A stretch of DNA of 64,000 nucleotides, taken from Galerina marginata (lineage: Eukaryota; Basidiomycota; Agaricomycetes; Agaricales; Galerinaceae). Both the position numbers and the translations under genes were made by a program. The stretch is from positions 3,968,001 through 4,032,000 of the forward strand of contig JAECYW010000001.1 of assembly GCA_023014335.1 (NCBI GenBank), given 5' to 3'. Below, piece by piece: positions 1 to 64,000 of the stretch (positions are counted from its first letter, which is position 1; each line of letters opens with the position of its first letter). The notes under the pieces are model-generated. The model worked only from the letters and a program-made list of their open reading frames with translations. It had not been told where the DNA came from and did not search any database.

Positions 1-3000
1 CAACGAAAGACTGCCCGCCAGTTTCGAGGAGTCGCCGACTGTGGGAAGACTTTCCAACGAAGGTCGCGATGCGTTGAAAAAGGGGTTCAAAGCAATTGAC
101 GCCCTCATTCTGAAACTCAGTTCCCAGACGGGATTATCCTCTTCCCAGATTGTCGAGCGGTGGGACGTCATAAAAACGCGATCCGTGAGCACTTGGAATA
201 TATATCAACCTTATTTCCAAGAAAACCAAGAAACGGAACTTGGTAGGCTTCCCGCCAATAGGCGACCCAGACGTTCGTGAGCCTTTACATTGTTCATCTT
301 CTCGTCTTGACACGCAATTTAGCAGGTGCAACGGTTGATGTTTCTGTGGTATCTGAGGCATACGAAGCCTTTAAATCGTGTCACTCGGGACATTATGATA
401 GAATATTACGATCGTGGTATCAACTTCACCAAATGTCCGACATCTCATCCATGAAAATCTCCCAGCGTACTCGCGAGTTCGCAAGATTCTACAACAAGGT
501 TGAGAACATCGTACGTTCTGATTTTGGAGTGGTATCTTATCTCTTCTGACAAAGAGCAGATTCGACACGGGGCCACGATGTTCGGCTTTGAAACCATATT
601 TCTTTCCGTGGGAGGTGTGATCAATCAAGATCAAACTCTTACTCACATGGGCTCAAGCGACGCCGCCGTAGATGTATGAAGACATTCTATTTCTATGCTC
701 TCCTCTCTGACGGTGCATTTCTATCTTTAGTTCTTTCTCGATCGGTTTCGTTGTACGGACCAAAAAGCACTTGGGCATATGTCAGCCCATGTTTAGTATG
801 TGTTCCGTGTCTGCCCATGGGATCTACTGCTTATTATATGATACAGCGACCGACTTTCCAAACAAATGGTTATGGAGGAAGAAGAAGAAATTCCTGGAAA
901 TCAAGAAATTGTGCAAGGATTGTCCCCCACGCCCAAAAAAGTCCCTAGCGCGCCGACATCTATTCGTAACTCTGTTAAACCGGAATCTACGAGCACTGGC
1001 GTTCCCAGCTCTAGCACGGCTGAGACTAAACTACTCAAGGAGAAGCTCGCTGAAATGGGAGGTACGCGTGCCAGATTTGCCTAATATGCCATCTTACTTA
1101 AACTTCATTTTAGCCAATGTCGGGGTTTCCATCATGCAACGGGGATCGTTAAAGTGGAAAGGGATGATCCAGACCTTTGCTGAAGCTGGCTACACCGTAG
1201 TCAATTGGCCAGAGGGAACGCCTTTTCCATGCGACGATTCACTTGGGAAAGGAATAGCTGGAATTCCGAATAAAGCCCGTACCCTTCTTCTAGCTGCTTT
1301 CAACCACCCAACACATCCTCTAACCGTGCAAAAGTACTCCCTTGGTGAAAGTAAGCCGTATCATGATAGCCTATGATTTCAGGTCACTGATTGTTTCCGA
1401 AGAGTCGATTCCTACCTCTGAGCCTGCAATAATCGGAGCGCCGCCTCCTTCGGACTCATCACATGCCTTTGGTCGACGCAAGTTTCTTGATGACCAAAAG
1501 ACGGAGGATCGAAAGGGCCCTCCACGCCTTCAATCCACCGAATCTGAAACCAAGATGAATGTACCAAAGTCCACCGCGACAAAGACAAATACGACAGTTA
1601 AACCAAAGATAAATCCTTCATCACAAAAAGGAAAGAGGAGGCAGCCTCCGCCGGCTGATGATGATTCGGAGACGACTGATTATAACCCGACACCAGACCC
1701 AGACAGCGACGACGTCCCTTTGGAGCCGTCGGGCCACCGCGGCGGCTTACGAAGTCAGTCGAAAATACTGCCTCCTGAAGAGGAGCGCATGTTAGTCCAG
1801 GAAAGGACCGATAATTTCGAAAGCAAGGGTATTTGTCTCTATCAAGTACTTGTGATTTGTGCTGACCGTCTGAATCCAGGAATGGGCTCTGACTCCGAAT
1901 CCACACCCAACGAGGAGAACAACCCCGCACCGAAGTCGCGTTCAGGGAATTCAGCTGATAACAACCGCTCGGATAGTAGCCATAGTCCCACAGGTCCCGA
2001 CCGCGTCAAATCCCTAGACCTGGTTGTCGATTCATCCCAGACTGACCATTCTACTCCTTCCGCCCCAAAAAAACGGGCAGCTGACGATTCTGAAGCGATC
2101 GACAAATTATCCCACGACCTGTTCAAACGAGCGAAACGAGATCACAGCGAGGCCGCACAAAACACTCCTGTAGCCGCCAATACATCAGCTGATTGTGAAG
2201 CGCTTGATAGGACTTCCGTTCGCTCTCAACCACCAAACACCAATGGCAGCGAGGCACGGCAACAGGTTATGCCGATAACCGATCCCAGTCATTCACCTCC
2301 ATTGGATCCCAAATCGCTGAACCGACAATCCCAAGGTCAATCCGAGCAAGTGATACAGGAACATAGTGGGATAGCGCGGGGGGTTCCTACTGCCACATAT
2401 CTGGAGCGCCCTTCAAACTGGCACGGTCCATACCCGCCTACAGCGCCATACTTTCAACCGTACAGGCCTACCCAAGAGACGTACCCCTCCTATCCACCTC
2501 CTGGTTGGCCTGCCCAGGCTGCGCGAGGTAATTGGTCCCAGCCAGGAGAGCCAGTTAATCGTACTGGTATTCCTGGACCAGATGCGCCATCGATCACTCC
2601 TCAGGGTAGTCATTCTTACCCTTCCCAACCACCTCTTCATCAATGGGCTGCCCACGCCCATCCTGCCCTAGGTGGTTGGTCGCAACCAGGAGAGCTGGTT
2701 AACCCTACTGGTGCTGCCCAAGGATATGGACCTCCGCCACCAGCGGGAAATTGGTCGGTGCCGCAGTCCCAACCAGGAGAGCCGGTTAACCGTACTACTG
2801 CTGCGCCGGGACCAGATGCACCATTGATCGCGCCTCAGGGAGGTCATCCTTACCCTCCTCACGGATATGGACCTCCGCCGCCAATGGGCAATTGGTCGGT
2901 GCCGCAACACATGCATTCCACCCCAATGTACCATGACCATTATGCGCAGTATCGCGACCCTCGATCTGGAGCTCAACCGCCTCACTGGCCTCCTCCCCAA

Positions 3001-3075
3001 TCCAACCAAGCTGAGTCCTCGACGCAAGCAAGGAGGGCTGTCGGCGGCAGTGGTGATGATATGAAGAGAGAATAA
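1..3075 (+). CDS. 3' part of a multi-exon gene with proline-rich repetitive C-terminus (5' end outside window)
   Basis: The reading frame is already open at the left edge (frame of base 2), so the 5' end is missing. Coding exons can be followed to the TAA ending at 3075. Readable peptide blocks are SQIVERW and WNIYQPYFQ (about 140-220), VSEAYEAFKS (about 350-380), FGFETIFLSVGGVINQD (about 580-635), FFLDRFRCTDQKALGH (about 730-775), then SLKWKGMIQTF and VVNWPEGTPFPCDD (about 1145-1230). Introns with good borders include one starting at the GTACGC near 1058 and ending TTTTAG before the ANVGVS block, and one near 1352-1380. The last 1.7 kb exon is low in hydrophobic residues and rich in Pro, Ser, Asp and Lys; from about 2520 it repeats a block containing GNWS, QPGEPVNRT, PGPDAP and YGPPPP. 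The N-terminal blocks resemble an uncharacterised family I associate with Agaricomycete repeat-rich regions. Function is unknown and exon borders are approximate. Confidence 0.6.
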
Positions 3076-3815
3076 ATTGAATACGCAACTGTTTCTTGTT
3101 CGCTTTTGCTCCCTTGGTGGCGTCACTCCACTTGCCATTATTTTGTATTCTTGGCTCCCTATTTGCTCCTTTTCTTGATCTCTGCTAGTGCCGTAGATCG
3201 CAATTCTGTTAATATGTTATTTTGGTTTCTTGTCCTATCTAACTCGCGATCATGACCTATCCCCAATCCCCAACGTGTCGACCCCATCCGTATGGTTTTG
3301 CTCTAGTCGTTCCTGTATACGATGCTCTTCAGTTTCAATATTAATCGTGACGGATCTCCTTCGTATATTGCAAATGTGGAACATATGAGAAAAACTACCT
3401 ACATCAAACTTAGAGGCTACAATATCCGACGGATTAATACTTGGGAGGGCATATAGCGACTCCGACAGAGAGCGCTTGTTGATGGTAGCTACTATCTAGT
3501 ATCTTCTTCAGAGGGTTGTTCCGTGCTCATCGTAGGGAAGTGTCTCGATATAGACATTAGTGGAAGGGAGATTATCGATATCGGACCTGTTGGGCGGGTT
3601 CTTCTCGACACGGCAACCAGGCCTTGAGGTGCTTCTAACTGCTGCCAATGGTGCGGATTACGACCCACAGTGATTAACTCCTAATGCCGTGGTCAACCAG
3701 GTATATTATTGGAAACCTGGGGCAGTAATCGAGGGAAAGTTGTCGCGCAAGATGAGCGTATCGCAGTAGATAGATACATAACATAGCGGCAACCAAGTGC
3801 TAGTGCTCCTTTGTA
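3076..3815. other. No gene seen
   Basis: This stretch follows the stop of the proline-rich gene. It has no long open frame, no paired splice sites and no obvious repeat. It probably holds two 3' ends, because the next candidate gene lies on the opposite strand. Confidence 0.4.
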
Positions 3816-4930
3816 TCAACTGAGATGAGAATTCCTTGCGATCGGCATCCCCGCGTCGGGATCGGGGCAGTCGTCATGTCCATACCCTGGCCCGGAACCG
3901 ATAATGCCTCGGTTCTGTTTTCCGTAGTCCGGCCTCCGCCCTGTGCGACTAACACTGAAAGACCGATTGGCCTGCGAATAGATGGCTACGAGGCCTGAGA
4001 CACAGATGACCAGCACTAGAAACCAAGTATTCTGAAAAAGAAAAAGTTAACGAGATACCATGAACAAGAAGATGAAAGAGGGAGAAAAAGCGAGAGGAAT
4101 AGGAGACCAACCTACGCTAGTTCATACTTACGTCCAGTTTCGTCCTTTGGGTCAGGGAGACGGATCTGGGTTACTGGGAGAAGGTGCAAAGACCGTAAGA
4201 CATTCGAATACCTTGGAAAGACGGAAAAAGGTTGAGATAAATTGATGTCTGAGCCATAATTTATTACTGTGACCATTCTGCATCCCGTTGGCGGTGCAGC
4301 GGAATCTGAGCGCCTTGGGGGACACCGGAAAAAAACGGTGGCGGAAACCCCACCGCAGAAGTTGGACCATGATTTGACGGCAGCGCCTACGACGACAGCT
4401 TGCCTGTGGTTTGTGCCAAATTAACGGATGAAAATGAAATGAATTCGAAGAGGAGGAAAGGCGCACATAATAGAGTAAGTGCAATCGAGTAGGCACAGAA
4501 ATTACTAGTCAATGAATGAAAATACCATCAGGACGTACAACCCAGGGGTCGCACATGCAGTCGAAGAGCATTAGCACTGAGGGAAACGACGAGAGATAGG
4601 ACAACAAGAGCGATTTGTGGGGGAGGACACCCCTCCGGAAACAGACGATACTTCGGAAGACAAGAATGGTGGAGCTGATGAGCTGGTGTTTATCGTAAGT
4701 TGGACATGAGCCATCGATAGCGTCGATGTGATGAGGCCATGCCACGTCTCGGAAACAAAACGACATCCTAGCACCGGCACCGGCAACTAATCTTACAACC
4801 GAGCCGATGTGCCTCATTTGAGGAGTCGGTCTGACTCGGTCAGCTGCTGCTTTGGAGGGCAGGGCGGGCGTCTGGCGGCCATGGTCTCCAGGCTGGGAGA
4901 TTGCTCTTGTAAGTCTGGTTTCCGGCTCAT
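3816..4930 (-). CDS. Hypothetical multi-exon gene with a C-terminal membrane segment
   Basis: A candidate start at 4930 on the minus strand opens with MSRKPDLQEQSP and reads into PPCPPKQQLTESDRLL before a GTAAGA donor near 4795. A later block around 4170-4320 reads PPTGCRMVTVINYGSDINL. The last exon (about 4030-3816) carries a hydrophobic run, FLVLVICVSGLVAIYS, followed by a Gly/Asp-rich tail ending NSHLS and a stop. These pieces have the look of conserved coding sequence, and one predicted transmembrane helix near the C-terminus is visible. I do not recognise the family, the internal introns are not resolved, and the pieces may not all belong to one gene. A longer open frame reaching to 5018 uses a different frame and looks less natural. 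Confidence 0.3.
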
Positions 4931-5730
4931 CTTGAATTCGGAATTGGTTCTCTCTCGTGGTTAGATCATGACCCCAAGCGGTGGTCCAGGGGTGAAAGGA
5001 ATAATAACCGCGATACATAGTTGAGGATTCTCAAAGTTTCGTGGTTCGCGACAGACTCGCAATTGCAGTATAAATTGACCAGCGCCATCTTTGAAGCGCT
5101 TCCACAGTCGACGGAATCGATGAATTTCGAATGCGCCGTCGTTCCTGGATGATCATCCCAGTAACCATGCTGGTGTTAAAACACCCTTCCCGCCACTTCC
5201 GCCGCCGGATGTGATTCTTAATTAACCCGGAGCCCCTTTCCGCCCACTCACTTCCACCATTTCCTGGAAGCTATCCCCAGCTCCTCATATGTTAGGGTTG
5301 TTCAAAGGGAGAATTATTAAAGAAAGGTTTTATTTTCTTCCTGCATTGTCCATTTACGAATCTACATCACCTGGAGTTCAGGGATGGAGGTATATGCAAT
5401 CGCTTCGAGTTGGTAAACGGTAGAGACTGAATGCCATCAAATTTAATTAGCAACAGTAGCGAGGACATCTTCTGAACATTAAGTATGACCCCTCCGCCAC
5501 TGATCATATCCTCGCTACCTCTGTCATCTAACTGAGCCCCACTCCGATCGTGATAAGCGGCGTGCCTCCATTATCGCGTCGTGTGAACACCGGGGCGCGG
5601 ATACAATGCTATAAGTTTAATCCCCTCGACCGACCCCGACGCCCACTGCTCCCGTTCGTTCTCTATCGCGACGTTCTTCGTTTTTCTTTTTCTTCGCCTG
5701 AGCCACGAGTCTGGATACTCTTTTATTCTT
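4931..5730. other. Intergenic, promoter side of the 5731 gene
   Basis: Short overlapping frames on both strands have no recognisable domain. The stretch probably contains divergent promoters for the minus-strand candidate gene and the plus-strand DUF6534 gene. No clear TATA box could be assigned. Confidence 0.35.
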
Positions 5731-7344
5731 ATGTCCGGCCTTATCCATGTGGACCTCACGAACACGATCGGGGCACTCCAAATAGGAAACCTTTTCGCTC
5801 TTTTTCTTTTTGGAATCCTCACCTTGCAAACGTTCACTTATTTTAACACTTTCCGGGGTGACCGCTGGGAGTACAAGGCTCTGGTACGTTTCCAAAGCTA
5901 TTGCTGTCCAAGTGTCTTGTCCTTGACCGATATTTTAGGTAGCATGCATTTGGTGTGTAGTCTTTCATGCGAGTTGATCCCTTATTTTGATCACGACATA
6001 AGGTTACTAGAGGTCGGGCATACAGTCTTGATAAGCTTCGAAGTCTACCGTTCGACGATCACACTTTATGGGCTTCCTCAGCTCCTCGTCAAGCTACCTG
6101 GCATTGCGCTAGTAACCACTTTCGGAGGCACCATCACACTCCTCGTCCAGGTCCGTCCTAACTGTCTCATTTCGCCTTCACATTCTCAATCCCTGTTTTA
6201 CCTATCCCTAGGGATTCTTTGCTTTCCGACTATGGACAGTACTACCAGGCATATACCGCTTCATTGGACCCTTCTGCATTTTCGTATCCTGGCTCCGATG
6301 CGGTGCCGGCGTTTATCTCTCTATCGAGGGCATTCTTTCCATCACCGTCAAGGCATTTTTTATTCAATGGAGTTGGTTGATAGAGGTTCTATTGGCGGTT
6401 GGGGCCGTCCTTGATGTGATTATCGCGCTTTCGACCATTTATTACCTGCAGAAGCAGAGGGATAGCGGAGTTGAACGGTGAGTGTAAATTACGCAGCTGC
6501 TTATGCTCTTGTTATCTAATCTGTCCTTAGACTCGCGACTGTTGTCGAGCGTCTCATTCTCTTTACGATCAGTACGTACCCATTGACATGCAAACTAGAT
6601 GGTATTTTCTAATGCGAGTTACGTAGGAACTGGCTTGCTTACAAGGTAGCGAGCCAGCCCCTATAACGATCGCCGCCAATTTTTAACCTCATTTAGCGTT
6701 TCAGCCGTTTTTATCCTCATTACGGTGGGTAATATGAATCCGTGTAAGTTTTCATATACTGAAACAACGGGGTATACAGTTTATAGCATTACCCAACAAC
6801 CGTGAGCCATCACTTATCTTTACCTTTCTTCATCACCATTTTGATTATATTTCGATCTCCCTAGTAATCTGGGTAGCATTGTACACCGTCCTTGCAAAAT
6901 GTGCGTCCCAACTATCGTTCTGCTCTCCCTGTTCTAGGCTCACAAGTTTGGCATCATAGTATATTCCAATAGCTTGCTATCTGCGTAAGCACGAGCGTCC
7001 CTCGTTTTTTATTAACTCGACTAACCTGGTGATTTGTCCGCCAAGGCTGAACACCAGACAACAAATGCGAGAAGAAGTCATTTCCTGGCCAATCTCTCGA
7101 CCTTCAGGCAACACGGTGAGCCGTCCAGGCATCGGAACCCAGGGTCATGTAAAAGTATAAATTTATGAGACTGTAAGGGTACCTCCATCTTCTCATTACC
7201 TTATCTTCACAGCTGGAATCGCAAAGTATTTCGATAGAAATGAAGTCGCCAAGAGAGAAAGCACAATATAGCCCCAGGGGCCCTGTACGTATTGGGGGTG
7301 TATATGGGTCCGTCATCGCGCTGAGCTCCCTGGTTTATAGGTGA
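5731..7344 (+). CDS. DUF6534-type seven-helix membrane protein
   Basis: The start at 5731 gives MSGLIHVDLTNTIGALQIG followed by a hydrophobic helix, the usual opening of this Agaricomycete family. Later exons encode LLEVGHTVLISFEVYRSTI, the family signature GFFAFRLWT, VGAVLDVIIALSTIYYLQK followed by RDSGVER, SVSAVFILIT, a block starting FIALPNN, and VYSNSLLSALNTRQQM. Together they give about seven hydrophobic helices and a hydrophilic C-terminal tail. There are at least eight short introns; examples are a donor at GTACGT near 5885 with its acceptor TTTTAG near 5939, and a donor at GTGAGT near 6480. The tail exon reads SPREKAQYSPRG and ends SLVYR then TGA at 7342-7344. The family is integral to membranes with no established biochemical role; members are common in expanded basidiomycete gene sets. 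A related gene lies on the other strand at 10100-11508. Confidence 0.8.
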
Positions 7345-8958
7345 TCGATATCCGAGCTCCTAGTCCGAAGATTTCTACTCCTGCGAAGTCGTATCGGCTG
7401 CCTCCTTTACGCCATATTTAAGCCTTGGCGTACTGTTCGACACCCTTTCACTCTGGACAATTGTTCGCTGGCCCTAGTTAAATATGCCGCCCTTCTCATC
7501 TGGACATTTAATTTATTTCACGGACAATGCACTTGGACTTATTAGCGCTCGTGTACAGTACGATACCCGCCGGCCACAGGCCAAGAAAAATGTTAACACC
7601 GAACCCCTTGATCGTACGAGAAAGGTAGAGGTTTCTGCGCCTTAGTCGAATTACAAGGAATCTCAATCGGTAGTGAAGAAAAGCAACGAAAACGAGACAC
7701 GCGATGTAGCACAATCTTACCGCGGGCGTCGCGGAAACGACATCCAGTCAACGGCAAGACCCTAAGTTACAAACGGAAGTGAAAGGGGCGACCTTCGAAA
7801 ACAAAGCAGCTAGGGAAGGACTAAAAAGAACGCAAGAGAATAGCAATTAGCGCCAACAATATGGGGAAATGATATATAAAATCCAGAGATTCAAGAGCAA
7901 ACCGAGGAGATTGAAATCCGAAGAGTGAACGCATGACGTCAACATGTTACGAGACCCTTTAGGGATCGTTCTTTTAACCAGGAGCCAGAATCTTCGCACG
8001 GTTGCCGTAGTTTTGCGCCCGTTTAGGCAACTGAAAATCACATGACCTTTTCACGAGCGCGAGCACAGGCTCGGAGCAGGCGCGAGCGCCGCTGTGGTGT
8101 TTAAACTTGTTTAAACCAGTCAGGATCGTACGTTGTCGTGCACTGGGTGCAGTCAACCTGAGCTGTGCTTATTGCATTAGATTTACTGCACCAAAGTGCT
8201 TAGTGAGAGAATTCAAACGACCATCAGATTACGTATACCTTTTTTTTTCCCAAAGTGTGATGTCACCAGTTATTGGGAATGGCGCACGATGAATTGAACC
8301 TGTGTCATCTGCCAGCCATTATTTATGCATTCCCCACCTAGACCTCAGTAATAATTGTCAAGATGGAGATGGGCTAAAGCCCAGCGGCCGCCGTCGCATT
8401 GCGTGCCAGTCTCCAGATGGTCTACGCAGACCACACCCACGGCAGCTGACCGGACAGAGGCGATCAAGAGATACTCGGTCAATGGGACGAGACCACTTTC
8501 GAGCGGGTCAAGCAGGTTGTACACTCCGACGACGGTGACTCCGTAAAAACTGGACAAAGGAATGAGGTTGCCTGAGTAATTTAATGGCCCTATTCCGCAG
8601 TTGGGTTCAAGGTGGATTCTGATTTCAAGTTCCCGCTCGGGCTGCCATCGTATTTCTTCGAAGTACTGGATTCAGGCGACTTTTACCTTCAGCTAGGGAC
8701 CTATTCTGACTCAGAACTACCTAACCGTAATCGAGATTAGTTAAATATCGCAAATCCAAACCCGACGTCAAACATACGAGCGATATCTGCTTTGTTGACT
8801 GGCGGTGAGGGAAATTGGGACGATCCTCAAACTGGGTCGAGTATATGCCACGCGTAGCGTTGGCCCGCACCGCAAGTCACATCACAATGAGGTCGGGCAT
8901 TATTATGAATTGCCGGGCTACGGCAAAAAAGTATTCTCTCTTTCACTGTCAGCTTGCT
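7345..8958. other. Intergenic, no gene supported
   Basis: Only short unrelated frames are present. A small inverted repeat built on TTTAAAC sits near 8099-8118. Nothing else stands out before the palindromic element. Confidence 0.35.
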
Positions 8959-8961
8959 TTA

Positions 8962-9660
8962 CACATCGGGAGTTGCAAGATATAAAAGTCGTATATATGT
9001 ATTTACTGTAGCGAATTCAAATTTTGAAATATAAATTTCGATACAGAAAGTGTTTCCACTTAGAATTTTGTACTGGCTAGAAAAACCTTTTATATTTTGA
9101 AAGTTGAATTCGCTAGAAACACCTTTTTTATTTTGGTGAATAGTTTAAATACCGGACGCCTTTCTAGGCGATTCAGCAGTTAAAGTACCGAACTCCGTAC
9201 AAAGGATGCCTGTATTTTAACTACCGAAGTTTCTCCCAGCGAGTTCGGCATTTAAAATACTCGAAACTTTCGCAGTTTAAATCCAAGCGATGTTTTAATT
9301 TATTTGGTGGCAGAGGAGAAAAATTAAAACACCGTTTATATTTAAGCTGCAGAAAAATTCGGCCTCCTAAATGCCGAACTCGCTGGGAGTGACATCGGCA
9401 GTTAAAATACAGGCGTCCTTTGTACAGAGTTCGGTACTTTAACTGCCGAATCGCCTAGAAAGGCGTCCGGTATTTAAACTATTCACCAAAATAAAAAAGG
9501 TGTTTCTAGCGAATTCAACTTTCAAAATATAAAAGGTTTTTCTAGCCAGTACAAAATCCTAAGTGGAAAAACTTTCTGTGTTGGAATTTATATTTTAAAA
9601 TTTGAACTTGCTATAGTAAATACGTATAAACGGCTTTTATATCTTGGAACCCCCGATGTG
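8962..9660. mobile_element. Palindromic MITE (fold-back element) with TTA target duplication
   Basis: The element starts CACATCGGG and ends CCCGATGTG, and both halves are reverse complements of each other over almost the full 699 bp. Examples are GGACGCCTTTCTAGGCGATT near 9158 against its complement near 9455, and CCCAGCGAGTTCGGCATTTA near 9235 against its complement near 9370. The centre lies near 9305. The trinucleotide TTA flanks it on both sides (8959-8961 and 9661-9663), consistent with a 3 bp target-site duplication. TTA duplications are typical of PIF/Harbinger, and 3 bp duplications with CAC termini also occur in CACTA elements, so the superfamily is open. It encodes nothing and must have been moved by a transposase in trans. 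It lies between two tail-to-tail DUF6534 genes. Confidence 0.85.
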
Positions 9661-9663
9661 TTA

Positions 9664-10099
9664 GCTCTCTCGCATCGCCTCAGTCGTCCGACATTATTCG
9701 AGTACACTCACCAAACACCCACATGCAGGACAATTTTAAACATACACAAGGAACTCTCCGATTCACTTCTTCTGCCTGGTCCTTCCAGACGTTGAAAGTT
9801 CTTGCGTCAATTCTGGTGGCTGGGATATAGCGAAAATTTCTGTGTAAGCTCCGTCGACCGCATCTCGTCTGAGTTCCAGAGCGTTATCCATATTCCTTCA
9901 TGCGTTGAATATGTTGGATAGAATTATTGCATCCACTTTTTTGTGGCATCTCGACGTTTAAATTGTTTAACGATTGAAATGTAGCAATCTCAATGGGAGG
10001 TGCGTTGTTATCTTTTAAATGCTTTGAAACTCTGTTGACGAACCGATTAAATTAGATGACAAAGTACATAGGGCTATAATATTATTTGTTGATCTTCAA
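9664..10099. other. Intergenic, 3' side of the minus-strand DUF6534 gene
   Basis: AT-rich sequence with no open frame of note. It probably holds the 3' untranslated region of the minus-strand gene that ends at 10100. Confidence 0.35.
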
Positions 10100-11508
10100 T
10101 TAAACCAAGTATCCTTTACTTGATTCAACCTGTCGTCCACGATCATCACTCATGAACACCTCCCTCGACGTTACGATTCCTCCACCGAGGTCATACTGCC
10201 CAGTACCATACCCTCGAGTAGCTGCGCCAGTCTTGAAGGTCTGTGAAGTAACGTTGTCGTTGTCGCCCGCTCCTAAACGAACCCTGCTATTCAGCACGGC
10301 CATCATCGAATTTGAGTACACTTTCGCCAGAATGACGGAGGGGACTTGATAATACGATGGCTTGCTCGGCAGGACCGAGAGCACGAGATTGATGATCGCG
10401 ATGGCGGCTGTAAATTAAATTGTCGTGAGGTTTTTGAGGACTTGAACCTGTGGCTGCTTACCCGTGACTGTCCCAGTTTCTATGACGAGCTTTACAACCC
10501 TCTTCACGATTTTATTGGTGGAGCTGACGCCGTTGGACCCACGTTGCAGCAGCTGATCGAAGGTAAGCCAAGCGCAGGGACGGAAAATTTAAAATGCGTA
10601 CATAGTATGTCATACAAATTGCGATGATAACATCGCACAGCGCACTGCCGCCATTCCAGATCTGAGGTATCGTTAAGTCGATTTTTTTTCTTATTGCAGG
10701 ATTATTTGCGAGCTTACGGCGGCGGATATCGAATATTGTTTTCCAAGTAGGCGACTAAATAACACGGCGTTCTTGAGGACAACCGCTGACGCAATTGAAC
10801 CTCCCAATTGAACGAGAGCTAGCTAGGTTGATGTCAAAAATTGTAAGTGTATTTCTCCTGCTAATAGATGGATGTACTTACCAGCATAACGATTCCACAG
10901 ACCCAATAAGATTGGGCTAGTATACTAATGCGGTACGCATAAAATGCCTCTGCGATGAATGCCACTTGTAGATCGAATATAAAGATGTTGTTCCAGGGAG
11001 AAATCGAACTAAAAATCAGAACTCACCAATGCCACTAATAACTGGGACATCTAACCAGGCGAGGTCAACTTCATTGTAGACATTGAAGTCCCCGTATCCA
11101 GAAGCGAACACCCGAAATGCCGAGACGGAGACAATGAGGGTTTGCAGAATCTCGAGAATAAATACAGAGTAGACAAAAGCCTTGTTGCGTGCTGGATCTT
11201 TTGGGAAGGCGAGGTAGTATAGGTCTAACAGTGAAACAGGTTCTATCAGTATCTATGTCTGTACAAGGCGATTTACTCACAGACTTGAGCTAAGAGAACA
11301 CCGAATAATCCGTAATTAAAGAGATATCCCAAAAGCTATGTGATAGCGTTCAGCATCAAGAAAAAAGATTAGAGTCTGCTAAACAACTTACACGAGGTCC
11401 AGTTCTAAAATAATTGGCGTGCAATTAGTAGCTAGTTCGTCTCCAACTGGTCCTGCGATTGACGTACTTGGAGGCAATATCTGATGGAATCGAAGTGGAA
11501 TAATCCAT
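10100..11508 (-). CDS. DUF6534-type seven-helix membrane protein
   Basis: The start at 11508 gives MDYSTSIPSDIASK, spliced to TGPR and then LLGYLFNYGLFGVLLAQV, a standard first helix for the family. The splice uses the GTACGT donor near 11467 and the TTTTAG acceptor near 11405. Further exons encode YYLAFPKDPARNKAFVYSVF and LEILQTLIVSVSAFRVF, then DLAWLDVPVISGI. The final exon reads VILAKVYSNSMMAVLNSR and then a Gly/Thr-rich cytoplasmic tail ending at 10100. The family has about seven helices with a long polar C-terminus, which fits. It faces the 5731-7344 gene tail to tail, so the two may be an inverted old duplication, although their sequences have diverged strongly. Internal exon borders between 10400 and 11050 were not fixed. 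Confidence 0.8.
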
Positions 11509-12030
11509 TTAAAGTTGCGCTCGTTGCTAACCGTGCAAAGGAAGCAGGGTATCGCGAGTGAAAGGGATGCAATTATAAACGAGAAGCGGAAAAATATAAA
11601 GAAGAGAAGCAACGGGGTTTGGGAAGAAAGATCCAATTATGAGGACCTCACTCATATTTTAACCACCGACGAGTCAAGAGTCCTCACGTCAGTACACCTT
11701 TCGAGACAGTCTTCGACATCGACACCCGTCGAGAACGACTGAACTACGCTGTGGGCCTTATGGGCAAGGCCTTTCTCCTTGACATGTTAGTATCTAAATA
11801 TACGACATCACTGATCATCTACTTCAATGGTATTGATCCCTCCCGCGGGTAGACACTGAAGCACGGGAGTGGGAATTGGGAACGCCCTTAACTATTCGTA
11901 GATGTTGATCACTGCTTCCCACCCCTGCCTGCCCGAGGTAAAGTAGTAAGAATCCTTATAGGACCTTCCGCGCTATGACTGGTCTCGAGACTTAGCCGGA
12001 GCACCATTAGTGGTAAGTGCATCAGCTGCA
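11509..12030. other. Intergenic, promoter side of the minus-strand DUF6534 gene
   Basis: Short frames only. No repeat or RNA gene was recognised. Confidence 0.3.
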
Positions 12031-12393
12031 TCATTCCGACTCAAATCGACTGCCCCATCGAAGGATTGATTGGCATTCATTAAATTTATCTTTCATATTG
12101 AAATCCGTCAGACAGACACCAGAATGCGAATGACCAACGTTTTGCTTTGCTTTTCCTTTCTCACCTGGAAGGAAAGCCCTGTAGTCAGTATCGTTGAGGA
12201 ACTCCTTGTTCCATCCCAAAGAAATTTGGAACGTGCCTTTGAGTTCACAATTATATGAAAATAATTCCAGCAGCACACCGGAAGAGCCGCTCAGTTCATT
12301 CAGTGACCAGAAAGTCGCGTCTGACTCATTATCACCAAAAATAGCACCATCGGCGCCGACTTCGTTAACGACGATTATGACGTCTGAATGCAT
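12031..12393 (-). CDS. Hypothetical exon, 120 codons
   Basis: A minus-strand frame opens MHSDVIIVVNEVGADGAIFG and runs to a stop at 12031. Composition looks protein-like, with mixed hydrophobic and charged residues and no low-complexity bias. Upstream on the same strand there is a GTAAGA donor near 12475 and a CACAG acceptor near 12418. The real start may therefore lie in an earlier exon, where WHLAMLAYSVD can be read, but I could not join the two in phase. I do not recognise the family. Confidence 0.3.
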   Translation of the reverse strand: MHSDVIIVVNEVGADGAIFGDNESDATFWSLNELSGSSGVLLELFSYNCELKGTFQISLGWNKEFLNDTDYRAFLPGEKGKAKQNVGHSHSGVCLTDFNMKDKFNECQSILRWGSRFESE

Positions 12394-14157
12394 GGCGTAA
12401 GGTAGCGATGTCCACGCTGTGATCGATAAAAATGTCAGTGTAGAATGTCGTATATCAATCTCATAATTTCTTACCTAGTCTACAGAGTAAGCGAGCATGG
12501 CAAGGTGCCAGTTAATAGTAAAGTTGATCATCCGAACTTGCTCGCTCCAAGTTGGTGGCCTTATTCGTGTCGCGCATATAGGAGTAGCTGAAGATGGTGC
12601 CAGCAGACTAAGAGAGAGACGAAGTCGTAGCCACAACGCCCAAAAGGGAATATGACATAGCGAGCCGAAGCGCCGCCTTATGTAAAAGTGGCCCTTCCCA
12701 TTCGCTGGATACAGTAGATCGACTAGCCCTGATCTTATCTGTCTCTTTCCTCCTGAACCCTTTCCATGCCCTTTTCAACGCTCATTATTCATGGTTCGTA
12801 AGTGGCATGTTTATAAACGAGTCCCGTATTGGCATAACCCCACACATGCGGTGCCTGGGTCTATCCTCGCAAACCTGTGCTCAGGACCATGTACTACCTG
12901 CATAATCCAGACCCCGAGCGAGTTTCCCGACCAATGATGCCGCATTGTGGGGGATACTGTACGGTTTCTCTCATTCGTGCATGCATAGATCCTTCTACTC
13001 GCCACCGATTACACGTTCGCAAACAGCTTCTTTGGCGATAACCGATAACCCAATATTCGCCCCATCCAGTTGGCATTTTGGTTCTAGTTCGCTTACACCT
13101 TCCTTGCTCGTCAGCTATGCCATTTCTTTCTACCACTGGGCCTCGCACGGTGCACGACAGACCACATCATGATACCGGGTAGTGCCAAGAATGTAGAGTC
13201 CGAGAAAAGCTCTGGCTTGCTTCTTTTGACATCCCTCCGTGTGCGATAAAGACATCCTGTACCCTCTATCCCTCTCCACAAACAACCTGAGACTGGGCTG
13301 TCTTTTCCATACGTTCACTTACGTGTCAATACACCAAACGCTGGACTATCTACACTGTGATCTCGCAAGAATGTCGAAATCACCAGCGCCAACCAGAGTG
13401 GCATACGGGATTCTTCTACTTCACGAGTTTTTCCAGCTGCAGCTGGTAATTTCCGCGTTTGTCAAGACGCACTCCCCAATGTGCCTCCTACAGTGTACCT
13501 CTATCTCTCCGCTGAGACTCAAAGCTTCAAAATGCCTTTTTCTAGTCTGCCAACTTCTAATTTTATCCTCACAACGCGCCACGCCTACCCTTGCTGAATC
13601 TATAAAGGCACTAGCGTCCCGTGCTTTCGTCTTTCCCTCCTTCGGTGATAACACATTGAAGCCGTTTGAAGCAAATATCTGTCCACCTTCTAACCGATCC
13701 TGAATCCTCTATATTGTTATATAGTAACGCCACCTCCTCGACCTGACACACCACACGCAGGATTATCCACTATACAACCAATCTCGCGAGGACGTCTGGA
13801 GATCCATTACCGTGGCTCTTCCGTCAACGTGATCAGGCTTTTGCCATTTGCTCCTGCGTGTGTGTTTGAATGGACGAGTTTCGGTGTCTCTTGCTGTAAT
13901 CATGTATCCTGCGCGGTGTCCTTTATTATTTTGTCTTCTTATATAAGACAATCCAAACTCAAACCCTCGACGGATATTTCTGTCCCTCAGTTTTGTGCAG
14001 GCCATGACGATAAGACTCGGGTTTGGACTCGCAGCGATAGGGTTCTTATGGCCCACGGAATGTTCGCAAGACCATTGCTTCATGTTAAGTAATTCTCCCT
14101 ACAACAAATTTTTTATTTAACTTCCTCCAAGAAGTCGACACCTCGCCGACCCAACTC
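12394..14157. other. Likely decayed copy of repeat module B; no gene supported
   Basis: Around 12660-12760 the sequence GCCGAAGCGCC..., then CCCATTCGCTGGAT and GATCTTA, matches in order the start of module B at 29625 and 50066. Further weak matches (CAGGACCATG near 12884, a GGTTTGGACTCG stretch near 14020) echo later parts of that module. Frames such as 13239-13703 show no domain and have a stop-free competitor on the other strand. I therefore treat this as an old, eroded repeat rather than a gene. Confidence 0.35.
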
Positions 14158-14182
14158 TCAATTCGTAACCTGCACATCCACC

Positions 14183-14903
14183 CTATTCGACCGCACAGAA
14201 CCCGACAAATCTGCCTTGGCCGAATTGACCCCAGTCTGGGTGACCGACCTTCCCATTTGCATCCGTCGTCTTCCCATTCACCACCGCTCCTTTAATCGGG
14301 GTCAAAAGTGTTCCTTCTACCACAGTAAACGTTACGGCCTGGTTGACACGAGCTGTGGTGGGTCCGAGGAGTTTCAAGAATAGTGGATTTGGGCTAGATG
14401 CAGAGACGAGTGCGAAGACGATGTTATCTCCTGCTTTGACTTCTTGCTTGCATCCTGTGAATATACCTTGGGGGAAGAAATTGACACCGCTGATCCAGAT
14501 GTTGGAGATGCTATCCGCGCTTTCGCCTGCGATAGTGCTGATGATAAAATCGTCGAACCCGGAAATAAAAAGTCTGCGATTGTTTCAGATGGCGCATTTT
14601 TTACCAAAGGTTTTTGACCTACCCATCGAATGAGAAGCCGTGCTGTTTTCCTGTATCATCCAATGCGGCTGTCGTCGTCGGCCCGGGTGATGAATTGGCG
14701 CCTTCGTTGGTGCCGTCGCATTTGTGCGTCCCTCTTAAGGATGTGGTGACGTTGTGGGCTGTGGTTACCACAGAGCCCTCGAAAATCGTCCTTTGTGCTC
14801 CTTCGATCCGCAGGTTGACTTGAGTTGGGGTGTTGGCAGCTGGAGAGGCATATGTTGCTGCGCTAAGCAGAAGTGAGATGGAAGGGAGCCAGTGGAAATG
14901 CAT
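14183..14903 (-). CDS. Secreted DUF4430-like protein, C-terminus frameshifted
   Basis: The start at 14903 gives a signal peptide (MHFHWLPSISLLLSAATYAS), then NLRIEGAQRTIFEG, VTTSLRGTHKCDGTN and ALDDTGKQ. This is the pattern of fungal secreted proteins with a transcobalamin-like DUF4430 fold. A 49 bp intron (14622-14574, donor GTAGGT, acceptor CGCAG) joins FDG to LFISGFDDFIISTIAGE. The exon continues through NIWISGVNFF and GCKQEVKAGDNIVF to a second domain containing VNQAVTFTVVEGT and TTDANGKV. After that the frame goes off: it reads HPDWGQ and stops at 14183, about 223 residues in all. A neighbouring frame carries a family-like ending, SVRSNRVDVQVTN then stop at 14158. A tandem GGTC GGTC at 14242-14249 explains the shift. 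The gene may be an allelic variant, a young pseudogene or an assembly error. Confidence 0.7.
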
Positions 14904-17461
14904 TGTCGATGGTTTGGAAATAATTATCCTCGTCTTGGATGTGTATTTTATAAGAACGGTGCGTTTCCTTAGAGCCCATCTTCCATGTTAACGCACTCAT
15001 GTCTATATTCTATGAATAGCCCATTCCATCCATCCATCCGCGCTTTGGGCCTCCAACCACCTCCCTGTTGTCATCAAGCCTCGTATTGGAGGTGGAAAAT
15101 ACACACGCTCACAGGTAAATCATGACGGTAAATGCTAACTGGGTGGCAACCAATGTTATTTTCAGACCCAAATGGTACGAACGCGTTAAATGCTATAATC
15201 TATCACCGGATTTGGCTCCCGTCGAAATAGAGGTTTTGATTGCACTGGGGATTTGGATAGCTGTTCTTGGCATCTGCTGAGCTTTACATAGTATGGCAAA
15301 GGCACATGTTAATAATCCTATCATAGAACGCCTGCAGGAGCCTCCCTGAACAGCGGTAAAGAACTGGATCCCAAGAAGGACAGTCATCACTGTGATCGTT
15401 GATTTGCTGTAAAGTGACAAGCGACCAGACATGGTTGGACTAACGAGCAGCCCAGTGCTTGGGTTTATAAGTTGCGAAGGTAGTATATGTGTTCATTCTT
15501 GCCTCCAGAGGAAGAAAGGAGAATGAATGATTTGCGCGAGTGGATCTTTCGTCCGCTGGCTTATGAAAATCCATCATCACAGTACGTTGACTGACCCTAG
15601 CAGCTCGGGTTTGGAAAGGCTCGGATAGCTCGTCCAGCAGCCACGCAGTATAGCGTTGCGGGCAAGGTGCGAATGGATTGCTCAACGAGAAACCGCGCTA
15701 CAACCGTGCACAGCCGCTGATGGGATCTACTCTATCTAATCTAATCGACGACTCGGGCTGCTCGGGCCAGAGGCAGCGTCGCCAATATTCCGTGCTCCTG
15801 GTTTGATTATCAGGAACACTGCACAAACTAAAACGGGCCAAGTCAAGAACAGCTGGGTAGGTGAAACAGATCGAATAAGTCGTGCCGGCGGTCAGAAGCC
15901 CAAAATTGAAGAAATCGAATTTAAAAGCACGAGCAGGCAAGAAAATACAAGAGTAAACGGATATTTTGTATTTTCAGAACGATTCGGTGTACTTATATTG
16001 TATTGTACGGCTGTTGTACGGTGTATCTTCGCGCGTAACTATCGTAATAACCATTACTTTATGTCAACCCCGTGCCGAAGCGCCTCTTTAAGTATGGCTG
16101 GCTGGCTAATCTTCGGCGCAAGCCAAAGTATTCCCGCGATGATGGCTTTACCCTGATCGATATCAGCAGCAACACTGTTACTCCTCTCAACATCCAAAGG
16201 CGCATCCAATACTCCTACCCCCACGCCCGCAATAGGTACACAGGACCCTCGCAAGCGTGCGTTCAGGATCACGCACCATCCATGTAGTTCTGGCGCCCAG
16301 GCGAGTTCTGCCAGATATTGATTCCGCATCAGAAATCAAGCCGTTTAGTTTCCACGGGTTTCTCAAGTTGAGCAACCGGCAAAAACCGGCAAAAACCCTG
16401 AGACCTGGGAACTTGGCCTAAATTGGTGACCTATGTCACTTTTTCCAGAAACCGGCCGGGGGTCGGTGGCAGGGTCAAGACCCTGACTAGAATAACGACT
16501 AGTCTTTTGACAGAAATTGCCATTCCAGGTTTCCGGAGACCTGAAAACCGCCGAAAACCACGGGAAACCCGGAAACTATTTGGACGTTTTGCTGATGCCG
16601 GCTGTGGGGGAGGAGGTATTGTGAGCTTCCTCTGTTTATGCACATTTCTCTTGCTCTTCTGCCCAGCAATCGATCATCCGTGCGCTCGTCAACGAATTAC
16701 CTGAAATAAAGGTTGGTCAATTCATTGTCTTGCCCAACTAAGCGGGCCTTGTCTACCAGGACGCCACCGACCAATCCAAGACCACATGCAGGATTGGCAA
16801 CAAGTTTCCTCGTAAAGTTGTTCCTTCAGGACCTGCCTGATTTCAACATCGAACGAGTTGAGGATGGACTTCCTGACTATATCCTGCGTGTGCGTTGACG
16901 GAATTTACCTTTTTATAAACCTCGTGGCGTACTATTCTCGCTCAGGAGCTACATACGTCTTTACATCTACAGACTTCCTGAGCGCAGCTCTTACAGATTC
17001 CTGATGGACAAACAGCAGAGTCCCTCCCGCGAGCGACAGACGCCATCTTGAATTATCAGTCATCCACACGCAGGGCCCTTCATCCATCGATTCTCGCACG
17101 GAAGGCGGGAGAATTGCTCCCAATGCCCTACGGTTCCCTGTCGATGCGTGTATGACAGTCTGTTGTTGCTCTGCGAGTGTTTTGGACGAAGTTCGATGTC
17201 TCGTGGCTTCGTTTTCGTATTAATCTACTTCTCAATTACAGTACCCTTGCCGAGTTCATAAATTCAAACCTAAATAGGCCTCCTCCTCCTCTTCGACCAA
17301 TACTTCAGGTATCATTTGTTTCTATTTCCAGTCCAACAAACATAATTCCGTAATAGCGATATTTGATTCAGCTCCCGGAATACTTTTTGGCTTTCCTATG
17401 GAAAATTTCAAAGGTACAATCAAATACAAGATTCACAGAGTCCAAGCCTTCGATTGACCGT
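14904..17461. other. Intergenic with repeat fragments; one weak small-secreted candidate
   Basis: On the minus strand a frame from 15432 to 15193 opens MSGRLSLYSKSTITVMTVLL and looks like a signal anchor, but no second exon was found, so I do not call it a gene. At about 15600-15770 there is a copy of a dispersed module (CAGCTCGGGT..., ending TCTATCTAATCTAATC) also seen at 24.5, 35.6, 51.05 and 57.35 kb. At 16068-16090 the GTGCCGAAGCGCCTCTTTAA motif that begins module B occurs alone. Around 16375-16570 a CCGG-rich stretch with CCGGCAAAAA repeats and GGAAACC motifs may be a small transposon remnant. Confidence 0.4.
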
Positions 17462-18390
17462 TTAACAGAACGTAATGGCGAGGTTAACCTGCTCCGAATA
17501 TTAGGCAAATCGAGGGTGAAAACAGGCGGAGTTACTTACATTGTTGGCTTGACATCCAACCTGGACGAAGGTGTCAGTCGGAATGTGGAAAGCGGTGTTG
17601 CAGTTTGGGTTGTTGCCTGAAATTCAAGTCCAGTTATTTTCCAGAATATATTACAAGTTTTAGAGTGACGTTTGACATACAGCTAGTACCAGCCCCATTA
17701 CATCCGTTGTAGTAGCTGATGAGAGGCTCGATTTTTAGTTGGTTAAAAAGTAGGCCTGAACAACGTACCCGAATCCAGTGGTCACAGAAAAGGCAAGTCT
17801 AGAAGTTAATTATATTACTGTTAGTACCCAGCCGAGCAACGAACGACGAAGAAGACGTACGGTGGAATGAGAGAAAGATCAGTGCTAGATCCGCTGCCTG
17901 GACGGGCTGGGTTTGGGTTGACCAGTGTTGTTTCAACCGTCATGCAGTGCTCTCCGTTCAGTAAGCAATTTCCTTTTAAAGACCTCGTCGTTAGATCTGG
18001 TTCACGGTGCATCCGAATGTGTCCACTCGCCCGTTTGCAAATACCTGAAATAAGAATCAAATTATTGCCTTTCTGTGCTCCGAGTATCGTACTCACGCAA
18101 TTGCAGAGATAAGTGGTCCGTTGCTGGTATAATCCTCGCCATTGGAGAGAATTCGTCCGGCTTGAACGAGCTTCGGCTGCAGAAACCGAAATAAGGCAAT
18201 CTCTCTGTCGACTCGGACCACAAATATCACGTACCGTACCCCGACCACACCTGGAAACGTTTTAGTTAAGCCTTCAGCAAGAGAGCGTAGCGCGGTCTTA
18301 CCTATTAGTGAAGTGCACGGTATGAGTTTCTGCACTGACGCCAACGATGGCGGCGGCGAAGAGAGCTGAGACTGCCCTGAAAGAAATCAT
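17462..18390 (-). CDS. Secreted glycopeptide-family protein
   Basis: The start at 18390 gives MISFRAVSALFAAAIVGVSA, a signal peptide, followed by ETHTVHFTN. Successive exons then read PKLVQAGRILSNGEDYTSNG, PLISAIA, a Cys-containing block NCLLNGEHCMTVETTLVNP, PGSGSSTDLSLIPP, and GNNPNCNTAFHIPTDTFVQV with GCQANN. A final small exon gives VNLAITFC and TAA at 17464-17462. This order matches a small secreted fungal family usually annotated as glycopeptide, of about 150-180 residues with conserved cysteines. Introns are short with clear borders, for example donor GTAAGT near 17542 and acceptor GGAGCAG before VNLAITFC. The role is unknown; members are extracellular. It sits upstream of the triplicated region and has no copy in units 2 or 3. 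Confidence 0.75.
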
Positions 18391-19080
18391 AGAATACGTT
18401 TGAACGTTCAGTAAGATGAAATGGGTCGGAATATTTGAGCTGGTCTTACCAGTAACAAACGTCGACTCTTTTATAAGTCAGAAATTCCGGACAGGAAGGA
18501 CTCACAGAAACTAATGACAAGTTCTAGTTACCAATTGTTTACTCAAAGGTCTCCATGAACGTGAGTGCGTGGTCTTCGAAGTAGATACTTTAAATATAAA
18601 TCCCGCTATTGAGCTTCTCCTTCATACGCGCTGTGAACTAAAACACGGGGTTTCGTAAGTTATTTTACTTAGGCCAAATTACAATAACTCACGGTGGCTC
18701 TTAGGACTAGTGTTGCCGATGTTTAGGTCAATCAGGTTTAAAACCGGCAATTAAACCGCGAAGTAAAGGGCGAGCTTGGAGTCATGGCATTTGGGGATGG
18801 TTGACGAGGCAGAGGACCTTGTTTGCAGCCATAGCGAAAGTAGCCCAGGCGCGGTTAACGGTTGATGTTAAACCTGGGATTCAATATTCAATGTCGACAG
18901 TTGTGTGGGGCTGAAAAAGTCGGAAGTCGTCGAACTCGAGCTCGGGTATGAGCGGCATCCAGCAAAAAGAACGCCGCCTCGGTCGGAATAGTTGACCTAG
19001 TGGCCAGCCTTGCCGGGGTTTTGACAGTGGAAAAGATGCATTTGGAGAGCGGCTACGCTAATGGCCGTTACTAGAGCCGT
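18391..19080. other. Intergenic, promoter side of the glycopeptide gene
   Basis: No frame with recognisable content. Sequence matching units 2 and 3 starts just to the right of this stretch. Confidence 0.3.
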
Positions 19081-20600
19081 CTTACTTCCATAAGTCGTCT
19101 CCGGGCATGAATGATATCCAAGAAAATTTGTGGGCACCGGGGACTATGGGGCCTTTCTTGTGGGTAGTAACGGGAGTCAGTATAGTCGAGTATAGATAGG
19201 CAAGTAGCCTGGGTGGACGAAGGGGACGAAAAGTCGTCTTAAAATCGGTATAGAGAAAGCCGTTGTTCAGAAAACCGAAACCTGGATAGAGGAGGTCGAG
19301 GAATGGGGTTACTGCTGTAGCAGAAGCCACCGCGGACGAAGTTCAAGCCGATTCAGAGATAAAAAGTCGGGAGGCGTCGAGCTCAAGATCGGGCTTCAAA
19401 CTTCCAGACAAGACGAACGGTGGCTCGGAGGATCGAGCTCAAAGCCTATCCATTCGAGGCGGTCTCGCAGGAACGTCTTGACTGCTCGCGAGGATGTATG
19501 CGTCTTGATCTGGACAGGCGAATAAGCGGTATCGGACTTGGGGTAGCACACCTGTGGAAGGTGGGGCTCAAAGCACTAGAATATGAGCCTAAGGTACATA
19601 AGTCATGTGGGGAAAAAGCACACACAGCAAGTCGACACAGGCGAGCCGTCTGCACACCTCAGGCTAGGGCCCCCCGCCAGGTCCACGGAAGGCTTCTTCA
19701 GAGAGATGTCGACTAACTTCGTCTCCTTTCGACTGTTCTCGGATGCAGATGCAGCTGCAGCCGCGCGTCTGCCACGTCAGTCACCCTCCGACGACGAAAA
19801 CAGTATAACAAGCATCGTGTATAAGTTTCATGATAACGTTCTGCCTCCACTACGCACGACGACGTCCCTGACTCTACGAATTGTATAGCATCGCAGGCTG
19901 GCGAGGCCTAGGGTTGATAATAGGGGAGCTGATTCTGGCGACAGCGGTAGCAACGACGTCAAGGAGGTCTAGGCAAAGAAAGGCATGGGCGTGGATAGTA
20001 GATTCGGATGGAGGAACAGGACGAGGAACAGGGATACTTTAAGAAGTGAATTGAATCAACGAATTCTTTCGGATTTCTTCTGCTTTTTCCGCGAATTTTT
20101 GAATCTAGAGTCTATTTATAGCAACCAGGGCGCCACTGATCAGCTCGGCTATTGCCCGGAGCAAATTGATGGACGTATTCAGTCAACCACGGATCAACAA
20201 GCGCTAAGCGCAAAGCAAGCTTGGGCGGCCAATGTGGCGGATAACACATACTTAAGCCTTTCCCAGTCGTTTCGTCCTGTACACATTTTCTGTCCAAGGA
20301 AGACTGTACTTCTTGACCATGAAGCACGATGCAATCACGCGGACTCCCACGTGGATCCTATACTCGGGCCCTTTGCGCCACCTTCCCCACGGGTCTACAT
20401 ACATAAGTTTGTGGCGGCGACACGCTCGACAGCGGCAACGCATATATTTCCCTGCATTCGGTTGCACCCGACGCTGAAGGCTCTTTCTCAGACCCTATGC
20501 ACCTTCGGCCTCCTTAACGTTCACAGCTGTTCATTCTACTTCAAAACTCGACCTCTCCACCTTCACAACACCCTGGCTCCTCTGCGATCGAACCCAGCAC
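19081..20600. repeat. Front module of tandem unit 1
   Basis: This block matches 32090-32580 and 53560-54170 in the same orientation. Shared landmarks are GAGGTCGAGGAATGG or similar, ACGAACGGTGGCTCG, GAGCTCAAAGCCTATCCA and GAGGATGTATGCG. Minus-strand peptides from the three copies share an NPFLDLILGSL-like stretch, but frames are interrupted. The block may be the relic of a gene, or non-coding. No intact gene is supported. Confidence 0.6.
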
Positions 20601-20626
20601 GCTGAAAGTATCTCTTCCGCTCAACG

Positions 20627-22132
20627 ATGAGTTTCGATCCAGACATGAACTTCATCGCGATTTTAGCGACGAGTCATACCGTAACGGCGGTATGTTACTG
20701 ACTTCTTGACTTCTTCCTCGAAAATGACGGTGACGGTGACCCCTCCTCGATCCCGGTCGTTCTGATAGCAATTAGATAGTGAGTATATGATTTACGGGCT
20801 CCCATTCAATTCTCAAACTATTCGTACACAGTTGCTGCCGCTGCCTTTCTTGTGTGGGACATCTTACTGACTTTCGACAACGAGGTCAACCTCGTGTGGA
20901 AGGCGGACTGGAACTTCATGAAGGTGCTCTTCATATTCCAGCGCTACCTACCTCTTCTCGACTCGGTATATCTTACCCTAAAATGTAAGTTTAAAGTCGT
21001 CATAATTGTACTTATACTGACATCTCTTACTCTAGATCAGCTTGGTACTGATTTGGGTGAAGGCGAATGCTTACGATTAATCAAGACATCCGGGTGTCAG
21101 TAACTCCAATCAACCTGCGAAATAAACATTTCTGGCACTTACAGAACGTTCATCAGGGCTGGCTGTAGTGGGATTCGCAACGTCTGAAGGTAAGCGCATA
21201 TCCCTGATGGCCCCTGGAGAGCGCTCATGCGATGCAGTCATCCTGACGTTACGAGCCTGGGCCGTATGGAATCGGAATTCGGTACTGACGGTCGTCCTGG
21301 TCGTCCTTTCGTGTGGGATTTGGATTCCTCTCGCGGTCTTCGAAGGAGGTTTCCTTTCCTCACTAAAAAGTAGGAAACTATTTTAAATATTTTCCAAATC
21401 TACGACCCTTGTCTGATCTTACTTGCAGTCGGCCCACCTCCATACCCTGGGTTCGCAGGGTGCTTCATAGTCGGCGCGAACAACGATGTATTCGTTTGTA
21501 TTTTGCTCCTCATGGTCTGGAATATATGTATGTCCTAGCTTAAAGACTGAGGTCGTTGCGCTTATACTCTTCCCGTCAACAGTGGTTTTTGGCCTGATGG
21601 CATTCGTAGGCATCCAAACAAGTTAGTGTCTTAATTTTGTTGTCACTTATGGTGTCTAATGCTCCTTTAGGTGTGTGGAAGTCGAGGTCAAGGCTTTCCC
21701 AATTAGTTTATCGAGACGGTGTGTACAAAGTTTAGTTCCTGACCTGTTATGCGCGCCTAATAACACTATATTGAACCAGGCGCAATTTACTACTTCTACT
21801 TATTCAGTAAGGCGAACCAAGTCAAATAACAAGCTTTCCGGACCAACACTAACTATTCCTTTCCAGTTATGGCCATTTTAAATGTCATCGCAGTCATGGC
21901 TTTTCCGGTAAGCACCATCGGTTTTTCAATCAAAGTATTTGCCTTAATGGTTCTTACTTTTACCTGACAGTTCGGATATGGGTTCGTCCTGTTACCCCTA
22001 CAGCGATGTCTTCACTCTGTTCTGGCTAGTCGTGTGCTGCTGAACCTGCGTTTATGCTGTTATGAGGACACGACATTCTCGGAAAGAGTTACAGACTTTG
22101 TTATACGGGAGGTCGATAATGATAGTCTCTAG
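20627..22132 (+). CDS. DUF6533-type seven-helix membrane protein
   Basis: The start at 20627 gives MSFDPDMNFIAILATSHTV. The next exon carries the family signature FLVWDILLTFDNEVNLVW, then VLFIFQRYLPLLDSVYL. Later exons read VILTLRAWAVWNRN, VLTVVLVVLSCGIWIPL, PGFAGCFIVGANNDVFV followed by a hydrophobic run, VVFGLMAFVGIQ, and finally SRVLLNLRLCCYED and FVIREVDNDSL with TAG at 22130-22132. Seven hydrophobic stretches are visible, separated by short introns (donors GTAAGT near 20983, acceptor CTCTAG near 21036). DUF6533 proteins are abundant in Agaricomycetes and have no established activity. The gene lies inside unit 1, and I found no equivalent in units 2 or 3. It was either inserted into unit 1 or lost from the other copies. 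Confidence 0.8.
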
Positions 22133-25100
22133 ACGTAAACAGAGGTACTCAGTAGTAATGTAGTTAGCCCAAAATTACGAGCCGCAAGGAATGGCAGCAG
22201 GGATGGATGCTGGATGCCCAAGTTCAATGCTCTGAGACCGCTCCGGCCCCAGCTCACGAGGCGCTTCAGCTTCATGGCCACCACTCGACGCTCGAAGACG
22301 GCGTAAACGACGAGGCAAAGAATCCAACTGACGACGGGCTGATGAGGTGAAGTTAGGGGGAAGAAGCGGACGAAGAAACAGCGCTGCAGCACCTCCTAGA
22401 GGTGACGCAGGAGTTCATTGTTGAAGAAGTATCGATGAATGTGCAGGCACGGCTCTGGAGACTGGTTAAAGTCGCAGTCGGTGTTGGGAATTTTGAAGTT
22501 TGACCTGAACTTGACGTTGGACTTGATGCTGGCGCAAACTGATGGACGGGTCCTCCGACTTCCTTGTCTTCACTCTAAACGAAAGGATCGAAGCATCGGG
22601 CTTGCGTTGGGTCGTGCCCCACCACTTCCACGTCAATCGCTGGTTTGCATGCACCATGCACCTTGATCCTGATCGTCGTATCCCGGTCATCGCATGAGCG
22701 CCCGCCCGATGCCACTGTTATCACAACCAAAAACCACCCGAACGACTAGGTCGAGCTTCACGTCAATATCCTCGTAGTATAACTTCCTGTGTGCTTGTCG
22801 TACGCATACACTTGCATGATATGCTGAAGTCGGCATGGGTAGGCAGCCGGGGTTGATACCGAACGTCTCGAAGGGCCAACTCTGGCGGTACTACCATAAA
22901 AGTACAACATTGTATCGTCATCGATCCCCAGCCACGACAGGATGGAAAACGGAGGGCGCTGAGAAGGAGGTGAAAGTACAAATGGTTATTGATAAGGATA
23001 CGGATGGGAGAAGAGGAGCAGAAGCTGGGAGTTGGCGTAAATGAAAGAGCAGTTGAAGACGAGTTATGCCACTGAGGTGGCAGCCGCAGCTTGAGGCCAG
23101 GACTTAAGCGTTAGCGTTGATGTTGATGTTACCGTTGAGAAAGGTTCGAAAAAAGTGAATGGAAGTGAAGAGAATTTCGCTGTGGCTGCAATGGCTCGAG
23201 ATGAAACTGAAGTCAACGATGAGGAGATTGAACTTGATGCATTTGAAGACGGCATCAAGCTCGGGGTTTCGTCAACCATCTTCCATCTTCGAGATTCCAG
23301 CTTTGAAAGTTAAAGAAAAGGCCGCCAAAAGTTGAAGCGTTCCAGGAAAACCACCTCGACCGAGTGAGGGCTTATATTAACTGGGACCAGCGGATAAGTG
23401 ATCTCGAGTTTGAGGTAGAATTGCGACGTCGACCCTACACGTCAGAGCTAGTTGGGTATGGAGTTCCTTGGGTTCATCTAAGTCGTCGATGGTGATGAGG
23501 GCTGTCTTCACGCCTGAAGTTGCAGCTCGCGTTTTTCAACAACAGAAAACGATTGTCGGGGGCGTCCGCTCCTATTCCACGTAGTGGTCGGAAACCCCGC
23601 AGACAGCAGATCGTTCTCCCTTCTGAATCCTTCAATGCCAACCTCCTCTCTCTTCCCCACCTCCCTCCTTCACATTCCCATTCAATCTCGTTCTCGTCAA
23701 TGACGTAGAGACCGACTGATCTTTAACTTCATACAGGTTAATAGGAGGCTTGCACGTCGTTGACAACCGACGTACCGTATCACTTTGCGTCGCATAAATC
23801 GTCACCGCGTACAAAGTATCGATGTAGGCTTTGAATTCCAGGGAGTTCTCGTAGTACGTCCTTGAGAACTTCTAGTCGGCCTCCGGTCGGAGTGTTGTTG
23901 GCCAAAGAAAGGGTGCAAGCGGAAACTCCGCGTTGCTGGTGGTCGATTTGTCAAATGCGGGCGTGAATGAAACCCTAGAGTTGGTCCAGAATGAGAAAGC
24001 GGCCTTAGTTGGCTGGGATAAGGACTCACATAGAAATCTCATCCAATAAGTTGAAACCAAAACCGACATTGCAGTCGACTTCAGAATATTAGAATAGGAT
24101 GTCGCGAAATGGCTGTGGCGACGTGGCTTGAGCTGGCATGGCTGTATCGCGACAGGAAAATTTATCGATGATGCATCGATGCGTGGCAGTATGAGCGCCT
24201 AGGTCCAAGATGGATAAAAAAAACTTCATATCCGCGGGCTTGGATGATGACCAGGCCAATGTGGCACTCGGAACCCCCGCCAGCGGAGGCAGTGAGGGAA
24301 TGGACCACTACTTTGCATCGAATGGACTGGCCTTGAGAAAATCGATGTTCAAAAACCAATATTCAAAGCTCGATTTGGCGGTTTGAAGAGCAGAATGGTG
24401 GTGCTACAAAAGGTCGGTTCAACGTCAGGTACGGAATTAAAGGAGGAACATTTACTTACCAAGTCGCAGAGTGCGCCTATCAGGCCTATCTTAGCAACTC
24501 GGGTCTAGCGATCGTCGAACAGCACATCGAGCAGGCGCACTGTCTGGCAAGCGTGTGATGGCAGGAGCCAAGCAAGCATGTCTTCGTCACCGGACCGCCG
24601 TCCAGTCGTCTACAAACGGACAGGCTGTGCTCAAGCTGTGCTAAGTACAGGCTTTTTACACATGTACTTCGAACTACACGGGTGGTCCAAGCTCTCCTCC
24701 CTCATTATTTACCTTCATTGTCCTGCCCTATTGATAGAAGTTCGCTACAGCCACAGAGTACATAAATAATCTGCCGGCCACACGGTAAAGACCTCGCCGC
24801 CGAAGTGGAACGAGGCACAGCTCTGAGCTTGTATGATCTATTCAGGTCTCGACATGGGAGTACATCGAGAAGATGCTTGCACGTTCGTCAATACTCTCGG
24901 AAAGCTAGGCGTTCAGCTATTGGACCATGTCGGTGATTACTACAACTACTACGACTACATCGCTTCGTCGCAGTCATTCATGATCCAGAAACACTCTGGT
25001 CAAGCCGTCAGCTCGCCGAATTCTTGATTATTTGCCCCACAACTACGAACGAGGACAAGCGAACACGAGCTCTATAAATGAGAGAGTCCGGGAGGAGTGT

Positions 25101-25190
25101 AAACCGCACTGACGACAATGACATGGATAGCCTTGGACAGCTAACAGCGGCGCGACTTAATACTGATAATGGGGTACTCGTCTCGCTCAG
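22133..25190. repeat. Upstream module of the unit-1 micro-exon gene
   Basis: This 3 kb block is repeated in direct orientation at about 33.0-36.15 kb and 54.7-57.75 kb. Landmarks in order are a CGACGCTCGAAGACGGC stretch, GTATAACTTCCTG, GATCCCCAGCCACGACAGG-like, GTGGCAGCCGCAGCTTGA, GCAGCTCGCGTTTTT, AACCCTAGAGTT, GACTCACATAGAAAT and GGAGAACATTTACTTACC-like. Frames on both strands are broken differently in each copy, so no shared gene is supported. A tight sub-module at about 24480-24630 (CGAGCAGGCGCACTGTCTGG) also occurs at 15.6, 35.6, 51.05 and 57.35 kb. Confidence 0.65.
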
Positions 25191-25243
25191 GACTTAAAAG
25201 TTAAAGCTCAATGCCCCATTCAGTCATTCCTTGCTTATTTGCA
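25191..25243 (+). promoter_or_regulatory. Conserved leader before micro-exon gene 1
   Basis: The bases before the start codon contain ACTTAAA, CATTCAGTCATTCC and TTGCTTATTTGCA. The same order of motifs precedes the other two paralogues at 36168-36214 and 57752-57809, ending ACTTACTCGCG or ACTTACTGGCA just before ATG. The AT-rich ACTTAAA is a plausible core promoter or start-site element. This conservation fixes the start at 25244 rather than the earlier in-frame ATG at 25211. Confidence 0.5.
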
Positions 25244-27823
25244 ATGGTTCTCTTTCCGAACTCCTTTGGCGACATTATCGCCACCGCTAACCTTGCCCTC
25301 TCTATTTACAAAGCTCTCAGCGAAAGCGCCGGTGCCAGCTACGAGTATCAGTGTTTGATCAACGAACTGTATTTTTTCCATCTTGCTATGGTATCGGTCA
25401 ATGATGTGCTATCGAAGTCGGCCACTACTCTGGACGAAAATCTCGTGCGGAATATCAAAGCAGAAGGTGCATTCTGTCGAAAGCTGCTTGAGAAGTTCTG
25501 GCATCGCATCAAACCGTTTCAAAAGTCTCTCGGTGGAGGAGGGAAGAAGGGGAAGGACTCTTGGCGCAAAATCACCTGGAGTCTTTTTAAGACCAAGGAA
25601 GTGGGGGACTTCCGACGGGAGCTCTCTCAACACAAACAAACGATCACTATATTTCTGGGCGGACTGGGAATGTAAGTTAGAACCCGTGTTCGCAAGGATT
25701 GTCGTCACAACAGATCATGGTTCATTCTATCAGATCCCTATCTTCCAACTACGGCGAAGCTAATCAGAAGACGCTAGCGGCGCTGACAACCACTACGAAG
25801 GAGATACTCCTTGTACACCGGCAGCTACCCCGACGGGTGGGGTACTCCCTAGATAACGCCGTGATCCTGGAAGACGTATTTGGAAAACAGATTACAGTGA
25901 CATGGGAGTTTTGTTTCTCGCCCGACGTACGCTTTTTGGATTTATTTCCTGCTGCTACTGACGTCGAAGACAGGCACTACACACCTTTCTGACCGGGTAT
26001 TTCGCAAAAAAGATTGGACGGAATTATGTCGAGCGGCGGGAATATAGCATTTCTGGCGCGGATGGCAAGTCGATCGCGAAGCGTGCTCGCTCAAGGTATT
26101 CATCAGTCATGGAATTCGATGCCATTGCATGGCATTCAGTAGTGAAGAAAGGGGCAGTGCTTACAATGAGCATGGAGGTGAGAAGGGTAGAACTGTGTCT
26201 ACCTCATCACTCTGCAATTCAGAAGGATACATGTCCCCGATGTTATCGGACTGAGATTGGTGTAATGGCGGATGGTGGATGGCTAGAATGGTAAGCATTT
26301 ATTTTGCTATTCCATTGTCATCCCATTTTATGATTTTTGCATTGGAGTCGGCGATGTGAAAGACGTTTTACATGGGATGATGGGTGGGCGACAAAGTGGG
26401 CACCAGTGGGGTTTTTGGACATTGTAGATTTCCGGAACATCAAGGTGGTGCCAGTTAAACAGGTAAGAGGCAAAATATGTCAATACGAATGGGAAGTAGT
26501 CTGACAAAGTTTTGAATTGCATGAACTTCTAGTTGGTGCGTAAACTTGTTGATTGATCCCTGGCCACCGCTCTGACCATGCTGTCTCGCCTTCTCATATC
26601 CAGATCGTACGCGAGGTTGTTAATTGACCACTGACCGACACTCTGACCATTCCATCTTGCTTTCTCATTTCCAGGATGTACGTGAGCTTTTTGATAGATT
26701 ACTGACCGCCTCTCTGACCAGTCCATCTTGCTTTTTTATTTCAACCAGCCTGTGAGCTTGTTATTTGGGTACTGATCGCTGCTCTGACCATACTGTCTCG
26801 TTTTCCCATTTCCAGCCAGTACGTGAGCTTGTTGATTGAAAACTGACCGCCATCCTAACAATTCCAACCATTCTTATTTCCAGCCAGTACGTGAGCTTGT
26901 TAATTGAGTACTGGCTGCCGCTCTGAACATTTTCTCTCGCTTTCTCATATTCAGAATGTATGTGAGCTTGTATATTGAGAACTGACCATCGTTCTGACCA
27001 CTCTGCCATGCCTCCCCATTTCCAGAAGGTACGTGAGCTTGTTGATTGACCACAGATTGCTGCTCTAACCATTCTATCTTGCTTTCTTATTTCCGCCATT
27101 TTGTTGAATGATCACTGAATGCGGCTCTTACCATTCCATCTTGCCTTTTCATTTCCAGTGGGTATGTAAGCTTGTTGACCACTGACCGCCACCCTGATCA
27201 TTCCGTCTCGCTTTCGCATTTCCAGGTGTTGCTTTCTCAGCCAGTATGTGAGCTTGTTGATTGTTCACTGACCACTTTTGACCATTCTGTCTTGCTTTTT
27301 CATTTCCAGGAGGTATGTAAACTTATTGACTGATAAATGACCCCTGGTCTGACCATTCCATCTTGCTTTCTCATTTTCAGGATGTACGTGCGTTTGTTGA
27401 TTGATTACTGATTGCTGTTCTGACCATTCCGTCTTACTTTTTAATGTCCTGAAACTGTCGATCCGCCACTGGCTGCCCATGACACAATTTCATCTCACAT
27501 TTTCGTCTCCAGCCGGTAGGTGAACAGGTAGATGATCATAAGTGCGCCATGCTCACCGACTCCTCATTCCTCAGTGGGTACGTATAATCTAGCATAAGTT
27601 TGTCTAAAATATTTTCACCTTTTACTCACTATTTCCGTCCACTTTGGGTACGTCTCCGAGCTGAATGTGTTTTCCATTTGCTGATGTTCTCTGTATGACT
27701 TTCTTCAAGCTCAACTTGCATAGAACATAGCATTGAAGGAAGAAACCAGTCGATGTAAGCATTCTGAAAAGTCGTGCTCGTTTCTTCCTGACAAAATTTG
27801 TAGTCGAAGAAATTCACTCATGA
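25244..27823 (+). CDS. Micro-exon gene 1: STAND-like N-terminus, ubiquitin-like domain, zinc ribbon, 14 one-codon exons
   Basis: Large exons are 25244-25671, 25734-25926, 25974-26290 and 26348-26462. Exon 1 encodes a helical domain (MVLFPNSFGDIIATANLALS) like the N-terminal domain of fungal STAND proteins. Exon 2 ends in the ubiquitin-like core NAVILEDVFGKQITVTWEF, continued in exon 3 by ALHTFLTGYFAKK. Exon 3 has CPRC and exon 4 supplies CRRC across the splice, making a CxxC-x15-CxxC zinc ribbon. Exon 4 stops in phase 0 at VVPVKQ. Next come 14 three-base exons (26533-27577) spelling L-I-D-P-P-P-N-K-W-P-E-D-P-W. A 31-base exon (27724-27754) and a last exon from 27804 end the protein with ETSRFEEIHS and TGA, about 381 residues. 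In the tenth unit a second acceptor 15 bases upstream would add VLLSQ without changing the phase. A role in non-self recognition is inference from the N-terminal domain. Array splicing is untested. Confidence 0.65.
26533..27577 (+). repeat. Array 1: intron-sized tandem repeats separated by single codons
   Basis: Each repeat is an intron of about 65-70 bases. It starts GTACGTGAGC or a close variant, carries TTGATTGA..ACTGACC as a likely branch site, and ends in a pyrimidine tract with TTTCCAG. Between AG and the next GT there are three bases. This array is the most eroded of the three. One unit near 27097-27110 has lost both its acceptor (TTTCCGCC) and the following donor, so two introns merge. 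A long merged intron near 27385-27510 leads to CCG. Two units have altered borders (a GTGAGC donor near 26752, a doubled acceptor near 27223-27240). All 14 triplets remain sense codons. Confidence 0.8.
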
Positions 27824-29600
27824 GGTAAGATCTTGTAGAGTCGGCGGAATTGCCAAATGCTGGTTGGGCTTACTTTATCACTTAGTTACTATTATCCTCC
27901 ATGCTTTTGCGGTTCGTGGGGTGCAGCATTAGTCGTTTACAAGGTCCGATAAGAACCCACAGAGTTAGTAGTTCTGGAAGAGGGGGAAATGACGTGAGAG
28001 GGGAAATGACGTGCGAGGATGTGCTGGAATACAAACTGGTTTTTGGTGTCTGTACTTCACCCACTCGGACGCATTATATTTTTGTGCTCGTTGTTCGCAC
28101 CAACAAAGACTGAGGAGGATAGCATTCAATAAGGAAATTAGGATCGTCTCGCTTCCACTCAAAACTATCGATGTTGGAATGAAAAGGCAAAGGCGGTGGC
28201 ATTTCATAACCATCATAACCATCGATATTAAACGTTGAGTCGGGGAGAAAGCTAGCAAAAAAAAACATAGCTAAGAACACCGAAGGAAATCTGAAGGTTA
28301 TGGGCGATAAGCAGGAGAACGAGTGTCAGTGCAGATTGACGAGGAATCTGTTCGAACCTGAAGTCGCAGCTCGCGTTTTTCGACTACGAACAGGACAAGG
28401 AAAGAGAGTCATCGGCGTCGTTTGCTCCTACTCCTCGTAAGGCGATAAACAAAAAAAACGCAGAGACAGCGTTCTCCTTCAACTCTGGCTTCCTCCTACG
28501 TATTCCAACCATTTTTCCTCGTTATCGACCTCGCCAGCTACGACGCATAACTCAATCAGCGAATGACGTACAGATCGACTTGTCGTCCTTGTCGTACTGG
28601 TTAGCAATAGTCCTAAGCTTCCAATCGTCAATAACCAACGTATGTACCACTTGGCGACTTGAATCATCTTCTGAGACCGAAGTGTCGACGTAGGCATCGA
28701 ATTCCAGAGCGTCCTCGTAGTACATCTTTGTGGGTTGTTGTCGACCTCTGGACATCGGAGGGTGCAATTACCGTAGCCGTAGTCGGGATTCGGGAAAAGG
28801 AAAAAAGCAGAATCTCCGCCGAAATTTTTATCGATTTTCCAAATACTGAAACCCTAGAGCTGGCCCAGAATGAAAAAATGATCGTCCTTGACCGAGATAT
28901 AGACTCACTTGGAAATTTCATCCACTAAATCGAAACCGAAGTCGAGTCGACTTCAGAATAGCATGCCGCAAAATAGGCAATGGCGGAGTGGCAGTCGGTA
29001 TGAGCTAGTCCTGGGTTTACTGGGCCTGGAAAACCAAGGAATGACGCATAGGATCTAAATGGCGGTCTGAGCGTCGAGATTGGACATGGGTAAGAACTTG
29101 AAGTACCCGAGCTTGGGTGACGAACCTTGTGGATGTGGCAGTCAAAACCCATGCCAGCGGAGGCAGCGGGAGAATCAAAATATCTGAATCATTATTAGCA
29201 TCGAAAGCACGGCAGGCGCTATAAAAGTTTGATTTCAACTGCAGGTGTAGAAGGAGAGCATTATTACCAACCCAGTCGCGTCCTCCTCCTATTGAGCCAT
29301 CATGAATTATCCTGTAAATCGGTGGTCAAGCCTCCAGCTCTGTGCAGTCTTTTTTCGTTGTCTCAGAGCTACGAAAGTGGAGAGCGAACACGACCTGGAC
29401 AAACGAGAGTCTGAGAGGGAGCATAAACCGCACTGATTGTTGTTTCTCACCTAAAGTCGGGCTGATGAGCGAAGCACTTGTGCTGAGCGACATCCCGGCG
29501 GATATCCTGTATTTGCACCAGGCGCGACGCATACAGTACCTGTTTTCCAAATTCCAACGGATGGTTTGGCAAAAGCGTAGCTTGATCGATTGGTTTAAGC
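27824..29600. repeat. 3' region and downstream module C of unit 1
   Basis: The bases after the stop match the same position in units 2 and 3. Shared landmarks are GAGGTAAGATATTGTAG-like, GGTCCGATAAGAAC, TTAGGATCGTCTCGCTT and GCAGCTCGCGTTTTTCGACTA. From about 28360 the block also matches the module upstream of the genes (23.5-25.1, 34.75-36.2, 56.3-57.8 kb), so each gene is flanked by direct repeats. The peptide EYKLVFGV near 28030 resembles EYNMVFGV and EYNMIFGV in the other units, perhaps a 3' exon of an alternative isoform. A 17-base direct duplication (GGGGAAATGACGTG core) near 27985-28015 disturbs that frame here. Confidence 0.55.
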
Positions 29601-31690
29601 TGACGTAATGTTCATCAAGGGGTGCCGAAGCGCCTCTTTAAATATTGCATTCCCATTCGCTGGATAATACTCGGCGTTGATCGCCCTGCCTGATCTGATA
29701 TCATGCAACTGACCGAGATGCTTCATGAATCACTCGTTCACCCACATCGTTATCACCCACATCGTTATCTCAGGCAGCTCATACTCATAACGTGAACTAT
29801 CTCAACCTCATAATCTGCTACCAATTTTACAGTGCACCCCGCAGGTTTGTTTACAGTATAATTTACGATGAAAGTGGCGCCGCTCAAAGTTCTACACGCA
29901 GGACCATGTCCTCCTTCGCCAGGGTGTCTCGAGCGTCGTGTCATCGTATCCACCTGGGTGAGTGCAAAGTGCAACACTGCGCGCCGAACTTACCTCCCGC
30001 TTGATCAGGCTCAATCTCCCTTCTTGAGTGGCGGCATGACCTTTGGTGACCACTCGGCGACATGGTCATAGCTTTTTTTCTGCGTTTTCGCCAAAGGAAT
30101 ACTGTGCGCCGTATTTCAATTCTCCAAAATCCTCTCAGATAAGACCTATCCGCCCAGACTAAACTTTCATCCACTCCGACGCGCTACACATAGGCAGGAT
30201 CAGTGACGACCAGTATCGCCTCGCCGGGCATCTCAGACACCTCTCAACACGTTCATCTTCATCGTCGCACCTGAGTCTTCACAAACCACAAACTCCGTTC
30301 TCCGCTCCATTATTGTTATAACTCTACCACCCCCTTCCTTCCGGGACGCACCACATTGACATTCCAACACCCACACGCAGGACCGTGCATGACTAGAACA
30401 ACTCGCAATAATTTTCCTACAGAACGTGCCGCCCACGCCCAGGTTTGGGTTCGGGCGGTACTAAGAGCGAGTGCAGCCCCAATTCATGTGTGTTCCGGCG
30501 TGTATGTGTCGTAGAAATCTCGTGCCGTCCGGGCTTTCTCATCTTTATTCAAAAACTACACACCCACGCTTGGACGACGCTTGGAAACCTCCGAAGGACG
30601 CATGCATTTCGTGTACCATGGTCCAGCCGTCGCTGCAACTGATCTTATACAGATCTCCTGAGCGTGTGCTGATGCAAATGTCCGTTCTGGTGTTTAATCT
30701 CGCCAAGGCTGGCAGCTGCTTTTCCTTTACCTTCCTCGTGCGTTCCCTTCTATATCTGTTGTTTGGATTGCTATCTCTCCTAAAGGCGAGTAGTTATACT
30801 TATCTGAGCCGTGACGACAGCGACCTTACTCTCTTTCCCGAATATTTGTCAAGTATTACCTTGTCTTTGAAGTCTCTGAACTTTTGGTTCATCTGTCGAC
30901 CTTATTCTACGCCCTTCAAGTTCCTCCCCGTCTTCTGGATTCAACAAGAATCACTCCATCAGAATCTCTTATAGGTACGCACTGTCCGGTCTTCTGCATG
31001 ATTTTTATTTATAACCAATTCTCTCATGCCGCGAACTTGAACCAGCATGGCGATGTATGAGAACAAGGATTTGCGCAGTTTTTACCCGCATATATTCATC
31101 GTCGATGATTGATCTCCCCCTCGCCTGTGCCAGAACCTGACTGCGTCATACTCGACTCACAAACTGGTATCTTAAAGATAGTCATCTTTTTCTATTGTAT
31201 TGGTAGAGTAGGTCGTTAGATCTCTGATCAGGCCATAATTCCTTTTGTCATATTAGTTGGTGAAATTTAATTTTAATCTCAAAATCAACTTTTGAATTTC
31301 TGATCAAGCCTAATGCGGACACTCTGTTGGTGATTTAGAACACGAAGAAACTACCTTTTTTCAGCAAATTTTCGCGTTTCCGCAGTCGCTCAACGTCCCA
31401 CAGGTGCCCGAAAAAGTATCGGAGAAAACGAGCGATTTTTGATGGAGTTAGGACACGCCATTCTGACCATCTAATGATCATGATCTCCATAGCACTAAGA
31501 TCGACGGTTTGACGATTTCTTTTCATACAGAAAGCTGGAGAATTCTCAAAGTTAAGCCGCCTCAGTGAACACTCTTATCCTTGTAGCCGGTGAATACAGA
31601 AACCAAGAATTGGAATTTTATTTTATTAGGCGCAAGGAAAGCTTTGTACAAACAATGTATGAAGCACTATACCTACTCGTCCTTGACTTC
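29601..31690. repeat. Module B, first complete copy (start of unit 2)
   Basis: This block matches 50026-53050 in direct orientation. Shared landmarks are AGCTGACGTAATGTTCAT, GTGCCGAAGCGCCTCTTTAA, TTCGCTGGATAATACTCGGC, GACTCGCAATAATTT-like, GTCCGTTCTGGTGT and GATCAAGCCTAA. The copy at 50 kb has about 1 kb of extra sequence near 51.02-51.99 kb that is absent here. Open frames differ between copies, so no gene is supported. A conserved GTAAGT on the minus strand near 29993 hints at an old spliced transcript. Confidence 0.6.
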
Positions 31691-34600
31691 GCTTGCCCGC
31701 TAACTGTGTAAACCACGAGCACGATTTGAAAAGTCAGTGAGGGGCGCGTCAAATCGGCAGGGGCCAACTACTGCAAACCCAATGAATGTACCACGCTTAT
31801 TAGGCGCATAAAAACGTCGTAACAACCCGTGCTTACCAACTAGGAAGATAAAGAACGCTTGAGAACCATAAGGTAGGCAACTTTGAAGTGCGATCGATCC
31901 TTCAGCATCATCACTTTCAAGCAAAAGACGGGATTAGAACGAGATAAATGACATCAAGGAGAAAACTCACCTGCGTCATCCATCCATGCCACTTCCGTCG
32001 AGACAGTCGAGAAGAGTTGACAAAACAAAGGCCAGCGGCGTCAGGCACGGAAAGCCTTTGCTGACGTGTATATTCTCGCCTGAGGTCGGTCAATCGGGGA
32101 TAAGGGTGAACGACCAGATGGACCAGCTCTGGCGTAGGTGGGCATCGGTCTCCTTGCAGCGGTGGCGAAGGTAAATGGCCAAGAGGGACAGGGGCGGATC
32201 TAAGCATAGGTAGGTATGGATATGGAGGAACGATGAGGACGAAGAGCCGGTCCTAAAGTCGCTATGAAGAGAGTCTTTGTTGAGAGACCCCAAAATTAGA
32301 TCGAGGAATGGATTTTCTGCTGTAAGAGCTGCCACCGCGGATGACGTTCAAGCCAAAATTAAAGACAGCGTCAATATCGAGGAGGTTGAAGGGCGTCGAG
32401 CTCAGGATCGGGCTGCAAACTTCCAGGCGAGACGAACGGTGGCTCGAAGCATCAAGCTCAGAGCATATCCACTCGATGCGGTCCTGGAGGAACATCTCCA
32501 CTGCTTGGGAGGATGTATGCGCTTTGATTTGTACGGACGAAGACAGGCGACCATGCGCCAAAATGATATTTGAACAGGAAGAGGGTTTGCAGCATGGGGC
32601 CGTTGTGGTCGTTTGCGTCTATCCCTTGAAGTTGCCCAAAAAGATCCGCGCCGAAGGCGAAAGCTTCAACGCATATCTCCTCCTCCTCCTCCATCCTAGT
32701 TCGCTTATCGTCGTCATTATCGTCCTTGCCGTCACCCCCGCCTGCACACGCATAACGACATATAAAGCTCGTAGTCTTCTTCATCCTCAGACTATAATCC
32801 AAACGCATAGCTCGCGTTCTGTGGATAGTCCTTTGAGTGGGTGGTCAAGTATCGGATGCATCCTCGATGTCGTATAACTCCAGGTTACCCATTCTCGCAA
32901 GAAAACGTGCGTTCAAACGCTAGAATAATACCTAGAGAATGAGTCCAAGATAAGTCATACGAGGAAAAACACACACATAACAGGTCTTTCATCTCGAAAG
33001 TATGGTATCATCAATCCGATCATTCTTCTCCACATTCCAGCACCAGCTTGGGAGGCGGTTCAGTTTCATGGCACGCAGGTGACGGTCGAAAACAGAACAG
33101 ACGACTGGACCAAGCTTCCTTGGCAACAAATCCAAACCGACGAGTTGATGTGGTGAATCCATAATCGGAAAAGCCGACGTAGGCGACTCGTTTGCACTCC
33201 TCAGGCTAGGGTCAATGCCCCGCCAAGTCCACGCCTAGTGCTTCTTAGAGGAGACCCCATCTTCGTCTTCATCTTGCCCTGCTCGTCCTCAGCCGCGGTC
33301 GCAGCATCTGCCACGTCACAGCTATTCCCCGACGAAGACAGCCAGAACGAGCGGACCTCCACTAGGCAAGATGACGACGATACTGAATCTACGGATCCGA
33401 AGGGTATGCTTTCGCTGGTAGACTCGGACGCAGGCTGGTCAGGGCTGATTAAAGGATGGATTTCTGGTCAGGCTCTGGCAACAGCGGCAACGTGGAGGTC
33501 AAAGAGTTCCAGGTAAAGAAGGGTAGGGACGTGGAGAGCGGATACGGATGGAGGAAGTGGACGAGGAACTGGGAGAGAAATAAACACGGCTAACAAGGAC
33601 AATCCTGGGGCTGATGTTGAAGTCGGTGTCGAACATTGAACGTTGAACGCTGAAAAAGTATCGAAGTTGACGCGTTGACGCTGGGACCAGCGTCGAGCTC
33701 GGGTCCTCCAACTTCCTGCTTTCAGTCTTCCAGAGCATCGGGGTCGGGTATCGGGTCGGGTCTCGGGCCGTCCCACCATGTACAGCATGTTGATCGATAT
33801 CGATCATTGGTCCAAGTCGCTGGTTCGTGGGCCATCCATCTTGATAGTCTCATCCTCATCTTCATCGATTCATCTCCAATGTCAATGCCGCTGTCACTCG
33901 GGCTCCGATGACCACCACCAGAACGAACACGTTGAGCTCCACGACCACTTTGCTGTAGTATAACTTCCTGACTTCTCGGTGTACGAACTGTCCTTGATTT
34001 GTGATATCGACTTCGTGAAATGCTCCAGTTGGTTGAAAGGTAAGTCGGGCTTGATATTGGAAGTTTCGATGGGCCAGCTCTGGCAGTGGTGTACAGAGTA
34101 CAACGAAGCGTCGTCATCGATCCCCAACCGCGGCGGACTGGAAAAACGCGGAGGACGACGAGGAGATGCAAGCGAGGATGGGGATGGATATGTACTATGG
34201 ATATGGGTATGAATATGAATACGAATGGAGGAAGACGGCCAGGTGCTGGGTGCTGAGTGTAGATGAAAGGGTCGTTGGGAGCGAGTGATGTTACCGACGT
34301 GGCAGCCACAGCTTGAGGCCAGGACGTCGGCGTCTACGTTGATGGTCCTCATGATATTGAGAACGTTTGGAGGAACGTGAATCGGGGTGAAGAGAATTTC
34401 CGCTGTAGCTGCCATGACTCAGGATGAAACTGAAGTCGGCTGTGAGGAGGTCGAAGTTGAACTTGAGGCGTCGAGGCTAAACATGGCATCGAGCTCTGGG
34501 TTCGGTCGTCTATCTTCCAGCTTCCAGGGTTAAAGAAAAGGCGTCTCGGAGCACCGGGTCAAAGCTCAGCCCGCCAAAACTTGAAATATTCGAGGAGGGC

Positions 34601-36167
34601 CACTTCGACTGAGTGAGGAGAATATATGCGCCTTATAATTCACTGGGACCAGCGGATAAGCGAGCTCGAGCTTGGGATAGAATTAAGACGCTGACCCGAC
34701 ACGTCGGGGCTGAGTTGAGTATGGGTGGTGAGAGCTGTCTTCACGCCTGGAGTTGCAGCTCGCTTTTTCGAGAACGCAAGATGACTGTCGGCGTCGTTCG
34801 CTCCTATTCCACGTAGTAGTAGAAGCGAAAACCTCGCAGACGGAGCAGATCATTCTTCCTTCAACACCAACCTCCCCCCCCTCTTCCCCTCCTCCACATT
34901 CCCATCCATTCTCGTTCTCGTCAATGACGTAGAGACCGACGGATCTTGATCTTTATACAGGTTAATAGGAGGCATACACGTCATTGGCAACCGACGTACC
35001 GTCTCACTTTGTATCGCATGAGTCGTCACTGCGATCAACGTGGCGACATAGGGTTCCATTCCAGAAAATCTTCAAGTTCGACGTAGGTCCTCAATGGCTT
35101 CTAGTCGTCCTCATGACGGAGTGACGATGGTGGTCAACAAAATGGTCAAGCAGAAGTTTCAACTTGCTTGTGGTCGACCTGCCAAATGGTGCGTTGAATG
35201 AAACCCTAGAGTTAGCCCAGAGTGAGAAAGCGGTCTTCGTCGGCTGAGATATAGACTCACATAAAGTAGAAATCTCATCCGCTAAATTGAAACCGAAACC
35301 GAAACTAAAATTGAAGTCGACTTCAGGATTCCGCGAAAAGGGCTGAGTCGACGTGGCGGTCGACCTGTGAAGGCGTTGGCTATATCGCAGTCGGAATTCG
35401 TGTCAGCGCAGGCAATGGGAGCAGGCCACAGGGGAGCTCAAGGTATATGAACCACTGCTCCGTAGGGAATGAAATGTGCTTAGGAAAGCTGAGATTCGAT
35501 TCGATAGCCCGGCGGGTTTGGTCTAAATGAGAGCAGAAGGGGTGCCGCTATAAAAAGTTCGATGTCAACTTCAGGTGCAACAAGAGAGCATCTTTACTTA
35601 CCAACGAATGGCCCCAGCATCTCGGATAACATGTCGAGCAGGCGTGCAGTCTGGCGAGCGTGTGATGGTAGGAGCCAAGCAGGATGTCCACCGCCTCTTT
35701 CTACATATGGACAGGCTGTGCCGCTGTGCTGTGAATCGTAGATTTTTTGGCCATTACGCTATTGCAGTGTGGTTAAAAGAGGGCGTGTACTATGCGTTGA
35801 AAACATACCTCGGGCGGTCCAAGCTCAACTCCCTTATTGTTTTCCTTCATTTCTCCAGTCCTATTTTTATAGGTTTGCTACAATTACAGAGACATAGATA
35901 TTCGGCCATTGAGAGTGCCAGCGACGCGGTGAGGATCTCTCCGCCCGAAAGCACAGCCTCTTAATCCGATCAGGTCTCGACTGGACCACTCGTATTCCTC
36001 GCGTCCTCCTTCCCACATCTATGAAGGTGGAAAAATCAACACAAACTGTATGAATGAGGGAGCACGAAAACCGCGCTGGTGACAATGACATTGACAGCCA
36101 AAGGCGATACGATTTCTACTGATAATAGGATACACGCCTCAGCCTCGTGGTTCCCATGCTATGCTCC
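31691..36167. repeat. Front and upstream modules of unit 2
   Basis: This stretch matches 53230-57750 in unit 3 and, less completely, 19080-25190 in unit 1. The upper part (about 31.9-32.6 kb) carries the NPFLDLILGSL-like minus-strand relic. The part from 33.0 kb is the upstream module with GTATAACTTCCTG, CGTGGCAGCCACAGCTTGAG and AACCCTAGAGTTAGCCCAGA. Long frames such as 34309-33722 (-) are proline- and serine-rich, overlap frames on the other strand and are broken in the sister copies. No intact gene is supported. Confidence 0.6.
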
Positions 36168-36214
36168 GTACTTAAAGCTGAAGGCCTCTTTCAGTCGTTC
36201 CCTACTTACTCGCG
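36168..36214 (+). promoter_or_regulatory. Conserved leader before micro-exon gene 2
   Basis: Contains GTACTTAAAG, TTTCAGTCGTTCC and TACTTACTCGCG directly before the ATG at 36215. It is the counterpart of the blocks at 25191 and 57752. Confidence 0.5.
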
Positions 36215-38807
36215 ATGATTCCCCTTCCAAGCTCATTTGGCGACATTATCGCCGCTGCAAACCTTGCCTTCTCCATTTACAAAGCTCTCAGTGACAGCGC
36301 CGGTGCCACCTACGAGTATCAATGCCTGGTCGACGAACTGTATTCTTTCCATCTTGCTCTGAAATCGGTCAATCAGGTTCTGGCGAATTCGGCGATTTCT
36401 CCGAGCGACGTTCATGCTATCAAAGAAGAAGCTGTATCCTGTCGAAAATTGCTGGAAAAGTTCTGGGATCGCATCAAATCGTTTCAAAAGTCTCTCGGTG
36501 GTGGTAGAAGGGACTGGAAGGACTCTTGGCGCAAAATCGGCTGGGGTCTTTTCAAGTCCAACGAAGTCGCGGATTTCCGACAGAAGATTTCTCAACGCAA
36601 ACAAACAATTGCGATATTTCTGAGCGGACTGGGAATGTAAGTTGGCAGTGATTATCTTCACAACAGATTATGATTCATTGTATTAGATCCCTAACTTCCA
36701 GCTACGGCGAAGATATTCGGAAGACGCTAGTGGCGCTGACAACCACTACAAAGGAAATACTCCTTGTACAAAAGCAGCTACCTCGACGGATGGAGTACGG
36801 CCTAGATAACGCCGTGATCCTGCAAGACGTGTTTGGAAAACCGATTACAGTTACATGGGAGCTTTGTTTCTCGCCTGAAGTATGCATCTTCAATGTAGTT
36901 CTTTCCGTTATTGACGTCGAGGACAGGCACTACACAATTTTCTGACCGGGTACTTTGCGAAAAAGATTGGGCAGGATTATGTCGAGCGCCGCGAATATAG
37001 CATTTCCGGCGCGGATGGCAGGTCGATTGTTAAGCGACCCCCCCGAGGAAACTTGAAGTGGCGTTCACAGGACCCGTCAGACATGGAATTTGATCCCGTT
37101 GCATGGCGTTCGGTGGTAAAGAAAGGGGCGGTTCTTTTCATGAGTATGGAGGTGAGGAGGATAAAACTGGAGTCCACTCATCAATCTGCAATTCAGAAGG
37201 AAACATGCCCGCGATGTTACCGGACTGAGATTGGTGTAATGCCGGATGGCGAATGGCTAGAGTGGTAAGCATTTTTGACTATTCCATTTCCAACCAATTT
37301 CATGATTTTTTGCATTGGAGTCGGCGCTGTCAAAGACGTTTTACATGGGACGATAGGCCGGTGGAGGTAGAGAATGCACCTGTGCCAGATCCGAGCATTG
37401 TAGATTTTCGGAACATCAAGGTGGTGCCAGTTACAGAGGTAAAAGGCAACATATATCAAAATGAATGGCCAATAGTCTCACCAGTTGTTTGAATTTCATG
37501 ATTTCTAGATTGTACGTAAACATGTTGATTGATCACTGACCTCCCACTCTGACCATTCCATCCTGCTTTCCCATTTCCAGTGGGTACGTGAGCATTGATG
37601 ATTGAGCACCGACCACCGCTCTGACGTTCCATATTGCTTTCTCGTTTCCAGTCTGTACGTGACCCTGTTGATTGAGCACTGACCACAGCTCTGACCATTC
37701 CATCTCGCTTTCTCATTTCCAGGGTGTACGTGAGCCTGTTGATTGAGCACTGACCACCGCTCTGACCATTCCGTCTCGCTTTCTCATTTCCAGCTTGTAC
37801 GTGACCCTGTTGATTGAGCACTGACCACTGCACTGACCATTCCATCTCGCTTTCTTATTTCCAGCCTGTACGTAAATATGTTGATTGATCACCGACCTCC
37901 CGCTCTGAGCATTCCATCCTGCTTTCCCATTTCCAGTGGGTACGTGAGCATTGATGATTGAGCACCGACCACCGCTCTGACGTTCCATATTGCTTTCTCG
38001 TTTCCAGTCTGTACGTGACCCTGTTGATTGAGCACTGACCACCGCTCTGACCATTCCATCTCGCTTTCTCATTTCCAGGGTGTACGTGAGCCTGTTGATT
38101 GAGCACTGACCACCGCTCTGACCATTCCGTCTCGCTTTCTCATTTCCAGCCTGTACGTGACCCTGTTGATTGAGCACTGACCACCGCTCTGACCATTCCA
38201 TCTCGCTTTCTCATTTCCAGGATGTACGTGACCCTGTTGATTGAGCACTGACCACAGCACTGACCATTCCATCTCGCTTTCTCATTTCCAGCATGTACGT
38301 GAGCCTGTTGTTTGAGCACTGACCACAGCTCTGACCATTCCATCTCGCTTTCTCATTTCCAGGATGTACGTGAGCCAGTTGATTGAGCACTGACCACAGC
38401 TCTGACCATTCCATCTCGCTTTCTCATTTCCAGAGTGTACGTGAGCCTGTTGATTGAGCACTGACCACCACTCTGACCATTCCACCTTGCTTTCTCATTA
38501 ACACCTTGATCATCATAAATGCGCCGCTCACCGACTGCTCATTTTGGGAAATCTGCAGTGGGTATGTATAATTTAGTAACGGCTTTCCTCGAAATTTTTC
38601 ACTTTTTACTCACCATCTCCTTCTACTTTGGGTATGTTTCCAAGCTGAATGTGTTTCCTATTTGTTGAGGTTCTTTCTATAACTTAATTCTAGTTCAACT
38701 TGCATAGCTACAAGCAGAGGAGGACGAAGCCAGTCGATGTGAGTATTCTGAAAGGTCGTGCTTCTTTCTTACTAACAGAATTTGTAGTCGAAGAAATTCT
38801 CTCATGA
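36215..38807 (+). CDS. Micro-exon gene 2: STAND-like N-terminus, ubiquitin-like domain, zinc ribbon, 15 one-codon exons
   Basis: Large exons are 36215-36636, 36687-36879, 36927-37264 and 37321-37438. Exon 1 begins MIPLPSSFGDIIAAANLAFS and ends near IAIFLSGLG, with donor GTAAGT. Exon 2 has AVILQDVFGKPITVTWELCF and exon 3 starts ALHNFLTGYFAKK, the ubiquitin-like part. CPRC in exon 3 and CRRC at the start of exon 4 form the zinc ribbon, with the splice inside a codon. Exon 4 ends PVPDPSIVDFRNIKVVPVTE in phase 0. The 15 one-codon exons (37509-38561) spell I-W-S-G-L-P-W-S-G-P-D-H-D-S-W. The 31-base exon 38708-38738 and last exon from 38788 give EEDEASRFEEILS and TGA, about 388 residues. Compared with genes 1 and 3 the variable peptide is richer in W, S, G and P. 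Placement after a zinc ribbon suggests an exposed tail. Confidence 0.65.
37509..38561 (+). repeat. Array 2: intron-sized tandem repeats separated by single codons
   Basis: This is the most regular array, with a 71-base period: a 68-base intron plus a three-base exon. Donors are GTACGTGAGC or GTACGTGACC, the likely branch site is GAGCACTGACC, and acceptors end CTTTCTCATTTCCAG. A block of five consecutive units (from 37509) is repeated about 356 bases on (from 37865). Between the two blocks the triplets TGG, TCT and GGT are kept, while CTT has become CCT. The last intron has lost the usual end and finishes at AATCTGCAG before the constant TGG. Confidence 0.85.
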
Positions 38808-39280
38808 GGTAAGATATTGTAGGCGAGTATGCCAAAGGCTTTTGTGGCTTATGTACTTTATTACTTAGTTACTTTTGTTGTTCCCGTTTTGCGGTACGTG
38901 GAGTGTGCCAGCATCAGTTGCATACCAGGTCCGATAAGAACCCACAGAGATAGTAGTTCCGGAAGTGGAGGAAATGATGTATGAGTATGTGGTGGAATAC
39001 AATATGGTCTTTGGTGTCTATATATTATCATTCACTCGCTCAGTCCCATTAAAAATTTCAAGCTTAATGTTCGCACCAACAAAGACCCATGAACATGGCA
39101 TTCAGTTAGTAAATTAGGATCGTCTCGCTTCCGCCTTAAAATGACCGATGTCGGACCGAAAACGAAAACGAGGTGGCATTTCATAAGCTATCATCATCGT
39201 AGGTATTAGGCCTTGAGTCGGAGAGAAAGCCAGCAAAAAAAAAAACAGCGCTAAGAGCGACAACGGAAACCGGCATTATG
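38808..39280. repeat. 3' region of micro-exon gene 2
   Basis: Matches 27824-28290 and 61834-62300. It contains the GAGGTAAGATATTGTAG block, GGTCCGATAAGAACCC, and a frame VVPEVEEMMYEYVVEYNMVF open in units 2 and 3. That frame could be an alternative 3' exon or chance. Confidence 0.45.
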
Positions 39281-39285
39281 GAACG

Positions 39286-39485
39286 TATTGGGAATGCAAT
39301 CCGGCACTATGTAGGTTATTTGAGAACGTAGTATATTAGTAATATGGGCGCTTAATTAGTAATCGACTTAGTAATCATTTAGTATTGTAGATAACTCTAG
39401 AATAATGTAGATACACCGTAGATACGTATATAAGAGCTCTGTAGGAGCCTGTAAATATAATAAGTTCACCTAAATATTCCCAACA
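39286..39485. mobile_element. Solo LTR, 200 bp, with 5 bp target duplication
   Basis: It starts TATTGGGAAT (TG changed to TA) and ends ATTCCCAACA, giving inverted ends TTGGGAAT/ATTCCCAA. GAACG flanks it on both sides (39281-39285 and 39486-39490). Inside is a TATATAAGAGCTC promoter-like site. Units 1 and 3 have uninterrupted sequence at the corresponding place (GGCGATAAGCAGGAGAACGAG near 28300), which gives an empty site. The insertion is therefore younger than the duplication of the units. Confidence 0.85.
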
Positions 39486-39529
39486 GAACGAGAACCAGGG
39501 CAGGGTAGCGAGGAATCTCTTCAAACCTA

Positions 39530-42145
39530 AAGTCGCAGCTCACGTTTTTCGACTACGAACAGGACAAGGAACGAGATTTTTTGGCGTCGTTTGTTCCTAG
39601 TTCTAGTAGTGCGCTGAACAAAAAAAATAGCGCGGAGAGCGTTCTTCCTTCAACCTTGGCTTCCTCCTTCGTATTCCAACCATTTTTTCACGTTATCGAC
39701 CTTGCCTGCTGTCCATGCGTAAGTCAACTTGCGAATGACGTACAGATAGACTTGTCGTCCGCTTCGTACTAGTTGGCAGGAGACGCAGGTTTGCACGTCA
39801 TCCTCAGTTAAAAGAGAAATTTAGCATCAGTCATGCAAAGTCATGCAAAGTCTTGTCCGGGTTATGCTACAGTCGTAAAAAAGTCATAGCACAAGTCAGG
39901 AATGCCGTCAACCCACAATCACCTTGGTTACGGAGATTCTCAGGCGTTCAACTATCTGACTTCAATCCGACTTCGTGTCTGTAAAGTCAGTCGCATTATT
40001 TTAATTTTTACCTGCCTGTTGCCCGATTTGCCCGAAGTTGAAACTTTCTGCCCAATATTGTCCAGTTGTTTCTCGCCTTCTCATGCCTTTCCCCTTCCTC
40101 TCACACCACCACCACCATACTACTGCCTATACTGCTGCTGCCCACCTCGATGAGAAACAGTGACACTATGTAAGTATATCCTTCAAGCATTGATCATGGT
40201 CGTTGGGCTGACTTCTTCCTCTGTTCAGTCCCTCATGTTGTGACTCGCGGCGAACATTCACATCAACAATATGGGCTGGCTGGACGGTAGTTCCGCGTAA
40301 CAAAGCCCAATGGACAGGTTGGAAGCCCAGAAGTAAGCACATCTTTATGACATGTCCGGTTCTGCAAATACTTACCTGCTCCCGACAGGCCTTTTGAACA
40401 CCAACCCACCTACTTCAGTTCCCTGGATATTGATCGGTAATTATTTCCACATCCTTTACTTATACCTTGCACTTGCACCACGTAGCTTTAAATGATATCA
40501 AGTAAGTATCTGTTGTTGTATCGCTGGGAATGAAGACTTACCTTGCCTTGAAAGTTGTTGAGACCACTGTTTATCACCAGATCACTGTGAATTGCAGGAC
40601 AAACAGCAGTGAGAAATGTGAATACTGTCGGGGATGAGTTCCTGCTGTGCAGTGTTAGCATGCAAGCCAAGTGACATTTCGTAATAGTGTTTCTGACCTG
40701 ACCTTATGATATATCCGTAAGCCAATCTGAAAACACTATTGAAGAAGAACGCTAAGGGGACTGTGAACAGGAACGCAGTCAGTCATTTACCTTATTGCTG
40801 TTAAGGTGAACTTTGTTTCAGTAATCTAAACTACCCTAGCATACTTACCCAAGCCCCTCACAGCACCTCTCCACTCCTTTTATGCAGACACCCGCCTTGA
40901 AGATTCGGGTTTGAATTGGCTAAACGTGAAATGCTTCGGGTCTAGTCACGTCGGTACCACTAAGCAGAACTAGAATACCATGTATTGCATATAGATATGA
41001 TCAAAAATATATACTATTATCCCCAAATTATCCCTCGTTGCTTGACTATTGCTTGACTTTTGCACACTAGTGGTAGACTGCTGTCTGACTTCTGTTTGAC
41101 TTCTCTGGGCGGCATGGGATCCTCGTGATTTTCCTCCTATGCAAAGGCTGGGTAGAACTGGGGTAAAAGTCATACTATAGTCATACAATAGTCAAAAAAT
41201 CTAGTCAAATTTTTAGGCGACCTGTGGAGAGTCGATGATGCAAGTACGATCACCGTGGTGGAAAAAACGGGGCAAGCAGAAGCTCCGCCTAATCATCGGT
41301 CGATTTTCCAAACGTGTGCCTGAAACCAGAGGCTACAGTTTGCCCAGAATAAAAAAGTAGACTTTGTCGGCTGAGATATGGACTTACATATGAATTTCGT
41401 CAACTAGATCAAAACGGAAACGGAAATTGAAATCGACTTGGAGTAAGACGCGGCAGAAAAAGGCGGTGGCGGTCGATGTGGGCTGGCGTTGGCTGTGTTG
41501 CGACTGGGAGATCCAATGACGCAGTAATGCGTGGCGGTCTGAGCATGTCGAGGATCGAATGTCGAGATAGGTATGAGCTTGGATGATGGGCCAGGTCGAC
41601 GTGGTAATCGAAGCGGAACTCATGGGAGACAGTGATCGTATATCTGAACCATTACTTCGCTTCGCTTCGAATAGATCGGATTTGGGAATATTGAGATCCA
41701 CTATTCAATATTCAATGCTCAATTTTCGAGGGTTTGAACCTGAAGCGCGGAAAGATGGTGCTGTAAACAGTTCGTTTTCAGCTAGCACTCCAAGTGTAGA
41801 AAGAGAACACATTTACTTAACCTGTCGGGTACATCTCCCGTTGACTCGTCTTGGATCCTCCTGAAAATCAGTGGTCGAATCGCCAGCTGGGAAAATCCTT
41901 GTTTCCTTGCCTCGGAATTATGAATGCAGACTCGCACAAGTGAATACGACCTGTATGAAGAGGATTGTAAATTGCGCTGGTGCTAGATGGTTGTTTCTCA
42001 CTTAAAGTCGAGCTGATGAGCACTGGCAAAGCACTTGGGCTGGACGTTATGCCAGCGGGTATCCTGAAATTCAGCCGGGTCCGACGCGTATCGGTGCCTG
42101 TTTTCCAAATTCCAATAGATGTTTTGACAAAAGCGTAGCTCGGTC
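39530..42145. repeat. Module C of unit 2, interrupted by a 1.4 kb insertion
   Basis: The left part (39530-39785) and right part (about 41220-42145) match continuous sequence at 28367-29590 in unit 1. Landmarks are GCAGCTCACGTTTTTCGACTA, GATGGGCCAGGTCGACGTGG, TTCAATATTCAATGCTCAAT and CTGTTTTCCAAATTCCAA. The match ends near 42145, where the Helitron-containing insertion begins. Confidence 0.6.
39786..41219. other. Insertion in module C; spliced-looking fragment, identity unknown
   Basis: This segment is absent from units 1 and 3. Its left end has repeated AGTCATGCAA motifs and its right end has GTCATACTATAGTCATAC and CTTGACTATTGCTTGAC, so it may be a transposon with clustered subterminal repeats. 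Inside, donors and acceptors alternate (GTAAGTATATCC near 40169, CTGTTCAG near 40229, GTAAGCAC near 40332, CCGACAG near 40390). They enclose readable blocks such as TIWAGWTVVPRNKAQW and TSVPWILIG. I could not assign a family or a full frame; it may be a captured gene fragment. Confidence 0.3.
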
Positions 42146-42479
42146 ACAACTCGGTCATCCTATACATTAAAAGAGGACGGTGTTTTGACCCTGCATTGCT
42201 TACGCGATTTCATGTAAGCAAATAAACGAACCTGATTGGCTCCAGCATCCTGGGTGTCGTTTTGGCCCATGTAAGTTTACGTAATCTTTCCCTCTACCAC
42301 GGTTCCACTCAGTTCCATCACTTTCCAGTACATTCCTTCCTTTCAACCACCACCACCCCGTGCCTCTATATAAACGCGCCCACCATTCATCCAGCCCATC
42401 CAACATGGCCCCAACGAAGCTTGATCGCGGGCCCCTCCCCTCCCATGAGGGATATGGGCTGGAATTTGGAGGTGAATGA

Positions 42480-43140
42480 GAGATTTGGGTGAGAGAAAAC
42501 ACCGGGTACGTCACGAAAACGTCGCTCGCGGTCCAGCTAACCCACACCTCCCCACCTTGCAGTGCCGGTCACCACTCCGCCACCCCGTGGGCCCCGATTC
42601 AGCGCCACGTCACGGCAAGGACACGCGACGCGCGCCGCGCCAGGTGCCGCCACATCCGCAAGGGACCCAGCATGGACCCGGTCCCTCCCCAGTGCCCGCT
42701 CCTCCGCTCTGCCACCTCAATGGCATTGAGCTTGGAGGACGCGGCGTACGTGTGGAGGGCGCCAACCTGCCACGAGAATGCGGGAGGACCCCACATCGAC
42801 ACGACCCACATCGACGCAAAAACGCACCACGTCGGTGTAGGGACCACCGCAACCGCATTACGACGTTGCGGAGGCCACCGCGAACCCCCTCCGCCGACCG
42901 TCACCAGGCAAGCACGCTACCAAACCACCAGAGGGCCCCCCACACCGACACGGAGCCCACCCCGTCGGTGTAGGCACCATCGCGACGCCACAATGTCGTT
43001 GCGGAGACCCTCACCCTCTGCCTTCGCCTCCGCTCTCGCCTCCACTCTCGCCTCTGCCTTTCCCTTACCTCTGCTCTCACCGCTGCCTTTACCTCTGCTC
43101 TCGCCTCTGCCTTCACCTCTGCTCTCGCCTTTACTTCTGT
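42480..43140. repeat. GC-rich low-complexity region with internal repeats
   Basis: GC content is far above the neighbours, and open frames occur in several phases on both strands for that reason. GTCGGTGTAG with a following ACGTTGCGGAG-like block occurs twice, about 130 bases apart (near 42831 and 42964). From about 43020 to 43135 a CTCTGCTCTCGCCTCTGCC-type repeat dominates. The 244-codon frame 42489-43223 encodes mostly Pro, Ser, Leu, Arg and Thr and is not treated as a gene. Confidence 0.5.
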
Positions 43141-43515
43141 TCCGGATGCATCCCCAGCCCCGCTCTCTCAACCACTGCCACACGTATATAGTAATTAATA
43201 TATTCATTAGAATTAAGAAGTAAAATAAGGATCAAAACTTGAGATTTCCCCACACCCATATCTAAGAATGAGCTGCTGAGGCAGTGAAGCGAGGCTAACG
43301 TGTGGCAATTGTGCCGCAGTTGTCCCGAATTAAATCCTCGCTCATGTGCCTGCATGAATAAGCCGGAGTAAGTGTTTCGGGGTTCTCAGCACCTCTCTGC
43401 TTCTACCCTCCTGTTCTCCCCCCCCTTTTCACTGCTTTGGGTGCATTAAATTCGCATTTTTGGAGGTAGTTAATGCTAATATTCTCAATATGCAAATTCT
43501 AAATGGATTGTGAGC

Positions 43516-44205
43516 TAGTGTTTTGAAGTCCGGTCAGGTCCGGTTTTTTGACCTTCCGAGCTCAGGACCGGGACCGGGACCGGTCCCTCCTCCCTCAAAT
43601 TCTGCAAAAAACCGGACTGGACCGACCAGGACCGGTCCTGAGCGGTCTTGTGCAGTCTTTTGCGGTTGCGCGACCGGTCTGAACCGGTTGCGGTTGCAAC
43701 CAGTTGGCGACCGGTCCAAGACCGGTCTTTGTAGGTGATTCTCGTATTTTATGCACTGGGCAGTACTTTTTTTTCGTTATATGTGTCTAAGATTTCGTAA
43801 ATCAAAAGAATATAGTCTGAAATTTGTTTATCTATTATTTTTACACTAAGTTATGCCATTTCCCGATCTATCAAGCTCCATCCAACCTTTGCAAACGAAG
43901 GTTTTCTTACCAGAGGCGTTTTAAAAAATGCCTCCGGTAAGAAAACTTTCGTTTGGAACTCACGTTGGCGTTGATTAAGCGCTGAGTTTGAGCTCAGCGC
44001 CTTGGTCTCGTGGACTGGAAAAGACCGGTTGCAACCGGTTGCAACCGGTCTTTTATCGGTCTGAAGATTTTTGAGATCACGGAGGACCAAGGACCGGACT
44101 GCAGTTGCGGTCTTGACCGGTCCTAATAATTTGCGGTCCTGATCGGTTTTGGTCCGGTCTGGTCCCGGTCTTTTTCCAGTCTTGCAACCGGACTTCAAAA
44201 CACTA
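43516..44205. mobile_element. hAT-type MITE with 8 bp target duplication
   Basis: The element begins TAGTGTTTTGAAGTCCGGTC and ends with the matching complement ACCGGACTTCAAAACACTA. TTGTGAGC flanks it at 43508-43515 and 44206-44213, the 8 bp duplication typical of hAT elements. The interior is filled with ACCGGTC/GACCGGT words on both sides. It has no coding capacity. A second, nested inverted repeat lies at about 43893-43980 (AACGAAGGTTTTCTTACC against GGTAAGAAAACTTTCGTT). Confidence 0.88.
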
Positions 44206-44235
44206 TTGTGAGCAGATATATTGTTCTTTTAGTCA

Positions 44236-44425
44236 AGATCTGTGCAGATCAGTTGGATCTGATTATCACAAGTAGGTGCCTTCTTTCCTTTTACTCCTCT
44301 TAACTCATACCAAAGTGCAGATCAGTTGGATCTGATTATTACAAGTAGGTGATTTCTCTCTTTTAACCTCTCTGACCAACTAACTCTTGCTGAAATGCAT
44401 ATCAGTTGGATCTGATTATCACAAG
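44236..44425 (+). repeat. Three tandem copies of a 78 bp repeat
   Basis: The core ATCAGTTGGATCTGATTATC followed by ACAAGTAGGTGATTTCTCTC occurs at about 44246, 44325 and 44400, with less conserved spacers. CAGATCAGTTGGATCTG contains the near-palindrome AGATC..GATCT. The copies sit just upstream of the Helitron gene and may be promoter repeats or part of the 5' structure. Confidence 0.7.
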
Positions 44426-44571
44426 TAGATGATTTCTCTCTTTTTATGTTTCTAATTCTTGCTAAAAAAAATACAATATTACAGACCACATATTCCACTT
44501 TGTTTCAGGTGTTTAAATTCACTGTACCATGGATCACCACATGTATGATACTATTTTGCTCCTCTGATCTC

Positions 44572-47500
44572 ATGTTAATGTATAGGCATACAATTTTAAG
44601 GGAAACACCTCCTACCACACCACAAAGACAGCGTGATGCAGAAAGAAGACAAGAGCGTGAGAGCCGTACTTTGGACAGCCCACAAATACGGCGTGCACCT
44701 CAACAGCCAATTTCCCATGTGCCTATCCCCTTTAATTTAGCACAGCACAACCCTCCGCAAGCGCCATTGAACCAAGCTTCTGAAGATCCATTTGTTGATG
44801 TAGATATGAATGGCCGAGAGCTTCGCTTAGCACCTGGAATTGCTGGCCAATTGGCGAGTTTACCACCTCTTCCCATGTTTCGCCGTTATGGAGCGGTGCC
44901 CGCACCAAATGTATGTGTTGGATTTTTCTTAAATAATGTAGGCAGCTAAAAAAAAGAAAAAATTGCAGCCTATAGCAGCACTTCCACTTCCACCACCACC
45001 TCATAATGGTTTGGATCAAATTCAGGTATATTATTTCTCAAATTTCCAAACAACTGATAATTGATTTCTATAGCATCAATATGCTAATTTACCTGTACAT
45101 TTGCAAACAATGCTGGCAAATCTGCCACCTATTCCACCAAGGCAACTAGGTAGGCGTGGTCAAACTCAACCTAACCCACCAACTTTGCCTTTGCAAATTC
45201 AGCCAAACTTAAATTTAAACAACACCTTGCAGCCTGCAGCTCCTGTTGTAGCTCCTCTGCATGTTCAAGGTAATTTTCCTGTGGCCCAAGTAGTGCCTGC
45301 TATAGTGCCCGCTATGATGCCTGCTCCTGCTCCTGCTCCTGCTGTTGCTGCTATGTTGCCTCCTGAGAATACTCTTGAGCCTGAAATTGCTCCAGTTCGC
45401 ATTCCGTATACAAATTTGCCTGATGCATATCTGCCTGTGGATGAAACTCATCGCCGCTATAAAAAGATGAACTTGGGTCCTATGAATATTGAATGTAAAA
45501 AGTGTCATGCACTGCATTGGATAGATGAAAGACACACAAAGTCTTCTAAAACAAATCCTACATTTGGTACATGCTGTCTGGATGGCAAAATACAACTGCC
45601 ACAATTAGATAAACCACCACGAGAACTTCGTGAATTATATGATGGCATTAGTAACCACTCAGACCACTTTTTGAAGCACATTGTGGCTTATAACAATGCT
45701 TTTGCTATGATCTCAGTTGCACATAATCAGGTTCATTTCAACACTCCAGGACCTGATGTGTATACAATTGAAGGGGAATTGAGACACCGCATGGGTGCTC
45801 TTTTGCCAACTGATAAAGGACCACTATATGCCCAAGTTTACTTCCAAACAAATGAAGCTGCACTTGATATTAGAATGGGCCGCACTGCTTACATTGATCA
45901 GAACAATGATGGGCAAGAGGAAAATCAGACCAGACACACCAGAAGACAACAACCAGGGCGCAGACAAATTTTACAAATTTTACAAGATGTTTTGCATCGG
46001 AATCATGGATATATTGCTCTGTACAAAACAGCATTAGAGCGGCTTCTTGAGGCTGGAAATCCTCCAGATTTACATGTGTGGTTGCATTTTAATCCTCAGC
46101 AAGATCAGCGAAGATATAATCTGCCAACTGCAGATGAGGTTGCAGTTATTATCCCTGGAAATGGACAGCAGGCAACAACAGGCCGTGATTTAGTGTTGGC
46201 TACTCGGGATGGACCTCTTAGAAGAATATCAGAAACACATCCTGCCTTTCAATCTTTGTACTATGTTCTACTATTTCCAAGAGGAGAGCATGGCTGGCAT
46301 ACTGGAATTCCTTTGTGTCTGGGTGAAAATGAAAATTATAATCTATCAGAACACCATGAAGAGGAAATGCGGCATGCAGGAGAGGAGCCTAATAATGATG
46401 AGCAAAATGAACAGAACAACAGGAGAAAGTCACGTAAAATGGTTTCTCAGTTGGAATACTATGCCTACCGTCTACATTCAAGATGCAATGAATCAAATCA
46501 TTTATTTAAAGCACGGGCTCTTTTTCAAAGATATATTGTTGACGGATGGGCTCAAACTGATCAATCACGTTTATCTTGGTTGGAAAATAACCAAGATGAA
46601 CTACGTGTTGAGGTTCTTCAAGGATTTGTTGATGCAGTTGCTGCACATGGCGATGCAAATCTTGGAGAAATTGGCCAACGTGTTATTTTACCATCTTCAT
46701 ATATTGGAGGATCAAGACACATGTTTCAGCTCTATCAGGACTCCTTGGCATTAGCCCGCTTTTTTGCCAAACCTGATTTTTTTCTAACAGTTACTGCAAA
46801 TCCAAGATGGGAAGAAATAACTCAGGAACTACTCCCAGGCCAGCAACCTTCTGACCGCCCTGACCTTATTGCTCGAGTATTCCGGGAGAAAATTCGTAAA
46901 TTAATCAAAATGATTAAAGGAGGTCTTCTTGGAGGCTTCTGTGGAAATGTTTATACCATTGAATTTCAGAAGCGTGGTTTGCCACATATTCATATTTTGA
47001 TTTTTTTAAACCGTGAGGCACAAGAGAGGTTAAACAACCCAGAAGTGATAGACAAAGTAATATCAGCAGAAATTCCTGATCCTGCAACACACCCCAGATT
47101 ACACCATTTGGTTACAACACTAATGGTACATCGACCATGTGAAGGGAATGACAAAGCATCATGCATGAAGAATGGAAAATGTTCCAAGCATTATCCAAAA
47201 GAATTTCATGAACAAACAACTCTTGCCCATGATGGATACACAATCTACCGAAGGCGGAATAATGGGCGTACATTTACCATGGCTGATGGCACTATAATTG
47301 ACAATCGGAACATTGTCCCATATTGCCCATTGATTTCTTTAATGCTAGATTGTCATGCCAATCTTGAATGCTGCATATCTATTAAAGCATTCAAATATGT
47401 TCATAAATATGTATATAAGGGTCAGGATCGCACAACAATGGGCTTTGGACAAACAGAAAATGAAATTAAACAGTATTTAGATGCAAGATATGTTTCTGCA

Positions 47501-49795
47501 TCTGAAGCTATGTGGCGGCTTCTCCGATATGATATGCATGAAGAATTTCCAAATGTTGTCTGTCTTGCTATCCATTTGCCAAATCAGCAGGCTGTTTATT
47601 TTAATGAGGGTGACAATGCTTATCAGATTGTTGAAAATGCTGCAAATCAAGATACAACTTTGACAGCATTTTTTAAATTTAATAAAACTGAAGAGGAAGA
47701 GGAAAATCAAAATCCTATTATTGGTCCCCGTCAACATTATGCTCGAGGATTACTTTACCAAGAATTTCCACAAAAGTATGTCTGGAATATCTCACAAAGA
47801 AAGTGGAAAATACGCCAAAAAGGTTTTGCTGTTGGGAGAATGTATTTTGCACACCCAACTGCTGGGGAGCGTTTTTATCTACGAGCTCTTTTGACAGTTG
47901 TACGTGGTCCAACGTCATTTGAGAATCTTAGACATTTTAATGGGATAGATCATCCCACATTTAAAACAGCATGTATGGCACGAGGTCTATTGGAGGATGA
48001 TAGTGAATGGAAAGAATGCCTTCGTGAAGCCTCAGAAATCCAAACTGGCTATCAGCTGCAGATGCTTTTTGTCACTATTCTTTTGGAGTGCAATCCTTCT
48101 CATCCTGACTTACTGTGGGCTGAATTTAAGGAGCAGATTTGTGATATTATGTTGAAGAGGACAATGATAAATAAGGGATTGGCTCAAAATCCCAGTGATG
48201 AAGAGGTGCAGGACTATGGTCTATATTTGATTGAAAAGCGGCTTCACAAGTCTGGAAAAACATTAAAAGATTTTCCACCAATGCCTTTACCCTCTGATCG
48301 GTGGCAAGAAGCTGAAAGAAATAGGCTACTTTCTGAGCAACTGGCTTATAACCGAGAAGAACAACGCCTTAAGGCAGATGAACAAATACCCAAGCTGAAT
48401 GCTGAACAACGACAAGTGTTTGATATAGTTACCCAGGCAATACTTAACCAAACACCAAAAGTGCTTTTCTTGAATGGCCCTGCTGGCACAGGAAAAACAT
48501 TTTGGTATAACACCATCTGCTATCATTTACGTGCAGAGGGGAAAATTGTTCTTTGCACTGCATCATCAGGAATTGCTGCACTTCTTATTATTGGTGGAAG
48601 AACTGCACATTCAACATTTAAAATCCCATTGGATATTTATGACGGAAAGACCTGTAATGTTAAAAAAGGAACTCATTTGGCTGAATTGCTTAGCAAGACA
48701 GACCTGATTATTTGGGATGAAGTTCCAATGCAGGATCGTTTATGTCAAGAGGCAGTTGATCTGACCCTGAGAGACATTAAAAACAAGGACATCCCCTTTG
48801 GTGGAATTCCTATTGTTTTTGGAGGAGACTTTCAACAAATATTACCAGTTGTAACAAAAGGTGGACGTGAACAAATAGTTGGGCAGTGCCTACAGCGGTC
48901 AAGATTATGGCGTAACATTGAGGTGCTCACTCTAAAGCAAAATATGCGATTGGAAAGTAGTTCAGAAGAAGAACAGCAATTTGCCCAATGGTTACTAGAT
49001 GTTGGACATGGGAGAAATTATATAGCAAATGATATGGGCAGAATCAAGCTCCCTGCAACAGTTAACTGTGGAAATACAGTTGAAAATTTGATTAGTGCAA
49101 TTTATCCTGGAATTGCTTCAATCAACCCAACGCATAATCATGATCAGTACTTTCTGGAAAGAACAATTTTAACAGCTCGCAATGAGAGTGTTGAAGATCT
49201 CAACAATGAAATTTTGCAGCGATTTCCAGGACAAGAGCTGTTATACAACTCTGCAGATTCTGTGGTAACTGAGCGTGGAGTTGATGCTGATGTTCAATAT
49301 CCTCTTGAATATTTAAATTCCATAAATGTTTCTGGCCTGCCACTTTCAAAGCTGAAGTTAAAAATTGGAGCACCAATCATGATCCTCCGTAACATTGATC
49401 CACAACATGGGCTTTGCAATGGTGCACGTGCTATCCTCACAAAGGCTACCCGGCATGTACTTGAAGTTCGACTTTTAGGGGGTGAGCATGCTGGGCGCAA
49501 AGCATTCATTCCACGCATTACTCTTACACCTGCAACAAATTCAGGATTACCATTTGTTCTGCAGAGGCGCCAATTTCCTGTGCGGCTAGCATTTGTTATG
49601 ACAATCAACAAATCACAAGGTCAATCTGTCAAGCATGTGGGATTGGATTTGCGAACTGAAGTTTTCACACATGGTCAATTGTATGTTGCTTTATCACGCT
49701 GTACTTCAAGTACACGCATCAAGGCTATTTTTAATGAGAATATAAGAGACACAGAGACTGTAAATATAGTATATCCCGAGGTTCTTCTGGATTAG
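44572..49795 (+). CDS. Helitron Rep/Pif1-type helicase (RepHel)
   Basis: The main exon 45101-49795 is open for 1564 codons. It joins an upstream proline-rich exon through introns at about 44910-44941 (GTATGT...GTAG) and 45027-45073 (GTATAT...TATAG). The start at 44572 is a guess. Counting from 45101, a Cys-rich segment with CKKCHALHWI and CCLDGKIQLP comes first, followed by the Helitron N-terminal domain. The HUH nickase centre is FFLTVTANPRWEEI and KRGLPHIHILIFL (about 625-635), with the tyrosine motif YVHKYVYKG (about 765-775). The C-terminal third is a superfamily 1B helicase: GPAGTGKT Walker A (about 1126), IIWDEVPM (about 1205), GGDFQQILPVV, a GLCNGARAIL segment, and NKSQGQSVKHVGLDL (about 1501) followed by YVALSRC. 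All key motifs are intact and no stop interrupts the frame, so the element may be recently active. AT-rich codon use differs from the GC-richer host genes. Confidence 0.9.
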
Positions 49796-49973
49796 ATACA
49801 TCATTGATAAATAAAATAAAGTTAATCTTAATTTTGAATTTGTTGAGTATGAATATTTGAAAGATAAGTACAATTACAGATGTAAGAGAAAAGTCAGAGG
49901 GGGGGGTCCAGGGGGCGCAGCCCCCGGCAAGCTGATGGTCGTTGCGTAGCAGGTGTGCGAGCGAAGCAAGCGC

Positions 49974-49992
49974 ACCGTCGCGAAGCGACGGT
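49974..49992 (+). other. Helitron 3'-terminal hairpin candidate
   Basis: ACCGTCGC GAA GCGACGGT is a perfect 8 bp stem with a 3-base loop, followed by CAAAAGCTTG. A GGGGGC..GCCCCC stem lies about 60 bases upstream (49912-49926). A hairpin a few bases before the 3' end is standard for Helitrons; the expected CTRR end is not exact here. Confidence 0.55.
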
Positions 49993-51271
49993 CAAAAGCT
50001 TGTTTGTTTTGGTTGGATCAAAGCTTGATCAGCTGACGTAATGTTCATGACGAAAGCCAAGGGTGCCGAAGCGCCTCTTTAAATATCGCCTTCCTATTCG
50101 CTGGATAATACTCGGCGTTGATCGTTCTGCCTTATCCGATATCACACCTGACCAAAACGCTGAATCACAAATTTGTATCGTTCACATCTTCAAAGCTTCA
50201 ACTTGGATCATCCTGCCTCCCCATCTCGATATCGGCAGCTCATAACTGTCTCTACGCAGGAGTTGCTCAAAGTTTCACCTGCAGGGAGCACCATGGCCTA
50301 CCTTCCTCGCAAGGATGTCTCGAGCGTCATGGGCATCCAGAGTGCTGCGTTCAGCTCCCCTCTGGCCGCTACATTGTAGCGACTCGGATGCTAGGCGAAT
50401 GGTCTGGTTCTTCCTAGGCTTTTGCATGTGTGCAAACACGTGGCATCGTGTTTTGAACTTACTTCCGCTCGATGAAGCTCGATCTAACTATCGCGCTGGT
50501 TTCGCGGCATCTAATCTCGGGCAACTGGGACACGATCCTGACTTTTCACCCATTCTGCGTTTACTCCAAAGGAAAACCATGCGCCGTATCTCAGTTCTTC
50601 AATTAACTTCGAACTGACCTGACCTGACCAAACTTCGATCCGATAAGTGACCAGTGCTGCCTGCTATCTAAAACCCCTCTCGCTACGTTCATCTTGGTCG
50701 TCGCTCCGTTCTCCGCCCCATTATTTTCATAACTATACCGTCCCTTCCTTCTAAGACGCACCACGTTGACATTCCAACATCCACACACAGGACCATCACA
50801 CGAACGACTCGCAATAATTTCCCCACAAACATGCCGCTGATGCCCAGGTTCGGGTTTGGGTGGTACTAGAGCGAGTCCATCAACAATGCCTGTGCGTTCC
50901 TGCGTGTGTGTGTCATAGAATTTGGTGCCGCCCTTGCTTTCACTGTGTTCGTCCAGAGGCGACTGACTGAGACTCCTACACCCCGCTTGGAAGACGCTGG
51001 GAAAACCTCGCAAGGACGCATGGTGGGATAGTCTAACCAGACCTACCCTGGCAGCTTGGGTCGGGCAAGGCTCGGGGACGCGTCGAGCAGGCGCGCGGTC
51101 AGGCAGCACGCAGTGGTGGTCAGGACCAAGCAAGGATGAGTTCGTCACAGGACCGCGTGGCGTCTACATGCAGACAGGCTGTGCTACTGATGGCGATCTC
51201 TATCTAATCTAATCCAGGCTCGGGCAGCTCGGCCCAGAGCTCACTACTACAATGGGAGGACATCTCGCCCA

Positions 51272-51947
51272 CTGGGGTCAAAGTTCGCCGAACCGGTTCG
51301 ACGAACCTCGAACCTGGTTACTTAAGCCACCTCCGGCAAAATTTCTCTCTCACAACTGGAAGGCCGGGACCCACTTCCATTTATAGTGCTGGCAGGACTG
51401 GTCGGTGGCCAACGCCTTTTGGCTGGAATAGTTGAGCGCTGGCACTGACAACCGTCTGCCAACAAGACAATTAAGCGGTAAGCAGTACAGGCTCCCGACG
51501 CCCGCCTGCCCCGTCAATTCTTGGCGAGTCCTTCGCTCGCGCACGACAAACAGTAACTCCAAGGCGAGAAGTTACTAATACGTACAATGCATCGCGTTCA
51601 GTTTGTAGCAGACATACGCTTGCAAGTGGCGTCGGGATGCATACAAAAGGTGGTGAGGTCAGAGATTCAGAGATAGACTGAGAGACAGCGACAAGAGTCT
51701 TGTCGCTGTCTCTCCTGCTATGCTTCCTCGCTGTCTTGTGACAAGACAGCGAGGAAGCATAGCAGGAAGAGGCGCGTCCGCGATTGGCCAAGCCACGGAC
51801 AAAGCGGGGCCCGGCACGCCCAAATAAATCACATGGCTATGGAGGACCGGACTGAAAGGGAGGTTCGCCTTGGGTTCGCCATCTGACGAGGGTTCGAGGT
51901 TCGAGGTTTGGAGTTCGCGTTCTCGGTTCGGCGAACTATTCCCCCAG
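51272..51947. mobile_element. Non-autonomous TIR element with GTTCG-rich ends
   Basis: The left end reads CTGGGGTCAAAGTTCGCCG then AACCGGTTCG. The right end, read on the minus strand, is CTGGGGGAATAGTTCGCCG then AACCGAG. The inverted ends share CTGGGG and AGTTCGCCGAACC and are rich in GTTCG words further in. No long frame is present. A matching target duplication was not found, so the borders may be off by a few bases. The segment is missing from the sister module at 30.6 kb, which supports insertion. Confidence 0.65.
51680..51765. repeat. Two adjacent perfect hairpins
   Basis: The first (51680-51714) has a 17 bp stem (GAGAGACAGCGACAAGA) with a single G at the tip. The second (51715-51765) has a 25 bp stem, also with a single G at the tip, and follows with no gap. 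Both contain the CGCTGTC and TCTTGT words, so they may share an origin. They lie inside the TIR element. Confidence 0.85.
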
Positions 51948-53230
51948 AGGATGAGATTTTCTGTACAATGGGACGCATGGATTTCTTATTCCCGCATGCT
52001 CCAGCTGTCCATGCAATTTTCTAACTCTGCGCCATTTCTACTGAGCGTGCGCTGGAGAAAATGTCCGTTCTGGTGTATAATTTTGCAACTGACCATCGCC
52101 TTCTGTCTTCGCCTCGACTCTTGACCTTGTACTCGCCAAGAATACCTCCGTCGCGTGTTGTATCAAGCTAGCGTCATAATAGAATTAATCTCGCTTTTCC
52201 TCTACCTTCCTAGCTCGTTCTCCTGGGTGTTTATTGTCTGTGGTCTGTCCCGTATACTCGCGGTTATATTCAAGCCACGAAGATTGCGGCTTTTTCTGCT
52301 TTCACGAATATTTATCAAGCATTATCCTCCTGGTCTGTGAAGTCTTTGAGTTTTTGATTCAGGCCTCGACCTTATTTTCTGCCCTTCAAGTTCCTAACAA
52401 GTTGTCTTTGCCTTCAACAAGAAACACCCCAATTATATGTACGCTTCGCCCCGTCTTCCGCATGGTTTTTGGTTAAGACCAATTTTCTCATGCCGCGAAC
52501 TTGCATCAGCATTGCGATGTATAAGAACAAGGATTGACGGATGTTTTTACCCGCATATATTCATCTTCGATCTCCTTGGACTGTCCGTCTTGCCTGTGCC
52601 AGAACGTGACTGCGTCATACTCGACTCACAAACCGGTATCTAGGAGACACTTATCTTTTTCTATTATATCGGTAGAGTAGGCCATTAGATCTCTGATCAT
52701 GCCATGATTTTCATTTTTTTTGTCATGTTAGTCGGCGAAATATAATTTTCATCTCAAATCAACTTTTCGAATTTCTGATCAAGCCTAACGCGAACACTCT
52801 GTTGGTGATTTAGAACCGGAATAAGCCATTTTTTTTTCAGCAATTTTTCGCGTTTCCGCAGTCACTCGAGCGTCCCACAGGTGCTTGAAAAGGAATGGGA
52901 GCAAACGAGCAACTTTTGATGAAGTTAGGACATGCCATTCTGACCATCTAAGGATTTGGCACTAAGATCGACGGCTTGACAATTTCTTTCCATCCGGAAA
53001 GCTGTAGAATACTTGAGTACTTAAACCGCCTCAATGAACACTTTTATCAATTTCTAGACCCTAAACATATTTGTAGCCGGTGCAGGGAGCAATGAACAAG
53101 TCTTGGATAAGACTGTTATCCAAGACTTCGAATTTATTGAGTGTAAGCGTTCCCAGTCTCGACAGAACTTTGTATAGGCAATGGATGAGGTATTAAGCAT
53201 GATTTTGAAGGCCACCCAATGCCTACTTGT

Positions 53231-56200
53231 CCTCGCCTTCGCTTGCCCGCCAACTGCATAAACGAAAAAGTACAATTTGAGAAGGTAGGTGTTGGTACGT
53301 CAAATCAACGTCAAATAGACAGGGCCAACAACGGAAAACCCTACGGTTGTAACACGTTCAGCAACGCACGAAAACGTAATGACGAACTATGCTCACCAAC
53401 TAGGCAGCATGAAGAACGCTTAAAGGTCATACTGTAGGAGACTTGGAAGTGCGATCGATCCTTCGGCATCGTCACCTTCAAGCGAAAGACGGGATCAGAA
53501 CGAGAAAATAACCGTTACATCAAGAGGAAATACTCACCTGGGTCATTCATCCATGTCACTTCCGTCGAATCGAGTTGACAAAACAAACGCCAGCGGCGTC
53601 GGGCACGGGAAGCCTGTGCTGAAGTGTATAGAGTATTCTCGCCTGAGGTCGGCCAGTCGGGGATGAGGGTGAACTTTCAGACGGACCAGCTCCGGCGTTA
53701 GCATCTATGATGGCAAAGAAACGATTAGAAGGTGGGCATCGGTCTTCTTGTAACGGTGGCAAGAGGTAAATGGCCGATAAGGAAAAGGGGCGATCTAAGC
53801 ATCGGTAAATACGGAGATAGATTGAAGAGGAGGACGAAAAGCCGGTCCTACAGTTGTTATAAAGAGAGTCATTGTCGAGCGACCCCAAAATGAGATCGAG
53901 GAATGGATTTTCCGCTGTAACGGCTGCCACCAAGAACGAAATTCCCGCCGACATTAAAGACAGCATCGATGTAGAGGAAGTTGAGAATCGTTGAGCCCAG
54001 GATCGGGCTTCCAGCTCCAGGCAAGACGAACGATGGCTCGGGGCATCGAGCTCAAAGCCTATCCACTTGAAGCTCCCAGAGGAACGCCTTCACTGCTCGG
54101 GAGGATGTATGCGCCTCGATCTAGACAGGCGGAGACGGGCAACAAGCGACGATGCGCTTGGGTATCACAGCGGCGTTTGGTACGGCTCCGAGGACTCGGG
54201 CAAGATCTACTCGTTGGCGGTGACGAGAGTGGTCTCTGGGCATAAAATGATCATTGAATGTGAAGAGAGATTGCAGCTGGGGTCGTCGTGAGTTGCCCAA
54301 GAAGATCCGCAAGTAGAGCGCCGCGACAAGGACGAGGATTCAACGTTTCTCCTGCTCCTGCTTCTCCTGCTCCTTATCCTCCGCGTCTGAGTTCATTTTC
54401 GCTGTTGTTGTCGTCCTCGCGATTGTGACGCCATCACATCTCGTGGTCTTCTTCGTTGTCCCGACTACAGCCCAAAGCGCATAGTTCGCGTTTTCTGGAT
54501 CGTCCTTTGGGCGGGTGGTGGAATTTTGGATGCCTTCTCCATGCCTTATAATTCCGCGTCTCCCCATTTTCGCAGAAAAACGGGTATCCAAACGCTAGAA
54601 TACATAGAGAATGAGTCCACAATGAATTAATATAAGAAAACGGCACGCACACTCACGTCCTTGATCTCTTCCCTTCCTCATCCGTGATCCCATTCCTGCT
54701 TCTGCTCCAGTTCACGGGGCGATTCAATTTCGTGACTAACACCCGACGCTCGAAGACGGCTAGACAACTGGATGACGCTTTCCTGGCAAAGAAAAAGGCG
54801 ATGACCAACCGACAGGATGATGGAGTGAATTCGGAATTGGAAAAGCCGACGCGGGCGACTCGTCTGCACTCCTCAGGATATGGTCAAGCCCTGCCAGGTC
54901 CATGCCGAGTTCTTCTCGATATTTTCGTCTTCGTTTCGCCTCCTCGCCAGCCGCAGTTGCAGCGTCTGCCACGTCATAAGCATCCCTCAACGAAGACATG
55001 GAGAATGAGGAGGCCGCCCCTACGCACAATGACGACGAGACTGGCTTTACAAATCGCAAGAGTATGCTTTCGCTGGCAGACTAGGAAGCAGGCTGGTCAG
55101 GGCTGATTAGAGGATGAATTTCTGGGCAGGCTCTAGCGACAGCGAGAACGAGGAGGTCAAGGAGGTCCGGGAAAAGAAAGGCAGGGACATGGAGAGCGGA
55201 TACGGATGGAGGAAGAGGAGTAGGAACTGGGAAGGGAATAAACACGGCTAACAAGGACGATGCTGGGGCTGGTGTCGAAAAAGTATCGAAGACTTCGCAG
55301 TCGGGGAGAGAAAGTTTAGTTGCTGCAGCTACGGCTCTGAATGATCTCGGGTCGGGTCTCGGGTCGTTCCCTGCCATGTCCATGTTGATCGATATTGATC
55401 GCTGGCTTGCAGACGCGTCATCCATTCTTCATCTCCATGTCCGTCCCGGTCATCGGCACCCGCCCAATGCCAATGCTGCTGTCACTCAGTACTCAAGCTC
55501 CGATGACCACCACCACCAGAACGAACACGTCGAGCTCCACAACCACTTTGCCGTAGTTTGGCTTCCTGCCTTCTTACGTACGTCTTGCGCTTGATGGCGA
55601 TATCGACTTGATGACATACTCCACGCAGCTGAGGAAGGCAGGTCGGGGTTGATGCTGAGCGTCCCAACTCCCTATTGACCAGCTCTGACGGACACCTAGA
55701 GGACAACGAGGTGTCATACGTCGATCCTCAGGCGTGGCGGGATAGAAAACGGAGGAGGATGAAGAAGTGCAGGCGAGGATAGGAATGGATACGGATGGAG
55801 CAAGAGTACCCGGGAGTTGGAGACGAGATGGGAATGTAAGGGAAGTTGGGACCGTGCTACTGACGTGGCAGCCGCAGCTTGAAGCAAGGACGTTTGATGG
55901 TATTCTTGATATTGAGAAAGCTTTGAGGAATCTGAAACGAAGTGAGGAGGTAGTACTTTGCCGTAGCTGCGACGCCTGGGGATGGAACTGAAGTCGGCGT
56001 TGAGCAGGTTGAACTTCGGCGTGAAGCTGAAAGCTCGTGCTTGGATCGTCCAGCTTCCAGCTTCCAGTGATAATGGAAAGGCGTCTAGGAGTATCGAAGT
56101 TGAGCTTGAACCACCAAAAAAGGCCATGGAGAACATTGACCGCGCGACACGAGATCTTCGTTGTTTTAACGAGAACCGGATGATAAGTGAGCTTGAACTT

Positions 56201-57751
56201 GGAGTAGAACGACGGCGTCGGCCTGTCGAGTCGCGGCTGAGCTGGGTAGAGAGTTTTTGAGCTGGTATAAGTCATCGGCGTGGACGAGGACATCATCATG
56301 GTTGAAATCGGGCCTGTATTCGAAGTTGCAGCTCCCATTTTTCAATCGGGGTCTTTCGCTCCTGTTCCTCAGAGTGGGGTAAACGAACCGAACGCGCAGG
56401 CAAAACGTTCTTTTTGCAACGCCGATTCCCCTCCCCTCTTCCCGTCCTCCTCCATATTCCAACGATTCGTTCTCGTTCTTTTCCTCGTCCTCGCCTGCCC
56501 GCTCGATGCCTACCAACCGTGGAATGACATAGAGACCGCCATCTTCGTCCAGGCAACAGGAAACATCCACGTAGTTGGTAAGCGACGTACTGGCCTTTCG
56601 TTGCCTGAATCGTTGCTGGATTCAAAGTGTCGACATATGCTTAGAGTTCTAGAGTGCATTGTAGGACGTCCTTGATGACTTGTAGTCCGACTCTCCGTCC
56701 GGACGTAGTGTTGATGGTGGTCAAAGACAGGTTCAAGCGGAAGTATCGACTCGCTGGTGGTCGATTTGCACAAATGCAAGCGTGAATGAAACTCTAGAGT
56801 TAGCCCACAATGAGCAAGTGGTCTTCGTCGGGTGAGATATGGACTCACATAGAAATCGCATCCAATAATTTGAAACCGATCTTGGAATCGAAATTGATTT
56901 CAGAATAAAATAGAATGCCGCGAAAGGGGCGGTGGCGACGTGGCAATCGACCTGAGCTTGCGTTGCTGTATCGTGACAGGAAAATTTATCGATGATGCAT
57001 CGATCCGTGGCAGTATGAGTGCCAAGGTCCAAGGTGGATAAAAAAACTTCATATGCGCGGGTTTGGATGATGGGCCAGGTCGATATGGCAGTCGAAATTC
57101 ATGCCAGCGGGGATTCAGGGTACAAGAACCATTCCTTTGTGTCGAATCCCTTGAAAACATCGAGATTCAATATTCAATATTTATGAGTTCAATGCTCCAT
57201 CTTCGAGGGTTTCGTTCGAAGAGCAGAAGGACTGCTGCAATAAAAAAGTTCGATTTCAACACGAGGTGCAAAGGGAGAGCATGTTTACTTACCATTCAAG
57301 TTACCAAGTTGCTGGAGGAGGCATATCAGGCCTACCCTAGCAGCTCGGGTCTGACAATGCTCGGATAGCACATCGAGCAGGCGCGCAGTCTGGCAAGCGC
57401 GTGATGGCAGGAACCAAGCAAGGATGCCTTCGTCACAGGACCGCGTCCGTCTACATGCGGACAGGCTGTGCTACTGGCTATCTAATCTAATCAGGTCTTG
57501 AGAGTCCACTCATCGCGTCCTCCTCCCGTTGAGTCATCTTCCATCATCCGACAACTCGGTGGTCGAGCCAGTTCGCCGCATTCTTGTTTCTTTTCCTCAC
57601 AACTACGAACGAGGATAAGTGAACACGAGCTGTATAAATGAGAATGAGAGGAGTGTAAACCGCTGATGACAAGGACCCCCTTTCAAGTTGCCAAAGGCGG
57701 TGCGACATAATAGGGTACACGCCTCAACCTCGTGGTTTCCATGCAGCTGTG
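53231..57751. repeat. Front and upstream modules of unit 3
   Basis: Matches 31691-36167. It contains the NPFLDLILGSL relic (53920-53880, minus), the CGACGCTCGAAGACGGCTAG stretch, GTGGCAGCCGCAGCTTGA (near 55865), GCAGCTCCCATTTTTCAA (near 56328), and the CGAGCAGGCGCGCAGTC module (57320-57495). Frames such as 56338-55574 (-) overlap others and are not conserved in the sister units. No intact gene is supported. Confidence 0.6.
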
Positions 57752-57809
57752 CTGAGTACTTAAATTTTAAAGCTCAAGACCTCATTCAGTCATTCCCTAC
57801 TTACTGGCA
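57752..57809 (+). promoter_or_regulatory. Conserved leader before micro-exon gene 3
   Basis: Contains GTACTTAAATTTTAAAG, CTCATTCAGTCATTCC and TACTTACTGGCA directly before the ATG at 57810. It is the counterpart of the blocks at 25191 and 36168. Confidence 0.5.
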
Positions 57810-60800
57810 ATGATTCTCCTTCCGAGCTCTTTTGGCGACATTGTCGCCGCTGCTGGCCTTGCCCTCTCCATTTACAAGGCTCTCAGCGACAGCGCCGGTG
57901 CCAACTACGACTATCAATGCTTGATCAACGAACTGTATTTTTTCCATCTTGCTCTGCTATCGGTCAATGATGTGCTGTCGGAGTCGGCGACTACTCTGGA
58001 CGAAAACCTTGTGCGGAATATCAAAGCAGAAGCCGCGTTCTGTCGAAAACTGCTCGAAAAGTTCTGGGATCGCATCAAACCGTTTCAAACGTCTCTCGGT
58101 GGAGGAGGAAGGGACTGGAACTTGAAGGACTCTTGGCGCAAAATAACCTGGAGCCTTTTCAAGACCAAGGAAGTTGCGGACTTTCGGCAGAAGCTCTCTC
58201 AACACAAACAAACGATCAGTATATTTCTGAGCGGACTCGGAATGTGAGTTAGAAATTGCGTTCGCAAGGATTGTCGTTGAGACGGATCACGACTTATTGT
58301 ATTAGATCCGTGACCTCCAACTACGGCGAAGCTAATCAGAAGGCGCTAGTGGTGCTCACGACCACTACGAAGGAGATACTCCATGTACACAAGCAGCTAC
58401 CTCGACGGATGGAGTACGGCCTAGATAACGCCGTGATTCTGCAAGACGTATTTGGAAAACCGATTACACTGACATGGGAGTTTTGTTTCTCGCCTGACGT
58501 ACGGTTCTTAGATGTACTTCTTCTGTCACTGACGTCAAGGACAGGCACTACACACCTTTCTGACCGGGTACTTTTCGAAAAAGATTGGGCAGGATTATGT
58601 CGAGCGGCGCGAATATAGCATTTCCGGTGCGGATGGAAAGTCAATTGTGAAGCAAGCAAGCCCAAATTCATGGGACCCGCCAAGCATGGAATTTGATCCC
58701 GTTGCATGGCGTTCGGTGGTGAAGAAAGGGGCAGTGCTTACCATGAGCATAGAGGTGAGAAGGGTAAAACTAACATCCACTCATCAATCTGCAATTCAGA
58801 AGGAAACATGCCCGCGATGTTACCGGACAGAGATTGGTGTAATGCCGGATGGCGAATGGCTAGAGTGGTAAGCATTTTTGATTATTCCATTTCCAACCCA
58901 TTTCATGATTCTTTCATTGGAGTCGGCGTTGTGAAAGACGTTTTATATGGGATAATAGGATGGTCGAGGTCGATGAGGCACCTGTGCCGGATCCAAGAGT
59001 TGCAGATTTCCGGAACATCAAGGTGGTGCCAGTTACAGAGGTAAAAGGCAAAGTCAATATAATTGGGTAGTACTTTTACCAGGTCTTTGGATTTCATGGA
59101 TTTCTAGGCCGTACGTGAAATTGTTGATTGACCACTGACCACCGCTCTGACCATTCCATCTTGTTTTCTTATTCCCAGTTGGTACGTAGGCTTGTTTACC
59201 ACTGGACACCACTCTGACCATTCCGTCTCACTTTCGCATTTCCAGTATGTACGTGACACTGTTAATTAATCACTGACTGCCGCTTTGACCATTCCATCTC
59301 ACTTTTGCATTTCCAGGAAGTACGCCAACTTGTTGATTGATCACTGACTGCTGCTCTGACAATTCCATCTCACTTTCTCATTTCCAGGATGTACGTGAGC
59401 TTGTCGATTGAGCACTGACCGCCACCCTGACCATTTCATCTTGCTTTCTCATTTCCAGTTTGTACGTGAGCTTGTTGATTGAGAACTGACCGCTGCTCTG
59501 ACAATTCCATCTCGCTTTCTCATTTCCAGGATGTACGTGAGCTTGTTGATTGAGAACTGACCGCCGCACTAACAAATCTATCTCGCTTTCTCATTTTCAG
59601 GAGGTACATGAGCCTGTTGATTGAGCACTGACAGCCGCTCTGACAATTCCATGTCGCTTTCTCATCTCCAGGAAGTACGTGAGCCTATTGACTGAGCACT
59701 GACCGCCACCCTGACAATTCCATCTTGCTTTTTCATTTCCAGGACGTATGTGAGATTGTTGATTGAGAACTGACCGCCGCTGTGACAATTCCACCTCACT
59801 TTCTCATTTCCAGATAGTACGTGAGCTTGTTGATTGAGAACTGACCGCTGCATTAACAAATCTATCTCACTTTCTCATTTTCAGGAGGTACATGAGCCTG
59901 TTGATTGAGCACTGACAGCCGCTCTGACAATTCCATGTCGCTTTCTCAGCTCCAGGGAGTACGTGAGCCTATTGACTGAGCACTGACCGCCACCCTGACA
60001 ATTCCATCTCGCTTTCTCATTTCCAGTTTGTACGTGAGCTTGTTGATTGAAAACTAAGCGCTGCTCTGACAATTCCATCTTGCTTTCTCATTTCCAGATA
60101 GTACGTGAGCTTGTTGATTGAGAACTGACCGCTGCACTAACAAATCTATCTCGCTTTCTCATTTTCAGAAGGTACGTGAGCCTGTTGACTAAGCACTGAC
60201 CGCCACCCTGACAATTTCATCTTGCTTTCTCATTTCCAGTTTGTATGTGAGCTTGTTGATTGAGAACTGACCGCTGCTCTGACAAATCTGTCTCACTTTC
60301 ACATTTCCAGGCTGTACGCCAGTTTGTTGATTGATCACAGACCGTCGTTCTGACCATTCCGTGTCAATTTCGCATTTCCAGTATGTACATAAGGCAGTTG
60401 GTTGGTCACTGACTGCTGCTTTGACCATTCCATCTCATTTTCGCATTTCCAGGATGTACGCCAACTTGTTGATTGATCACTGACCGCTGCACTAACAAAT
60501 CTATCTTGCTTTCTCATTTTCAGGAAGTACGTGAGCCTGTTGATTGATCACTGACCGCCACACTAACAAATCTATCTTGCTTTCTCATTTTCAGGGAGTA
60601 CGTGAGCTTGTTGATTGAGCACTGACCGCCGCTCTGACAATTCCATCTCGCTTTCTCATTTCCAGGATGTACGTGAGCTTGGTGGTTGAGCACTGACCTC
60701 TGCACTAACAAATCTGTCTCGCTTTCGCATTTCCAGCATGTACGCCAGCTTGTTGATTGATCACAGACCGCCGCTCTGACCATTCCGTTTGACTTTCGCA

Positions 60801-61833
60801 TTTCCAGTATGTATGTAAGGCTGTTGATTGATCACTGACTGCCCCTTTGAGCATTCCATCTCACTTTTGCATTTCCAGGATGTATGCCAGCTTGTTGATC
60901 GATCACAGACCGCCGCCCTGACCATTCTGTGTCACTTTCGCATTTCCAGTATGTAAGTAAGGCTGTTGATTGATCACTGACTACCCCTTTGAGCATTCCT
61001 TTGCATTTCCAGGATGTACGCCAGCTTGTTGATTGATCACAGACCACTGCTCTGACAATTCCACCTCGCTTTTGGATTTCCAGGAAGTACGCCATCTTGT
61101 TGATTGAGAACTGACCGCTGCACTAACAAATCTATCTCGCTTTCTCATTTTCAGGACGTACGTGAGCTTGTTGATTGAGCACTGACCGCTGCTCTGACAA
61201 TTCCATCTTGCTTTCTCATTTCCAGGAAGTACGTGACCTCGTTGATTGAGGACTGACCGCCGCTCTGACCATTTCATCTTGCTTTCTCATTTCCAGCGAG
61301 TACGTGAGCATGTTGATTGGTCACTGACCACCACTCTGACCATTCCATCTTGCTTTCTTATTTCCAGCAAGTATGTGCCTGTTGCTTGACTACTGACAGC
61401 TGCTCTGACCATTCCATCTCACTTTCCCATCTCCAGAAAGTAGGCGAATTTGTTGATTCACCACTGACTATCACTCACATAATTTTCTCACCCCTTCATC
61501 TCCAGCAAGTAGGTGAACATGTAGATCCTCATAAATTCGCCATGCTCACTGAATTCTCATTCGTGGAAACATGCAGTGGGTATGTTGTATGATTTACCAT
61601 CAGTTTTCCTAGAATAATCACCTCTTACTAACTATCTCTTTCCACTTTGGGTACGTTTCCGAGCTGAATGTGTTTTTCCATTTGCTGATGTTCTTCATAT
61701 AATAATAATGTTCTTTAAGTTTGACTTGCATAGAACGCAGCAGTGGCAGAAGAAGCCAGCCGGTGTGAGTATTCTGAAAGTTTGTGCTTGCTTCTTACTG
61801 AACAAATTTGTAGTCGAAGAAATTCTTTCATGA
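57810..61833 (+). CDS. Micro-exon gene 3: STAND-like N-terminus, ubiquitin-like domain, zinc ribbon, 36 one-codon exons
   Basis: Large exons are 57810-58243, 58306-58498, 58545-58867 and 58923-59040. Exon 1 begins MILLPSSFGDIVAAAGLALS and includes a Lys/Arg-rich helix (LLEKFWDRIKPF). Exon 2 contains NAVILQDVFGKPITLTWEFC and exon 3 starts ALHTFLTGYFSKK, the ubiquitin-like part. CPRC in exon 3 pairs with CRRC in exon 4 as a zinc ribbon. Exon 4 ends in phase 0 at VVPVTE. The 36 one-codon exons (59108-61579) encode a strongly acidic and aromatic peptide: 8 Asp, 7 Glu, 4 Tyr and 3 Phe, ending DEDERQKQW. The 31-base exon 61734-61764 and last exon from 61814 end the protein AEEASRFEEILS and TGA, about 408 residues. 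The array is over twice as long as in genes 1 and 2, so length differs freely among paralogues while the end stays in frame. Confidence 0.65.
59108..61579 (+). repeat. Array 3: intron-sized tandem repeats separated by single codons, with higher-order structure
   Basis: There are 36 three-base exons. Most introns are 68 bases, but some are shorter (60 bases for the one starting GTAAGTAAGG near 60953), while the exon length never changes. At least three intron subtypes recur: GTACGTGAGC with CTAACAAATC, GTACGCCAGC with GATCACAGACC, and GTATGTAAGG with GATCACTGACT. They follow each other in blocks, so the array grew by duplicating groups of units. In one such pair of blocks (59600-59815 and 59885-60100) the introns are close to identical, but the triplets GAA and GAC of the first block are GGA and TTT in the second. 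Confidence 0.88.
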
Positions 61834-62655
61834 GGTAAGATATTGTAGACGAGTTAGTATGCTGAACACTGTTGTGGGCTTACATACTTTATTACCTAGT
61901 TACTTCCATCCTTCTCGCTTTTTAGGTATGTGGATTGTGCCAGCGTTAGTCGCATACAAGGTCCGATAAGAACTCACAGAGTTAGTAGTTCTGGGAGAGG
62001 ACATAATGACGTACGAGTATGTGGTGGAATACAATATGATCTTTGGCGTCTATCATTTACCCACTCAGTCCCATTAAATTGTTCAAGTCTATTGTTCTCA
62101 CTAACAAAGACCCATGAACATTGCATTCAATAAGTAAATTAGGATCGTCTCGCTTGCACCCTAAAACAACCGATGTTGGACTGAAAACTCAAATGAGTAG
62201 GTAACATTTCAATAGCTATCATCATCGTTGGTATTAGGCATTGAGTCGGAGAGAAAGCTAGCGAAAAAACAGCACCAAGAATGACAAAGGAAATCTGCAG
62301 TAGGGGCGATAAAGGAGAAGGAGAGCCAGTGCAGGGTGACGAGGAATCTCTTCAAACCTGAAGTGGCAGCTCGCGTTTTTCGACTATGAACAGGACAAGG
62401 AATGAGATTTATTGGCGTCGTTTGTTCCTAGTCCTAGTAGTGCGCTGGACAAAAAAAATAGCGCAGAGAGAACGTTCTTCCTTCAACTTCGGCTTCCTCC
62501 TACGTATTCCAACCATTTTTTCTCGTTATCAACCTCGCCTGCCGTTGATGCATAACCCAAGCTGCGAATGACGTACAGATTGACTTGTCGTCCTCTATGT
62601 ACTGGTTAGCAGGAGTCCTAAGCTTCCACATCGTTGGTATTAACTGACGTACCAC
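61834..62655. repeat. 3' region and module C start of unit 3
   Basis: Matches 27824-28650 and 38808-39785. Contains GGTCCGATAAGAACTC, the open frame MTYEYVVEYNMIF, and GCAGCTCGCGTTTTTCGACTA near 62368. The match to unit 1 breaks after GACGTACCAC at 62655, where an LTR element begins. Confidence 0.55.
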
Positions 62656-63074
62656 TGTTATGGATTTATATCTTGTTTTGAAGTCGCGGAACACAAAGGT
62701 TCCTTTTGCCAAGATCACCGAGCACGTTGACTCACAGGTAAAAAGTGACTCGTTCTTCCTCTCCAGTATGCCGTAGATACGTACAGAATGTACTAGAATT
62801 TAGTGTAGCTCATGTATATAAGAACGGCACTTGCACCTTGAATATGATCGATCATCTTACCCTTGCAAATACACCCGTGTGAACTTGAACCTAAGGTTAC
62901 CACTCGTCCTAAGTCTTACAGGGGTCCTGTAACACATGCTATTGCCAGTGCGGTACATAGTGGCGAGCCTCGTATAGCTAAGGAGTAAGTAATCGTCTCT
63001 CAGGTACTATTAAACTAACCGGCACGTTAATACTCAATTTCAGAACTCAAGGATCTAACCGCGGATCTCAACAT
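62656..63074 (+). mobile_element. Probable LTR, element continues past the right edge
   Basis: The insertion point is shown by unit 1, where TATGTACCAC is followed by TTGGCGACTTG instead. The inserted sequence begins TGTTATGGATTTATATC and has a TATATAAGAACGG promoter-like site near 62815. It ends either at CTGTAACA (62934) or, more likely, at CTCAACA (63074), where TTGGTGGACAC follows like a primer-binding site. TG...CA ends fit an LTR. No second LTR or coding domain is seen inside the window, so orientation and class are uncertain. Confidence 0.45.
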
Positions 63075-64000
63075 TGGTGGACACATTGGGAAATCGAGAC
63101 ATTAACGACTTTCCACCTGCGTCAGATCAAGGTAGGATCTGCTGTACTAACTACTGATATTAAGTTGTCTAGATTTCTATTACCGTCATGTTGCTTGATC
63201 ATGTCTACGGCGGCAGTCCGCAAACCACACCCAACTTCGATCTTACGGATCTCACTCCCTTTCAACACCCTTCATCAGGAAAAACCCTTTGGCGCCAGGT
63301 CTGCAGAAAAGACTCATAGGTAAGCCCAGGAGAGCCCAGGAGACATAGGGCAGTCAGAGTACTCATAACTCCTAAAAGTGTCTTGGGCGTCAGTGTTGAA
63401 AGTAGCCTTGACTTAGGGCACCCCAGGGTAGCCAAGGAGCAATACAGGAGGTCCTGTGGGTGACCTTGGTCACAGCTACATTCAATCAGGATTCCTCAGG
63501 TTGTGGTTAAATATAATTAGGATGTCTTAGGAGCTTATAATTTTACTTAATGCTTTTCGTATTTGGTTGGAAATTATTGTTATTCACATATGTATTTACA
63601 TTAATTCTACTTCCTATGTACTAACTAATATTAATTTAAGCAGGCCAGAGGGACTAGGCATATCAATCGTGTCAACGGGTGGGTGTGGCATCCCTCTTGG
63701 CATCATTTGAAGAGGCGGAAGGGGTGGAGGCCTGCATTGTCTCGTTTGATGGCAATTGGGGCGGTGGTGGTGACTCAGATCTTCAAGTTCCTGTGCATCA
63801 GGTTAGCATCGAGCAATGGGTCACAGCAGGGGTTTGGGTACATACCTACCCACACTGTCTCTCAGATGGCTGCCGTTTGCTCAAAACAGCGGCGGTGGAG
63901 TTTGACGTGGGTGCTGGTGGTTCAAAGGAGCAATGCGGGTTCGGTGGGGGTCGACATGGTGATTTTAAACCAAAACGGCGGCGGCAGCGGGTCAATGTGG
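63075..64000. other. Sequence after the LTR, no coding domain seen
   Basis: If the LTR call is right this is the leader or internal region of the element. An ATG near 63201 (ATGTCTACGGCGGCAGTCCG) could start gag, but its frame is short. The last 350 bases are rich in GGCGG/GGTGG words. Nothing firm can be annotated. Confidence 0.3.

Follow-up and report, generated by a model that had tools for sequence, protein, structure and literature searches.

The window, by which is meant the whole of the 64,000-nt stretch of Galerina marginata DNA that was analysed, carries three paralogous genes, here A, B, and C. Each consists of constant upstream exons, an array of tandem introns with single codons between them, and a short tail. 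Below, a predicted string is the peptide that the single codons of an array would encode if joined.

25244-25671, 25734-25926, 25974-26290, 26348-26462, plus strand: gene A constant exons, with helical N-terminus, ULD_2, and zinc ribbon by alignment; ends VVPVKQ, phase 0
26463..27723, plus strand: gene A intron array, 14 one-codon exons; predicted string LIDPPPNKWPEDPW
26533, 26604, 26675, 26749, 26816, 26884, 26955, 27026, 27159, 27241, 27310, 27381, 27513, 27575, plus strand: gene A predicted one-codon exons
27724-27754, 27804-27823, plus strand: gene A tail exons, NIALKEETSRFEEIHS then stop
36215-36636, 36687-36879, 36927-37264, 37321-37438, plus strand: gene B constant exons; ends VVPVTE, phase 0
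37439..38707, plus strand: gene B intron array, 15 one-codon exons, 37509 to 38561 (final TGG 38559); predicted string IWSGLPWSGPDHDSW
38708-38738, 38788-38807, plus strand: gene B tail exons, LQAEEDEASRFEEILS then stop
57810-58243, 58306-58498, 58545-58867, 58923-59040, plus strand: gene C constant exons; ends VVPVTE, phase 0
59041..61733, plus strand: gene C intron array, 36 one-codon exons, 59108 to 61579 (final TGG 61577); predicted string ALYEDFDEEDIEGFIKFAYDEGDHYDYDEDERQKQW
61734-61764, 61814-61833, plus strand: gene C tail exons, NAAVAEEASRFEEILS then stop

Four additional paralogues (D through G) are found outside of the window in the same genome, with 13, 16, 14, and 55 one-codon spacers, giving a total of 163 over seven genes (13 to 55 per gene), among which 34 codons are used. 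As the preliminary description had it, the window arrays contain 14, 15, and 36 units, all three genes finish their last upstream exon (exon 5) in phase 0, and the tail of each continues in that same frame to a stop. The peptide leading into the array, which had been given as VVPVTE, is so in B and C but is VVPVKQ in A. Two gene-model choices were rejected. Use of one exon-5 acceptor (gatag in B, gatgg in A) made gene A look broken; an acceptor upstream of it (ATTG.AG) is the single reading common to A through F, and it completes the zinc ribbon. Also discarded was a candidate 45-nt intron separating exons 3 and 4, as that stretch reads through in frame in A through F.

Coding parts are in frame on both sides of the array in all seven genes. 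Upstream, the coding sequence is open from its ATG in A through F and over 307 modelled residues in G, with the constant part, which includes ULD_2 and a zinc ribbon, measuring 307 to 357 residues versus the 13 to 55 codons of the arrays. Downstream there is a W, i.e., TGG as the last array codon in 7 of 7 genes, and then a tail of the ...RF(EEIL) type. Domains were scored by Pfam for paralogues B and G along with homologues: ULD_2 (PF22893) reaches 48.6 bits in B and 63.4 in G versus a cut-off of 24.5, and is seen in 12 of 15 homologues scanned (E 0.1). The HeLo-like PF17111 (Pfam PigL_N) scores 34.0 bits in gene B versus a curated cut-off of 27.2, and 29.2 bits in the homologue P0003, with 9 of the 15 homologues matching at E 0.1; the divergent gene G has no match to it, ULD_2 being its sole scoring domain. 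No NACHT or NB-ARC match was seen among the proteins scanned. As a structure model was of low confidence, with no clear structural relative, the HeLo-like assignment is a Pfam-based one only. Five distant paralogues (L024 to L028), found via the N-terminus, show no array, with YAG-NNN-GTRNGY sites numbering 0, 0, 0, 1, and 1, each in 5.0 to 6.0 kb.

The array units are near-identical, complete GT...AG introns of about 68 nt, positioned head to tail with, almost always, 3 nt between neighbours. A 3-nt reading is available for all 65 window spacers, just as had been claimed, but the introns are more varied than the 60 to 70 nt initially reported, i.e., 59 to 79 nt upon nearest-site reading, plus introns of 129 and 130 nt in gene A, where a unit has lost its acceptor, and of 122 nt preceding the final codon of gene B. 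Nor is the donor GTACGT throughout, with GTATGT, GTACAT, GTACGC, GTGAGC, and GTAGGT also present. The one alternative acceptor previously pointed out was found upstream of the gene A spacer at 27241, yielding an 18-nt spacer that is in phase and stop-free. Gene F possesses longer spacers, readable as 9, 12, 12, and 24 nt, all in phase and stop-free, with out-of-phase readings also possible at two of the four deviating sites; three of these (12, 12, and 9 nt, lacking an in-frame stop) are excluded from the 163 triplets. A frame-blind splice-site programme (dynamic programming over the seven arrays), too loose near first and last introns and not used for counts, made 155 of 167 exons 3 nt in length. 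Of the remaining 12, nine have a length divisible by 3, whereas three measure 28 and 38 nt (both in C) and 19 nt (in E). Two of these out-of-phase exons begin at an upstream acceptor of the first intron, with the next acceptor giving 3 nt, and the third takes a stretch of the last intron in place of the final TGG.

The constancy of the 3-base spacing is, by itself, weak evidence for coding, since tandem duplication copies spacing, which thus is partly inherited, and we estimate that fewer than one spacer indel would be expected. There are no stops among the 163 spacers, versus 11.0 expected when codon positions are shuffled one by one (5000 shuffles, P 0.0002), and none among the 65 in the window, versus 4.6 expected, though array units share descent, such that these shuffle P values overstate independence. 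The absence of stops in the window stands as originally noted; the random chance placed on it then was about 4%, and column shuffling gives P 0.0027, i.e., more than chance. Counting codons once per gene (81) leaves 4.2 stops expected and 0 seen (P 0.006), and with the 34 distinct codons once each 1.3 are expected (P 0.21), a level at which the stop test is uninformative.

Variability, too, is concentrated upon these triplets. As computed from units found exactly 71 nt after the preceding unit, per-base diversities across the triplet are 0.66/0.73/0.67 in gene G (55 units) versus an intron mean of 0.086, 0.63/0.52/0.68 in C versus 0.187, and 0.80/0.75/0.65 in D versus 0.232. In C, D, and G no other 3-base window of the unit varies as much as the spacer triplet; in gene B, 11 units were compared, and the third base of the triplet is the same in all of them. 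Even between units differing at just 1 or 2 of 68 intron bases, the proportion of differing triplet bases is 46% in G (66 pairs), 38% in C (7 pairs), and 49% in B (13 pairs). Between genes A through F, array introns are 66 to 78% identical versus 77 to 89% for ordinary introns of those same genes, so the array introns, diverging equally or more, are not simply frozen. Genes B and D are 90.5% identical over coding exons and 98.5% over the array-intron consensus, with their strings sharing 4 of 11 aligned residues; the predicted peptides of the genes mostly have little in common, that of G including DEDFWPELWDWWDWRPQEPR. Single-base differences between close units are 6 synonymous versus 39 non-synonymous, i.e., 13% synonymous versus 20% expected (differences not tested as independent), which is no clear excess of amino-acid change.

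Public sequences bear on these arrays as well. P0025, a relative of 289 aa, is one unbroken open reading frame on a 1486-nt contig (CDS 870 nt) in which exon 1, from partway along it, is joined to the rest of the constant exons, these then being followed by 19 extra residues, W, and CQAEAEEANRFVEIS, which is the same tail. Were its 870-nt CDS broken up by 20 introns, each 59 nt or longer, more than 2000 nt would be needed. Because the contig is too short to hold such introns, P0025 is most likely spliced RNA, though it could be instead an allele or relative that lacks introns at the array site. Among nine public models tested from named species (Galerina, Flammula, Gymnopilus), none has a clear codon string. 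Five of the nine run into the array introns and stop, their tails having 4-mers in common with translated introns beyond what is seen with shuffles; the tails of the other four (P0008, P0009, P0010, and P0019) are uninformative.

Our reading, which we hold with considerable though not full confidence, is that the single codons between tandem introns are predicted to join in frame, yielding a short hypervariable peptide with conserved parts on either side. The preliminary proposal of one-codon exons between near-identical introns is thereby upheld as the best fit to the tests run, the splicing itself being predicted, and this is because of the zero stops in 163, the diversity peak at just the predicted exon bases, the open frames on both sides, the presence of the same introns in public models from three genera, and the unbroken P0025. 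The array might instead be removed as one long intron, from exon 5 donor to tail acceptor, or be a silent satellite, with the triplets then untranslated. The conserved tail alone does not separate these ideas, as skipping of the whole array keeps phase 0 too, and that named species' public models lack a clear string, with five entering the first introns and stopping, is consistent with it. We nonetheless deem it unlikely. One long intron, that is, supplies no reason for the three bases from AG to GT to be the most variable window and stop-free in 163 of 163, nor for GT and AG to persist in all units of C, D, and G while the intron body is 6.5 to 14.5% off consensus (units being defined by GT/AG sites, with spacings in C, D, and G leaving no room for a missing unit), nor for the 19 residues plus W that P0025 has at the array position.

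Far less probable still, indeed barely credible, is that the introns are the cargo, e.g., hosts of snoRNA or other intronic RNA, with the spacers being mere host exons. Tandem introns carrying snoRNAs do exist elsewhere. However, no Rfam family reaches gathering score in the window, the best in array C being HOTAIR_2 on the other strand at 19.8 bits versus a cut-off of 60, and the four units tested (two from B, two from C) fold worse than their shuffles (z +1.0 to +2.5). A scan of the window for tRNA genes likewise came up empty.

As to how the arrays came about, near-identical introns beside unrelated codons are just what would be expected from insertion into an existing exon, i.e., from one introner-like intron inserting repeatedly, at each codon boundary of an existing coding stretch, rather than from duplication of intron plus codon. 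Against that, the two-unit pattern has 80 matches genome-wide, 80 of 80 within the seven loci of the array family (reversed control 0), and the 68-nt unit has at least 118 matches listed, all inside the same seven arrays (best candidates having been scored, with weak single copies elsewhere possible). Blocks of units also have been duplicated together, 14 units in gene G and TGG-TCT-GGT in gene B, and we know of nothing that would drive an intron to insert at every third base, each time in phase 0 and as many as 55 times over. Repeated insertion thus seems rather unlikely to us.

With one-codon exons, then, a mechanism can be suggested. The introns likely are recognised singly, across the intron, which would spare the splicing machinery from having to identify 3-nt exons as such; this kind of intron-by-intron recognition (intron definition) is usual in fungi. 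Unequal crossing-over between near-identical introns likely would add, remove, and shuffle whole codons, a step to which the visibly duplicated 14-unit block of gene G points. Selection for diversity, or instead raised mutation, may act upon the codons, with introns meanwhile being homogenised. Splicing could also be combinatorial, any donor with any later acceptor, so that transcripts carry in-frame subsets of codons and each gene supplies many peptides. Donors and acceptors are near-identical, skipping of any one-codon exon keeps the frame, and units with a lost site (A and F) fuse two introns with the frame intact. Recognition across short introns, however, would tend to pair each donor with the nearest acceptor, and P0025 is a single product; we view combinatorial splicing as possible but somewhat doubtful.

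Introner elements are similar introns that multiply, dispersed in a genome. Rather than being near-identical over many unrelated genes, as introners are, the array introns were found in one family only, both with the two-unit pattern and among the 68-nt matches listed. Stwintrons are closely similar spliceosomal introns described as multiplying in fungal genomes (PMC9024468); those are nested, a splice element of the outer intron being split by the inner one, whereas the array introns are side by side with a codon between, and hence are not stwintrons. The nearest analogue proposed beforehand was the micro-exon genes of schistosomes, in which very small serial exons are described as giving variable products via splicing, with micro-exons up to 75% of coding sequence and a signal peptide in most genes (PMC4015677). 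That likeness holds for tiny exons in series, the 163 predicted one-codon exons of the seven genes being consecutive tiny internal exons of a multiple of 3 nt, but not for their share of the gene. The array exons are almost all one codon, and the introns between them repeat in tandem with near-identical sequence; the string, amounting to only about 3 to 15% of coding sequence, sits behind a large constant protein. The N-terminus of gene B matches PigL_N.

With het-d and het-e of Podospora (HNWD), tandem repeats are in concerted evolution across a gene family, repeat number varies, and a few codon positions per repeat are under diversifying selection (PMC1805685). There the repeat itself, WD40, is translated; in the present genes it is an intron that repeats, and this is predicted to be removed, only the non-repeated codon being kept. 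PF17111, as Helo_like_N, is listed among fungal NLR effector domains (PMC9815663). Gene B and P0003 have in common an N-terminal match to these HeLo-like cell-death proteins of fungi, differing from them in their companions, which are ULD_2, a zinc ribbon, and the codon string, with gene G scoring ULD_2 only. As the constant part includes a type of domain that is familiar from cell-death and NLR proteins of fungi, our guess, a tentative one, is that the peptide most likely sets recognition specificity, like the hypervariable WD repeats of HET-D and HET-E.

We read these arrays as codon cassettes which would generate diversity in a short peptide borne by a putative recognition protein. Each amino acid would be one exon between interchangeable introns, and recombination (possibly exon skipping as well) would edit, lengthen, shorten, and shuffle the peptide with the frame kept, which conceivably, though we would not yet wager upon it, amounts to a fast and open-ended generator of recognition specificities in fungi. 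A search of openly licensed PMC full texts found no description of a one-codon-exon array, which is not proof of absence. In such an architecture, repeated DNA would be discarded and the protein would come from the unrepeated codons in between, as many as 55 one-codon exons following one upon another. If confirmed, this would be a protein that can be changed one whole amino acid at a time, its reading frame unbroken. It would test the limits of intron-defined splicing, would account for the public models of these genes that enter introns and end there, and would offer whole-codon recombination as a mechanism of protein diversity, the family being one whose domains include one linked to cell death and NLR immunity in fungi.

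Within the window (C1:3968001-4032000), genes A, B and C share an order of parts, that is, constant exons are followed by an array and then by a tail of two small exons reading ...SRF-EEI(L/H)S-stop. The constant exons, four per gene, have a joined length that is a multiple of three and stop-free, encoding 351-357 residues. Their N-terminal helical part is PF17111 by Pfam (PigL_N, also named Helo_like_N; 34.0 bits in gene B). Also present are ULD_2 (Pfam, 48.6 bits in gene B) and, as read from the alignment, a CxxC...CxxC zinc ribbon. Arrays consist of head-to-tail, near-identical introns of about 68 nt, almost always with one codon between neighbours, with splicing predicted to join these codons into a short peptide, the ‘codon string’. 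Spacers were counted by a nearest-site reading of splice sites, which recovers the 14, 15 and 36 codons of the preliminary description for A, B and C. When this 69.3-Mb genome is searched at the protein and DNA levels, four further array genes (D-G) emerge, giving seven in all:

Gene A, window 25244-27823, paralogue of B and C
Gene B, window 36215-38807, paralogue of A and C
Gene C, window 57810-61833, paralogue of A and B
Gene D, C1:4081858, 13 codons
Gene E, C43:2027771, minus strand, 16 codons
Gene F, C23:2566848, 14 codons, plus three longer in-phase spacers (excluded from codon counts)
Gene G, within C43:64500-74000, minus strand, 55 codons, divergent member

Divergent gene G, its protein only 32-34% identical to those of A-F, keeps the same part order, array, final TGG and tail (ASRFEEILP). 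The most deviant tails are those of E (ASRFEIMR) and F, the latter lengthened in frame (DIAEDKEASQYEYFESSEEEDACRFEEILS), i.e., another change without frame loss. Genome-wide, a pattern of two consecutive units yields 80 matches, every one within the seven array loci, and its reversed control yields none in the same genome. As to other window features, a 1573-residue open frame without internal stop lies between genes B and C (45074-49795, plus strand); its Helitron_like_N (188 bits), Pif1_2B and PIF1 helicase (267 bits) domains mark it as a Helitron-type element gene. Another open frame (583 residues; 1324-3075, plus strand), in which P, S and Q are abundant, has no match in a Pfam search.

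Are the triplets codons? Fixed 3-nt spacing alone is weak evidence for this: although 34 of the 153 array introns counted are not 68 nt long, targets of only 3 nt should, by our estimate, have taken fewer than one out-of-phase indel in any case. A frame-blind splice model makes 155 of 167 exons 3 nt long and nine others in phase, the three out-of-phase exons (28, 19 and 38 nt) lying beside a first or last intron. Stops are absent from all 163 spacer triplets of the seven genes, versus 11.0 expected on average upon shuffling each codon position (5000 shuffles; P 0.0002), and likewise, as had been claimed, from the window's 65 (4.6 expected, P 0.0027). Taking codons once per gene (n=81) gives 4.2 expected and P 0.006, and distinct codons once (n=34) an uninformative 1.3 and P 0.21, all of these P values being optimistic because array units share descent. 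The longer F spacers (YLQT, LVSV, FLE) also lack stops. The alternative in-phase acceptor previously noted is indeed found, at A 27241 (giving 18 nt), and one F site has another (24 nt, in phase); of the four F sites that deviate, however, two can be read out of phase as well. The 163 string residues are rich in D (26), P (24), W (22), E (20) and R (12), with C and M absent from all of them. TGG (W) is the last array codon in 7/7 genes, and W precedes the tail in the public homologue P0025 as well; W is, as these sequences suggest, the fixed end residue of the predicted variable string.

Pairwise diversity is concentrated in the triplets. Across 50 units of G, values for the three triplet positions are 0.66, 0.73 and 0.67 versus an intron mean of 0.086 (top intron column 0.50). 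For C the values are 0.63, 0.52 and 0.68 versus 0.187, with two intron columns reaching the second triplet value, and for D 0.80, 0.75 and 0.65 versus 0.232, with one intron column (0.80) equalling the top triplet. Triplet columns 1-2 of B exceed every intron column, the third being constant among the 11 units used. Among unit pairs with 1-2 intron differences per 68, triplet bases differ by 46% (G), 38% (C) and 49% (B); identical-intron pairs have the same triplet in 14/15 cases in G and 1/3 in B. Between genes A-F, array introns diverge at least as much as ordinary introns of the same genes, and the diversity excess therefore belongs to the triplets. That excess would fit diversifying selection as well as elevated mutation of the predicted exon, and synonymous counts (6/45) do not decide between the two.

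Units also multiply. Codons 10-24 of G reappear as 24-38, with introns almost unaltered and a shift of 1000 bp, i.e., a duplicated block of 14 units in the 55-unit array, reflecting either recent duplication in tandem or perhaps the way the reads were assembled. TGG TCT GGT is repeated in the B array. Single-base intron variants along G occur in many combinations, as expected if intron-intron recombination shuffles codons. B and D, 90.5% identical in coding exons and 98.5% in intron consensus, differ in codon string (IWSGLPWSGPDHDSW and DIIPEGLYEDWQW, respectively).

Protein searches find homologues in Galerina marginata, Flammula alnicola, Gymnopilus junonius, Pholiota conissans and Psilocybe cyanescens, more distantly in Artomyces pyxidatus and Lentinus tigrinus, and in unnamed environmental sets. 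Gene E is 97.4% identical to a G. marginata protein over 352 residues, and G 88.8% to another over 304, which places the fungus in Galerina or very close to it. Nine public homologues, with models extending to the end of the constant portion or beyond, were tested. In five (three G. marginata, one F. alnicola, one G. junonius) the terminal residues have more 4-mers in common with the translation of the array introns than shuffles do; gene callers thus appear to take up a single codon and then continue into the next array intron. KKH-VRELVD is an example, GTACGTGAGCTTGTTGATTGA encoding VRELVD-stop. Sharing is not above shuffles in P0008, P0009 and P0010, and P0019 is too short. In P0009 (environmental, 2655-nt contig) the constant exons are followed by SSRPLPRVVDE and VCELL..., perhaps 11 codons spliced together and a single array intron left in; its shuffle test was not significant. 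P0025, from a 1486-nt JGI contig with no room for array introns, has an ORF starting within exon 1 and unbroken through the later constant exons, after which come 19 additional residues (around SLLWVELVELLALARRREK), then W, then CQAEAEEANRFVEIS, a stretch alignable with the tails of A-G. From protein and contig size, P0025 is probably spliced RNA.

PF17111 is one of the HeLo-like domains that accompany NLR and cell-death proteins in fungi (PMC9815663). Podospora het-d/het-e offer a likeness, as these are described as diversifying by concerted repeat evolution with few hypervariable codons (PMC1805685). By analogy, the role we favour, tentatively, for the codon string is to set a specificity.
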